Assembly (NCBI RefSeq): GCF_000006405.1
Contig: NW_003216498.1
Location: forward strand, 555,431-619,430
From: Perkinsus marinus ATCC 50983
Taxonomy: Eukaryota > Perkinsozoa > Perkinsida > Perkinsidae
DNA: 64,000 nt
Direction: 5' to 3'
Position numbers and translations under genes: made by a program. Each line of letters starts with the position of its first letter. Position 1 is the first letter of the stretch. Below the pieces are notes generated by a model. The model was not told the DNA's origin. It ran no database searches and was given only the letters and a program-made list of their open reading frames with translations. This document shows positions 1 through 64,000 of the stretch, one piece after another.

Positions 1-657
1 GGTTATGCCCTTGGTAAGCCTGTCAGATCAACACCCGTTGGCAAGGACGTGATCGAGCTCCTGTCTCACATTTTTGCAACCTTCCACACACACCCCTTGG
101 TGCTGTGTACCGACGGGGGTTCGAATCTAGTGTCAGGGCAGGTCACGGATTTCTTGATGGGGTTTGATATTCTTCCGCAAATTACGGCAAAGAACACGTC
201 TCTCAGCAACGGTCGTATCGAACGTCTTCACCGCACGATGGAAGAGTATTTGCGTTCGCACGTTCGCTGCGACCAAATAGCCTATGGCGTCTTCCATCGC
301 ACTGTTGCTGAGTTTTTGCGCATGTACAACACTACCCCTCTCCGAGGTGGTAAGAGTGCGCATGATAAGGTTTTCACTTTTCCGGCCAACTGCGACCGTT
401 TTCGTCCAGTTCAAACGCGTCCGGAGTATGATCTCCTGTGTAAAGACCCGCGAGAGACCTGGGGTCCTGGTTTCCTGGTTGATAGTCCTGTGCTCTTGCG
501 AGTCATGAGACCGACGAACAAGCTCTCGCGACGCTGGGTACCGGCAACCATAGCTGACCGTCTAGGGAAGAAGACTTACAGCCTCGTTGGTATGCCTGGT
601 AAATTCGACCTCAAGGACCTCAAACCATTAGCTGATTCGCGTTTCGGAGACCCTTGA
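1..657 (+). CDS. LTR retrotransposon Pol, 3' end (integrase core and C-terminal domain), partial
   Basis: The frame is open from base 1 to the TGA at 655-657, so the 5' part lies outside the window. The visible part holds the second half of an rve-type integrase core: a TDGGSN motif carrying a catalytic Asp, then an SNGRIERLHRT motif carrying the catalytic Glu. It ends in a small SH3/GPY-like C-terminal domain (WVPATI...YSLVG). Integrases insert the reverse-transcribed cDNA of an element into host DNA. The order integrase then LTR, with no reverse transcriptase after it, fits a Ty3/gypsy-like layout, but reverse transcriptase cannot be seen to confirm this. No stop codon interrupts the visible part, so the copy could be fairly young. 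Confidence 0.8.
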   Translation, partial: GYALGKPVRSTPVGKDVIELLSHIFATFHTHPLVLCTDGGSNLVSGQVTDFLMGFDILPQITAKNTSLSNGRIERLHRTMEEYLRSHVRCDQIAYGVFHRTVAEFLRMYNTTPLRGGKSAHDKVFTFPANCDRFRPVQTRPEYDLLCKDPRETWGPGFLVDSPVLLRVMRPTNKLSRRWVPATIADRLGKKTYSLVGMPGKFDLKDLKPLADSRFGDP

Positions 658-714
658 GGATTCCGTTTTTTTCCATCTTCCCTGTACATTCATTTCGCTT
701 ACTTTTCTCTGTTT

Positions 715-1163
715 TTTTTCTTCGAAGGAGGAAGGGTGAGTGGTACGCCAACAACTCACGAGATCATATCGCGCTCGTCATGAGAAGTAGCGCACGTCTG
801 CGAGACACGTGAATCCACGTGACGTGACGTCCGCGGTGACGTGACACCTTTTCCGTCTTGCCTTCCTCCCTTCGTTCGCTCTCCTTCGCTCTTTCCAACC
901 TTCCTCAAGGTTGTTGCGTTGTGGCAATTAACTCAGACCCAGCAGGTCCTACCATTCATCATCACTACAAACCCCCCCCCCTCTCCCCCACCTGTCCAGC
1001 TGTCATCGAGATGCCCTCCGCGACTGTTTCTAATGCCACTACTGCAGCTGAGGAGTCAATCTCGGCGACGACGTCCTCAGTAGGGAGGCCCATCTCGACG
1101 AAATCAGCGGTACTCCATCTCCTAGGAGATACAGAGCCACAGGAATCACTACAGGCGCGGTGA
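715..1163 (+). mobile_element. Polypurine tract, presumed LTR and gag-like leader of the retroelement
   Basis: About 65 bp after the pol stop there is a purine run (GAAGGAGGAAGGG, about 726-737) followed at once by TGAG. This is the usual arrangement of a polypurine tract and the 5'-TG edge of a 3' LTR. I cannot place the LTR's CA end because the other LTR is outside the window. A short open frame at 1011-1163 (Ala/Thr/Ser-rich, starting MPSATVSN) could be a gag start, which would imply a tandem or nested copy, or it could be chance. The frame ends exactly where the neighbouring minus-strand gene stops. Confidence 0.45.
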
Positions 1164-1864
1164 GCAGTCGTAATAGGGACGCTGAATATCACCTAAACAC
1201 TGTACAGGTCGGAATTGTGTCGCGCGCCACAAAATTATCCTCACCTGTTCCTGGTCATCTGGAAATCCTTCCAGCCTTTCCCTAAGTTCTCTAAACTCTC
1301 TCAGCCATACCTCTACTTCCTCCGAGTCCCTAACGCCACTGCGATAATTCGCATGCACTATGGGAGTCTCGATGCAATCAAATGAGGCAAATGACGAAAT
1401 CGAGCCACCTGAAAAACACACTGTCCATCACCCCATATTGGCAATGCCAATTTGGCATTGAGACCTATACGACGGTGATAACAAACTGTAACATGCAACA
1501 GCAGAATTCAATAAGCATTGCCTCCATCATCATCATCTTCGTCTTCTTCCTGTTCTGATGATAGCACTATAGAAGTCGCCTGCGGCCCCAAAGACCGCTG
1601 GTGAATGACTCGTTTAAGGTAATCGTTCGCATCCAGTGGCATCTCCTCAAAACACGACTTCTCCCCATGTCGCGGCTTATAGGGAGCCCCGACCACCTGC
1701 AAACGGGAAGTTTTGATACCACCTCGACGAGCCGAATTTCGTGGCGCGTGACAAATCCAACTCCCTACAGGTAATGCCCTTCTTCCCATCGTTTCCATCT
1801 CCTCTGCAACTCCCTCTCGCTGCTTTCCCCGACGACGCGTTTTACGCAATGACGGTGGTGACAT
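1149..1864 (-). CDS. Gemin2/SIP1-like protein, N-terminal part, probably truncated
   Basis: Exons 1864-1522, 1408-1245 and 1199-1149 give about 185 aa. The frame holds RALPVGSW, then PLDANDYLKRVI, an acidic stretch, and WLREFRELRERL. Gemin2 (SMN-complex partner in snRNP assembly) has the same order: an N-terminal LLPV-like segment, a PxxxxEYLRRV motif, then a helix. The first intron uses a GC donor (GGAG/GCAATG) and fits the codon phase (phase 1). The second is GT-AG. The family is normally nearer 250-300 aa, and the last exon is only 16 codons before a stop at the edge of the retroelement. The C-terminal helical domain seems to be missing. The assignment rests on a short motif and is tentative. 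Confidence 0.4.
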
Positions 1865-2001
1865 TGGCAGCCCTTAAGACTATCCCTGCCCTCTCAGAAC
1901 CTCCCAACCCAGGACCTCCAACAAGCATGAAAACAATGTACCAATTGTAAGTGAACGTCTCAAGTGAGTAATGATGGAAGTCAGTGATGGTATATATACG
2001 T

Positions 2002-3633
2002 CTAGGCCGGCATCCCCGCCAACCCTCCAGCTATCTTCACCACGAAGCCCACAGGTAATAGACGATTAAGATGCGGCCGTAACGTGAGGTAACTCTGCCG
2101 TATCATATTCACACTGCACTGCGACACCGCTGCCAACTACGAACAACAAGAACAACCCTTTCCAATACTACTAACCCGAGCCCTCCTACCGAGTCTAACG
2201 ATGGCTTCTTGTCGACATTCATGGCATAAGCAACAGCTAGCAAAGCCCCAGCGGCTACAGCAGAAGGATTGCGAGAACCAATGAGACCGTACCGACCTGT
2301 GTAGATGTAGATCACAAATAGACCAACAATACAGTAGCAATTACCCGCTTGCATAGCTACATGGTCAGCTGCCTTTTCACATTCAGGTATACCCAGTCTA
2401 TTGCAATAACGTGGCATGAACGTATCCCCAGCCACTGCTCCCAACCCCGCCACTTTAGCTCCTAATACCGCTCCTCCCCCTACTCCTGTACGAGCTTCCT
2501 GTACTGACGCCTTCTGGAGCATCTTCTCTAAACGCCAGAAGTTCTTTGCTACCTCCTTATCCTGTCAATGAAACCCCCATAACACAACTGGGATCTCACG
2601 GATCGCGAGGTGCACCAAAAGTCATAATGTAGCCTAATCTGTATAGGCCGACAATGACAACAAATGCCATCACGCATCGACCTCCCCATTTTCCCGAATT
2701 TGCTAATGCGACAAGCTCAGCGACTCTCACCCGAACTCAATAGCCCACACTTTCACGTTCACACTCTCATATAAAGTATAATCACCGAGTATACGGAATG
2801 TAGACCCGTATAACATCTCCGTAGTCATTGCCCGATCAAGCCCAGCAGCTAGCCTACCTTGACAGTTGGTTGTGCAGCACGTATCTCCTTGATACTCCTC
2901 CCCGCTCCCTCCTGCCTACATGCCATATACGTTACTGCCAACAGCCACGGATAATTCGTCTTCCCCTTCAGCAGTCCATTGTCGTCCATTTGCTTTAGTA
3001 TCTACTACCACACCCCTCCATAACCTCACTAGCTTCGCTCCGCCTTCACCTGGCAGCATCTTGTGTATATATTGTCTGGTAAGGCCAGAGCATCCATGAT
3101 ATCCCTAAGTATCTTATGCCCTTTATTCAGCGTGCGGTCCACATTGTCACTATTAACGGCTATCATGTGGGTACGGGCTAATCTAGTATTACCAAATCCT
3201 GACCACAAAAAACGAGTTAACGGTGTCGGAATATATGTTCCCTGCCCTCAGCTGAGCATGAATTCGGGTAGAAGTGTACAGAAGCCAACCGCAAATCTCA
3301 TATTGTCACCAACACATGTGTGTATCAACCCCCACTCACCGACACTAGTCCCGAGGCCTCCAGAGTGGAGCATGTTGTTGGTAGTGCCACCCACGCGGTT
3401 CCTGTCCGGGCCACTGCTGTCCGAAAATGTCCGCCATTCTTGGGAGTCATCAATACAGGACATTTCCAATATCAACCCACAATTACGGCAAATGACCGAA
3501 CCTGCTCTTCCTTCAATACATCGTCAACATCATCACTACCAACACTACCTTGTGCATAGTCCACAACTATCTGAGTCTTCCCCTTGCATTCGGGGCACTC
3601 CATAATATCACGGGCTTGCACATTAGCCGACAT
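2002..3633 (-). CDS. Transcription initiation factor TFIIB
   Basis: Seven exons: 3633-3549, 3501-3340, 3198-3050, 2992-2858, 2561-2345, 2296-2190 and 2136-2002. All junctions are in phase and code for 329 aa; human TFIIB is about 316. Residues 12-40 form the zinc ribbon (CPEC...CRNC), followed by the B-finger/linker (EWRTFSDSSGPDRNRVGG). Two cyclin-like repeats follow: the first contains MACRQEGAGRSIKEI, the second FMPRYCNRLGIP and a SQCSVNMIRQSY helix. TFIIB bridges TBP-bound promoters and RNA polymerase II. The start is the first ATG before the zinc ribbon. The second intron (141 bp) contains a MITE and the fourth is unusually long (296 bp). A BRF-type factor is unlikely because the protein ends just after the second repeat. 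Confidence 0.93.
3221..3346. mobile_element. Degenerate hAT-like MITE copy inside TFIIB intron 2
   Basis: The left edge CGGTGTCGGAATATATG resembles the family terminus CAGTGTTGGAA, and the right edge ACCGACACTAG is roughly its inverse complement. The interior contains the family blocks GAATTCGGGTAGAAGTGTACAGAAG and CATATTGTCACCAACACATG (only parts quoted at a time). It covers nearly all of the 141-bp intron. On the gene strand the 5' splice donor (GTCG/GTGAGT at 3340-3339) falls within the last ten bases of the element. Confidence 0.6.
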
Positions 3634-4301
3634 CAGCTCACCCACAGAGAGGAAAGGAAGAACACAGAGAAACTAAACCAATGCTGGGAAATATGCACAT
3701 GCTCAGCTACATATGTTATGCCTATACGGAAATTTCGGGAAAACTTTGGGAAATTCTACGGCAAGTCATGAGTGAACCTCCACAGTTGGTGAGGGAACTC
3801 CTGAGCTCGGCTGAGGAGGCCAAACAGGGAGTTGAGCTGTTCCTTACAATGCTATATTCAGCTATAAAGCGCCATATATCTCCTCTTAACACAACCACAT
3901 CTAGAGTGATTTCAGGGGGGACTCCGGGAGCACGTTAACAGCGGGGTCGCAGTCTAATAACCATCGTGATTCTATGCAGATTTCTCGGGTACTTGTTCCG
4001 TCAAAAAGCATTTACATTTGCATATCCCATGGCTTGCCAAACCATGATACTCTATCAATACTATTACTACCAGATAGGATCCTCCAGGCGGAGGAGGCGA
4101 ACATACATATTCCACTCGCCTCCCTCCATCATCACTCCTACCTCAACAAGTATAATAACAACTGCAACTCCGCCCTTCCCCCCTTCCCCTAAACCCAACG
4201 ACACGATATGAATCACATTAGAAAAGTGACGAGAAGGCTGATCGATGGTGCTAGTTGGGGTGTTCAAGCAAGCTCGTATATCAATCAATAGCAGCAGCAG
4301 C
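3634..4301. other. Intergenic region between SEC22 stop and TFIIB start
   Basis: About 670 bp separate the SEC22 stop (4302) from the TFIIB ATG (3633); both genes are on the minus strand. It should contain the SEC22 3' UTR and the TFIIB promoter. Open frames here are short, overlap in several frames and match no family I know. No clear TATA box or terminator can be asserted. Confidence 0.6.
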
Positions 4302-5657
4302 TCAGCAGGCCTTCCACCAAATGATAAATACGAAGAATATCAGGAAGATCGCCATAGTCGCGTGCTTGCGTAACATCGCCTGAACAGGAGAATAGAATAA
4401 TAACAACTATCTCCCCGAGAGTCCACGGATCACCTGCAGATTGATCATCCTAGCCTTCTTCGAAAAGGACTTGCTAGCATCCTTCAAGTCATTAGCCCTT
4501 CTACCAACATCCTCGAGCTTCTCTCCTGACCGACGCCAATCATTAACGACCCTCGACACGCCTTCCACAGATTGGCCAATATCCCTAGACTACCCCTCCA
4601 ATACCCCTAGACTACCCCTACAATACCCCTAGACTACCCCTCCAATACCCCTAGACTACCCCTCCAATGCCCCCAGATTACCCCTACAATACCCCTAGAC
4701 TACCCCTATAATACCCCTAGACTACCCCTCCAAAACCCCTAGACTACCCCTCCAATATCCCCAGATTACCCCTACAATACCCCTAGATTACCCATCAAAT
4801 ACCCCTAGATTACCCCTACAATACCCCTAGATTACCCCTACAATACCCCTAGATTACCCCTACAATACCCCTAGATTACCCCTACAATACCCCCCTCCCC
4901 CGCCTGCCATCCCTATTACCTCTTGTAAGTATATCATCAATATTCTTCTGCATGATGCTGTTAACCTCCGTAAGACTATCATTCAACCTATTCAGCGCAC
5001 GAGTCGATGTAGGGTCCCTGTAATCATTCCGCCTCTTCGTAATCTGCCTATCTAAACACATCAACCACCACCAACTACTACTACGCCCCTTCTAGCTTCG
5101 CTCCGCCGCCCTACCAAAAGATATGAAATGATAAGGCTTGGTGATGGCCTCTATATGCTGTCGGTAGTCCAGACTATCAGTAGTACCGAACTCCCTTGCC
5201 AACTCCTCCACAAAGGCTTGTCGAATTTCCTACCAGACTCATTAACAGCAGCTACAACGACGATAGTAGTAGTAGGGCATACCTCTAAAAACGAGAAGGC
5301 CAACTTCTTTGGATACCTCTGATCGCACAGCGTCATGTACACTATACCGCCGTCCGTAATGTAGCTAACAACAACAACAACAACAACACAACAACCATTT
5401 GCCTAGCGGAGCGAAGCTCGGTACTTACTGGAAAACATACGCCCCTGTATCGATCGAACACTGAGGTGGGAATGTATTCATATGACGAAGTAACTGCTTC
5501 GCCTGAAGACCAAGGCGTTCTAGGCGAGGATCAGGGGGGACTATTCTATTACCTGTTGCTTGTACTTTGCCATAGTCTGTCCTTCCTTCCCACCATCCCA
5601 GGTCTCCGTGAATATGAGCCCATCCGATACGCGCGCTATGAATGTTAAGTCGCACAT
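4302..5657 (-). CDS. SEC22-type longin-domain R-SNARE
   Basis: Seven exons: 5657-5553, 5502-5429, 5364-5283, 5229-5115, 5051-4920, 4525-4434 and 4379-4302. Every junction keeps phase and the product is 225 aa (human SEC22B 215). Residues 1-120 are a longin domain (IARVSDGL, QAKQLLRHM, CDQRYPKKLAFSFLE, ITKPYHFISF). The SNARE motif follows (RALNRLNDSLTEVNSIMQKN...LEDVGRRANDL), with an Arg at the central layer (ILTRG), as expected for an R-SNARE. A C-terminal anchor (MAIFLIFFVFIIWW) ends the protein. SEC22 acts in ER-Golgi vesicle fusion. A 394-bp intron holding a 22-bp minisatellite splits the SNARE motif right after the layer-zero Arg-Gly. Confidence 0.95.
4583..4893. repeat. 22-bp minisatellite (C-rich top strand) in a SEC22 intron
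   Basis: About 14 tandem copies of a 22-bp unit, each made of two related 11-mers (GACTACCCCTC / CAATACCCCTA). On the transcribed minus strand this gives GGGG runs separated by regular 7-base spacers, the layout of a potential G-quadruplex. The array lies wholly within the intron at 4526-4919. Units differ by single substitutions such as T/C in GA(T/C)TACCCC. Confidence 0.95.
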
Positions 5658-7623
5658 ATTACAACAGTGAGAAACTACCCCTGCAAGCCCAAGGCATCCA
5701 CATAGACTAGGACCCTCAGGTCTCCCTATACAGGTGCGTACTCACAAATCTACCAACCCAACAGAGACCTTTCCTCAGCTGCTCCGGAACGGTCCACTGC
5801 GAACCCCTAGGAACTATAGCATATGACAAGTATGCAGAGACCTGCTCGGTCCGACACGGCGTTACAGTAACAATGGGTTGGTTATGAACAACTACAGTCT
5901 ACAAGGAGCAACCACTGTGGTAATTAGGGCAGTTGTGCTGTACAGAGAAGGCCTCTCATAGTGCCTACACCCATCCAACGACTAGCGACAGGACGTCCAC
6001 ATCGACTCACTGACGCTGTATCTGATAGTCTTTACTACCAATACTATCCATCTAAGCTGTTCACATATCTACGGCAAGTTGTGGCCGAAATGGTAGGTAC
6101 GTATATCTAGAACGCGTCCAAGTCTGTAGTGACTACGACGCATCCCCCATACCACATCTCGAGATAATATTGATAGCTAGGAAAACTAAAAATGAGAGGC
6201 GGCAAACCGACCCAAGGCAATGCCATAGAACAAAACCTATCTATAACCATCAATGACCAGCGCTCCTTGCTCCCTCCACTTCTTTATCCACATAATGTAC
6301 AATAGAGTATATTCTACCACTACCCAGACTGCAAGGCCTCTCATAAGCTGTCCAAGTACACCTACAGTGTCGGGGAGCTCTGAGAATCTCCGTGGTGAAA
6401 CCCGTTAGCGGCTAACGGTTAGCCATTGCATCAGTCCTTAACCAAGGCATTCATATTTTCGAAGTCGTTTTCCTCGCCTAATTCACAACAGTAGAACTAC
6501 CTCCGCGTTGGATCGAACTAGCCTCCTCCACCACTCCCTACTAGTATTACAAAACAGTTATGAAGCTGGTGACCAGCAACTAGTCATCTCCAAAGAGGAG
6601 ACTTATCCGTGCCTGACTTCATGATAGACAAACCGCGTCACCTGCTGCTCGACAACGTAGGAATATACGCTCGATTCCATCAACTAAGTTTACATACAAA
6701 TTTTGGTAGAAATGTACAGAAACCGACGAGAACTTCCCAAGAATTTCCAATATTGTCACCAACACATGAAGTTGAACATGTGTATATTTCCTCACGCTGC
6801 TAATCGACTCGTATACTCAGCTCATGTCCCACAAGATCCCACTAAGAGATTAAGGTTGGCGGCATGCTAAGTATTACAAAATTGGAGAATAATTATGGCT
6901 AGAAAGTACCCAAAAGTCGCGAAAAAGGCAGAAAGCGCCTTGCCGGATTTGAACCTCCGCGGGAAAACCACGATGGGTTTTGAACTCGAGCGGAGCCATT
7001 GAGCGAAGAAATGCTACTGCGAAAAGTCCCTCCTGAGGCCGCGAGGGGGAAGTCCAAAAGTGCCCTTATGAAATCACCTACTTAGGGGAGTGGCTTCTTT
7101 TGCCTTATAGAAAAAAAGTGATATGACCTTATCGTTCCAACGAGGAGGTGTGGGTCCATCTGAAAATTTGCGAGGATTATAATTGTAGTCGGTATTGTTG
7201 CATAAACACTCTATGCCTGTAGCAACAGCTGCTACTGCGAGTCAAGGCGAGGAGGACCTTAACCGTTTTCAAAGCACAACTGTTGCTGATAAGGACTGTA
7301 ATACTCCATAGGAACGGCATTGCGCACGAAAGCTCCTTGGCACGCTAGATAGGGACGGTCTTAGTGGAGGCGAACTTAATTCCTACCGTTCTACGACCCA
7401 ATGTTCATCTTTTTCATCAGGTCTCCCCTCAGGAATGGATGGTCATGCAGAGAGTGACGAAGCTCTTCGACGGAATAGCACAACAGCGTCAGTATCATCA
7501 GGGTAATATCCTTCACTTCAATCACGAGCGTTTCCTGTGGTGAGCGGTTACTGTTACTTGGGCCGTGTTGAGCGGCTAATCGTGTCACCACTGGACTTGG
7601 TCATTTTTATCAGTGCTGGAAGC
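5658..7623. other. Gene-poor stretch upstream of SEC22 and FAD synthase
   Basis: About 2 kb that should include the divergent promoters of SEC22 (minus) and FAD synthase (plus). It holds one MITE copy near 6651-6803. The minus-strand sequence AGGTTCAAATCC near 6946 resembles a Pol III B box but folds poorly. Around 7318-7500 (plus) a frame with GTLDRDGLSGGEL looks weakly EF-hand-like, and QEWMVMQRVTKLFDGI follows it. These could be exons of a small gene, but I cannot build a supported model. Confidence 0.5.
6651..6803. mobile_element. Degenerate hAT-like MITE copy
   Basis: This shares the family interior: AGTTTACATACAAATT, GGTAGAAATGTACAGAAACC, AATATTGTCACCAACACATG and AACATGTG(C/T)ATATTT, in the same order and spacing as the better-preserved copies at 37680 and 59330. 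The termini are eroded (CAACGTAGGAATATACG on the left, TTCCTCACGCTG on the right) and I see no target-site duplication. Confidence 0.75.
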
Positions 7624-8855
7624 ATGTCTAGCATGGAGGACGGCCGATCGCTCTCACCGATAGATGAACCCACAGCTGTTGCCACCTCTCTATTGGCCAA
7701 CGTTAAAGAGATCAACAGAGTTCGACAACAGGTAGAGTTACGGTATTACCGATAAAGCCTTGCTGTAAACGCGAATCTATTCACAATGAGTAACCCTTCT
7801 GGCTGAGTCTGGGATGTATCACAGCAGATGGTACTTGCAACACTCTTCTGTTGCTCCTCTCGACCGTCCTGGCCCTTTCGATGTATTCCTCATTACATTC
7901 ACTATTCAGACCGCGAAGAGCCTTTCCATAATAGCTGAGGCCTATGATAATTACAAACCCGAGGAGCTCTGCCTGGCGTTCAATGGAGGTACTGCAGTTG
8001 CTCTTGCTGTGGTTGTCCATTCATGCATCGGTCACCGTTGTTTTGGCAGGTAAAGATTGCACCGTTTTACTCCATATGGTTGACCATGTTTTTCGGCAGA
8101 AGCACAGTGAGGGAGTGCCTCTGAGAACTTTGTAATTGTCGGCCATGAAAGTGATCGTGAGTTTGCGGATATTCTTTCTGGTAGGTATATAGCAGACCCC
8201 AAAAACGACACTTTTGAGGAAGTGGAGAGTTTTATCGAGGACATGCAGAAAGTGTATAACCTGGACATCATGCGGGTATAGTAAATGAGGAGTCATGGGC
8301 TGTTAGGTATATCATCTATCAGGTTGTTGGCGGTGTAAAAGTAGGACTTGAGCGGATAAAGGAGGAGCATCCTGAGCTCAAGGCAATATTCATGGGGAGT
8401 CGGTCTACAGGTAAGGACGTACTCGTACAGTGTGAGAGGAACGCCAGTCAGATCCCTTCTGTGGCGATTTAACAGCATTTGCGAAAACGACAGAAGGGTG
8501 GCCGGAGTTCATGCGGGTAAACCCTATCTTGGACTGGACCTATAGTGATGTATGGAACTACTTGGAGTTGTGAGCAGTAGTTTGTGCATCACTGCTCTTT
8601 ACTCGGCTTTGTCAGGTATGGTGTGAAGTACTGCAAGTTGTACGGACATGGTTATACCAGTATTGGTCGTAAGAGCGATACCATTCCGAACCCAGACCTC
8701 GCAATGCGAGATGGTGAGATGGCTTGTTCGTTCTTAGTTTCGCTGTCTATGGGAGCTATTGATACTCAGGTGACGGTCGTGTTTATTATAAGCACGCGAG
8801 AGAGCTCGAGGACGAATCTAGGGAGCGTTGCGGCCGATACGTCAAGCAGCGATAA
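7624..8855 (+). CDS. FAD synthase (FMN adenylyltransferase, PAPS-reductase-like domain)
   Basis: Eight exons: 7624-7731, 7910-7988, 8050-8131, 8185-8275, 8323-8410, 8476-8569, 8616-8713 and 8770-8855. All are in phase and give 241 aa. The nucleotide-binding signature LAFNGGKDCTVLLHM (split by an intron after FNG) and the C-terminal block WPEFMRVNPILDWTYSDVW...YTSIG are diagnostic for the eukaryotic FAD1/FLAD1 adenylyltransferase domain. This enzyme transfers AMP from ATP to FMN to make FAD. The N-terminal molybdopterin-binding domain of animal FLAD1 is absent, so the protein resembles the yeast Fad1 form. ATG 7633 is an equally possible start in the same frame. Confidence 0.93.
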
Positions 8856-9429
8856 TGTGGTGTATCTAATAACTGTTGTCCTTCCTTCCTACCCGACACA
8901 ATTTGTCTATATATGTCCTCGCTGTAGCCAATATTAGTACTCACCCTTTACTGAAGGGCCTCCGTTCACTGAAATTTAATGGTAATCTTGAGTTCATCCA
9001 GTACATGGAACGCGGTGCTCAGACAGCTGTTAATAACTGAACCCTAAGTAGTAGCGGATGAGCTCAGATGAGCAACGTCGCGTACAAGTTGGAGACTTGT
9101 TGTGGACTATGACAAAAACTCAGTTGATAGAACTGCAGAATGAGATGTGAAGAATAAAGAATATAAGTAGCAGAAGATTTCTGGATAGCGAAGGCAATAG
9201 CTTTGACTAGAACCACTACATCGTACAACTCCAAATCGCAGATTCTTGAGATGGCGACCTTGGTTTGACGGGTGAGCACTACTATTGGGATTGCATTACT
9301 GAGTACTGTTTGGAACCAAACCAAGCTTGCATTTCCTAGGTTACTCGCGGAATAGTCTCGTTTCTCGGAAGGTAACTCGCGAGCAGATCGTTCGAGGTTG
9401 TTATAACACCTCTACGAACTTACCTAAAC

Positions 9430-10060
9430 AGTCGTTGGCAGAGACAGTTCCTTGCATGGAGACGGTGTAATACAATCCGGCAATCGCAACTTTTTGCTGA
9501 TATTGCGGATTTGCCAAGTGCTATAATTTCTGACAGTCTCACTTTTTTGCCCTTTTGTATGTGCTGCTTTCTCAGTTACAAAGTAGCAACCCCATTTACA
9601 CCTTAGCAATTTCTGGTATAGGTTTTAGCAACCAAATGTTGAAAGTAGCAAATTCAAAAGTGTTTTCCAGCAAGTCGCTCTCCTTTGCTCCTTTTTTGCT
9701 GCATTGTATATTCCCCCGGGGTGTTTTACACGCTGGCACTGTTGCCCAAGTGTGCTTCGCCCGCACGTTTTCGTTATTTTGGCAAGTTGTGCTCATTTGC
9801 TGTTAAATATGTTTCGCGTTGTAATTATGTAGTCTGGCACCTTTTAAGGTTCGCTCTTGTGTGATGTTCCTGCATAAAATATACAAATTGGCAGTTGCCG
9901 GTATGTGACAACGCTGCGCTACTTTTATGTTTCGGCTATTTGCTTTCTTGTAACTCACGCCCTGCGGGAATATATACTAGCGTTTTGCTCACTCGCTCAA
10001 ACTGCGTCTCTGTTAGCGTTATTAGCAAACCTGCCCTTTTGCATTATTCGTACGAGTAAT
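9430..10060. repeat. GCAA/TTGC-rich dispersed repeat, copy A
   Basis: Dense in words such as TTTGCTAT, TAGCAA, GCAAAT and TTTTTTGC. It contains a block TATTTGCTTTCTTGTAACTC followed by TGCGGGAATATATAC. The same words and a related block recur in copy B at about 11620-12050, with the block order partly changed. It may be a decayed mobile element; no termini or coding capacity can be seen. Confidence 0.45.
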
Positions 10061-10790
10061 ATACAATCGAGCAAACATAGTTATGGGATAGCATTTCTCG
10101 TTCGATTACGGTATTGCGTCTTATATCCATTCTGGTGCATGTTCATGCCCTGTGCACTTACTAAGTATCTATCAGAGGTGTCACACCTCGTGTCTCACTT
10201 AGTACCGGATCAAAGCGTGATAGCACTCTAGTGAGATATATCATTCAGTCTGAAGACAGCGCGAGTTATGATCAATGCTGAATACCAAAAACATGATTGC
10301 TCTTGCATGTCGCGTTTGAATCAGATGAGATAACAGTTAAATTGAGTCCCCATCTTCGAGTATCCACTCTCTTTTTGCATCGTATCAATTGTGTCTCATG
10401 GTTCACTACGATCGTACGTATTGACGACTCAACAATACTCAGAAGTTAAATCCTTAAGTAGGCATTAGGTAAGTATTACGGGCAACTTTGACATTCTACA
10501 CGAGAAACGTTCACTCATGGACAGTGTCATTCATCAGAGTGCTTTCGTGGAGCTATTATTATGGACTGTGCAGAGGTGTCGAAGAATTGTACAGGGGTAA
10601 CGCAACACGGACAGAATTACTAAATATGAACTCTACAGCCCTCCGCACACAATATTCACTCCCGGGCACCACTAAAGGGCCTTCATAGAGATACTATCAA
10701 GGGTTGCATGAGAAGCATATTGAGAAACGTCCAAATTTTTCTCTACCAATCACCGAGACAGCTACTATACCGTAGCAGCTACAACAGCTG

Positions 10791-10807
10791 GGCACCACTG
10801 AGGTGCC
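10791..10807. repeat. Perfect 6-bp-stem hairpin GGCACC-ACTGA-GGTGCC
   Basis: A 17-bp inverted repeat. Related imperfect versions occur at about 10662-10680 (GGGCACCACTAAAGGGCC) and 11199-11216 (GGGCATCACTGGGGTGCC). Three copies in 560 bp suggest a small dispersed repeat; its function is unknown. Confidence 0.5.
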
Positions 10808-10858
10808 TACCTTACTGCGAGTGCGTACATGGTCGCTAGTCTCCAGTGATGGGAGAAA

Positions 10859-11191
10859 CTACTTCGATTCTCCACGCTCGTCCTCTTTCGACCGCTTCTG
10901 CTGCAATTCTTTTGCCGCGTGGCTCTCATACTCCTCCACCAATAAAATAGCATTGTTGTTAGGCGAGTACTTTCGCACTATCTCCTCACATCTGGTACCT
11001 CGGGAGAACTTGTTCAGCGCCGGGTAGATGCGGAGTGCTAACTTAGCACCGCTAAGCCAGCCTGCCTCTTTCCTCGATAATTTCGATGTTCGCGAGGGGC
11101 ATCTTTCTGCAATGACCAGTATTTGCTCAGACCACCGAAGAGCATAATAGGCCACGTAAGGATCAGGATGCGAGTATGAAAGCCACGACAT
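10859..11191 (-). CDS. Hypothetical protein exon(s), charged C-terminus
   Basis: A 110-codon minus-strand frame reads like protein: aromatic and charged residues are mixed (HPDPYVAYYALRWSEQILVIAE), and it ends in a Glu/Lys/Arg-rich, probably helical tail (AAKELQQKRSKEDERGE). Further open segments upstream to about 11390 (TWSQKDEGEDLCLRGISYWAESLLL) may be an earlier exon. I do not recognise a family and could not fix the junction. It is the only credible gene between 8.9 and 13.2 kb. Confidence 0.35.
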   Translation of the reverse strand: MSWLSYSHPDPYVAYYALRWSEQILVIAERCPSRTSKLSRKEAGWLSGAKLALRIYPALNKFSRGTRCEEIVRKYSPNNNAILLVEEYESHAAKELQQKRSKEDERGESK

Positions 11192-11619
11192 CTAGCATGG
11201 GCATCACTGGGGTGCCTGCAATACAGCACTGCATTGCAGATGAGTGATCCACGTTAATCCAAATAAGTGATCTCGGATCACTCAGTAAGAGTGATTCCGC
11301 CCAATACGAAATACCACGTAAACACAAATCCTCTCCCTCGTCCTTCTGTGACCATGTGCGAACTGCAATGATGTGGAAAATATGAAAATCCAACGAACCC
11401 TTAACGAATCTAAGTCTTTACTAACGACCTACTACCACTTACAATAGTCCATCCATCATTCTCCCAGTGCTGCGACTATACTTATCTATATCGACAGAAC
11501 CAAAGAACTTTGCAAAATAGCCATCACTCAGAGACTTCGAAACTATAATGCAATGCTCAACACAATGACCAACAACCCACCAAGGTTCGACTCTCGCGTG
11601 CGAAATTTCAATTTCTTCT

Positions 11620-12050
11620 TCCGATTGTAGAACAGCAAAAATTTGCTCCATTGCGGGGTTGCCCATTCGTAAAGCGGCAAATTGCTCCTCTGAAAAGTAG
11701 CAATTTGCTCACTAGTAGAAGGAGCAATTTATTGGTTTGCCACTTTTTCGAGCAAAACTGCTCAATTTTGTTACATAGTAGCACTTCACATAGCGGCAAC
11801 TTTTATACATTGTAGCAACTTTCTGAAATATAAACAAGCAAACGATATTCATTCGAGCAGTTTCTGTTATACAATACGGCAAATTTGCGTATTTGTAAAG
11901 TGCATTTTGCTACTTTGCTCTTCTGTATATCAGCCATAGCGTTTTTACACACTAGCACAACAGCAAAAGCCGCAGGGAATATACATTCCAGCTAATTGGC
12001 ACTTTTTTGCTATTTGCTCCTTTGCTATTTTGTAACTGAGCCCATGGAGA
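11620..12050. repeat. GCAA/TTGC-rich dispersed repeat, copy B
   Basis: This shares with copy A the words AGCAATTTGCT, GCAAATTTGCG, TTTTTTGCTATTTGCTCC and TTTTGTAACT, and the block CGCAGGGAATATACAT (GCGGGAATATATAC in A). The surrounding 11.2-13.2 kb has no other supported feature. Confidence 0.45.
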
Positions 12051-13256
12051 TAGTACGGGTGAGAGTGTTGATGACGATAATGTGGAGATTGGAAGAAGAC
12101 TGAAGTAGTGGCGGTCGGCCATTGGCGATACAAGTTGTATCATACAACGGTACAAGAATGGGCGAGGGTCTCGATAAAAAAAGGGAGGAAAAAAGAATTC
12201 GACACACTGAATTTCCTCCATCGCATCCAACGTACATGTAGCGAATACCATATAAGGCTCTTAGGAACTGTCGCTCCTCTCTGGTCTCTTGTCTTCTGCA
12301 TCATCGTCGCTGGGTTCATCACGAGTTGTGTTGACTCTCCTCAAGTCTTGGGTGTCTCATATACTTTGCCGTTTGGTTGAATCCAGAATCAACGTTTCGT
12401 ATGACATCCCCGTTCTTGCTGTCATTCTTTACCATCGTATCTTCTACTCGTTATAATTTTGTATGATGGATGAGTGGTATCTTATCTAAGTATGGCCAGA
12501 TTCGCCGATTGGTGCTAGTCTGAAGCACTGCTTATTAGCGTTCTCATTTACTCTATGGGCCTTCTCATTTGTCAAAGGGCTAAGCCTCTCCTGCCGTGAC
12601 CTCGGTATCACCGATTTGAAGCTCCTCCTTCGACTCAGTCTTTTGTTCTTGCGACTCTCCATATGGCTTTGTGACTGCTGTCGGTCGACCTTTTAGTCAA
12701 GCTTCCTAGGCCATCGCCAAGAGTCCTCTTCAGTTCTCGGCTTTGAGGTTGGTCGATTCGCATCGGATCCTGCGTTGTCGAATCTGGACATGCGCCCGCG
12801 AGCTTTCCTATGTAGGTGTGAACAAGTCTTGGCCCCTTAAAGGTTGATTCCCAGATCATTCGCATACGCAAGTTCATGATCCACCGCCCGTGAAAGCTAC
12901 GACATTAACCCAACAGCTGTTCATTGATAGACAATGAGAGACCGATCATCAAGATAGAATATTTCACCCGGAGGCGAAATTCAGCAATCGAAGTTGTAGT
13001 TGAACAATTCGGGTTCGACATCATCGATATCGAACGAACTTAATATTCTGGAAAGCGTTGAATACCAATGATAGACCATACAGAGCCCGACACTGTCAGG
13101 CGGACAGTAATGGTATAAATGCCATTTTAGGCTTCTACCGAGGGTAGCAAAAAAATTCACCATCTGAATACTATCGCCGACACTAACTCATTCCTATTCA
13201 TGTTGCTCATATAAACTCGTTGGGAATTCCTGTTGCACAATGTGCATAGCAAAGAT

Positions 13257-14774
13257 CTATTTTGTAGGAGGATTCGGAACAGCCGACGGTTGATTGTCAA
13301 CGCCTGCGCGGGCGTGCTTTCTGTAATAAAAGTACGCCTGGATTTCCTCAAATGTCTTCCCTTTCGTTTCCGGGACCATAAATAGGACAAACAATACCAT
13401 TATGAGACACATTCCAGCGAAGAGCCAGAAGACTCCATAAAAAGTTATAGCGCCCCTGAGTTGATCCAGGAACTGAGTGACGATGAAAGAGCAAAGCCAG
13501 TTGGTCATAGTAGCGATAGAAGCAGCCAGACCCCTGACTTTGTCGGGAAATATTTCAGCCATGATAAGCCATGGTATAGCACCAACACCAAGGGAGAAGG
13601 TCGCAATGTAGCCGTAGGCTGCAGTAATTGCCAACCATCCGACATTCTCGTTACCAGAGACATCATTCAGATAGAAGAATATACCTTCGCATATTGCGCT
13701 GATGCACATGCCCGAGGCCGCGGTGACGAGGAGGACTCTCCTACCAAGCTTATCAACAACCAATACAGCGACGATAGTTACGCCGACTTGTACGGCCATA
13801 ACACTCAGTGCCACTTCATTGCGGTTATCGATACCTGCAGCTTGGAAGATAGAGGTCTGGTAGAAAATAATAGCGTTGACACCAGAGAACTGTTGCAGTA
13901 CTTGCAACATGATACCAATGAAGAGCTGCATTCTACATTCATTCAAAGCTCTCAAGGATTTCATGACAGAACCTTTCTCGTTAGCCTCGTTAGCCTTCGC
14001 AGACGTGATAGCGTCAAGGGCCATGAGCTCAGCCTTCACCACGGGATCATTCTCGTCGCCTCCACGTAGTTTGATAACGATAGCCTTGGCTTCTTCGTTA
14101 CGGGAGTTTTCAGCCAGTCGGCGTGGGGATTCCGGAACAAAGAACATGCATATCCCAAGAAGTGCCGCTGGAATGATGTAGACGAAGCTAAGGATCCTCC
14201 AATTACAGAATGTTCTAGATGTGGCATTTGGATCGAGTGATTCCGCTTGAGTGCGGAAGGCCAACCCGAGGAGATACGCCAGCAGGATGCCAATAGTAAT
14301 GCCAAGCTGGTTGCAAGCTCCGAACAGGCCACGGTACTTGGTAGGAGAAATCTCACCAATATAAGTAGGGACACTGAAAGAGCTTAGACCGAGGGCAATT
14401 CCCACAACGCCACGAGCTACGATCAGCTGCCAGGCTGTACGGGCCAGACCAATCCATAAGAAGGCCAAGAGGAATAGAGGGGAAGCCCCTATGAGGCTCC
14501 ATTTACTACCAAACTTATGATTAACAGGCCCGCCAGTCAGCGAGCCGATGATTGCACCGATATTGATCAGGGAACCGAAGAGGGAAGCCTCGTTACTGGT
14601 ACGAAAGACGAAAAGGTCGGATCCCGCACCGATCGGAACATGATCCCCATCGGGCGTTGTTACACTGTCTTTCATAGTATCAATCGCCGGTCCAGAAAAG
14701 CCTAGAGACAGGCCGAAGAGCAGCGCCCCGAATAGGGATGCTCCCACAGATAGAGCAGCGCAGAAGTGCTTCAT
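13257..14774 (-). CDS. MFS sugar transporter (GLUT/SP family), intronless
   Basis: A single 505-codon open frame with the size and 12-helix pattern of the sugar-porter family. Visible signatures are LGLSSFSVPTYIGEISP with RG near helix 4, PESPRRL after helix 6, QQFSGVNAIIFY in helix 7, DKLGRR between helices 8 and 9, and PETKGKTFEEI after helix 12. QQxSGxN is part of the hexose-binding helix in this family, so hexose import is likely; the exact substrate and membrane are not determinable. It has no intron although most neighbours have many. The final tail is short and Pro-rich. One copy of a 250-bp direct repeat lies about 180 bp upstream. Confidence 0.95.
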   Translation of the reverse strand: MKHFCAALSVGASLFGALLFGLSLGFSGPAIDTMKDSVTTPDGDHVPIGAGSDLFVFRTSNEASLFGSLINIGAIIGSLTGGPVNHKFGSKWSLIGASPLFLLAFLWIGLARTAWQLIVARGVVGIALGLSSFSVPTYIGEISPTKYRGLFGACNQLGITIGILLAYLLGLAFRTQAESLDPNATSRTFCNWRILSFVYIIPAALLGICMFFVPESPRRLAENSRNEEAKAIVIKLRGGDENDPVVKAELMALDAITSAKANEANEKGSVMKSLRALNECRMQLFIGIMLQVLQQFSGVNAIIFYQTSIFQAAGIDNRNEVALSVMAVQVGVTIVAVLVVDKLGRRVLLVTAASGMCISAICEGIFFYLNDVSGNENVGWLAITAAYGYIATFSLGVGAIPWLIMAEIFPDKVRGLAASIATMTNWLCSFIVTQFLDQLRGAITFYGVFWLFAGMCLIMVLFVLFMVPETKGKTFEEIQAYFYYRKHARAGVDNQPSAVPNPPTK

Positions 14775-14953
14775 AGCAACAAGTTGCTCGCGGTGCTAAC
14801 AGTCCTCTCAGATGTTCGCGTGCTACATTTTTCGCTACGCCCACAAATCCATAGGACTCATGCATCTGCGGCCGCTATTTTCTCTGCAACTCCGATCGCA
14901 GCCTACTATGACAGGTCGAATATCAGAGAAGAAGGCACGGTTGGCCGACCTAA

Positions 14954-15203
14954 AATCTTCACAACCGGGCGCCAACATCCACGCAATCGTCACAGCACGC
15001 AAACGCATAGCTAATAGAGTGGTTTCAGACTCGAGCCATTCGAATCGTGCAACAGAGGCGCAGTGTTATTGATTTCAGTGAAGTCTTGTGGCGCGTGGGA
15101 ACCGCTGATTTGCGGTTGCAAAAGCGAATAATAGTCATCCATGTTGTCTTCAATGGCGCAGCAGACACAGACCGCTAGGGAACTTGAAAACTACTCGGAA
15201 ATT
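14954..15203. repeat. 250-bp direct repeat, copy 1
   Basis: Matches 16757-17006 over its full length with roughly one difference per 12-15 bp, in the same orientation. It begins near AATCTTCACAACCGGGCGCC and ends GAACTTGAAAACTACTCGG. It lies upstream of the sugar-transporter start. No terminal inverted repeats or coding sequence are evident. Confidence 0.9.
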
Positions 15204-15729
15204 CGGTTAAGTTGGCTGTTTAGAATTCGCGAGGTCGTGACTGAGATATCCCAGGAACATCTCAGTCTCCACCGATCACACTCATAACGATTCATGAACA
15301 CAAAATCAACTAAACTTGATCGATAGGACCCAACGCAGAGTGAAAAGCTGGGGTGTCGTACATCACTACTGTACGATCCAGAACAACTTGAACTACCGCA
15401 AACTAGTCATCCGCCATGTGTTGAGAAAAGGGAAGAGAAAAAGTAGTCGCAGCGAATAAATCGAGTTGAAGGCCATTGCCACATCGCTCGTAATCGATTC
15501 AAGTTCAATCGACCGAGTGATGGGAGAAGCGAGCCTGGAGCTCGCAAGGTACAAGATGGCTATCAGAAATACTGCCAGGTCACAATGATAAGTCGATTGC
15601 CCATAACTGACAGAGGGAGACCTCGTAGTTACCATAGCATCGTTAGCTGGTGGTATTGCAGAGACAATGAGGGTCCACATTCGGTGGGCTGCAAGGTGGC
15701 AACGAGTAGAATCATCGTAGAAGGGATTA
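15204..15729. other. Spacer between direct repeat and secreted-peptide gene
   Basis: I see no supported gene here. The 145-codon minus-strand frame that overlaps this stretch and the peptide gene is in another frame, lacks a family signature and is probably a shadow. Confidence 0.5.
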
Positions 15730-15918
15730 TCATTGGAAGCATTCACAATGGATTGTCTCATCCCCAAGGCACACCCCTCTTTCCTTGCTACACTGAGTGG
15801 GGCAGACTGAGGAAAAGCATGTGGTCTCATCTACTGGGCGAGCTGGTCTTGCATCGCAACCTTGACCCTTGAGCATAACACCGATTAGCAGGAGAACGGC
15901 GCAGATAACTTTAAACAT
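15730..15918 (-). CDS. Small secreted cysteine-rich peptide (62 aa)
   Basis: The ATG at 15918-15916 opens a 62-codon frame. Residues 1-20 form a textbook signal peptide (Lys-rich start, then AVLLLIGVML). The mature part holds seven cysteines, six of them in the last 30 residues with a C-x4-C-x3-C-x7-C-x7-C-x-C spacing. That suggests three disulfides in an extracellular or vacuolar knot-like peptide. An upstream extension in frame exists, but the signal sequence fixes this ATG as the better start. It does not match a family I can name and its activity is unknown. It lies between the two 250-bp direct repeats, so it may have arrived or been duplicated with them. Confidence 0.5.
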   Translation of the reverse strand: MFKVICAVLLLIGVMLKGQGCDARPARPVDETTCFSSVCPTQCSKERGVCLGDETIHCECFQ

Positions 15919-15969
15919 GGGAGTTCGAGAAGAACAAAAACTGAATCCCTGCGCATTCCATTCGTTCAC

Positions 15970-17876
15970 ACTCCGTGTAGTCTACGCGAACGGATCCAAG
16001 ACTCACCTTCGAACGTACATAACCTATGTTCACATTACATCATACCCAATGTCACATTTATCATGGTTCTCAAGTATAACGTCTCTGATTCACATACGCC
16101 TACACACAGCTTCGTGGACGGGTTTACTCAAAATCATGATTGCGTGGTCAATTGGTACCATAGGAAGTCGATGCTAATGACTTTGGCAACACGATCCCAA
16201 AGGCAGATACCGGTATCAGATACACTAAGCTGCGGTCGACGAGGTTGGCAGGAATGCCAACGATAGACCTCAAGGCGATACCATGAAAGACTCTGAACGC
16301 AACCGCTCGTTTGGCGCTTTGGCGCATGCAGACATGAGCTAGGAGCCTCGCGCCAGTCATATACTGTCTATTCCGAACGCGCAGGAGAGCACAGTCAGAC
16401 AACAACAAAAGGTAGCTGATGATGGCCGAACGGAGTCGATTTACATATAGCGAACAATCAACACAATGCAACTAGCAAACTGGGCAACAGGAGAACGGGA
16501 GCGGGCAGATCCTCCGACCACAGCTTGCATGCATGGCGTCGCGGCACGCACTGTGCGTGACGCACAGACATTCTTCAATTACGAAGACTACGAAGGAGAC
16601 GGAGCTGTTAGTGCAAGTATCCCGAGTAACTGTCTCCTCATTCACACTGCTGGCACGAGATAGCGGCGACAACAAACGAGTGCAGCTGGCGAATCTAAGT
16701 TGCTAGCCAGCGCCGCTGCCTCAGCGGAATGTTGCACCTTATTGACCCAACGTGATAATCTTCACAACCGGGCGCCAACATCCACGCAATCGTCACAGCA
16801 CGCAAACACACAGCTAGTGGAGTGGTTTCAGACTCGAGCCATTCAAATCGTGCAACAGAGGCACACTGTTATTGATTCCAGGAAAGTCTTGTGGCGCGTG
16901 GGAACCGCTGATTTGCGGTTGCAAAAGCGAACTATAGTCATCCATGTTGCCTTCAATGGCGCCGCAGACACAGGCCGCTAGGGAACTTGAAAACTACTCG
17001 GAAATGCTCGCCGGTTTCATATTTTCAATGTCGACTTTCCCGTACGTGTAGTCGTCCGTGAAGGTATTGCTATGTTTCAAATTACTCTCAAGGAGCCTTG
17101 CTCAGCTTCACTCGGCTCGAGCAAGGTTCTCATTACTTCCCGAGTTGGTTTATGTCTCCATGGAGGTGCTCTGTTATCAAGTTGATACATCTGCTGTGGG
17201 AATGTTAGCAATATTACATGATATAACTCGAGTCGCCTCGCAGTGTTGTATTAAGGCGAACATAAACGCTCGTTCATCCCAATGAAGGCTTCAACTGTGT
17301 GTGGGTTTGAGCGGAGGAGCACTGCATAGTGCGGAAGTGCTCTCTGTGAGAGTTGGACCGCGCTCCGCCTCATGAACGCGACTCATAGAAGATGCCATTA
17401 AGTCTCAAGGTCAACAACTAACCACTAAGGCATTAATCTGATGGCTATGGAGTCTTCTACGACTCAGACTTGAGATGTACGAATAAAAGACTGGCCATTG
17501 CTCGGCCCGAGCAAAAACACGCGTGCCCATGATTGCACGCAAGCACGCTGTGGCCGCCACAGTGTGGCGCACACAGTCTGTGCGTGAGGCCCACTATCGG
17601 CCATCCATCAAACCACACTATCATGGAGGTGGCATGATCTAACTTGATGCATCGTCATAGCAGTAGATTGGAAACAAGCAATGTGAGGCGGCATTCATAA
17701 GTACTTCCCGCTGAGCCACGTAAGTAACTATTCTTGGTAATCCTGGTGAAGTTGAAGATATTCTGGAATGTCACTTCGACCGAATAATCCCTATTGACAC
17801 TCTGTATGGCTCGTGATAGATCTGAGCCATGTGATTACGGTGACGATCTCTCTGGTAGGTACCTCGGTTTCCTTTA
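15970..17876. other. Intergenic region containing direct-repeat copy 2
   Basis: No supported gene outside the repeat at 16757-17006. Around 17500-17600 there are short GC-rich words repeated in both orientations (GTGGC / GCCAC) that may form hairpins. This region includes the promoter of the first dehydrogenase. Confidence 0.5.
16757..17006. repeat. 250-bp direct repeat, copy 2
   Basis: Direct repeat of 14954-15203; the differences are mainly single substitutions. The pair brackets about 1.55 kb containing the secreted-peptide gene. Confidence 0.9.
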
Positions 17877-19095
17877 ATGTCGTTGTTGCCAACCTTCGTG
17901 TCAATTGCTGTCCTACTGGTCGCTCTAATCTTCGGTATATGCCTTACCTTCGATATGGAAGCTTCTCGAGGTTACTTGCCGATTCTTGCGAGAGCTGTTC
18001 TTAATAGCTGCCGACTATGCAATACTGTACATGAGAGGGATTACACCGAGGATGATATTCCCGATGATTTATCGGGTAAAGTGGTGCTCATCACAGGGGC
18101 CTCGAGTGGTGTTGGTTATGAGTCTGCCAGGATACTTGCCTCTCGTGGTGCTAAAGTGGTTCTGGGTATTCGAGGTGACCGAGAGAGGTTGGATAAAATA
18201 ACCTCCTCTCTACTACTACTACCAGGTCTGGTCTTGGCCCCGGTGCCCTTGGACCTATCCAATTACGACACTATCAGAACTTTTGTGCGTTCAATTCCCT
18301 ACGCTGGTATTGACCATTTCGATATCGTCATGTTAAATGCGGGCAAACGTCCAGATACATTCACCGCGAATGCTGGTGGTGTAGAGTGGATGATGGCGAC
18401 ACATCATCTTGGTCATGCTTATCTCTTCGAGTTACTCATGCCGATGATGTTAAAAGCACCCGGGCAGGTTCGAGTGGTCATCACTGCTAGCGTGGCCCAT
18501 ATGTGGGCCTATCCAGAAGGTATCCGCTATAATGTAACGGCAGACAACTTCGTGTCGAGTTCCGCCTACGGCACTAGCAAGCTCGCCAATATTCTCTATG
18601 GTCGTGAACTTGCGAAGCGGTTGGACAAGAGATACTCGAACAAGTTCATTGTGAACTCGATCAACCCAGGTGCGGTTCATACACAGTTCTCTTCATCTGT
18701 CAAGAAGTTCCCTACCTGGGTTGGTTACAATGCGACTCTCGGCGCAATGCCTCTACTCAGAGCCGCCGTTGACGCCAATGTTGTTACTGACGGGTGAGTT
18801 AAATACACTGTGGTTCATTTGTATTATAGTTCTCGTTGTAAGACGATAGACTTCCCGAATGTCCCCTATAACATTTCAACACTTCGGCTGGTTATTCTAT
18901 CTAATTTTTCCCAGATACTATGTTCCCGTTGGTCTGCGCGCAGATTGGAAGCAAGATACAGCTCATTGGTGGACCTGTAACGAGACCATGCAGAAGGAGC
19001 TTTGGGACTGGACACGCGAGAAACTAAGGAAAGCTCACAAAGCAGTGAGTGGTAGTCGGCCTGTTGAGGAGTCGCTCATGCTCGATACCTTGTGA
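17877..19095 (+). CDS. Membrane-anchored short-chain dehydrogenase/reductase, array member 1
   Basis: Exons 17877-18793 and 18915-19095 join in phase 2 (121-bp intron) and give 365 aa. Residues 1-30 are a hydrophobic signal anchor. The Rossmann fold has TGASSGVGYE for NAD(P) binding, then LDLSNYD and NAG motifs, and the active site YGTSK (Tyr/Lys) preceded by the ITAS serine. The layout resembles retinol-dehydrogenase/WWOX-like SDRs acting on lipid or retinoid-like alcohols at ER membranes; the substrate is unknown. The second exon encodes a conserved tail with WWTCNETM. It is the most diverged of the three closely related members. Confidence 0.92.
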
Positions 19096-19974
19096 AATCG
19101 AGCTCAGTTTTTTTCGTAAAATGAATCACAAGTTAATGTCATGTGGATTCGAGGGTATTCATGGTTTTCGATGGGTTCTCGGGGGAAGGCATTGTCATTG
19201 TGGAATACTTTGTTATTTTCCCAAAATCTTCTTGCGCTTGCGTTAAACTATTCTGAACGGCTGTATCAGGCGTGCAATGGGATAATTTGTATGTCGGTTC
19301 CGGAGCTGTGAGATTAATTTTGCGATTATAGAAATCTCACGGAGGCCCGCATGGCGCAACGATGTTGTGCGCCTGTCAGGTTTTCGCGTATTTTTAGTGG
19401 CCTGAGTCTGTTACAGTGATCGTGTATTCCTCTGGTCGCCTGAGATCTTCTCCTATGGCTTCAACGGTAGCCTGTGGACGCGAGCGTCACTGGGAAGACA
19501 GCGACGCGCATGAGAGCACATGCATGCGCTGGTGCTCCTCTCAGTGTACTATAGTGATTATTGTGCATAGTCTCGGCCGACTCGCAATTTTTCGGCTCGC
19601 GCCTTGGGAAAACACTCCTTGTGGACACGGTGTCCGGGACACCAAATAAGCAGCCCCGGTCTTACATCGCGACTCGCAATTTGCGAGCCTCACAATAGAG
19701 CAGTGAAGTTACTCGTTCATTGATGAAGTCAATCATGCTACCGGCAGTAAATCAAAGAAAAAGCTGTTAGTCGGTAATCTACTTTCGGATGTAGTCGAGT
19801 CTATATGCTTCCCAATTCACTTGCTACCAGGGATGTACCAAGTCATATCGTGCATTTGGTGCAGACGTAACCACATCATGTCGATGGTGCCGCTGAGGGT
19901 GCCATGTTTGGATGCTCAGGGGTGATTCCACAACTTGAGGGTTCACTAAAAATTTTAGGCAGTTCATATTTACA
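19096..19974. other. Intergenic region between dehydrogenase copies 1 and 2
   Basis: Probably holds the 3' UTR of copy 1 and the promoter of copy 2. The short open frames have no family signature. No repeat shared with the other intergenic spacers was evident by eye. Confidence 0.5.
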
Positions 19975-21254
19975 ATGAGTGCACTCCGTACGGCGACGTT
20001 TATAATCGTCCCTGTACTCATTGCCCTGCTGGCGATGTTTTTTTATATCCATCCCGATCCCTTCCCCTCAACGTGGCCAGTTCTGTTACGCCAGCTCTTC
20101 GTGACGTTTCCTCTTCTTAACTTCTGGCACTATCATGATTTCACTGAGGATGATATTCCCGATGATTTATCGGGTAAAGTGGTGCTTATTACAGGAGCCT
20201 CGAGTGGTATTGGTTATGAGTCTGCCAGGATACTTGCCTCTCGTGGTGCTAAAGTGGTTCTGGGTATTCGAGGTGATCGAGAGAGGTTGGATAGAATAAC
20301 CTCCTCCCTGCTACAACTACCAGGTCTGGTCTTGGCCCCGGCACCCTTGGACCTATCCAATTACGACACTATCAGGACTTTTGTGCGTTCACTACCCAAT
20401 GCTGGTATTGATCATTTCGATATCGTCATGTTGAATGCTGGTAGACTAATTCCGGAGTACAACACCGACTACCTGGGCATAGAGTCGGCGCTCGCCGTTC
20501 ATCACATCGGACACGCCTACCTTTTCGAGTTGCTCACCCCGATGCTACTGAAGAGCTCTGGTGAGATTCGGGTTGTTATCACCTCCAGTGTGGCTCACAT
20601 TTGGTCATTTCCTGAGGGGATACGCTATGATATTCTGCAAGCTGATTTTTCTTCGCCATTTGTTGCCTACGCCAACAGCAAGTTAGCGAATCTTCTATAC
20701 ACTAGGGAACTATCTATCCACCTTGAGGAGTCTTATCCCGGGAAGTTCGTGGTGAATGCCGCACATCCAGGTCTTGTTCTATCCGCATCTACGGCTGATG
20801 GACCTCCTAGATTCTTGATGTACAGCACTGTTATGGGCGCTCTCGCGATTTTGAAGCCAGCCGTTGGTCATGGTGTGCGAGGAGACGGGTAGGTGTTGAC
20901 AGGAGATATCTGATCTCGATAAGGAGTTCGTTGTGATAGAGAAGCTCTGCGGAGTAACGGGAGCGTGAATTGGGATTGATAGTTTGCTTCTCTCGGTTGG
21001 ACATGATCTCAGTCCTCAAGGAGCTTTCGCTAGGCAAGGATCTCCTTCCAGGCTTCCGTCCTCTGCAGTTGAGATATGTCATCAGATACTATCTCCCAGT
21101 AGGATACCGTGGTGATTGGCAGAAGGACTCGGCCTACTGGTGGACGTGTAACGATACTATGAGGAAGGAGTTTTGGAATTGGACAGAAGCTATATTGAAG
21201 AAGGTCCATGGTGATAGAGAGATGCCAAGGGGCTCACTCATGCTGGGACAATAA
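19975..21254 (+). CDS. Membrane-anchored short-chain dehydrogenase/reductase, array member 2
   Basis: Exons 19975-20888 and 21086-21254 join in phase 2 across a 197-bp intron and give 360 aa. It has an N-terminal signal anchor (FIIVPVLIALLAMFFYI), the TGASSGIGYE cofactor motif, NAG, an ITSS serine and YANSK at the active site. The block from TEDDIPDDLSGKV to about FVRSLPNAGID is almost identical at the DNA level to members 1 and 3. The second exon is almost identical to that of member 3 (YYLPVGYRGDWQKDS). Upstream and downstream sequences differ clearly, so homogenisation is patchy. Confidence 0.92.
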
Positions 21255-21740
21255 ATTCGTACTCGGCACGGATGGCTCTTCTCGGCAGCGGAGGAGCTTC
21301 TGCTGAATGTATGGTCAGTCCCAGTGTCCTAGGATCTCTGGGAGCTTTGTGTATAGGGAGTGATTAGGAATCTCTCAGGCAGGGGGGCGCTGTGTTGGTA
21401 TGCCACTGTGGTGCCCTCTTGGGTCACCTTTGATCGTCTCAGCGCTCAGCCGTGTTACTCCGATTACGATGCAGCTCTCAATGATACAAACACCATGAAG
21501 AGCTCTCGTACCATTCGACAGTGTAATACGACTAACGATCTCTCTAATACAGTAGTATTAGCCTAATGCCGCTTAACCTGCGAGTCTCGAGTGATATCGG
21601 ATCGGTGTCTAGTGTGCGTCTCCTTGAGCAATTACGTCTTCTCGTATTGTTCCTAACCAAAGTGTGCTTGAGGTTCGCTAGGGCTGTTCACTCAATCACA
21701 CTGGATGATTAGGTGATATTGTAGTTTTTTGAATTCCCTG
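21255..21740. other. Intergenic region between dehydrogenase copies 2 and 3
   Basis: About 490 bp with nothing recognisable; it likely carries the 3' UTR of copy 2 and the promoter of copy 3. Confidence 0.5.
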
Positions 21741-22875
21741 ATGGGTTGTCTACGCACGACGACCTTAGTCTTCGTACCTCTGCTCGCCGTCCTCCCGGCG
21801 ATGTTGTCCTATTTAGGAGGGACCTTGTCTCCCCAGCGCTTATGGGTTGTTCTCCGTCAATTGTCCGTCACCGTGCCTATCTCAAACTTCAAACACAGCA
21901 GGGATTACACCGAGGATGATATTCCCGATGATTTATCGGGTAAAGTGGTGCTTATTACAGGAGCCTCGAGTGGTATTGGTTATGAGTCTGCCAGGATACT
22001 TGCCTCTCGTGGTGCTAAAGTGGTTCTGGGTATTCGAGGTGACCGAGAGAGGTTGGATAGAATAACCTCCTCTCTAATACTACTACCAGGTCAGGTCTTG
22101 GCCCCGGCACCCTTGGACCTATCCAATTACGACACTATCAGGACTTTTGTGCGTTCACTACCCAATGCTGGTATTGATCATCTCGATATCATCATGTTGA
22201 ATGCTGGTAAACTAATTACTGTATATGCCACTGATGAAAATGGTATAGAATCGGGGCTCGCCGCTCATCATCTGGGCCACGCCTATCTTTTCGAATTGCT
22301 CACACCAATGCTATTGAAGAGCTCTGGTGAGATTAGAGTTGTCGTCACTTCTAGTGCCGCACATTTGTACACCTATCCTGAGGGGTTACGCTATAACGTC
22401 ACTGCCGATGCCTTCGCACCATGGAGGGCATATGGCAATAATAAGCTGGCCAACATTATTTATACTAGAGAGTTAGCGACTCGTTTGGAAAAGAAGTACC
22501 CTGGTAAATTTGTTGTTAATGCCGTGCATCCTGGGGCTGTTGCAACCCACTTGGTCGGAGCTCGTCAAGACTTACCGCATTTTTTGGCGTATAACGCGAC
22601 CGAGGGAGCAGTGTCTGTCCTCCGCCCAGCTGTGGGGAAAGATGTCACTAGCGATGGGTAAGCCCGGGAAGTAAGACTAGGTGAGCATTTGGGGCGTTCG
22701 AATCAGGTACTATCTCCCAGTAGGATACCGTGGAGATTGGCAGAAGGACTCGGCCTACTGGTGGACGTGTAACGATACTATGAGGAAGGAGTTTTGGAAT
22801 TGGACGGAAGCCATATTGAAGAAGGTCCATGGTGATAGAGAAATGCCAAGGGGCTCACTAATACTTGGCCAATGA
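21741..22875 (+). CDS. Membrane-anchored short-chain dehydrogenase/reductase, array member 3
   Basis: Exons 21741-22657 and 22707-22875 join in phase 2 across a 49-bp intron and give 361 aa. I chose the ATG at 21741 because the earlier in-frame codon is TTG. The signal anchor is followed by TGASSGIGYE, NAG, a VTSS serine and YGNNK at the active site, so the catalytic Tyr and Lys are kept. The intron is much shorter than that of member 2, although the second exons are nearly identical. Confidence 0.92.
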
Positions 22876-23008
22876 TCATGAGAAACCTTTGGTGATTTTC
22901 GCCGGGATTATCCTGTTTTCAGATGTGGACTGTTGCGTGAGTTGGGCCAGTAGTTAGTATTTGTATACTACGGATCGAACTAGCTCTACGACAGGTTTTA
23001 ATGTCATT

Positions 23009-23937
23009 ATGGCACCCAGTGGTCGGCTTGGGTGCGGCAGAGTGGGGCTTCTCAGCGTCACTGCCAGCATCATTATACTATTGGGTTTGATCCCCGCGAC
23101 TTTTGATATGATCGCAACTCGGGGTGTCCTTCCCATCCGGGTCCGGTCGGCTGTTAATAGCATTCCAGTCTTCAACTCTCATCCACCTTACACCGTGTCT
23201 GACCTTCCCGATAACCTCAACGGTTCTACTATACTTATAACAGGAGCATCGAGTGGTATTGGATACGAGGCCGCAAGCCTGATGGTAGATAGAGGCGCTA
23301 GAGTGGTACTCGGTACGCGAGGGGATCGGGCTAGATTGGACAGTTTGCAGGCCTCTCTAGGGCCCGGTGTTGTTGCGCCAACATCGCTTGATCTGAGTAG
23401 CTACCAGTCTATTCGTGAGTTCGTTGGTTCCCTGTCTGGAGCGGGTATCGATAGAATCGATCTTGTCCTGCTGAATGCGGGTAAGATGGTTTTGGGGTAC
23501 GAGGAAGGGGAGGCCGGTATGGAGAAGATGTTGGCAGTGCATCACATCGGGCATGCGTATCTTTTTGAATTACTCATGCCGCTCATGCTCGCTAGTCAGC
23601 ATGAGAGCGTACGAATAGTCATCGTGTCGAGCTCGGCGCATCTCTTTTCCTATGCGGAAGGTATCCGGTTCAATTCCACCCCAGACACTTTTGGGCTTTA
23701 CTTCCAGGCCTACGCGAATAGTAAATTAGCGAACGCGTTGTATGTCCGTGCCCTTTCCCACCATGTAGAGGCTGCATACCCATCTAAATTCGTCGTCAAT
23801 GCCGTCAATCCGGGCGTAGTGAGCACTCCCTTTGCTTGGTACCACAAGTACGTCCCATCGCTGTTCTCGGCTACACCACAGGCTGGAGCGGTGTCAGTAC
23901 TGGCACCTTTGCTTGACTCGAGGACCCAAACTGACGG

Positions 23938-23995
<58 letters not shown>

Positions 23996-24484
23996 TAGTA
24001 GTAGGAGAAGAAGAAGAAGAAGAAGGGGGAGCTCTCTCAGGGAAAGAGATGCACTTCGTATGGCAGTGAGGTTGTTGTGGTGAATACGGTATCCTAGGAA
24101 TACATTTTGCATACCTATATACATCATATACGCAATAGGTTAGGGTGAATGAAGAATATCCTTATGTGAATAACTAGATGTAAAGAGATCGATATAATAA
24201 ATATTATGATATTGTTTACTTTACTACTCAACGTAATACTCACATTTGCGTGCTCTGAGGGATCGTTCCAGAGCGCAGTAGTGTGAGGTAGGTACTATGA
24301 CCCTGGGGGTCTACGCTTGGACTGGTCTCGTGATACTGCTTATTGGTGGACATGTGATAGGGACCTACAGGAACGGCTCTGGGAGTGGACCTCTGTTGTA
24401 CTGAGGGATGCTCATCGGGACGAACCATACAAACCTAAGGGATCACTCATTCTGGGTCCTGAGACCACGTCGGGCAGAGTATGA
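23009..24484 (+). CDS. Membrane-anchored short-chain dehydrogenase/reductase, array member 4
   Basis: Exons 23009-23937 and 24292-24484 join in phase 2 across a 354-bp intron and give 373 aa. The start at 23009 follows TTG-only upstream codons. It has the same architecture as the others: anchor, TGASSGIGYE, NAG, a VSSS serine, YANSK, and a tail with WWTCDRDL. The DNA is much more diverged than members 1-3, so this is an older duplicate. The intron begins directly in a (GTA)n array. Confidence 0.92.
23938..24027. repeat. (GTA/TAG)n then (GAA)n microsatellite at a 5' splice site
   Basis: About 22 TAG/GTA units (one GTG interruption) followed by a short AGA/GAA run. The first GTA of the array is the intron donor of dehydrogenase member 4, so every repeat unit presents another GTAGTA donor-like word. 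Confidence 0.9.
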
Positions 24485-24539
24485 TTTCACTCGATGATCT
24501 GATGTGTTGAATTCAATGGGAAGGCTTATGGCCGAGAGA

Positions 24540-24735
24540 CAGGGCGGGGATATATGTTTGCTCTCCTCAGCTGTGCTCGGGGTTTCTTCGGGCTGAGCTT
24601 ACTATCAGAGTTTAGATACGAACTCGGGTAGAAGTATACGAAAAACAGCGAGAATTTCCTAAAATTTCCTCCAAGTTTCATATTGTCATCAACACATGCA
24701 GTCAACTATGTGCATAGTTCCCAACACTGACTGAG
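24540..24735. mobile_element. Degenerate hAT-like MITE copy
   Basis: This contains the family blocks CCTCAGCTG, GAACTCGGGTAGAAGTATAC, GAGAATTTCCT, CATATTGTCATCAACACATG and ATGTGCATAGTTCCCAACACTG. The right terminus CCAACACTG matches the family end. The left end is not clear; a GTGTTGAATTC near 24502 could be its eroded terminus. Confidence 0.75.
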
Positions 24736-24792
24736 GGAGGAAGCTCTTGAGGCTGTAAATACCGCACTGCGAAGGTTTTGAGTATTTTCCCT

Positions 24793-25494
24793 ATGATTGG
24801 TGTCGTTCGTGGCTTTATGAATCGCCAGCTCCTCCGTGCCTTCTGCACAACGGCCGCTAAAACGACGGAGGCTGCGACCGCGGCTACTACTGTGTCGTCG
24901 CAGGCAGCCACTACTGCCAGAGCGGCTCGTGGGGGGCCGGGTTTTTTCGCACGGATGAGGAGCTTCACTGGCGGCTTCACTTTGGCGTCTGCACTGGGCT
25001 TCTACCTCATATTCGTACAGCTACAAGGGATGACAGATGAGGTAGTGGCACGGGGTTGCGGTAATTGGAGTGAAAACGGAAAAAGGACGTGGGTTCGAAT
25101 CCCAGCCGCGTCATCTCGAGTATATCCTCCTTTTTTACAGTGCAATGCCTCATGTGTTATTTGATCAACGTGCCGGTAGTTCATCAGGGAGAGATAGTCG
25201 TATATGGTCGAGCTCACCATTGACAGTTAACTATGAATTCAATTTGTGTATGACAACAGAAATTGTTGAATCCTGGGGAGTGCTGCAGTGATCAACTTTG
25301 AATTTCTCCACTATTGCGAATGTTGGGGGGAGAAGGGACGCTCCTTTCCTTGGTCGAACAGTGTCCTCTCACAGGTGCGGGCGGCTGTGCATGACGTTGC
25401 TGTTAGACAAGCCCGTCTGGAGGAAAAGGTGCGTAGGATTGAATCAGCATCGTCCACTGCGGCTGCAAAGGAGTCGGCAGCGGCAACACACTGA
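24793..25494 (+). CDS. Small mitochondrial-type membrane protein with coiled-coil tail
   Basis: Exons 24793-25041 and 25375-25494 join in phase 0 across a 333-bp intron and give 122 aa. The N-terminus is rich in Arg, Ala, Ser and Thr without acidic residues, like a mitochondrial presequence. A single transmembrane segment follows (LASALGFYLIFVQLQ), then a helical charged tail (VRQARLEEKVRRIESA). No family is recognised; an accessory subunit of an inner-membrane complex is one possibility. The intron carries a tRNA-like B-box segment in the sense orientation. Confidence 0.6.
25075..25112 (+). other. tRNA-like T-arm segment in an intron
   Basis: GACGTGGGTTCGAATCCCAG then CCGCGTC has an exact B box (GGTTCGAATCC) and a four-of-five-pair T-stem. 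It is in the intron 25042-25374 of the small mitochondrial protein gene, sense orientation. Confidence 0.6.
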
Positions 25495-25595
25495 AGGCTG
25501 AGGAAAGCCTTTTGCTAGAGGGGGTCAATTTTCTCACGGCATCGTTGTGGAGTTCACTTCTGGTCGCTGTGGGTTGAGCTCATGTTGTCAGTTTT

Positions 25596-26267
25596 ATGAG
25601 CAGCAATTTTACTTATGTCAATAGTAGTGTAGTCTCCCCAGAAAGTGAGGAGGATCTCGAATGGTTTGCCGTCCCTGAGGGATGCCCCTGTAATACTGAT
25701 CCTCGCAAGGGGTTGTTGGTATACTGCGGAACATGCGACAATTGTCGGCGGAGCGAAGCTTTTGATGTTGCCGTCAGAAAGGCCGGGGGTAAGGGTGAAG
25801 GACTTTTCGCTACGAAGCCTATCAGTGAGGGCAGGATAGTGGCGTTTTATGCTGGTGAATTGCTGTCAACAAGGGTGGCTACGCGCCGAGCTCGAGAGGC
25901 TAGTGAGATGAGGTTGCCAGACAACTACCTTTTGAGTGTGTGTGAGCACTTTGCAGGGCCTAGAGGGGAGGTATGGACGCATGTGGACGCGCGGTACTTT
26001 GGCTCCTTGGGGAGATTCGCCAACCATCGTTGTGGTGGTGGCAACACTGAGCCGTGTGTGAGCCGCCGGCCTGGGGGGCTCCCTTTGGTGCTGCTCATGT
26101 CGCTGCGGGATATTGCAGAGGGAGAAGAGATCAGCTTTGACTATGGTAGCAGTACTGCTACACCCGACGTGGAGGGTAGACGAAAATGCCTGTGTGGATC
26201 ACCGAACTGTACGGGTGTGATGCCATACCACACCATCGATACTTCGTGCCTCCACTACTCTACGTAG
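25596..26267 (+). CDS. SET-domain lysine methyltransferase
   Basis: A single exon of 223 aa. A pre-SET-like cysteine cluster at about residues 29-50 (CPCN...YCGTCDNC) is followed by the SET domain: GKGEGLFATKPISEGRIVAFYAGE, then RFANHRC for SAM binding, and the GEEISFDYG catalytic region. A post-SET zinc motif (CLCGSPNC) follows. These enzymes transfer methyl groups from SAM to histone or other lysines; the target cannot be read from the sequence. NHRC replaces the usual NHSC. No intron is present, unlike most neighbours. Confidence 0.9.
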   Translation: MSSNFTYVNSSVVSPESEEDLEWFAVPEGCPCNTDPRKGLLVYCGTCDNCRRSEAFDVAVRKAGGKGEGLFATKPISEGRIVAFYAGELLSTRVATRRAREASEMRLPDNYLLSVCEHFAGPRGEVWTHVDARYFGSLGRFANHRCGGGNTEPCVSRRPGGLPLVLLMSLRDIAEGEEISFDYGSSTATPDVEGRRKCLCGSPNCTGVMPYHTIDTSCLHYST

Positions 26268-26286
26268 TGTTGTGTTGAAAGTATTA

Positions 26287-26424
26287 ATGGCGTTTCGGGC
26301 AGGTATGAAATTCTACCCAAAGGAAGAGTGGCTTGAGGACATCGATGCCGAGTTTATACAGCCGCCACCGCCGCCTCCTGTATTTGCTCTACCACGGAAT
26401 GTCCTTTTAACTGGCGGAGCGTAG
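26287..26424 (+). CDS. Small conserved-looking ORF (45 aa)
   Basis: ATG at 26287 to TAG at 26422-26424. It starts MAFRAGMKFYPKEEWLEDID, continues with a run of six prolines and ends LLTGGA. The composition looks like real protein and fits between two genes on the same strand, 20 bp after the SET gene and 16 bp before the carrier gene. I do not recognise it; it could be a small organellar subunit or an upstream ORF of the carrier transcript. Confidence 0.4.
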   Translation: MAFRAGMKFYPKEEWLEDIDAEFIQPPPPPPVFALPRNVLLTGGA

Positions 26425-26440
26425 GTGGCAGGAGAACACC

Positions 26441-27634
26441 ATGTGGGATAAGATGGTCCTACGCAGGTCTCATCCTGATACTATGTGGCAGTCCCCATTG
26501 CTCACGTTGGTGACGATACTCGCGCTGGGGTTGTGGCTACAGCTCCACTGTCCGGTGTGGCACGAGCATCACTCTACGGCCTTGCGTAAAGTAACCTTCA
26601 ACCTACTCTTGCCTTGCTATGTATTGCAGTCTATGTGGGGTGCCTCTCCAATAGACACGACCCTCTTGCCTGTGGCGGCTTACTCCTTCGCCACCCACAT
26701 TATTATGTCGGTGGTCATCGGCATCCTATTCCTGCGGGTGAGCGATCGCCAGGTCCGTGGATGGCTGTGTATGAGCGCACAAGGAGCCTTGCTGAGCTTC
26801 CTCTACCCTCGTCTCGCTGCTGACTCGCGATTCGGCGAGCGGTCGGTAGCCACTTGCCTGTTGTGGGACATCGGTGGGAACGTGTGGATTTGCCAAGGTC
26901 TCCTTTGGGCCACTGCAGCATACTTTGCTCCCCTGTGTGGAGACAGAGGAGTCCTGCCTGATTTGGACGACGATTCCTCACATGCAGTGCGTGAGATTCG
27001 CACTGAGAAGATCATGGCTTCTCTGCAGAGCTCAGAAGTAGCCCCTTTACGGGAGAAGGCGTCTCGAGTATCCTGGCGTCCCCTGGTCCTCAGCGTACTC
27101 ATCCAGCCCATTTTACCCGCCTTTATTATAGGGTTACTGTGTAACCTCTACAGTGTAGCGTCACCACAGCCAGTGGCAACCTGTCTCCATACTCTAGGGA
27201 TGTCATTCAAGCCTTGTTTGTATCTTCTCCTTGGGGTGTATTCGGCTAAGATACGGCCATCCGATGTACATGCTATGAGGATGGTCACTGCAGCTGTTTG
27301 TGTGCGGCTCATGTTGATGGGACTTGTAGCAAGCATGTTGTGGATGTGGTTGCCAATGAGTCCCTTGCCACGAGCCACACTTGTCCTCGCAGTGCTCTCT
27401 CCCGCTAGTACGATGATTATGTATCTTTGCGCCCAAGTGAGCAGCCTCTTCGCATCCCCTTGTTCGGATAGATTTATTTTCAGTTTGGTTACCCCGACCG
27501 TTTCGTGAGTATGTCAGCATTGCTGAGCATCGTGAGGTGAGTGATGCGTAGGTCTCCTATACGCGAATGTCGTTATTATCCTCAGTGTCTTCATCAGCTT
27601 CCTCATACAGCATCTCATCATGGAGCTCTATTGA
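26441..27634 (+). CDS. Auxin-efflux-carrier-family (AEC/PIN-like) membrane transporter
   Basis: Exons 26441-27436, 27484-27536 and 27586-27634 join in phase and give 365 aa. The protein has about ten hydrophobic segments arranged as two bundles around a central charged loop (residues about 175-215), the layout of the AEC family. Motifs include LRKVTFNLLLPCYVLQSMW in the first bundle, LLWDIGGNVWI and LAVLSPASTMIMYLCAQ in the last. The family exports organic anions or acts at the ER; the substrate here is unknown. The last two exons are very short. Confidence 0.85.
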
Positions 27635-28073
27635 TTCGGTTCTCGGGCTCTACGCGTTTGTAACATGTAACATGATTTCATATGTGCTATGAAGTTTTGC
27701 GTTCCCTCGCGGTGATAAAAACTTTCACGTTCGAACCACAGTAGAACACAATACGACCGGTGAAACAGGAATCCATTGCCTCCAGTAAACGAGGTAATCC
27801 AGACACAGTCCAAATGGAGACGAAATATTCCTTCGAAAGAGCGAACACTCTGGGCAGCTTCGACTCGATCATGGCTAATTGGGGGGGGGTGGGATGTCCG
27901 AATGGTGTGTCGTACAAGATGGATAACCTGTACTGACTCAACACAAGACGAGTTAACTAGGCGAGAAATATCGCGCATCGTGCAATTAGTAGTAATAGGA
28001 GGGAGTGAGAATAGAGAATACAGGAACATCATATACAGATATAACTTGGCAACACGTTGAACAGTCTTGTGAC
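27635..28073. other. Convergent intergenic region
   Basis: It lies between the 3' ends of the carrier gene (plus) and the secreted-protein gene (minus) and likely holds both 3' UTRs. No repeat or RNA gene is evident. Confidence 0.6.
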
Positions 28074-28970
28074 CTACAAGAAGCTCAGAATAACAGTGAT
28101 AGCGATTAACACGCTGAGTATGGACAAATGAGAACTGTCTTTCGCAGAAGACGGCTCGGCCGTTTGAACGGGGCATTCAGCGTCTGCCGCTGACGTGAAA
28201 TTAGACAGGCTGAATGGCGACTCATCAGCAGTGATATCGAGTTGCACCAAAGGGACTTGGGAATCGGGGTATTTAGCATTGAATGTGTCGTATGCATTTA
28301 GAGTATCGCATAATTGAGCCGCTCCTGGTATGTAAAAGAAAGCATTGATACTATGCGGTAGGTTGTTGAGCCAAGGATCAGTATCGAGCACAACCTCGTT
28401 GTACATTGAGAAGGACTGCAGATGCATCATTCTCTTGAGGTTCTCTGGACCCCACCAGCACATGCCAAGATCGTTCACTCCTGCCTCGATATCCAATACA
28501 CAAGAGTTATTGGTGCCTCTGGCGAGACAATCAGAATCATTTTCATGGCACCCGCACCCGCGGTTGGTGCGGTCATCGGAACCACCATCCTCAGAATAAA
28601 CGCACATGGCCTCGTTTTGATATGGATCGTAGATGATACCACCGATGTCGACTGAGAACACAAGGATGTTACCGTCGTGGAAGTTCCTGCGACGGTTATT
28701 CGATATGTAGGCGCAGGAGCGATCAGCAGTAGTGTTGCAGCGGGGGTAGTTGTACAAGGCGCATTCTTCGTGGGTATAAGGCCTCCAAGGCTCCCCGAGA
28801 AGACCGGCGTGAGACTTGCTGAAATGATGCAGGAGGACCCCAGCCTTGTCCATATCGTCGGAAGGCTTGCCGAGATTGAAGCGCTCATTCAAGACGTTGA
28901 CAACGTCAGAATGGGTCTGAGGAACAGCTCCAGAGACGACTGCTGCTAAAGCAATGTAATGGAGGAGCAT
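28074..28970 (-). CDS. Secreted, probably GPI-anchored cysteine-containing protein
   Basis: One exon of 298 aa from the ATG at 28970. The N-terminus is a signal peptide (LLHYIALAAVVSGA). The C-terminus is a Ser/Ala-rich stretch followed by a hydrophobic tail ending the protein (LSILSVLIAITVILSFL), the pattern of a GPI-attachment signal. Between them are about a dozen cysteines, including a CGCHENDSDC cluster and C-WWGP, and several N-x-S/T sites (CNTT, ENDS, NNS, NFT), consistent with a surface glycoprotein. No family recognised. ORF starts further upstream use TTG. Confidence 0.7.
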   Translation of the reverse strand: MLLHYIALAAVVSGAVPQTHSDVVNVLNERFNLGKPSDDMDKAGVLLHHFSKSHAGLLGEPWRPYTHEECALYNYPRCNTTADRSCAYISNNRRRNFHDGNILVFSVDIGGIIYDPYQNEAMCVYSEDGGSDDRTNRGCGCHENDSDCLARGTNNSCVLDIEAGVNDLGMCWWGPENLKRMMHLQSFSMYNEVVLDTDPWLNNLPHSINAFFYIPGAAQLCDTLNAYDTFNAKYPDSQVPLVQLDITADESPFSLSNFTSAADAECPVQTAEPSSAKDSSHLSILSVLIAITVILSFL

Positions 28971-29371
28971 GATGGAAATAAGAGAAGAAGGAATAACTGT
29001 GAGCACTTTGCTGATCGGCAACCAGGTTTTTATATTGTCGCAGCAAACACGTTACCAAGATTCCATCATGCCCATTAAAACTACATCTACGCACCCATCA
29101 TCTCCCGAACCACATTGATGCACTCCTATGGGGGTGAATGAAATTTGTATGCGGTCCAAAAAAGCAAAGCCGTCATCAGCTTCTATGTCGATGTGGGCAG
29201 ACTAACGCATCAGCGGTGAAAGGTTAGATCGAAGAGGATCCTATCATTGCTCCTATTACTAACTCAATGCTATTATCATGATTCATCAGCTTTGTACAGT
29301 ATATAAAAATTGGTGGATTGAATGATACGCTCGATGATATTACAACAGGAGTCTGGTCATATAAAGGTGGC
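28971..29371. other. Intergenic, between IscA-type gene and secreted-protein gene
   Basis: About 400 bp holding the promoter of the secreted-protein gene and the 3' end of the Fe-S gene, both on the minus strand. Nothing else recognisable. Confidence 0.6.
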
Positions 29372-30066
29372 TCAGAAGCCGACATTGAAACTAGCACCAC
29401 AGGAGCAAGCCGATTCAGCTAGCTTGTTTTCGCTGACCTGAGTAGTCGTGTGTGAAGGAACAGATGAACCGCATGAGCCGTGCATTACCACAAACTTAGA
29501 ACCTATCATCTCCTCAACGAAGTCCACCTTGCAGTTATCGAGATAAGACTCAGACTGAATACACTACCATGGACAGGCAACAAAGACTACGACCGTTGCC
29601 CTAGCCTATTACCAGTGCATCTACCAGCATCACGACTGAGCCATCATCAGCCTCCACCTTGTTGTCTGTTGCAGTAGCTGAATCGGCAGGGACGAGGTCG
29701 AAGTAGTACCTACATAAGCAGGCCTAGGTCAACGCGAAGGTAGAGTGGTCCTACTGGAAGCCGCCGCATCCACCAGAGTCCACGGTGAGTCGCAGCGCTA
29801 GAGGTATGTTACGTTTCTTGCTGACATCGATGATATGCTGCAAAGGACAGTCCAAGAGGGTATGATGTGAAAGTGGTTACTTCAACGCCAGCAGGTTGTA
29901 GTGTGAGGTTCCCATTCTCTGAGACTGCAGCTTTAAATGAGGCCGCTCCTTCAGCGAACCATCGTTGAGATTGTGCTACTGCTGGAGGTACGCATCGCGA
30001 GGAGGCCCGAACGGCCAAAGGTCGGAAGAGAGTCCGTCCAAGTGTACTAGAGAGTGAGGGTAGCAT
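29372..30066 (-). CDS. Mitochondrial IscA/ISCA2-type iron-sulfur assembly protein
   Basis: Exons 30066-29881, 29837-29755, 29709-29613 and 29554-29372 join in phase and give 182 aa. Residues 1-60 are Ser/Arg/Ala-rich like a mitochondrial presequence. The A-type domain follows: LRLTVDSGGCGGFQ with the first cysteine, VVMLVDALV, YLDNCKVDFVEEMIG, and a C-terminal ACSCGASF that supplies the Cys-x-Cys pair. A-type carriers help build or deliver [4Fe-4S] clusters in mitochondria. An insert of about 20 residues rich in Ser/Thr/His precedes the final CxC. ISCA1 versus ISCA2 cannot be decided by eye. Confidence 0.9.
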
Positions 30067-30622
30067 GAGGTTGAGTAACACGTGAAGAGGAGGAGGAACC
30101 TGACAGTGCTGCTGCATTATAACAGTCAGAATGGCTATGCTTCGACGCTGAAGCGATTGACGCTGTACAATCACATACACGGTAATTGATATGTAAATAT
30201 GCTGGAACCGTTACGAATCGGATATATGCATATGTAGGGCGTGGGTTCGATCCCGGCTTCTTAGATTTTTATTACAGTTTTTTGTTCAGTTCGCACGCGT
30301 TTGAGGTCATGGAAGCGTGACCGCACAGAAGATATGTTCAACTACAGCTCCTAACCTGTAGCTCGCAGGTAGACAGAACGATAAGTCATCGAAGCGTAAA
30401 CTATCGCTGCTGCATAGCTCCCGAACCCTCATGGTAGGCGTGATGCTGCTACCCGTACAATAGAGTCTCACAATGAGCTCCTCATGCAGTAGGATGTGGG
30501 CATTGGATGGTCGTTAGTACTATCCTGAGCCGTATGGTCAACCTGTCCCGACAGAGCAGGAGTACCATGAGTAATGCGACAGTGCCTGTGTAGTTCCTCT
30601 TTTTCTGCTGCCGCTGCTTATA
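30067..30622. other. Divergent promoter region of IscA-type gene and DNAAF1
   Basis: About 550 bp between two divergently transcribed genes. It contains a tRNA-like B-box segment at about 30238-30262 in the DNAAF1 orientation, followed by T-rich DNA and TTACAG; this could be part of a 5' UTR intron of DNAAF1. Confidence 0.5.
30238..30262 (+). other. tRNA-like T-arm segment upstream of DNAAF1
   Basis: GGGCGTGGGTTCGATCCCGG then CTTCTTAG, followed by TTTTTATTACAG. Same pattern as the intronic copies: B box, short spacer, pyrimidine tract, AG. It could sit in a 5' UTR intron of DNAAF1. Confidence 0.5.
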
Positions 30623-32382
<1,760 letters not shown>

Positions 32383-32830
32383 CCATTACTTTAAGTGGTG
32401 TCTCATTGTATTCATACTTGCAGCTTGTGTTAGTTGGCAAAATTTCCCGTACTCCCAGGAACAACGCAACAATGGCTCAGTAACGGCAGATAGGAGCATA
32501 ATATGGTGCAAATAAGTCAACTGGTTGTGGCTCAGCTTGGGACTACTTCCGTCACAAAGCCCGTTGAGAAGCTCTCATCTCGTCCAGTTCCGCCAGCCAG
32601 GGCGGTCTGTAACATGAATGCATGCTCATGGTCACTACTAGCAAACGCCTACCTCCATCCCACAGGTTCCAAATTGAACTTGTCGAAATCGCCATCCCTT
32701 AGTGTGTATTGGCCAGGCCCTGGTCCCTTGTGTCGGGTATTATCCTGTGGTGGTGGTGGCCATGCATCGCTCCGCTATCGATTCTGATAGTTTACCTGTG
32801 CTTTTTCCCGTCCTGTCAAAGTGATCATCC
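32383..32830. other. Convergent intergenic region
   Basis: It lies between the DNAAF1 3' end and the 3' end of the minus-strand ciliary candidate. No confident feature; a GCATCGCTCCGCTAT word near 32763 is related to the recurrent intron motif described under findings. Confidence 0.5.
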
Positions 32831-33720
32831 TCATAGTAGCTCCTGGTTGTAGCCGTGTGTTGTACCTCGAGGGAAGGCATCAGGGGGGAGGAGTGGTTGC
32901 CTCTGGTCATACTGATCGGGACCCGGCTTGTAGATCTCCTCATTGAATAGTCTAGTGTCGAGTTTGCGTGTTTGTATTGTTATTTTTGGACATGAGTATC
33001 CTGGCTCCTTTCTGACAAAGAGTATGTCATGGTTTGAGCAGGCTAAGGATTCTAGATAAGCAGTAAACCCCACCGTATGTCGTATGCCGCAGGGCCAGGA
33101 CCAGATGTTGCGGAATTACGGTATCTGTTAGCAGTCTAATACTATTACCATGGAGTGTTGGTCATGTTACCTTTCTTGCGGGTCCGATACCCTAGACTTG
33201 AGTCTGAGGTTATTGTAGATGACTGAGCGTCTTGTGAAGTGCTTGGAAGGATTATAGGAATCCGGCGAAGCGATGTAATCTCCTCTGGCGAGATTACAAA
33301 TCATACATCCCTCCAACAGCTTGGGTCATCTCACTGTGCCTTTCCGTAATCAGGCCGGTCTCCTATCCCAATTCCCGCAGCTCTGTCCTGTTCTAAACTG
33401 CCTCTCCAGAAGGGGTTAGAGCCGTAGTAGAGGTCCCCACTAGGAGTAAACCGGCCTGCGAGAAGACGGGGCATGTTGTATTCTGTCAATGGTGTTACAA
33501 AGTACCCGTCCGGGCGATGCTGGGGTCATTGAGGTAGTCCCTGCTGGCTCTTCCGAACCCCCAGCCAGCCCTCCACTTCACGAACCGTGTCTCGCTGAAG
33601 GATGAATTCAATTGTACCATATCAACGCGGTGACCATCGGAATAAACTGCGCAGTGGCGTTGAGGAAAGGCGAGTATTTGTAAGAATACAAGATTCTGTC
33701 AAGAGTTGAGTCTCGTCTCT
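32831..33720 (-). CDS. PG-rich-repeat (SHIPPO/ODF3/CIMAP-like) ciliary protein candidate, exons unresolved
   Basis: Several minus-strand open segments carry sperm-tail PG-rich-type motifs: SGPGPAAYDI (about 33110-33080), YKPGPDQYD (about 32940-32910), SPDSYNPSKHF (about 33280-33250) and GIGIGDRPDYG (about 33375-33340). This family lines ciliary doublet microtubules. Spacing and Tyr placement fit, but I could not join all exons in phase, so start, stop and length are approximate. Its position next to DNAAF1 is suggestive only. Confidence 0.5.
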
Positions 33721-33735
33721 TAGCCGCCGTTTCCA

Positions 33736-34448
33736 ATGAGCAACCCTGTGAGCTTCGCCCAACTGCAGCGGATAGCTCGGGCTCTACCGTGCGTCCCATT
33801 CAAAGGGGTGGAGAAGTTCTATGACATCCAAGGTCTGTTGTCGAAGCCTGAGGAGTTCCAGGAAGCGATCTGTCTCTTGGAAGCTAAGTCAAGGTACTAT
33901 GTGGGGATAGGTTGATTCAGCTGGTGATGGGACAGTGTGTTGGTAGATCCTTGATGCCTACTGCTGTAGTGGGCATTGACGCTCGAGGCTTCCTGCTAGC
34001 GGCTCCTATTGCATTGAGGTTGGGAGTTCCAATGGTGATGGCTAGGAAGGCAGGGAAATTGCCGGGATGCTCGCATCGGTCTACTTATGCTAAGGAGTAA
34101 TACCGTTCCAACTTACCGAACGACAACGTCTTAGGTATGAGACTGGTGACACTATGGAGATACAGGATGGTGCTTTGATGCAAGGCGATAGGGTCATAAT
34201 AATGGATGACCTCCTCGCTACTGGCGGTACCATGAAGGCTGCTGTTTCCCTTGTGGAAGGTAATGCTACGCTTGTTGGTAGTAGACTAAGAGGCGTCCTG
34301 TTCTATTCCAGAGGCTGGTGCCCAGGCTGTAGGGTGCATTTGTATAGTAGAGTTGGATGCCCTCAAGGGTCGTGAGTCCCTGTCTGCACCCGACAGAGAC
34401 GTGTGGGCTATAGTTAATCAGGCTGTGTTAGATTCCATCGCCAACTAG
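33736..34448 (+). CDS. Adenine phosphoribosyltransferase
   Basis: Exons 33736-33893, 33947-34096, 34135-34259 and 34312-34448 join in phase and give 189 aa, the usual size. The PRPP-binding signature [14 protein letters not shown] is complete. [17 protein letters not shown] and [10 protein letters not shown] match the family's central region, and [18 protein letters not shown]...LKGRE matches the C-terminal strand and loop. APRT makes AMP from adenine and PRPP in purine salvage. One intron is only 38 bp. The start is the first ATG and gives a normal N-terminus. Confidence 0.95.
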
Positions 34449-34982
34449 CGCCAATTGTAGTATTCGCATTTCTTCCATTTCGGTTTCCTCTGGGACGTTT
34501 CCTTCGCACAAGCCTCATGATTTCGTGTTCATGGGAATGTGCGACTTATGGGGCCTCATCGGATCGGTCATGGAGGCAACTGATGGGCCTGCGGCCGCTG
34601 GATAATAGCTAGATGCCATCTTGGCCCTGATCTTAGACTAGTTCCGATGCATAATACGGCTTAGGTCCTAAGTGCGCGGTTATTGGGATACCAGCACCGC
34701 ATGTCCCGTGAATGTTCCAGGGACGTTTCTTGCATGAGTATACTATGTTTTGTTGTCAATCGATAGGTGTGGAAGACGACCGCCTCAGTTGAGCAAAGAA
34801 ACGCCAATAATTGACTTACACACAGCGCATGTTTAGCACTGGGACGCGGTTTCATGAGCCTCATCTCACCGAATTGGTCCCTGGCCCAGGAGCATACGGT
34901 AAGGAGGAACACATCCAACCGCTACCGGACATAGCAGTCTTGATCAGACTCTCCTAGTTGCTTTGAACCACCCTCGCCCCCT
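34449..34982. other. Intergenic region downstream of APRT
   Basis: No supported gene. On the minus strand near 34900 the words YAPGPGTNS recall a PG-rich repeat, but no frame of useful length surrounds them. Confidence 0.45.
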
Positions 34983-36673
34983 TTGGTGGGCTCTGATATT
35001 ACTGATCGAGATTGGCCCTCGGAAAGTAGCTCCTTCTTTATTGACATTTATAGTGTGAAGTGCTCAGCTCCTCCTGGCCTGTGCGACCAACGTGAGAGGA
35101 GCAGGAGTAGAGGCTCTCTACTGTCCAGAAGCCTGAGGGAACGAGCACTATCCAAAATGGATCAGCTCATAGGAGGGCATCGTGGGTGGTAGCGGAGCGA
35201 TGGGGTTCTATGGGCGGACTCAGGCGCTCATTCGAGTCTATGGAGCACGTCGACTGATGCCGACCGGGACTCCTCGATGGTGTACACCATGGATAGGACT
35301 GGCGATGTGTTAGTGCGGAGAGGAAGAGAGGATTTGCGGGTGAGATGTCAACTATGATATACTAGAGTTCCTCGCGTGAGGACCTATGGTGATGTTGTAA
35401 CAATTAATCGAGGCTTCGACTGAGCTTAGGCTTGGTTGAATCTCGCTCCGCCAGGTTGCAATACTGGACATAGATTTACGGGTAGATATCTGATCACAAG
35501 GGTCGTTAGTTGGCGAGTGATAAGCGAGTCGTGTCACTGAGTCGTCATATGAATATCAAGGCTGAGAGCCACCAAGTTGGCTTGTATGATGATGCTCAGA
35601 CGTCCCGCATCCGAGGTCCAGGGATATATTACGACTCTCTGAGGGAACGACAGCTCAACTCTAGCTGTGTGAAAAGTCACAACTTCAGAGGAATGTGTGA
35701 GGAGGCCACTGCCCTTTGGTAGGAAGTGGAGAATTTCGTCAGCGTAACCCCTGGCTTGCAGGCATCACAGCGCTTATTCGCACAAGTATCGAGCACCTCG
35801 TCCGACGGCACATGGCGTTCTATCCTTCTCTGGTGAGCTCTCCATCCTCTACGCTGGCGAACTCAGAACTCTCGTTGGTAGCTGGAAAAAGCGCTGTCCG
35901 CATGGACTCAGGCGTTTTCACAATGATGATGTCGTCGTTGGATACATTAGATGCGTCTGGTGGTGTCTGTTGGAATGTTGCTGTGCTAGGTGGGTGGTCG
36001 AATCCACCATTACGGCGAAGGTCCTGTCGAGGCTCGCAGAGCCGATTGGCTGACACTCAAGAGAGCTTATCCGATCCTGGTGGTTGGCTTGAGGAGAGGG
36101 AGGCCGCTCACCACGGCAGCACTTCTCGTTTGAGGGGTACCAAGGATTGCCGAGCCCGCCCTCCCCGGGTGCCTAGTGTAAACCAGCTTCATCCGATCCG
36201 GGTGGATAAGAGCAGCGGGGGTCGAGGGTAGGTTCGTCGTCGTATGACAATGATTCATATCAGCTCAGGCAGATACCGTCCGGAATGCTACTGTTCGGCT
36301 CAAGAATGGATGTGGCGGTCGTGCTACGGGATATTGTTGACGTATCGCTGCCAAGCTCAGGTAGCGTTCTGGTGTATCTACGTGCTCGAATTCAATGCCT
36401 ATCGTGCTGTTAGGTCCTTTATGGCGTCCAAGGGCGCCAAGGCGACCCCTCCTTCCGAAGGAAGGGTACAACGTCGCGGGCAAAGACACTGCGTTCAGTG
36501 ATGAACCTATTCCTACACAACTACGGCGAGCTTGGCAGCGGAAAATTCCGGTTCCTCATCCCTACCAAAACTTGCACTTTTGATATTCCCTTTTGGAAGA
36601 TTGACTCCCCCCATGTTGAGTCACCGCTCGTCGCGTTGGGTTTGTTAATGCAGGGTTGGGAGGGCTACGCTTG
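34983..36673 (+). CDS. Unrecognised multi-exon gene (boundaries approximate)
   Basis: Several plus-strand segments have protein-like composition and plausible splice sites: an Arg/Ser-rich part ending in a LSKMDQLIGGHRGW-like stretch (to about 35190), a MNIKAESHQVGLYDDAQ stretch (about 35550), an LVRRHMAFYPSL stretch (about 35800), VAGKDTAFSDEPIPTQLRRAW (about 36470-36540), and a last segment FWKIDSPHVESPLVALGLLM ending at a TGA near 36673. I cannot link them in one verified frame or name a family; more than one gene is possible. Confidence 0.3.
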
Positions 36674-36789
36674 ATACCACTAGGAAAAGGCTCTAATATT
36701 CCAACCTGGATATTCGATATGGATTACTGACAGATAACTGTGTGCTGTTCTCCATGTCCAGTGATACCAAGGTCGCTACTGGGTACGAT

Positions 36790-37236
36790 TTATCCTACGG
36801 TCAGGTTGCTAGTACCATCGAGAACCTGATACCTCCTAAAAGGCGAGGACGCTATCCAGCCTTCTTGGACTGGCCAGTCGGCAACTCTTAGATACCGCTC
36901 CCTCGGGTCGGAAGAATTACTTTCCTTTTCGGCGGCTGGGATATTGCCTGTATGCATTGACCCCGACGACAATGAAGTGAAAGTAACCCCCAAGCCTCTA
37001 TTAGTTACAGCGTCGACGTATCCTCCTTGTTTTAGGTCCTTGTCCAGGCAGTGAAAGCCATAGAAGGGGATGTCCGCGTGTTGTACGATTTCGGAGGCCA
37101 GAAGCAGGGTCCACGAGAACTCCCTTCTGTCACTGCAAGTCGGCACTTCGGAGAACATACCTACGGGCTCTTCGGGGTAGCCACATACCACACAGACTTT
37201 TAATATGTCGTCTTCGGATTCCTTGGAAGACTTCAA
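36790..37236 (-). CDS. Hypothetical protein (148 aa)
   Basis: An uninterrupted 148-codon frame from ATG at 37236. It has a CVVCG motif near residue 15 and further Cys/His residues (PTCSDRR, GFHCLDKD), so a small metal-binding fold is conceivable. Composition is balanced and not repeat-like. No family recognised. Frames on the opposite strand upstream (37299-37571) are also open, so the coding strand there is uncertain. Confidence 0.4.
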   Translation of the reverse strand: MKSSKESEDDILKVCVVCGYPEEPVGMFSEVPTCSDRREFSWTLLLASEIVQHADIPFYGFHCLDKDLKQGGYVDAVTNRGLGVTFTSLSSGSMHTGNIPAAEKESNSSDPRERYLRVADWPVQEGWIASSPFRRYQVLDGTSNLTVG

Positions 37237-37679
37237 CTTCTAGAGCTCTGCATCGTCTCAGTTTCAACCGGATCATCAGTCGGGATTGGGAGCTGGAAGT
37301 GCATACGATAAGGCTCTGGTTGAAGCCCTGTAGCGCGAGTAACCCTTCGCGCTGTCGCATTGAGATGGCATACAGGTTTTCGCCGACTGAGACAGCCAGA
37401 TCTCGCCAGGCGTTGTCGAGTGCGAGCGCTCAGTTGTGGGCCCGAGACCGGCTCATTCAATTATCTAGAACTGGAGGGGAGCATGGGGTACATGCTACTC
37501 ATGATGATACTCCGGGATACATACACTTTGCAGACACTGCAGTGCACTCATTTGAGCACCCGAACCCATGAGGAGATTGTCAATGGCCCATATGTCTGTT
37601 ATCTAATGCCTGTTCACTTTATTGCAGCCAACACTCTGAAGTAAGTCGTTGGCTCTCCGGCTTCCAGGACATCAAATGT

Positions 37680-37863
37680 CAGTGTTGAAATATATGTTCG
37701 CTTTCCTCAGTTGAGTCCACAAGTTTCCTCACTAATTATAGAAGATTACAGATGAATCCCGTCTAAGTTTACAGAAACCAATTACAATTCCCCATAATTT
37801 CCTCATAGTCTTCGCACTGTCACCAACATATGTGGTTGACCATGTGCATATTTTTCCACACTG
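37680..37863. mobile_element. hAT-like MITE with perfect 8-bp target-site duplication
   Basis: 184 bp from CAGTGTTG to CCACACTG, imperfect terminal inverted repeats. It is flanked by identical TCAAATGT octamers (37672-37679 and 37864-37871). Eight-base duplications and CAGTGTTG-type ends are typical of hAT transposons. There is no coding capacity, so it is a non-autonomous element. This copy is the best evidence for the family's boundaries. Confidence 0.92.
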
Positions 37864-38754
37864 TCAAATGTAGTTACGCAGCTGAATTGTGTGGTGACGC
37901 TGTCCGAGACTTTTCGTGGATCCGAATCACTGACATTCCTCTCCTACCGATGGCGTCACACCTATCGACGCGTAGTCTCCGTTCAGTAAGCGGGTATACA
38001 ATGTAGCCTTTACAGTTGCACGATAACTATTCGTTCCATAAGGCGAATCAGTGATGCTCTTGGAATGACTTGCTCAATACTAGGCTTTGTCAGGCTTTGG
38101 AGGAGCTCACACCAGCAGCGCTTGAGAAGACCCTCCTGCGTCTCGAAGATATCCCCAAAACTAACTATCCATGTGGGCAAGGAGAAGGAACGTTAGTACT
38201 TGTGCAGTCTTTCCTCTACAATGCAGTAGCATAAAATGATGTAAACTCGTAGCATAATGAACCGCAATGTTATGAGATACTACCAAAGCTGTAAGGTCAC
38301 AACCTGCGAGTTAGCACTCGCGGTTCGAATCCTAATAGGTTATCCCGTACTGAAATTATTCGCCGTGGGCGTCACGGGATTAGCCTGTCTCCGAATGTCA
38401 GGTCACTTTAACGTCTTGGGAGATGTTCCATGATGGGCTTGCGCTATTTACTATCACGCTGATGTGCATGTTCGGTTGTTGGAGTAACGCCCCTGGTGTT
38501 AGTCATTTGGTTGAGTTCTAATCAGTTTGTTAATCGAGTACCTGGGAATGCGAGGAGAGCGGGTGCATCAAGGATATGTGCATAATGTCTATGGCGAGTC
38601 ATCCATGAGAACCTCAAGAGGCAAACGATATTCGGCAGACAGTACGGGACATAATAAAACATGCACTGCATGCCATGCAGCGCTCTGACCACATCTCACT
38701 TCTCCACACGATGCTGATCCTGCATGATGTAGTACATGAAACTATAGACGGAAT

Positions 38755-38800
38755 GGGATGGGACTCCGGGATGACTCTGGGATGTCTCTGGGATGGATCA
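38755..38800. repeat. Short tandem repeat (GGGATGxCTCT-like)
   Basis: Four imperfect units of about 11-12 bp: GGGATGGGACTCC, GGGATGACTCT, GGGATGTCTCT, GGGATGGATCA. Confidence 0.75.
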
Positions 38801-39307
38801 GGGCGAGCGAGAAATCACACCTTGAGAATCTGTAAAATATATGAATTTACCGTTTCGGTTGAGTAAGTGGCGCTCGCCCTTGAATGATTGCCGTGACACT
38901 CTACTACAGAGCGTCATCTCAATTCTGAAACTTAACGCCTGGGCAGCAGTGCAGACCCGAGGTTTGTCATCACTGGCTTCAGACCTCGAGATGGCTGAGT
39001 GAGCCGTTATAGCACTACCGTCATTGTCCCAAAGACCGATCCAATCGAATCGCTTCCAAGTAGACCTCGTTTGCTGAATGAGCAAGATTATGACGAGTTG
39101 TTGTTAAATATGAGTAGACGTATCATGTTATTCGAAAAATCATCAGAGTTTCTGCAGTGTGAACATGTTCCTAGCATTGTAGTATGCATAGAGGTGTATC
39201 TAGACATGGATATGGCAATCTTCGGTGTGATGTTAGATTAGTGTGCACTAACCCAAGTCTTCAATTCAACAATCAATGCTTCCAGCTGTACTTCCAATAT
39301 CGATTGC

Positions 39308-39494
39308 CAGTGTTGGAATGAAGGTTCGCTTTCCCCAGCTGAGTTTAGAAGTTTTCTCACTGATTCGAAGTTTAAATATAAATTCGGGTAGAACTGTATA
39401 GGAGCTATTGGGACTTCACTCCATTTTCCTCAGCACTTCCACAGATGTGACCTACACATGTAGGTGACCATATGCATATTCTCCCATACCGACG
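39308..39494. mobile_element. hAT-like MITE copy with near-perfect target duplication
   Basis: Starts CAGTGTTGGAATGAAGG and ends CTCCCATACCGACG. The left octamer TCGATTGC (39300-39307) matches TTGATTGC at 39495-39502 in seven of eight bases. Interior blocks are the same as in the other copies. Confidence 0.82.
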
Positions 39495-40772
39495 TTGATT
39501 GCACAAGTCGGCCTCTCAAGATATCGGAGAATGCGACATACATAATCAACCTCGCTGACACTAGACGAGTGAGACAGGCGCGTTTAACAGTTTTGGAATT
39601 CTATGATGGATAGCTGAGTGACGCTGTAGCGATCAACTCAGTGCTGTAGTTGTTGTTTCCATATGTTCCGCAAGGGAGAACGATAATGCTAAGTCAATGT
39701 ATATACATTTTTCCGATTATTCAGTCTTTTCCGCATTATTGCGATGCCTGTAAACTCTCCCGCTGCTGGCAGAAATCTAACTGCTGAAATCGCCGCTCCC
39801 GAATTCCAAAAGGTAGTAACCGTAACAACCCATACTATGTTTCGGTATACATGAACACGTTAGGTCATTCCGAATGGTGTCAACGGCAGCGAGCAGCAAA
39901 TTCCCACCCGCGTAGACCCAGACTGCACGCCCCCCATTGTATGTCTGGAAGTGCTAGAGAATGAGGTATGGCAGTAGGCCTACTCTATTTACTTATCGAT
40001 GATGGAGCGGATTTCCGGTTGCTCGGGTGGCAGCTCTTTGCTTTGCCGTTTAGCTCACACGCGTGTTGCACAATCGGACCGACCCGAGCCGTTTGGAGAA
40101 GGCTAAAAAAGTGTTAGAGAGATATAAGGGCAACGACTGGGTAATAATAGTACGTACCACACCTTCATCACTTCCTGCAGATCATCCATCAATCTTGTCC
40201 AAGTCAACACGGTTTCCACGTGTGCGGTTACTCTAGGGTCAAAGTCAGGCACAGGACGGACCTATTTCAGTTACTGGTAGATTTCTCCGAGGGATGGTAT
40301 GAACTAGAGCGTAAATTCCGTTACTCAGGTGCTCACTTGGTCGCCTAGGTCGAGGAGCCCAATTCATAATCATCCGTGCGAGCGGTGCTTTCTGATGCCC
40401 TTGCAGGTAGTAGGGTGATTGGATGCTCGCTGCCGCGATGAGGATAATCTTATGTTACTCTAGGGCGAGTTGTACGAGGAGAGGTATAAGGTTGATGAGG
40501 AAGGACCAAAGGAGGCAAGGCAGGAGCTTATCGCGAGAACTTTAATACCAATAAGGTGTTGAGTGATGATACTCTACAGGGAGATATTTCTTGTACACTA
40601 GGACGGCAGCATGGATCGACAACAGTCTCGGATGGCATGCTATTGAGAACTCAGGCGACGGTTTGGGCGTATCCTTGCACTGCTATGTGAGGCTCTATTG
40701 ATTAGCAATGGATGATTGACTTTTCTTCATACTTAGATTCCAGCGTATAACCAGTGTAAAATTATCGATACT

Positions 40773-43353
40773 ATGTCTAAGGAGATACGCAGTGTGGCGT
40801 GTCTGCCCAAGGATGTCTGTATGCAACCTCTACATGAAGCGGTCATGGAGAGGACTCGGAAGTGAGCCTTGATGAGGAGGTGAATGCCTTGATGATGGTT
40901 TTTGGTATAGGTATATTGCTGCCCAAGAAGACTGCTGCTCCGACGACAATCCTCCAATACCAGTGGTCTCGGTAGGTTGACGGTTCACTGAAATGTTCTA
41001 TGCTGAGTTTAGGCTCGAGGCAAGCAGGATATAGAGTCGGCTTTTGCATCGGTCTCATGTCCAATCGCGTTCGAGGAGGAGTGTCCACCTATGGATGATG
41101 ATTGCCTCAAGCGAGCGGTTGATTTTACATGCGACCTCTCTGTATGCTATCACCACTCGAACGCCTGGGGTGGAGGTCGTTGTTGCTGTTGGTCAGGTCA
41201 ACACCGGCCATTTGTTCTTCTTCAATCAGCTCTTCGCCCGACCTGATCCCTTAGCAGTTGCTGCTGAAGGCCTAACTGCCGCACTCAATGTTAATATGTA
41301 GTGACACTGTCTGGGAAGGGCATGTCTTGGTGCAAGCTAGTGGTGATCAGGTATACCTTTGAGATGGCGCCGGTGATGCTACTTATGGAACACAGGTTGT
41401 TACAGCATATGGCATCGTTCTTGGGATGGTATGAGCATAGTCCCGTCAACACGAGACGATCCTCTTCTTCTACATTGGAACCAGGTAGACTCCGCTTGAC
41501 GCTCTCTGGAGGTGTGTACTCGTTAGGTCATGGTGCGACACTGACGCGTCTGGCCTCTGGTTTGAGTGATAGGGCGAATGGGCAGGTATAGCAGGAAGGC
41601 TGGTTGGTAGTACACTGATGATAAGTGCTTCAGTTCGATGGTATGCTCCTACCCGGTGCTTCTCACTGTAATATCACAGCCTTGCATGTGGCTAGGCAGC
41701 AGCTGTTTCCTGATACCATCAACGAAGGTCTTATGGGAGCAGGTGCGTGGTGTTATCATATGTTTGGTCACATTGCCTGGCTTAGGACATCCTAGGGGTA
41801 GATTGATGGTCTTCACATCGGCCAACTCCCATTGCTCTATGGAGAGAGGATGCATGATGCTCGGTAAGTCCCCTATTCCCAAGGTCGATCAGTTGGTCAT
41901 TGGAAAGTGCGCACAGGGAAGATTCGTGGCTGAGCGGCGGCTAGAGGAGCATCTTACGCAGGATTGTTCCCCTCAGGCCTTGGTAGGAAGAGTCTGGTTT
42001 ACGTTAAATGTGATCCTGAGACCTGCCAAATGATACCATCTGAACTCGAAAACTGCATCAATGATGAGGTAAAGGGGACGATGGATGAGCTTCGCTCCGC
42101 TGTGAATTTGGTGGTCAGATTGAGAAGGGCAACACACCTTTCTTTGTTAATGCGACAGCTGGTAGTACGGTAGCAGGAGCCTTCGATGACTGCAGTGCTC
42201 TGGCTGGGATTGCGAAGAAGTAGGCTAGCACGATGGAGGGCTTTGTGAAGGTTTTCATGTTAGGTATGGATGCTGGCTACATGTGGATGGTGCCTTGGGG
42301 GCATCATTTCTCTTAGCCAGGGGGGAAGAACCCTATGATAGTCTAACACGTAGGAGTTGCTCAATGGATGGTATGAGAAGGATGGTGGTGTCAGGTGGCA
42401 TGGACCAGGCTGATTCGATTTCCTGGAATCTGCATAAGTTGTTAGGAGTGCCTCTACAGTGCAGTGCTCTACTGTGTAGGCATTCTGGTTGTTTGAAAGC
42501 TGCTCATGAGGAACAGCATGCATCAGAGGTGGTTCTCACAAGGAGGATGCGGGTTCGATTCCATGCTCAGGCATTTCCGTGTTTGAGCCCGTTAGACACG
42601 GTGTATTGCTCGTCCATGTCGGGACGTAAGGCTGATGCATTCAAGGCATGGATACTCTGGAAGAAGATGGGAGATTGTGGTATGGCCAACAGGGTCAGGC
42701 TGGTGTAGTATCAGACCAGGAGCAGGATGTTTATACCACTCCTTTTGTGAATCTTGAGGTATACACACACGCAAGAGTTCGCGGCTATGTTGACGAGCTT
42801 CCCTGTGAGGAAGCAGTTCGACGAGGCACAGCTGAAGTATGAGGAACCGATCATTGAGAAGGTGCTAACGCAGCCGTCCAGTAGGGTGGGTTGGGAGGCC
42901 CCTCTTCAGATGCCCAATGATGTTGAAGGTGCTAATGACAATGCCTTCCATTTGGCTTTCCAACCAACGTCGGCATGTAGGACCTCGGGTGATGTGAACG
43001 AGGGATGGTATGGATTTAGGTACATGTTTCTGGTGGGTACCCTATGACCTTAGAGATAGATTTATGAAGGAGGGCCCGAGTGCTCTGTCTAAGGAGCTAT
43101 TCACTGTAGCATGCCGTATGAGGGCTGCCTTGCTCTCCGAGGGTAAGGTGGCATGCTTTTTGGTTTGCTGTACCACAGGCCGCATCAGCTAGTGCGATGG
43201 ATGGTTTCAGGTTCACTGATGATATCCTTTTACTCCACTGAGGAGAAGCCTGCGTTCTGGCGTATACCCAATATCAACCCGGAGATCTCACATGAGCACA
43301 TGTGGGCCATCCTTAAAATCGTCAATAGGTGGGTTCGCGATGAACTCCGTTGA
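40773..43353 (+). CDS. PLP-dependent glutamate/cysteine-sulfinate-type decarboxylase
   Basis: The first exons are 40773-40861, 40911-40971, 41013-41141, 41197-41297, 41351-41428, 41573-41585 (a 13-nt microexon), 41634-41742, 41786-41863, 41977-42068, 42119-42219, 42264-42349 and 42395-42528. Later exons run to the TGA ending at 43353 and are less certain. Group II decarboxylase motifs are clear: FFNQLFARPDPLA, YTFEMAPVMLLME, FVNATAGSTVAGAFD, WLHVDGALGAS, and NLHKLLGVPLQCS with the PLP lysine. FRxxxxN-type C-terminal sequence (FWRIPNINPEIS) closes it. The enzyme decarboxylates Glu, Asp or cysteine sulfinate to GABA, beta-alanine or hypotaurine; which one is not decidable by eye. Confidence 0.88.
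42541..42572 (+). other. tRNA-like B-box segment in the decarboxylase gene
   Basis: GCGGGTTCGATTCCATGC followed by TCAGGCATTT resembles a tRNA T-arm and 3' end. It falls in an in-frame, stop-free stretch (42529-42570) that could be a 42-bp GT-AG intron or be translated. Family alignment favours splicing because the segment adds residues that homologues lack. Confidence 0.5.
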
Positions 43354-43932
43354 TGGTATGTGTTTATTATTAGAGTTGGGCATTTCTGTTTCCCCCCTGG
43401 TACTAAGAAGTGGGAAAGTGACCCGTGCCTCCCGGGAGACTGTTCGATGGTGAGATCTTTGCTGTGCTTCGCTCCGCTGTTAGAATTGCATATTTTCAGC
43501 CCTCCCGTCCTGCTACCCCGGCAAGCACTAGTTGGTTGGTGCCTCCGGAGTTTGACGAGTTGAAGAAAACGCGTTCGGCCGCACAGCTTTTGGGCGGCAT
43601 CGAGGCGACTGGCGAGTTTATATGAATTTTTACATGAGCAACTATTCGACATTTTTTTGCGCGCATCGACCTCTATCGGTCCGGTCGGGACATCCGTTTA
43701 AGTGTATTGCCGTGGCCGTCACCTTGGAGTGGGAATTTTATCATGTCATATGAAGCATCATTAAGTCTATTGTTATGAGGTCATATATGCGAACTTGGTA
43801 TATCGACATTGGTCTCGGTACCCTAACGACCATGTCTTGAGCTTTTGTCCATCTCATGTCGCGTCGAGTATAACGGCAAATTAGCGGCGGCTCTGGGTGA
43901 ATGCTAGTTCTGATATTCTATTCCTTCGTGTT
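43354..43932. other. Region between decarboxylase and ubiquilin
   Basis: A plus-strand segment (about 43480-43624) reads PEFDELKKTRSAAQLLGGIE before a TGA and could be an exon of a small gene or of an alternative decarboxylase 3' end. A GCTTCGCTCCGCTGTTAG word at 43466 sits just before a possible acceptor. No confident model. Confidence 0.4.
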
Positions 43933-46165
43933 ATGAGCACTGTGAATATTACCGTGAAAAAGGTGGATGGTACGACTGTGGAGATCTCTATTGATAGCTC
44001 AGCTACAGTGGAGGAGCTGAAGGATGTAGTCTCCATAGTCTTAGTGGCACTGCTATTGGTGCATGCAGGTAGTTCAACAGAGAACGCAAATACCAAAGGT
44101 TTCCCAACGACTTATATTCCGTGGGCAAATACTAGCTGATGATAAGACGTTGAAGGACGCAGGTGGGTGGTATAGTTGTGGTAGTCTTCGGACATTGAGG
44201 GGATGGGCGACGGCGGCTATCAGGTTTGGATGGAGACGGGTTGACTGTGCATTTGGTCCGCCACTTGGTGCCTCCTGCACATCCCAAGGCAGGCCAGCAA
44301 GCAGCTCCTGTACAACAACAACAACAACAACAGCCAACCTTGAGGCTAGGTGAGGCTAGGCATCATAGTGTTGGCCTAGGTGCAGGTGTAGGTGCAGGGG
44401 GCCAGAGCGGGTCGCCCTTCTCCATGCCTGGAATGGGACAGGGCGGGATGACACCTGAGGCGTTAGCAGAGATGATGAACAACCCGTTGGTGGAGAGCAT
44501 GATGTCTAATCCCCAAATCATGAGAAGTAATACCACATGCCTGCGTCGCTCCGCCTGATATAGCGCTTGCCCTAGTATTGTGAAGTGTCAGCCGCGATTA
44601 GGCGAGATGATGGTATGGTTCAGGTCTTATTGAGATGAATCCCCAGATGCAGCAGCTCATGCAACAGAACCCCGAGTTGAGGACTCTGATGGAGGACCCG
44701 GAGGTCGGCAGGGACGGCACGTTTGAGGTCTTGGTATGTGGTGTTTCCCAGTTCTTACGACAAACCATGCAAGCTGCTCGTAACCCGAGTATGATGCAGG
44801 AGATGATGCGTAACAACGATCGGCAGATGGCCAATCTGGACAGCATACCGGGTAGGGCAGCAGCCAACCTTGTGCATGCGTGCATGTGGGCTCAGTATGG
44901 GTGTACTTTAGGTGGGTATGCAGCCTTGTCGAGGATGTATCGGGATGTGCAGGAGCCGATGTGGAATGCCGCTTCGGGAGGTACTTGTGGAGTATGTTGA
45001 GTAGTGATAGTTGGTCCTCAGCTGATGCACATGCTGGGACTTCATCGGCATCACAGTTGATGCAAGCAATGCAGCAGGATAGGGATGCTGCTGGTCCTAA
45101 CAACAGGCCTCTTGGCAACCCTTGGGGAGTGGCTGGGCCTCCATCTTCCTCTACTACTACTACTACCGCGCCACCTCCTGCTAATTCTGGTAGTAGTACG
45201 CGGGTTGTGTGATACGGAGATCGTGAGCTGATCACATCCTGCATGATCCGACATAGGCTGGATTATCGTGCAGAGATCATAGGGATGCACTATATGATGA
45301 ATATCTCTCAGGCGTTCAGGGACATCCATCGACGACGACATACTCTGGTGCGTCTAGTGCTACTAACCCAACCCCAGCCATGGCGAACCCCTTTGCATCT
45401 ATGTTTGGTATGCCCCAGCCTCCGTCCGCTACAGGGGCATCAGCTCAGCAGCAGCCCCAAGGCCCACCATTCAACCCTTTCTTCTCCATGGCTACCTCGA
45501 CACCCCATAGTAAGGCTGATGTGTAGAAGGAATGGTATGCAATCGAAGGTACGGCTGGTAGCGGCGCTCCTACTGCGGCCCCTCAAGGGCAGGCCAGTGA
45601 TCCTACAGCTGATTGGTTGTCGAATCCAGCAGTGCAGGATATGATGGGCCGGATGATGAGGGAGATGATGAGCTCTAATACTCAACAGCCACAGCCACAG
45701 CAGCAGCAGCAACCGGGACCTACCACTCCAAACGTAATGCCCCTCTGAGTGTCGCTGTTATGGTCACTGAGGCAGGTTGTTGTTCATATGGTCTGTTTCA
45801 GACTAATCCTACCGCTCCATCAGTACCATTCCTCTTCCCTATGATGATGAATCCTAGCGCTACTACACCGTCATCCAGCCTATTCAGCCCTCCTATGAAT
45901 CAGCAGCAGCAGCAGCCTCCCCCTGTCCAGGCAGCCGACCTAGCGGTGCAGTTCCGACCACAGCTGGCTGCATTAGAAAGCATGGGCTTCACCAACCGGC
46001 AGCAGAATCTGGATGCACTTAGGCGTGGTGAGTCGGCGGTATCATCTCAAAGCCCATATTTAGTCTTTATGGTCAGCCAATGGCAATGTCAATAGAGCAC
46101 TGGACCTCCTCTTGGCCGAGCCTTCATCACAGCAAGACGGCGGTCCTCAGCAGCAGCAGCAGTGA
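43933..46165 (+). CDS. Ubiquilin (DSK2-type shuttle protein: UBL, STI1 repeats, UBA)
   Basis: A multi-exon gene. The ATG at 43933 starts a ubiquitin-like domain ([21 protein letters not shown], then [20 protein letters not shown] after an intron). STI1-type segments follow, rich in Asn, Pro, Met and Gln ([62 protein letters not shown]). The C-terminal UBA domain is [18 protein letters not shown]...[12 protein letters not shown], and the last exon ends in a Gln run and TGA at 46163-46165. Ubiquilins carry ubiquitylated clients to the proteasome and chaperone membrane proteins. Linkers are Gln/Pro/Ser-rich. Internal exon edges were checked only for the first and last junctions. Confidence 0.93.
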
Positions 46166-46286
46166 GGCCTACCGAGGTTGCGGCAGTCCACGCTACCAGA
46201 TTCCCATTTTTTCGTACATAACATCACGTCTAGTAGTGTTGGGGTTAGGTCTACGACGATGCAGTTTTTCTCTCGATTGTCGTTGA

Positions 46287-47060
46287 ATGGCGACCCAAGT
46301 GTTGACGACTGGTTCGGACGGCAAGCAAGTGGACATATCTAGGTGGAATGTAGGCTGTCGGAACATGAATAACGGGGAGGGGGGGGTAATTGTGGAAGTA
46401 TCAGATCCTCTATCCCAACTACTTGAATGCTGTCAAGACTGTGCCCGAAGGGCGGAGAATAGCGAAGGCTAAGTGGGCTTGGGGGCTTCTGTGAGTGCTC
46501 GGATAGGGGTAGAGGTTTAGGTGTGTCGAGAACCCGACAGTTGTGGAGATGGGTGAGGCTTGTCGAGAACTGCACATACCATGCGTATTAGAGGTAAGAC
46601 CCGGGTTCGGTCCTCGGTATGGGTATTTTTCTCGCAGGATAAGTGCTATCCCCGAGATTGGTTGGTACGTGGTAGACTGAGAGTAAAGCTTAGTGATGAT
46701 AATGGCAAGCCGCTGGTATCAGAGATACCCGGAAGTAGGTCGACGGCTCCCTTTATAGTTCGCTCTTCTTAGCCCCAATATTCTTCCTCGCCGGATATGC
46801 ACGTGTGATAGAGCTTGCCAGGTTGAATTTACCTTGGGTGTTGAATGGTATGGTGAAGCCATTTGTTTTCAGAGCGACAACTACTAGAGAAGATGGGCGA
46901 GGTCATACCCACACTGAAGTCGCGGACACATCCTGTGAAGAAGGCGGAGGAGAACCATCATGGTAAGGAGGCGCCGCCAGCATCGTCCTCGGCCAAGGCG
47001 GCGGCGACCACCACCTCCCATCCTCATAAGAGTAACAAGAAGAGGAACAAGCGGAAATAA
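46287..47060 (+). CDS. Signal recognition particle 19 kDa protein
   Basis: Exons 46287-46349, 46399-46490, 46521-46593, 46638-46734 and 46873-47060 join in phase and give 170 aa. The SRP19 fold is recognisable: ISRWNYQILYPNYLN, TVPEGRRIAKAKW, NPTVVEMGEACRELHIPCVLE, then KCYPRDW...RGRLRVKL, and EVIPTLKSRT before a Lys/Ala-rich tail. SRP19 binds SRP RNA helices 6 and 8 and allows SRP54 loading. The second intron is only 30 bp, and the third (44 bp) is almost entirely a tRNA-like segment. Confidence 0.94.
46594..46637 (+). other. 44-bp intron made of a tRNA-like T-arm segment (SRP19)
   Basis: Between the donor GTAAG and the acceptor CTCGCAG the intron is ACCCGGGTTCGGTCCTCGG plus TATGGGTATTTTT. 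The centre matches a T-loop with a Pol III B-box core (GGTTCGRTCC-like), in the sense orientation, followed by a pyrimidine tract. Confidence 0.6.
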
Positions 47061-47120
47061 TCACCACCAGATGAATACTGAAGCCTCATCCAGTTGCTGT
47101 TGAGCATTGGGTTCAACCGC

Positions 47121-47351
47121 TTATGAGGTCCCTAGCCAGTTAGTGTCATTTCTGTTGTGAATGGTTATTGGCTCGAATTCGTCGTCGTCTTCGTCGGAGG
47201 CAGGCAGCCTACGTCGTTTACATAGGATGCCTCGGGCCCATTCTAGTGCTGTCGATGATAGCTGCTTCAAGTGTCGGAGTCCACGATCACAGGTAATACG
47301 ACGCTGCGTAGGGATGATCTGGGTGAGTGAGAAATGAGAATACAATGACAA
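47121..47351 (-). CDS. Possible C-terminal exon of an unidentified minus-strand gene
   Basis: Minus-strand segment with protein-like composition: LRHLKQLSSTALEWARGIL, then KRRRLPASDEDDDEFEP, ending at a TAG (47121). It is tail-to-tail with SRP19. The upstream part (47352-47560) gave no linked exon, so it may be a short gene or noise. Confidence 0.25.
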   Translation of the reverse strand: MSLYSHFSLTQIIPTQRRITCDRGLRHLKQLSSTALEWARGILCKRRRLPASDEDDDEFEPITIHNRNDTNWLGTS

Positions 47352-47570
47352 CCATCTCGAGTGTTGGAATAATCTGGGTTCAGCATGGTGTAGTGCATAG
47401 AAGAGGAGCGGTAGTGATGAGACGATGATATGGTCATACCCTGACTTAGATTACGTGTTATGACTGGAGTGGTATCGAAAATAAATAATTATAACTCCAA
47501 ATTTATGAGGGAGTGCAAAAGAGTTTGCTAGGTCATTTGGCTGTATAGGAGAGCGACTAAGAACCTTCTG

Positions 47571-50308
47571 GTGCCCGAGGCAAGCGTCGTATGTCAGTTT
47601 CATTCGTTATCATCCTCGACATCGTCATCGTCGTCGTGTGATCGGATAAGAGGTCTTCTTCCAAAGCCTCGCTTCGCTGGCCGGAGTCTTACCCTTGAGG
47701 ATCTATCATGGTTGGAGTTAGAGGATCGGGACTTCATCATAACCAGTGTGTTAAACCATCCACCAAGGGACCGCAGGGTTAAGGAGAAGTAGCTGCTCTA
47801 GGTAGACTGCTAGGAAGCTGTTCGTGGTAGGTATGTCAACCGGGACACGGTTCGATACTTCCTGCAGCGTCGCCGACTGTTACGGCGATATGTTTTGGGA
47901 AACTCTCGGAGCCTCGAGAGCGATGCAGAGTTTGGTAAGTTAATGGAAGTTCGAGAGGCTCCTCGGTGGATTGAAATTGGTGAGTGTTTAGGTGAGCTAT
48001 TCTGCAGAGTGAAGGATTTGAAGTCGGGAGGCAGCGGGCAGGGTCAGAGCTCAGAAGTGGCCTCCCTAGGACGATCGGCCCAAAATACTGGGCGGAAACG
48101 AATATGGTTGGTGCAGAGAACGCAATGTGAGGAGGTTCCCAGTCGCATTGGGCATATGAGTTGGCGTTCAGGTGGACGGCGAGGCATCCCTGTGGCACCG
48201 GGAGCCTTGTTGGTATGTAAGTGCATAGACATAGAAGCTCTATTCCAAGACATAGTAGAGGATGGTGAGAGAGGGTATGAGGGAGGGTTCGAGGGCCGGC
48301 ATCAAGGTCGGTCGAGGCGCTGCATCCGGGAGGATACTCTCGTGGAGATGTTCCTGTCCAAACTGCTCACACGGTGGGGCTTGGGGGGAGGGGTTTTGGC
48401 GGCGAGTCGGGATGGTTGTTAGGTTCTTTGGATGTCCTAATTTCGATCGCTTGATCGATATCATGCATGATAGTACTCGGGTCTACTTCTTATTCGAGTT
48501 CTTTGAGGGAGGCGACCTCCTCGACTATATGACGGCGAGAGCCTTACAGAGTCAGAGTCGTCGAAGGTAGTTGGGTGATAACGATATGTGCTAGTCCGCT
48601 TGGAGTGTGCCCTTAGGGCCTCGGTGGCAAAGTCAGCTCCACCGGACGAGTCTGGCGAGCTCTGTGGTGAGTCTCCGGAGGAGTCAGTTAGCGAAGACGC
48701 CGCGTCCCCTATGTCTTGTCCTGGTGGTGATAGCAGCAAGGTTCGCTTGACGGTCGACAGGCAGGGCTTGAGGAAGTTCTTTGAAGAGGTCACAACACCT
48801 GGGAAGGAGGATAAGAGGATTCAACAGCCTCACCAGCCACGAGCTGATGAGGTCTGTCTGGACTCTGGCCAGTGGATAAGTATGCAACTGATGTCGTGCT
48901 TTAGGGTGCCTCACGAGAAGAGATAGTGGCAGTCTCGAACACTTCCAAGGAGGCGACGATGAAGATCGGTGGGGAAGTAGAGGCAGAGGAGGAGGAGACG
49001 ACGACTGCTGTGGTCAGACTGAATGTCAAGGTTAGTGGGAAGATATGTTGTAGGGACGGCGGAGCGATGCAATGATTCAGGAAGTTTGTATTATCCTGGC
49101 CAGCTTGAGTACAGCTATAGAGCTGCTCCATTCACTGCATCTAGCACACTTGGACGTATCACCCGAGCAAGTGTTGGTGCATATATCACCGCACACTGGT
49201 CGGGTCACATCAGCGGCCCTTACAGATTTGGCTCAGGTCGGTCACAGTCTAGTCAAACTTGTTGTTGTTGTTTCTGCCGTATCGGCATAGGATCGTGTTT
49301 GCCTTATTTCAGTGCAGCACGGTGAGTCAACTAAGATGTTCATCCCTGCGCAAATCTGGAAAGGCCCTATACCGGGCCCCCGAGATGTACCATCAGCTGC
49401 CTGCAATGCTAGCGACTACTAGGCCGGCTAGGTAGGTGCTCGTAAGAGCTACTGCTGCTTTTCTGATGATCTCAACTGCTGCTACTCTCAGTCTTTGGCT
49501 CGCCGGAGATATGTGGTCCGTTGGTGTGGTGGGTCTGGTCATGTGCCTTGGGGGTCCGCTCTGGGCGAGCGCTACTGCTGATGATGAGAAGTGAGCATCC
49601 TAAGACTCCTTATACATAACCTTGATTGTCGTGGAAACTAGGTACCGGCATTTCCTGCAGCACGCAGGACCAGATGTGTTCTATTACTTGAGCCAAGTGC
49701 AGCATCTCCCTAGTGAGCTGGCAGCGCTTTTGGCAGGCCTACTGCAACCTCAGCCGCAGGTAGAGCCATACGCAGTTCCGTGTGTGTAGACTACTTGTTG
49801 GGTTTAGGAGCGACTGACCATCTCGTTGTGTCGGATGTCAGAAGCATTGTCTCCTGAGTTCATGGACGGCTATGATGTGATGGCCGACTCGGAGCCGCAC
49901 CAACTACTCCAATCCTCATTCGAGACGAGTAAGTTGGCTTGATGATAATAGTGACGAATGCATGCTCTTTGGTTTTATGGCATTGAAACACTAATGTGAT
50001 CGCGTGACAGGTGACAGCTCACAGCCCCATGTGGGCAAGAGGAGGATGCTATTCAATGCTGTTATCAGGAGTATGGTAGAAGTGTGGAATAAGGTATGAG
50101 TGCCGGCTATCAGTACCGGGCTAGATATGTGTTCAGGTCTCTATGGCAATACCATTGTCACCTAAGATGGCACGCAGGACAGATACCAATAACACAGCGA
50201 CTACAGTGGACAGTACCCGTATCGAGTCGCCTAGTCAGCGCCTAGTGCCTCTTGCGCATTCCACAGCTGCGTCTCCTGTGAACGAAGACGAAGTTGAGAA
50301 GACCTAGA
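47571..50308 (+). CDS. Divergent protein kinase
   Basis: A multi-exon gene; the first exon start is uncertain. Segments in order: LTLEDLSWLELEDRDFI (about 47700); a glycine-rich-loop-like IGECLGELFCRVKD (about 47975-48015); LLVCKCIDIEALF with the presumed ATP-binding Lys (about 48210); a hinge FEFFEGGDLLDYM (about 48500); HLAHLDVSPEQVLV as catalytic loop (about 49140-49185); LTDLAQ where DFG is expected (about 49225); YRAPEMYHQLP (about 49380); GDMWSVGVVGLVMCLGG (about 49505-49555). The catalytic-loop Asp is kept, but HRDxKxxN is HLDVSPEQ and DFG is DLA, so activity may be altered. A Ser/Thr-rich tail ends with TAG at 50306-50308. Confidence 0.7.
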
Positions 50309-51034
50309 CTGTCTTGTTGAATTTAATTGACTATTACTTCTTCTTGAATTAAGCTCATCATCATTTACTCGCGACATTATGTACTGTAGTGCCACTAGCG
50401 TGGTTGGTCTTCGCTCAGCTATACTCTTCCGAGACATTCAGGCATGATAAGAATCTTATCACACTTAGAATATGATCATACCATCTCCAACTGAATGTAT
50501 GGAAGATTTGCTCTACTCGTTGATGATAGTCGCTGACCACGTTGATGCTACTACTGCCTATACTAGTACTATTACGGAGCTCACCGGTTTAAGTGGCTAT
50601 GATGCTAGTACTATTTTTATCCCGAAGTCCATCACCAGTCTGAGTATACTGTTGTACCTTTCCGAGCGCACGTAGCTCGTAGTCGTTATCGTCCCCGAAA
50701 TGATTTCTTCATCATCATGATCATCATCACTCCGGGGAGTCGTCATTCAAGCGGCTTCTTCGAACGTCGCCTGATAGAGGCTCGATCATTGGGCTCCATC
50801 GCCACCCAACCGCCATCGTATCAATGCCTCGACCCTCCATACTATGGCGTTGTGTTCATTCTTAGAGGGGGTCTTCTACGGCCGCTCTACAACAGTGTTA
50901 CTTTATCATCAATTTCAAGGCCATGCAGGTGAACACAGAAGCAAGCAACACTTCGGTTATGAGACAGCATAATCTCAAAAAACAAAAAGTAGCGCACCGC
51001 TCCGCTCCGCTAATACTCATGAATGTGCTCTCAG
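50309..51034. other. Intergenic region and unresolved 5' end of PITH gene
   Basis: A plus-strand frame at 50472-50675 (DHVDATTAYTSTITELTGL) has no recognisable family. The short 5' exon of the PITH gene probably lies near 50923-50928, followed by an intron with a CCGCTCCGCTCCGCTA word just before the acceptor at 51034. Confidence 0.4.
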
Positions 51035-51853
51035 GTGTGCGAGTCAGCTCTGGAGCACAAGGAGGTGGACTTGTCATGCGACGGTTCTGGCCTTCTTGAT
51101 ATGAGGATCTCCACGGTTCTTAATGCCAACCCGGCCTTTGGTAAGGGTCGGTTGTATTCCCTCTTTGGAGGGTCTAGTCTTGTGCTAGGTTCGTTGGTGG
51201 ATATTTTGGCGCCGAACACCGACAAAGCAGTCGTGAGCGATGCTGATGAACAGCTCCTTATTAAGGTAGGCATTTCGGCCAACTCGAATGTTATCATTTG
51301 CCTCTGTTGTTATTAGTTGACATTTCGCGAGCTAGTGCATGTGAAGTCCATCGTCATTGGAGCTGACCATCCCCCTCAAAGTGGTGAAGATGATGAGGAT
51401 GATGCGTATTCAGCCCCTATGGCTGTGAAGGTAGCAGGAACGACCACATCGAAGATCTACGTTGTAGGTCTATGGTTTAGGTATATGCCAATCAGCCAGC
51501 TATGGACTTCAACGACATCGAATCTGGAAGCGTGAGCCCGGGTATCGTCACACTACGCCTCTGTCCGTTCGAAATGATATGGAATGCACTCAGGTGGGGA
51601 GTTCACGTTGAACTTTAGTGGAGGAGACGATGAACGAATGCATTTGATGCAGCATAAATTCTCGGTGAGTGCAATTCGCGCTCGCCCGATCGATCGATAA
51701 TAGTGATGTGAATTACTTTCGTTATGCTAGCGTGTGAAGGACCTCGCGATTTTCGTTGGAGACAACACGTGCCAGACGGAGTTCTCCTATATAAACCGTC
51801 TCCGAGTGATGGGATGTAAGGCGCCGAATTACCATTCGGAATACAAAAAATAA
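51035..51853 (+). CDS. PITH-domain protein (TXNL1 C-terminal-domain type), 5' end unresolved
   Basis: Exon 51035-51265 continues in phase at 51317 and the gene ends with TAA at 51851-51853. The PITH core is visible: VVSDADEQLLIK/LTFRELVHVKSIVIGAD, then DDAYSAPMAVKVF and MDFNDIES after a further intron, VKDLAIFVGDN, and SYINRLRVMGCKAP near the end. PITH domains bind the 26S proteasome in TXNL1 and PITHD1. No thioredoxin domain is evident upstream within the available space, so this looks like a PITHD1-type stand-alone protein. The first codons probably lie in a tiny upstream exon. Confidence 0.75.
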
Positions 51854-51969
51854 TATCGTAGTGGACAACACCAGCAGTAGTGACAAGTTTCATATTCGAT
51901 ATCATGAGTTTGTTCTAGCTACTTGCCATTACGCCTGCTACTGCGTGTGCGGCAGTTGTTTGTGTTGGG

Positions 51970-52792
51970 ATGTTTTTGACTCGAGTAGCTCCTCGACTCA
52001 GCGGCCTGGTGCCTCCTTCAGCGGCTATCACACGCTCTACTACAATCCTCACCGTTAGGAAAGGTATGTCCTGGTATGTCTTTGGGGGAGCCTGTGAGCT
52101 GTTGGGTCTCAGGTCCTGATGTGGTTATAATGGGCGATGGACAAGTAACCCTTGGCGATATGATTATCAAGGACAATGTTCGTAAACTGAGGCGAATCAA
52201 CGACAACATCATTGCTGGTTTCGCTGGTGAGTTCATACAGTTAGTCGTTTGGTTGAAGTAATCCCATGTAGGTTCCACGGCGGACTGTCTAGCGTTGATG
52301 GATAAGCTGGAAGGAAAGCTAGAGGAGCATCCTCAACAGCTTTTGAGGAGTTGTGTGGAGCTTGCCAAGATGTGGAGAACTGATAAAATATTAAGGCATC
52401 TGCAGGTAAGGACTGTGTCCGTTACCACCAGTAGTGCGACCGTCGTCAGGCTGTGATCCTTGTGGCTGATGAGAACATCACATTAGAGGTCACTGGCAAT
52501 GGGGATGTGCTTGAAGCCAAAGACGGAATATTTGCTATCGGCTCTGGTGGCCCATACGCCTTGGGTAAGCCATGGTTCGCCCAGTGGTGTACTACTACCG
52601 TGCGTTAGCCGCTGCAAGAGCGCTTATTGATACCGAATTGACCGCCCACGAAATATGCGAGAAAGCCATGAAGATCGCAGCAGGTAGAGTTTTAGCTACT
52701 ACTGTGGGGTAGGGATCATTATGGTAGATATATGTGTTCACACCAATCACAACTTTGCTGTGGAAACGTTGAAAAGTGTGACGAAAGATTGA
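51970..52792 (+). CDS. hslV: HslV (ClpQ) peptidase subunit, mitochondrial
   Basis: Exons 51970-52063, 52113-52226, 52272-52405, 52450-52564, 52609-52683 and 52728-52792 join in phase and give 198 aa. After a roughly 22-residue presequence comes TTILTVRKG, whose first Thr is the expected catalytic nucleophile. [47 protein letters not shown] and [17 protein letters not shown] are all HslV signatures. HslV forms a double-hexamer protease with the AAA+ partner HslU. It is bacterial in origin and kept in the mitochondria of several protists but absent from animals and fungi. Introns of 44-49 bp show this is a resident nuclear gene, not contamination. Confidence 0.96.
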
Positions 52793-53487
52793 GTAGTCTC
52801 ATGACCTATTGCTATCAGTTTTTGCTCTACAGTGTTGAGTTCTGAGTAGTACCGATGAATCTTAACAGCATAATCGATGAATCTTAACAAAAATCTTTGA
52901 CCAGCTAGATGGTGATCCGAAGATCTTTCATCGAGGGACTCTCAAAACTGACCTCAGGGTTTACATCCACCTTGAAAAACCTACTATACTGGTGCGTAAC
53001 GAAGGAATACTAAGTTCTAGCAATCGCATATTAGCAATGTACACCTAATCTCCCACGGCCACGCTCGCAGATATTTCAAATGCATAGTTCACCTTATATC
53101 AGCAATGAGATCAATGTACAGAGGAGGGCAGCCAGTCTCCTATCCATGCTCACTTTAGTGGGCTTGACTCGTCAACTGTTGACATGAGAGCCTCAGTCCT
53201 TTACTATGCCCATTTAAGTGAATATCCACAGTGCATGGGTGAGAATGATGCTAGTCTTAGATGACGATACGAATACACCAACGAATGCTGAAGGGCCGAA
53301 GAGAATGTGTACATATCTAGATACGGAGATTGGCATTCATGCTCCTACGTGTACTTCCTTGAATACACTACACCAAACGAAACATTCATTTCATTGAAAC
53401 GGGCTGCTGCAGTGCAGAGCTTCTTCTCAAAGCTATTGAGAGTGGCGACGGTGATAATGCTAATAGCAGTCATGATGAACAGTCAGC
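52793..53487. other. Convergent intergenic region
   Basis: Between the HslV and eIF2A-GYF 3' ends. A CGATGAATCTTAACA word is repeated at about 52853 and 52876. Otherwise nothing recognisable. Confidence 0.6.
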
Positions 53488-56393
53488 TCATTCTCTTTTT
53501 TCCTGCTGTTGCCGCTGTTGCTGTTGCTGCTCATGCTTCTGTGCGATCATCTGCACCATCTGTGTAACCCAATCAGAAGGGGCTACCATCAGGTCCAGGA
53601 AAGGTGCACTCGCTCGAGGGTTCGGCGACTCGGCAGGTGCAGGGAAAAGCTCCCTCAGTGGGTGGAAGCGGAAACTAGGGCTCTTGCCAATGCGCAGCAG
53701 CAGATCCGGCTTCAAGTACCCCTCTGAAAGACAAGATGACAGACCCCATAACGACAACAACAACCGTAATTTGAACTCACGTTCGAACCATCTTCGCATA
53801 GCCTCTCGAGAGAATGGCCCTTGAACGGTATCCGACAGGTCCTTATAATACCAGCCTCGTTCCGGAGCTGGAGCCAGTTTTGGACGTTGCGGTGAGGGTG
53901 TGGACGGAGGAGTAGCGACCATTGGAGCAGGAGGAGGGACAGGAGGAGCTGCGGCAGCCACTGGTGACCGCCTTCTAGTATCATGATCGGAGGACTGAGC
54001 CTCGCTGCTCTTCGCCTCAGGGGAAGACTCACGACGAGCATCACCTTTAACGCTAGGGTGTTTACCTGAACGGTGATTGGTGACACCACAGTGTCGTCCC
54101 CCGTATCGACTCACTCTTCCTCTCTGGTCTATCACCATAGGCAGCACGTTCTTCAGGCGACAGATCCTCGAGATCAACCTCGCCTCTCAGAAGTGCACTA
54201 AACAATCCTCGACGACGTTCTTCCTCAGTGGAGACCTCCTACAACCAACACAATGCTCCCGACAGAGCTCCTCTCACACTACCTCATTCGTGCTATAGCG
54301 GCCACCATTGGTCTCGCTACCATCGTGGGAATCAGGCTGAGGAGACCTACGGGATTGAAGTTAGCTGTCAGTTTCCCACTTGAGTGCTCTCACTTTCCCG
54401 GAGCACGATAAGCCTTCGAAGCAACAGGAGCTGGCGGGCCGTCCAATGCAGTTGCTAATGCTCGAGGCGAACTCGGTACATCCTGAGATGCATAGTAAGG
54501 CTCTAGCAAATCATAGGAGGAGTACATGGAAGGCTGTAGAGGGTTTCCAAGAGGCACTGTAAAGCTCATCAAACTCATGACGGCAGATCAAACGGCCTGA
54601 AGGGGAGGGTGTAGTGGTGATGGATGAGGTGGTAAGTCGTACCCGTATAGGAGTAGATGTCGATTTTGTTATCGACACGCATACGCGGCCAAGTCGTGGC
54701 AGTAGAGAAATGACGCCCATCAGGTGCCCACACGCTGATCACTGGGCACTACAGGATGATGCATCGAAATTGAACATAGTGCAGGAGAATTACCTCCGCT
54801 CGAAGGCTGCCTACAACCTTGTATTCAGCCATATCCCAGAAGTCCATCTCCCCTGCCATGTTACCGAAGCCGCCTACTACAGCGTACCGGCCATATCGAT
54901 TCCAACACACCTAACATACCACTCGATCAGCAACTTTGATACCATCCCTTCTTACTGTGTTCCGCTTCGCTTTACCCATGCTATGTACAACATTGAGCTT
55001 CCGTATACTAGCCGACCCATCCTCTGTACCACTCGACGACGCCTCAGAAGCATTGCTCTTGATACTGCTAGTGCTGAAAAGAGTCGTCTCAGGTGGGATC
55101 CGGCCCGAAATGAGGATGAGCTCTTCCTCGGGATCGTCACCACATGAACCTAACACACGCCTTGGACCACAGCACCTCCATACCACAACTATTACTACTC
55201 CCGATTCTATCCTTCCGAGCATTCCCTGGACACCATCCGATATCATGTATAGGGGAGTTGCAAGCGACCCTCGACACTACATTAGATACCAAATCAAAGA
55301 GGTAAAGCATGTTAGTGCCATAGTAGCTGAAAACGCAACTGGAGCACCGAGTAACCCTCAGCATGCTGCTGCTCACGTGCTCTTCCCAGATTCGTCTACG
55401 TCCAAACTGAGGAGGCCAAGGAGCTTGCTGCCTGAGGCGTTCCAATAGAGGCTTATATCATCACCCTCTGGGAAGCTGTATGACAAGACGAATTTCTGAG
55501 GCTCACTCAGCACCGACACATGAACCTGAGCTCAGATCTCTATCGCACCCTTCCAGTATTAGCGGCCTACCGCTGGGCGCCTTTCCGTCCCTCTAGAGAC
55601 CACACACGCCACCTTTGGCTCGCCTTCTACCTCTGAAATACCACCACATCATAACAACACCAAGTTGAGCATAGCACTCACCAGGACCCGAAGGGGAGAG
55701 CTCAATCTGTTGGATACCCGGGATCTTCTGCTCATTGGTAGATGCCTTTCTCGAGTTCAACACTTGTAACTGAAAGCAGCAGCTCCCCACATCCTCCTCC
55801 TCCTCCCCCATCTCACGATATCAGCGTCGGGTAATATCCGCACGCAGTAGGCTTCATCATCAGTCCACTTCATTGCTGGCCATAGATGCTTATTCATCCT
55901 CTTCATGCGGCTCTCCACAGCCTTGCACCGACCAGCCACACTCCACAAGGCTAGATTGGGTAGCTCACGCTCAGCATCATACCTCTCGAATGTGACCTGG
56001 GGTATACGACTGTGATAGGAGGGAAAGCTTCGCTCCGCTGCAAATAGTACCATATAATTGGACAGAGGAGAAAAGTAGAAGTTCTTGAAGCTCTTGGAGT
56101 TTGGCGTGGCCACCATAACGATCTCCTTGTAGTCTTTGGTCACGTCATAGACGGTGATACCGTTCTCGTTATTCATACAAGCACAAAGCGTGCCTGGAAA
56201 AATGACAAGCGTGGGAATCGAACCTACAACCACACGAATGGCAGTCGCCAGCAATACCATCTGCGTTCCAATGGAAGCCTTCCGCGTTGGTAACGTGGGA
56301 TCCCTGTAGTGTTATGAGTTTCCTCAACGACTTGTTGAGGAGGTCAAAGCGGTATATCTCGACGCCGTTCTTACAGACCGCAGCAATATCCAT
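53488..56393 (-). CDS. eIF2A-like WD/beta-propeller protein fused to a GYF domain
   Basis: Starts at the ATG 56393-56391. The eIF2A part contains EGFHWNADGTLCACM, YFSPLSNYM/VTFERYDAE, LWPAMKWTDDEAYC, SPIHDIGWCPG, STATTWPRMRVDNKIDIYSY and FDELYSASWKPS, all matching the eIF2A propeller. After KAYRAPGK the frame continues through in-phase exons (SPQPDSHDGSE, then EVSTEEERRRGLF, then a Ser/Pro/Ala-rich linker) into a GYF domain: RGWYYKDLSDTVQGPFSREAMRRWFE/QGYLKPDLL. It ends in a Gln-rich tail at 53488. eIF2A is an alternative initiator-tRNA/translation factor; GYF domains bind Pro-rich ligands. Middle exons were not all mapped. The in-frame fusion is supported by five consecutive phase-consistent junctions. 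Confidence 0.8.
56195..56257 (-). other. 63-bp intron dominated by a tRNA 3'-half-like sequence (eIF2A)
   Basis: On the gene strand the intron reads GTATTGCTGGCGACTGCCATT, then CGTGTGGTTGTA and GGTTCGATTCCCACGC, ending TTTTTCCAG (shown in pieces). It resembles an anticodon arm with a GCC-containing loop plus a variable loop and a T-arm with an exact B box. Both splice junctions are fixed by reading frame (G/GC at the phase-1 codon). Confidence 0.65.
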
Positions 56394-56711
56394 CTCGGCA
56401 GTCCGGGTTCGATAAAAGGCTCACAAAATTTACAGGGACTAACAGGAATAATAACAAAATGCCCCTCCCAAGGATTGAACCTGGGACTCTTCATGAACAA
56501 CCTATCCCCCATCCAACTCAACCATCTGAATCACGTCAACGAAGATACCCATTGTTATCATCACGTGTCCATGCTAGCCACCTTACTCCTACAGGCCAAA
56601 CACACCATCACAAGTCCCTCGAAGTCTTCATCCCTCGAGGCGAGCTAAACGTGGATCGACGACCGAATGCACCTAAACCGTCTTGCTGTTAATGAACAAG
56701 TTAAAAGTAAC
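56394..56711. other. Upstream region of eIF2A-GYF with a tRNA-like segment
   Basis: On the minus strand, about 56475-56545 contains GATGGTTGAGTTGGATGG (A-box-like) and CCCAGGTTCAATCCTTGGG (T-arm with B box) followed by a T-rich run. It lies 80-150 bp upstream of the start codon. A proper acceptor stem is missing, so I do not call a functional tRNA gene. Confidence 0.5.
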
Positions 56712-58760
56712 CTACCTCCTCCGCGCCCATAGGAAGACTACTTCTCCTAGCCCGAGACCTGGTTTGTTCACCTCCTCTACTCTGCATGCTATGATGAAAA
56801 CCAATGGGAGCTCATCGTCACAGCAGCTGACCTTGTCAGTAGATACCCCAAGGGTCCATCTCCGACCATCGCTCCGCTCAGGAGCCGACCCCGGCCTATG
56901 CACCGGGCAGAACTGACTACCATGTTCCTAACAAACACCCCGTTGACATGATAGGGACATCAGTCACCTTAGGGAGGGGGCAGTAGCCCTGCCGTCTGAG
57001 AATCCAATAAGCACAGCCCCTTGGGGCCTTCTTGCCAGCCCCCCTACGGACCAGCTCAATACATCATCAAGAACCGCCCTTACTGGTGAATGGAGCAAAA
57101 CCGCGACCTGCCCTCTCTAGGGAAGCTGCAACGAATGCCGTACATCTCATTAACGAACCGACACGCCTTTTCCACCTTTCCGTCCGGACCTGAGACTAGG
57201 GAGGTTACTACCAACTAACTGCATAAATATCCTGAGGTTCACTTGAGTCCCCCATGGATTCACCTCTACTGCCTTCATCAGCATCGTCCCCAGTCGCCTC
57301 ACCTCTCCCCAGCTAACAGGACATGCCAAGTTGAAGGCTCCATCACAGTCTGGATTACATTCAGGGCCTCCCGAGAATCTTCCTCCTCCATTTCTCTGAT
57401 TTTACGGGCAAACTCTGACTCAGGCTGGTTACGGAAGAGATCCTCTCGGAGCTCAGCGCTACTACAATGCTGAAAATGCAAAACTTGTTTCAAACCTCAG
57501 CGGAGCGGAGCTGACACCCTCAGAGGAGGCCTAGGTCGCCTCCGACTCCCCGAACTAGAAGCCTTTACCAGACGGGGACCTCCCAGTGATGAACTCCCGA
57601 GAGTCTAAACTGAGAACTCGTAGATGATAAAGAACCTCCCAGTGGAGCCAACTTCCTTCAGCTTATCATCACCCCAACAAACAAGCCTCTCTTGGTCCAC
57701 AGGTCCTCCCATAGCGGGGAGAGTGCCCTCCCCCTGTCCAAGTAGGAACCTGCAAAACCCTCGTAATTAACTCCAGGGTAGACCCTACTTAGCCACAGCA
57801 CACACTGCATATCTCGGAAGCTCGATAAGGGCTCCTCTCCCACTCTCAGTCGCCTCAGGAAGGGCCACTTCGTCTTCTTCAAAAGCATACCACTCCTCCA
57901 GCTCCTCACATATGCCAACCTTGACGGTGAAACTCGACACCACAAGCCGCCTCTACTACAACTCATACCCTACCTTGCTCATAGCACTAAGGATCTCCCG
58001 AGCCGCATGCACCCCTATCCCATCGTCAATACCCTCGACAATCCTCAGATTCGCTGATGGGGAGGCATACGAGGACCCTAGAAATGGCAGCCTTACAGTA
58101 AGGGAAGGTCTGGAGGACCATGACCCTCATATGCCCGATTCTATTCAGTAGTGTCTTCACAGGAGGCAACGCCCCTTCTATCACTGGGTCTACCATAACA
58201 TGGTATGTGCCTGCGTGCAAGGATGAGGCTCACGGACCTCAGAATAGATCTCACCCAGAAGCTTAGGCCGCATAGTAGCAAGATGGAAGAATATCTCGAA
58301 AAGGGATGAGTATCAACCTACCCCAACTACCACTACCTCGCATGCCCCTCCCCAAGCCATCACTATCAGCGACCAAGCCTTGACCTTGCTCTCCTCCATA
58401 GCTCGTATGAAAACCTCTGTTCGCTGTCCATAGGTCAGGTCTGAGGGATGATAGCAATATACTTCATGCTTCCAAGGCTTCCAGCTCCTACCTTTGAGGA
58501 GTATCGGATCCCCTTCTCTACTGCATGCCCAGTCCAGTTCAAAGCCTAGTGCATTGTAACCAACAAGATCATACAAGGCCACAGCCACCTTCCACCATGC
58601 TGCCTAACGACACCACCATCATCCCCTCATTACCTTTTACACCTACCCAGCTCCACTCTGACTGGCCGCCCCCCGCTCTGGTGTTGTGCCCGATAGCAAA
58701 CAGGATCTGCAAGCTACCGTTAATGAGGTTCCTAACCCCCCCTTAACTGTCTTAGTGGGG
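56712..58760 (-). CDS. Unrecognised multi-exon gene(s), minus strand
   Basis: Open segments with protein-like composition follow one another: VALYDLVGYNALGFELDW...LKGRSWKPWKHEVYCYHPSDL (about 58590-58390), RIVEGIDDGIGVHAAREIL (about 58040-57980), EELEEWYAFEEDEVALPEA (about 57910-57850), ELREDLFRNQPESEFARKI (about 57460-57390) and RRWTLGVSTDKVSCCDDEL (about 56860-56800). Splice-like sites lie between them. I cannot assign a family or join them reliably; two genes are possible. No transmembrane segment or repeat is obvious. Confidence 0.35.
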
Positions 58761-59164
58761 GTGTCCTTCACCCCTAGTAGCCGTAACATAACATTAGCTC
58801 GAACTCCACCCGATATCTCCACCTCTACAGTGCGACTCCAACACGTATCGAACTTCCTGAAAAGCACCAACATCACTAGACCCTACCCCATAGATGACTA
58901 GTACTACTACCTAAGCTCTCGATGAGTAACCCTACCAGCCGCCCCACATGCCCTCAGCAACTGCCCTGCCATATCTCGACACTCTCGCCGTTCATTAACC
59001 AGCATGCCACTACTAGCCTCCACCTCATAGCTGATCGATGGTCTTCGGACGGATGCTGACGAAGAGTTACTCATAACGAGGCAAGCTAGAAGAGACCGTC
59101 ATTGAGTGCACTAGGAACTACAGGCCACTACTCTAGACAGTGTAATGAAACAAAGCTTAAGAGC

Positions 59165-60344
59165 TTATTGGGCCTCTGCTTTTTTAGCAGCAGCAGCAGC
59201 TTCCTTCTTCTTTTTCTCAAGGATTGCCGCCTTCTCAGCCGCCTTGGCCTTCTCTATCACCTCTATCTCGATAAAGTCCTGCTTATCCTGCAATGAGAGA
59301 TGTATGCACTACTCCCAATATGTACAAAACAGTGTTGGAGTAAATGATCGTATTCCTCAGCTGAGTCCAGAAGTTTCCTCACTAACTATAGAAGTTTACA
59401 TACAAATTCGTGTACAAGCGTACAGAAGCCAATGGGAATTCCTCAATTTTCATCCTCAAAATTTCCGCAAATGCCACCTACACATGTAGTTGACTACGTG
59501 CATATCTTCCCACACCGGTACAATATGAACATGGCGATATGTTGGAGTTTCACGACCCGCTTTACGTGAAGTGGCGTAAAACTCGGTGGAAAAGGCGATA
59601 TTCGCGGTGATATGCAGTAGTCGTGAAATATATTTTTCACTAGTGTTTTTCATATCACTAGGATGAAACCCCAATATGCACTATAATATAGAAATAGATA
59701 CTACTAGTTATACTCACAAATGTAAATATACCACTACCTGTAACCAGCGGCTTACCTCAGCCTCGAGATCCCGACCGTCCTTTATGTATTCCTCAACATA
59801 CCCAACTACAGGGTATCTAGATGAGAGCAATCACTAGAGCACGGGGGGAGAGACCCAAGACGGTACTTGTCGTGGAAATGCTTCACCCACGAGAGAAGGG
59901 CCTTCCTATACTGAGGCTTCTCCTTCTGGACTTCATCCCAATCTGTTCGGTTGGCATCTTCAGGCTTCAGCGAGAGCAGGCACATAGACACGGTGCAGTC
60001 CTGATAGAAAAATCGTCAAATAGCTTCCCCTCGAGTAACCACGTACCTTGCCAGCCCATATCTTAGCGTAGTGCTCGCCAGGCACCCCAAGCATACGGCT
60101 TTTAGTGACATCATAGACCTTTCCCTTAAGGCCCATGTACATTTTCTTGTCAGCATTATTACGACCATCAAAGCGCTGTAATGCGGCAAAGGAGAAGACT
60201 AGACGGCCTTTAGAGTCTTTATACGGCTCGGGACTAGGAGCAGGACTTTGCTCCCGAGTAAGATACCTGCATAGAAGGGCATGACCCCAGGCCCTACTTG
60301 CGACCGATCAGTGGAAGAGGAAATACTTACTGGAAGAAACCCAT
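59165..60344 (-). CDS. Cytochrome-b5-like heme/steroid-binding (MAPR/PGRMC) protein
   Basis: Exons 60344-60331 (minimum), 60266-60047, 60000-59867, 59816-59756 and 59287-59165 join in phase and give at least 183 aa. The domain core is FSFAALQRFDGR...KKMYMGLKGKVYDVTKSRMLG...YAKIWAGKDCTVSM, close to PGRMC1-type proteins that bind heme through a Tyr-based site. A short hydrophobic N-terminus (FFAFYVPMGFFQYL if the upstream frame is included) could be the membrane anchor. The tail is a Lys/Glu/Ala-rich helix. The start codon is uncertain; an additional 5' exon is possible. The last intron (468 bp) hosts a MITE. Confidence 0.88.
59330..59517. mobile_element. hAT-like MITE inside an intron of the MAPR gene
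   Basis: 188 bp from CAGTGTTGGAG to CCCACACCG with 8-bp flanks GTACAAAA (59322-59329) and GTACAATA (59518-59525), seven of eight identical. It lies wholly within the 468-bp intron 59288-59755, far from both splice sites. Confidence 0.9.
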
Positions 60345-60810
60345 AGGAACGTAAAACGCGAAAAACTGTGAAAATGTTTCCTCCCCTGCCGGCTACTACC
60401 ACATCAAGGCCGCACCCAAAATGCATATGAGAGCTACCCAGGAGGGAAGATAAGCGCTATCGTTCAGCATAGTAAAAACCAACAGTAACGCTAACATGAA
60501 CCGAATAGTAATCAACAGACACTAGTAGAGAGTCAAATCTTGTTTATCTTGAGAATCTTGCATTTCCTCAACGCTAAGGATCAGTAGCTGGGGATAAACA
60601 TTCTTACTCCCCATAGCAGACTGGTGCTAACATATTCTACATGGCCTCCTGTAACATTTTTTCGAGGAAGATGTGACCAGTTCACTCAGGATTGGAATTT
60701 TAGGCGTATGTGAGCGCTTTTTAGATGATTTTACGAAGCTAGATTTCAGTGCGTATCTTAGTCCTCGTAGTAGCTTGCATTGTAGGGAGGTTAACCTCCT
60801 CTACCTAATC
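60345..60810. other. Divergent promoter region of MAPR and AP-4 epsilon genes
   Basis: About 460 bp separate the two divergent starts. It may also contain an upstream exon of the MAPR gene near 60398. No TATA-like element can be asserted. Confidence 0.5.
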
Positions 60811-63800
60811 ATGTCGGGAGGACATCTATCGAAGGACTTCTTCCAGCTTATAAGGGCTATCGGGGAGAGCAAGTACTGACTAGCTTCATGCAGGGCTTGT
60901 CGTTAGGGGTAGGGGTGGCTTAGGTCGAAGCAAGAGGAGGATAAAATCATACAGGGCGAAGTACAGGTGCTCAAACGGAAACTGCTAGAGCCCAATATCT
61001 CCTCTAAGAAGATGAAAGAGTAACCTCAGGGGTACCTCATTCTCCAGCTAGATAGTCTAGATGTCATTAGGTATATGATCCGGGCTGTTTATGTGGAGAT
61101 GCTCGGTCATGACGCTTCCTTTGCCTACATCCATGCGGTCAAACTGGCTCAAGATAAGGTGGGAAAGTACACCATAGATTCACTTGAAGTCTACTGCTTA
61201 GAACGTATACAGCAAGAAGGTGGGGTATATGGCCTCCTCCTTGTTCCTAAATGGTGATGATGAACTTATGTTACTGCTGGTCAACACCATGCAGCGGGAC
61301 TTGGGCAGTAGTCTACCCTACAACACTCTATGCTTCACATCCTCCTTATAAGGTTCCAACTTCCTAGAGACCTGTGCCGCCCTGTCGGCGATCACACAGC
61401 TGGTCAATGCAGAGATGATCCCGGCTATCCTGCCTTTGGTCACCAAGTTATTGACACATACTCAGGATGCAGTGAGGAAGAAGGCCATTATATGTAAGTA
61501 TGCTGCAGTGGGTGCTCGCCTAGAGACAGAATATGTTTACTAGGCTGCTCTTCACCGATAGTAGAAGCTCACACACACAACTCTGGATAGAAGTCCACAG
61601 AAACAAGTCGAAATTCGGAAAATTTGCTCCCAGAATTTTCATATTGTCATCGACCCATGTAGTTGAGGATGTGCATATTTTCTTCTTCCTCTCAGGTATC
61701 CAGCACTTTTTTAGACTATCACCAGACTCGGTGGTTGATGATGTCCAGCAAGATGTCCGTAGAGCTCTGTGTGATCCAGATCCGGCAGTGATGGGAGCTA
61801 GCTTGAATCTCCTTAGGGACATTATTCGTTACGATCCCGAGTCCTGCAAGGACCTGGTAATACGGTTGGTAAGGCAAGGAGGGCTAGTTCTGGAGTCAGG
61901 TGCCATCTCTGGTCAACATCTTGAAGCAAATCATAGAGCATAGGTTGCCGAGGGACTTTGATTACCATCGTATGCCGGCCCCCTGGCTGCAAGTGAATTT
62001 AGTGAACCTTCTGGGTATGCTGGGAGAAGGAGATCAAGGTTGGTGCTGGGCGAGTGACAGGGTGGCGAAGGGGACTATTTAGCGTGGATGAGGTGCTTAT
62101 CGTATCGCGGTTGTTAGTCTCGAGACAGTGGACTGTCGTGGTTAGTTTTGTTGATTGTTAGGAGATTTGACTCAGTGGTTAGTGTTCTTGACGTGCTATC
62201 TGATCGCTCCGGTTCAATTCCTAGTTGAGGCATTTAAACTCATTCAATCCTTGGCGGTTCCCTCTCAGATGTGAGCGCCCAAGTGTACGATATAGTCCAG
62301 GAGACTATGCGGCGTGCTGACACCGGCGTCAATGCGGGCTACAGTGTTGTCTATGAGTGTGTTAAGTGTGCTGCTAAGCTCTACCCTAGCCATACCCTCC
62401 TCGAACAAAGTGCTGCGTCAATCTCCAAGTTCCTCCAGAGCGACAGTCACAATCTTAAGTATCTAGGAGTGACAGGACTTGCAATGATTGTAGTACAGGA
62501 TATGCTATGAAGTAGTGGTCTTGTAGTCCTGGTCGTCAGATCACAGTGAACCCTGATTACGCTAGAGAGCATCAGCTGAAGGTTGTGGAGTGTCTAGAAG
62601 ATCCTGATGAAACCCTAAAGAGACGTAAGAATCTTGCTGGTGTCCCGCTCGGCTGGTTTTGGCAGTGTATCGAGGCATAGTTTCTATATCCATGAGGGTT
62701 CTATACACGAGTAGATGATGGAGCCTTATTTAGGTACACTGGACCTCCTCTACCGCATGACCAACCCTGCTAACGTCATTGTGGTATGTGCTAAGATGCT
62801 ACAGAATCTTCGTTCGTCCCATGACGTCCACCTCCGCAGGGATCTGGTAAGTACCTGTCTAATGCCTCTGATGAGGTTAGTCCCAGTAGAAAGGTCTTCT
62901 ACTCGGTCTCATTCTTCTTTTATTAGTGTACCTATCGTATTCGGTCAGGTCCGTAAAGTGGGGTCCTTAGCAGAGCGGTATTCGCCATCTAATCAGTGGT
63001 ACGTTGAGACCATGAACCAGGTCTTCACTCTAGCCCCGTCTCTGGTGCCGTCATCACTACCCACCTCCCTCATGCGTTTGGTGGCGGAGAGCGGCGAGGA
63101 GGATCCTGAGTTCCGAGTGTAGGCCACCGAGTGCCTCCCTGGGTATGAATGGTGATGGTGCTTCTCTTTAGGTGGGCTGTGAACACCTATGTGAAGATGT
63201 TGGCTGCCAGCTCGGATGACTTGCCTGATGTTCTTGTTAGAGTCGTGGCTTGGGTAGTCTAAGGGGCCTAGCGGCCTTCGTTATGAGATAACATCCATGT
63301 AGGTGCTAGGCGAGTACGGGTGTATGTGCACACTCAGTGGGTATACCATTGATGACATAATAGACCTTCTGGCTCAAGCAGTGGATCGTCCAGCATTTAC
63401 TGAGGTCGGTCCTCGGTCAGATGCCGATTCGTGTATAGTCGGTGTTGTGGTAGGCTAGAGTAACTCGAGGGTATCTATTTTCATCGATGATGAAGTTACT
63501 AAGTCAGGAGCAACAGCAGACTACTGCTACGCCTTCCGTTGACACTGTAGGGCTCTCTCTTGTCCAGTAGCCTCACTTAACCATCCCTAGGTCCGACGAG
63601 CCCTCCGCAAATACAGTACTGACCCGGACATGTATCAGAGGAGCCTCGAGTAGTGTTATTGGACTTTATGTTCTCCCGTATACTCCAGGGTAGATACCTC
63701 AAGATCCTGGATGGCTCACCTAACCTGCTACCGTCGGCCTTCCCGTATGATGAGGCCAACTATGAGCGATCAGACTCTCTCATCGACGTATCCCTATCCT

Positions 63801-64000
63801 TCCTTGATGACATGGTGGATAGGGCAATAGCGGAGGGCATGAAGGAGTAAGAGGATGGTGTCTCGGAGATGGGCTGATCTGCCTACTTACAGATACGGTC
63901 GGCCTAATGTCGTAGAGTATGCTGGTCAATCGCCGTCGTCTTGTTCGTACGAAGAGCGCCACTGGGGGCCCTCTGGTCTCAACTTCACGCCTTATAGTGC
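60811..64000 (+). CDS. AP-4 adaptor complex epsilon subunit, 3' part outside window
   Basis: Exons 60811-60872, 60924-61019, 61071-61158, 61217-61307, 61353-61493, 61696-61856, 61900-62038, 62269-62492, 62540-62624, 62734-62846, 62949-63118, 63172-63256 and 63303-63404 join in phase; more exons follow to the window end. The adaptin trunk is unmistakable and fits epsilon best: GEVQVLKRKLLEPNISSKKMKE, VEMLGHDASFAYIHAVKLAQ, ALCDPDPAVMGASLNLL, MPAPWLQVNLVNLLGMLGEGD, TLDLLYRMTNPANVIVV and VLGEYGCMC. AP-4 sorts cargo at the trans-Golgi network. Introns of 43-58 bp dominate, but those of 202 and 230 bp carry a MITE and a tRNA-like element. Confidence 0.93.
61507..61690. mobile_element. Degenerate hAT-like MITE filling an AP-4 epsilon intron
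   Basis: The family blocks GATAGAAGTCCACAGAAAC, AATTTTCATATTGTCATC and GTAGTTGAGGATGTGCATATTTTC occur in order. The left edge is GCAGTGGGTG. It occupies almost all of the 202-bp intron (61494-61695), and its right end runs into the acceptor tract CTTCCTCTCAG. Confidence 0.75.
62158..62232 (+). other. tRNA-derived element (A box and B box) in an AP-4 epsilon intron
   Basis: TTTGACTCAGTGGTTAGTG matches a D-arm/A box, and CTCCGGTTCAATTCCTAG a T-arm/B box, with about 30 bases between them as in a tRNA. The acceptor stem does not pair, so it is probably a tRNA-derived SINE remnant and not a working tRNA gene. It lies sense to the host gene and about 36 bp before the splice acceptor at 62268. Confidence 0.7.

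Follow-up and report, generated by a model that had tools for sequence, protein, structure and literature searches.

How new spliceosomal introns arise is a long-standing question, and the stretch of the genome of the shellfish parasite Perkinsus marinus analysed here (64,000 nucleotides, the window) raises it in concrete form, as introns of several of its genes contain a segment reminiscent of the 3′ end of a tRNA. A first-pass annotation had noted B-box segments in these introns and proposed that tRNA-derived retroelements or captured tRNA 3′ halves spawn introns here. The segments are real: B-boxes start at 25092+, 42552+, 46604+, 56224− and 62211+, as well as at 30244+ and 56481−, and their resemblance to tRNA 3′ ends, judged by sequence, is supported. 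We think it probable that they represent a diverse family of very short, tRNA-3′-end-derived, introner-like elements that are removed as minimal introns. The broader proposition, that Pol III-type tRNA-3′-end elements lying in either orientation spawn minimal spliceosomal introns across the Perkinsus genome, with a T-run doubling as polypyrimidine tract or 5′ splice site (GTAAAA), we hold to be about an even bet. More generally, the data hint at fragments of tRNA descent as a possible starting point for new introns. If true, a source in tRNA ends would be an origin unlike the DNA transposition with which most known introners are reported to be consistent, and one dual-use T-run, spliceable in both orientations, would give the birth of introns a simple basis in sequence.

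The exact word GGTTCRANYCC occurs 3130 times genome-wide, against 324 occurrences of the reversed word, an approximately tenfold excess. The window by itself shows a modest excess, with 20 sites of at most one mismatch where 11.7 are expected; 3 of 100 shuffles reach that count. Alignment of the segments revealed a common module of ~35 nt that comprises the variable loop, the T-arm/B-box, the 3′ acceptor strand, A73 and the T-run; across 49 aligned sites only AGG(T/A)C..GGTTCGATYCC..GGCATTTT is conserved, and these sites share no conserved 5′ half or A box, a few single exceptions seen by eye aside. A 36-column weight matrix finds 23 sites of at least 12 bits in 314 kb, at least one of which is a tRNA gene, and none in reversed and Markov controls. 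Seven matches of at least 14 bits obtained from the flanks only, some of them training sites, have 0, 0, 0, 0, 0, 1 and 2 mismatches in the B-box. T-stem pairing within the modules is no better than in shuffled sequences; because of this, the modules do not come directly from intact tRNAs, and a covarying T-arm RNA was rejected. Functional tRNA genes were likewise rejected: neither ARAGORN nor Rfam at its gathering threshold had a hit in the window, nor did 56100–62400 match any Rfam family at E ≤ 1. An upstream partner for the acceptor strand was rejected too, as the mean longest match is at the shuffled level at 100 and 200 nt and 3.80 versus 3.56 shuffled (sd 0.11) at 60 nt, and the tRNA-like offset is not preferred. 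A search for enriched upstream 6-mers came to nothing, and the idea that the element starts at the anticodon loop, which arose from seven sites only, is not claimed.

The introns and modules of the window are as follows.

46594–46637, + strand: SRP19 intron, 44 nt, almost all of it sense module
46596–46630, + strand: module in the SRP19 intron, variable loop to T-run, 25.2 bits (matrix)
56194–56257, − strand: eIF2A intron, 64 nt, with a sense module ending TTTTTCCAG
56198–56232, − strand: module in the eIF2A intron, 32.3 bits
42529–42570, + strand: intron of a PLP-dependent decarboxylase gene, 42 nt, sense, acceptor AG within the module
42544–42578, + strand: module in the decarboxylase gene, 33.3 bits, extending 8 nt beyond the acceptor into the exon
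62039–62268, + strand: AP-4 epsilon intron, 230 nt, from frame and reading
62203–62237, + strand: module in the AP-4 epsilon intron, 27.6 bits
25042–25374, + strand: intron of a small membrane protein gene, 333 nt, from frame and gene finder
25084–25118, + strand: module in the 333-nt intron, 32.9 bits
30236–30270, + strand: module with stops on both sides, 31.5 bits
56455–56489, − strand: module 5′ of the likely eIF2A start codon, 26.4 bits

The observations of the first-pass annotation are confirmed in part, as is its interpretation, and five of its introns are supported. Across the junction, the spliced SRP19 peptide scores 39.2 bits against the SRP19 family of Pfam, and the decarboxylase, listed as a likely case, scores 38.7 bits against PF00282 when spliced and 35.7 when the intron is retained; this 42-nt intron is a multiple of 3 and contains no in-frame stop. 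The eIF2A intron, whose length is not a multiple of 3, is supported by the frame, as splicing restores ..WNADG-TLCACMNNENG, while WD40 matches are weak; its extent is 56194–56257, not 56195–56257. Reading frame supports the AP-4 epsilon and 25042–25374 introns. The AP-4 epsilon intron holds a fuller tRNA-like element with an A-box-like stretch, recognised by eye, and in a copy search it matched itself only, with no near-identical copy. Placement of the segments near the 3′ splice site stands for the SRP19, eIF2A, decarboxylase and AP-4 epsilon introns, where the B-box starts 19–58 nt ahead of the acceptor, but not for 25042–25374, where the distance from the module is ~50 nt to the donor and 283 nt to the acceptor. 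Of the two further likely cases, that at 30238 has a module but no supported exon on either side; the module of the other, at 56475–56545, precedes the likely eIF2A start codon and may belong to a leader intron or sit ahead of a trans-splice acceptor. A B-box word at 23667+ falls within SDR coding sequence.

Outside the window, the module is also found within short introns of RPC11, DIM1 and an adenylate-kinase-like gene. Together with SRP19, eIF2A and the decarboxylase, these genes have introns of 42–77 nt of which the module makes up 45–83%; a tRNA-like part amounting to between about half and nearly all of an intron recurs in several genes, in both orientations. The host genes are unrelated, and alignments close over several junctions. 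Spliced RPC11 agrees with a protein labelled mmetsp/Transcript at 113 of 114 residues, and the alignment runs unbroken across the 77-nt intron, which is therefore absent from a transcript-derived protein; in the other cases removal from the mRNA is supported by protein homology or frame. The GT-AG ends point to the spliceosome as the likely agent of removal. DIM1 aligns without gaps to 2h1r over its 48-nt antisense-module intron and scores 40.0 bits against RrnaAD when spliced, 30.2 when retained; a protein search led no further, its near-identical match beginning past the intron. The DIM1 intron is a multiple of 3 without an in-frame stop. In the adenylate-kinase-like gene, GWVLDG-FPST spans a 54-nt intron with an antisense module and aligns without gaps to both AK8 and AK7, although the Pfam ADK score of 15.4 bits is under the cut-off. 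Cytochrome b5 probably carries an antisense module as well. Two leads were dropped: a ‘HAD’ reading at one locus had no Pfam or PDB match, and a repeat at another had 2 full copies among 6 matches. One further module sits in an apparent RRM coding exon.

All segments had been described as sense to the host gene. This is true of the listed sites, and matrix sites in gene-finder introns of the 314 kb lean the same way (14 of 18 sense; with a sensitive intron set at ≥12 bits, 14 sense versus 4 antisense), but the DIM1 and adenylate-kinase-like introns outside the window carry the module antisense. Genome-wide, splice framing runs both ways. With tRNA genes, tandem arrays and duplicated regions included, and with expectations from GCAA..YATG controls scaled by the word frequencies of the 314 kb, not of the genome, GTAA..module..YAGG occurs 142 times antisense against 38 expected (3.7-fold, p = 1e-19) and 75 times sense against 35 expected (2.2-fold, p = 9e-6). 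The assembly may contain duplicated regions, two candidate pairs among them. With these words antisense sites are at least as numerous as sense ones, and sense orientation fails as a rule. An initial antisense control, CTAA..YACG, gave 75 places, or ~111 scaled, relative to which 142 is an excess of only 1.3-fold; it was replaced by GCAA..YATG as probably contaminated, because its reverse complement, CGTR..module..TTAG, is splice-like and because several places were shared with the sense-framed list. Of 429 listed places with antisense GTAA, the first 100 include 56 in which the word is 11–16 nt away from the B-box; for the GCAA control, with 284 places, the first 100 include 30 (p = 3e-4, tandem arrays included). 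GTAA clusters at the end of the T-run, but the flank on the other side is variable (~2–25 nt).

Six of 15 modules of at least 18 bits in the 314 kb fall within supported introns of ≤80 nt, in a test set picked after the cases were seen, in which eIF2A and the decarboxylase have weaker support and from which one tRNA gene, the SDR exon at 23667 and overlapping palindromic matches had been removed beforehand. Chance placement would give this with P = 9e-8 for 279 predicted short introns, or 5e-5 if these are under-called threefold. Several results speak against intron-forming elements. Only 3 of 278 predicted short introns carry a module of at least 12 bits (2 sense, 1 antisense), and the idea that short introns hold modules in all stages of decay was rejected. 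The module lacks target-site duplications, and junction repeats are only weakly above those of other introns (9 vs 71, p = 0.037). A coding-potential test of tight introns failed to separate 39 elements from random positions (n = 600, p = 0.056); the sole element above the control’s 95th percentile is an N-run artefact. Flank coding scores around modules led to nothing, and the first AG past the T-run is not unusually close (median 20 vs 16).

We envision that each element carries tRNA positions ~44–73 plus the Pol III terminator T-run, and that it would derive from the 3′ portion of an oligo-U-ended Pol III transcript, reverse-transcribed into the genome. An element within an exon could, whichever way it points, be removed together with a few flanking bases as a minimal GT-AG intron. 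The T-run of sense copies occupies the position of the polypyrimidine tract, as first proposed, and would serve as such ahead of the AG; in antisense copies its end can read GTAA(A) and may act as donor, with GACCT, the complement of AGGTC, near the acceptor. We infer that the copies are mobile and were inserted by this route, as intron gain rather than conversion of older introns; insertions that created the introns are the best account of the data.

The first alternative to weigh is that decayed tRNA-derived SINEs are scattered in the genome, the intronic ones being passengers, some of which lend a splice site. tRNA-derived SINEs have a B-box, a Pol III terminator and many dispersed copies, all of which the module shares, and a fuller 5′ part in a few copies (AP-4 epsilon), the 28 copies of a repeat of ~285 bp that has a B-box close to the 5′ end, and the 9 of 15 strong modules in the 314 kb outside supported short introns would fit. 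Passengers should, however, lengthen their hosts, yet the supported introns are 42–77 nt, leaving ~7–42 nt beside a 35-nt module where predicted short introns have a median of 48–49 nt. The module is moreover a ~35-nt 3′ fragment without a conserved A box or 5′ half and without a separate tail, and no target-site duplications were found around it in 38 elements. The SINE reading of the first-pass annotation is accordingly weak for most aligned copies, and we regard passengers as unlikely.

Very unlikely, in our judgement, are two other explanations. ETC or TFIIIC-only sites consist of a B-box without an A box, as the module does, and selection on such or other sequence-specific sites, with introns as a tolerated location, would account for a B-box far better kept than the rest of the module and for the loss of T-stem pairing; it leaves unexplained the GGCA-TTTT at fixed distance and modules that form most of a minimal intron. 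Filler DNA, that is, tRNA-gene fragments captured at double-strand breaks and in some cases spliced by chance, agrees with both orientations, the lack of duplications and the variable extra bases on each side, whereas fixed module edges, from variable loop to T-run end, and one common sequence type would not be expected of random fragments.

The proposed introner-like elements derived from tRNA 3′ ends can be set beside known systems. The introner families described in the main text of Gozashti et al. (2022, PMC9860276) have median lengths of 30–654 nt, a range that includes the Perkinsus lengths, some lack TSDs and TIRs, and most are reported there as consistent with DNA transposition. As in those families, introns of unrelated genes are built from similar sequences; unlike them as described there, the module is a tRNA-3′-end/B-box sequence found in both orientations (the main text never uses ‘tRNA’, ‘SINE’ or ‘both orientations’), and the AP-4 epsilon element, the sole one searched, differs in its lack of a near-identical copy. 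The introners of Amoebophrya, another alveolate parasite, are also intron-borne repeats, but in the account of Farhat et al. (2021, PMC7789003) they carry inverted repeats and many of their splice sites are non-canonical, where the Perkinsus introns have GT-AG ends and a tRNA-like core. Intron-forming similar sequences in non-homologous genes, a mark of introners, are found in SRP19, RPC11, DIM1 and the adenylate-kinase-like gene and, with weaker support, in eIF2A and the decarboxylase.

Across the genome searched (54.46 Mb, 347 contigs), the B-box word GGTTCRANYCC occurs 1527 and 1603 times on the two strands, and the reversed word 145 and 179 times. A tRNA family search scored 63 among 4410 candidates, all 63 above the cut-off, a figure that is not a count of the real tRNA genes. 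We aligned 49 exact B-box sites from 335 kb of sequence, including 29 short loci picked around B-boxes; four are tRNA genes by eye, one of them among the 63 tRNA family matches, and one lies in an SDR exon at window 23667. Only the stretch that begins with AGGTC (index -8, tRNA position 44) and ends with the T-run (+22 to +26) is conserved in these sites; upstream of it the profile is flat. Among matches found by flanks only, the B-box is much better conserved than the flanks. When 49 elements selected by matrix were checked for three T-stem pairs, these formed in 45-49% of them, the shuffled level. A weight matrix trained on 42 sites found 23 sites of at least 12 bits in the 314 kb scanned and none in either of two controls.

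Reading frames, homology and the calls of a home-made gene finder together identified the following introns carrying this tRNA-3'-end-like module (G000:Cn, contig n of the assembly; L0nn, numbered loci; orientation relative to the host gene):

SRP19, window, 44 nt, sense
eIF2A, window, 64 nt, sense
decarboxylase, window, 42 nt, sense
RPC11, G000:C142:519398-519474, 77 nt, sense
fn3-domain protein, L052, 49 nt, sense
DIM1, G000:C1:137957-138004, 48 nt, antisense
adenylate-kinase-like, C1:29668-29721, 54 nt, antisense
cytochrome b5, L061, 49 nt, antisense
AP-4 epsilon, window, 230 nt
intron at window 25042-25374, 333 nt
presumably POLE2-like gene, C1:141649, acceptor side only

Perkinsus introns are GT/AG, 39-1622 bp long and mostly below 100 bp, according to PMC3101222.

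A protein labelled mmetsp/Transcript matches spliced RPC11 contiguously over the junction (113 of 114 residues identical; MMETSP is a transcriptome project), and the alignment of RPC11 to solved RPC10 chains crosses the junction with a three-residue gap exactly there. Gapless alignments join spliced DIM1 to the dimethyladenosine transferase 2h1r and the spliced adenylate-kinase-like protein to AK8 (Pfam ADK being below cut-off), and a Pfam SRP19 match supports splicing in SRP19. The fn3 and cytochrome b5 matches extend only to about the junction, and the DIM1 protein search is no test of splicing because the 131-aa ORF it returned starts downstream of the intron. The names RPC11, DIM1, adenylate kinase, cytochrome b5 and RBM39 (for its motifs) are those of human proteins; the likeness of the motifs to RBM39/U2AF65 is putative, as is that of the POLE2-like gene to POLE2. 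A 67-nt antisense candidate at L040, with no relative found in Pfam or PDB, was left out of the count.

The modules are probably not only passengers of introns. With one tRNA gene, the site in the SDR exon and overlapping hits at palindromes set aside, 15 modules of at least 18 bits were counted in the 314 kb, and six lie inside supported introns of at most 80 nt; only 0.3% (conservative set) to 1.7% (sensitive set) of positions would place a 35-nt module wholly inside a predicted intron this short. The other nine are found in a repeat, in longer introns or at sites without supported exons, and most predicted short introns have no module.

By the gene finder, whose strand calls are uncertain, 14 of the 18 matrix sites that fall in introns of the 314 kb are sense, and the sensitive intron set gives 14 sense versus 4 antisense introns at 12 bits or more; homology supports both of the antisense gene-finder cases whose modules are strong. 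Genome-wide, GTAA..module..YAGG occurs 142 times antisense and 75 times sense, and the GCAA..YATG controls 60 and 55 times, or 38 and 35 once scaled by word frequencies from the 314-kb sample; random positions predict 46-53 antisense and 39-43 sense. As antisense donor words alone, GTAA occurs 429 times versus 284 for GCAA (230 scaled). The matches include tRNA genes, tandem arrays and duplicated regions, so these counts do not represent independent events. The AA of GTAA comes from the T-run, and the clustering of this word is therefore no evidence by itself; comparison with GCAA corrects for this. The result least favourable to splice framing is the antisense CTAA..YACG control (75, about 111 scaled), which we judge contaminated, as its opposite-strand reading, CGTR..module..TTAG, overlaps the sense list.

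Several results speak against the introner-like reading of these modules. No target-site duplications were found around the module in 38 elements, junction repeats at module introns are weak, a coding-potential test of tight module introns failed to support it, and the first AG after the T-run is not unusually close. Among the open-licence PMC papers listed on introners, intron gain, and Perkinsus introns and SINEs, there is no report of tRNA-derived introners, which is not proof of absence.

A repeat of about 285 bp carries a B-box about 40 nt from its 5' end (L050, G000:C1:8308-8592). A 301-base query returned itself and 27 matches at 92-98% identity, each covering at least about half of the query, plus two of 33 bp; the two ends compared show no clear duplication. 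At L056 (G000:C12:158640-159240), a 30-bit module lies antisense within an apparent RRM-coding exon and may be an exonised copy. The exact word at window 23667 falls in the fourth tandem SDR gene, whose paralogues read at similar length, and is therefore exonic and probably a chance match. Evenly spaced B-box matches at G000:C9:91152-91561 (about 188 bp), G000:C25:217905-219230 (about 185 bp) and G000:C102:609-12018 (about 2830 bp) look like tandem arrays. On contig pairs C52/C69 and C32/C142 several matches recur in identical order, a hint that the assembly contains duplicated regions or haplotigs. In the window, a hexose transporter (13257-14774, minus strand) shares 79% identity with a P. 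olseni protein, 75% with P. chesapeaki and 81% with P. marinus (over 86% of its length), which assigns the window to a Perkinsus species, and an ORF at 49-657, which we take to be integrase-like, is perhaps the end of a retrotransposon.
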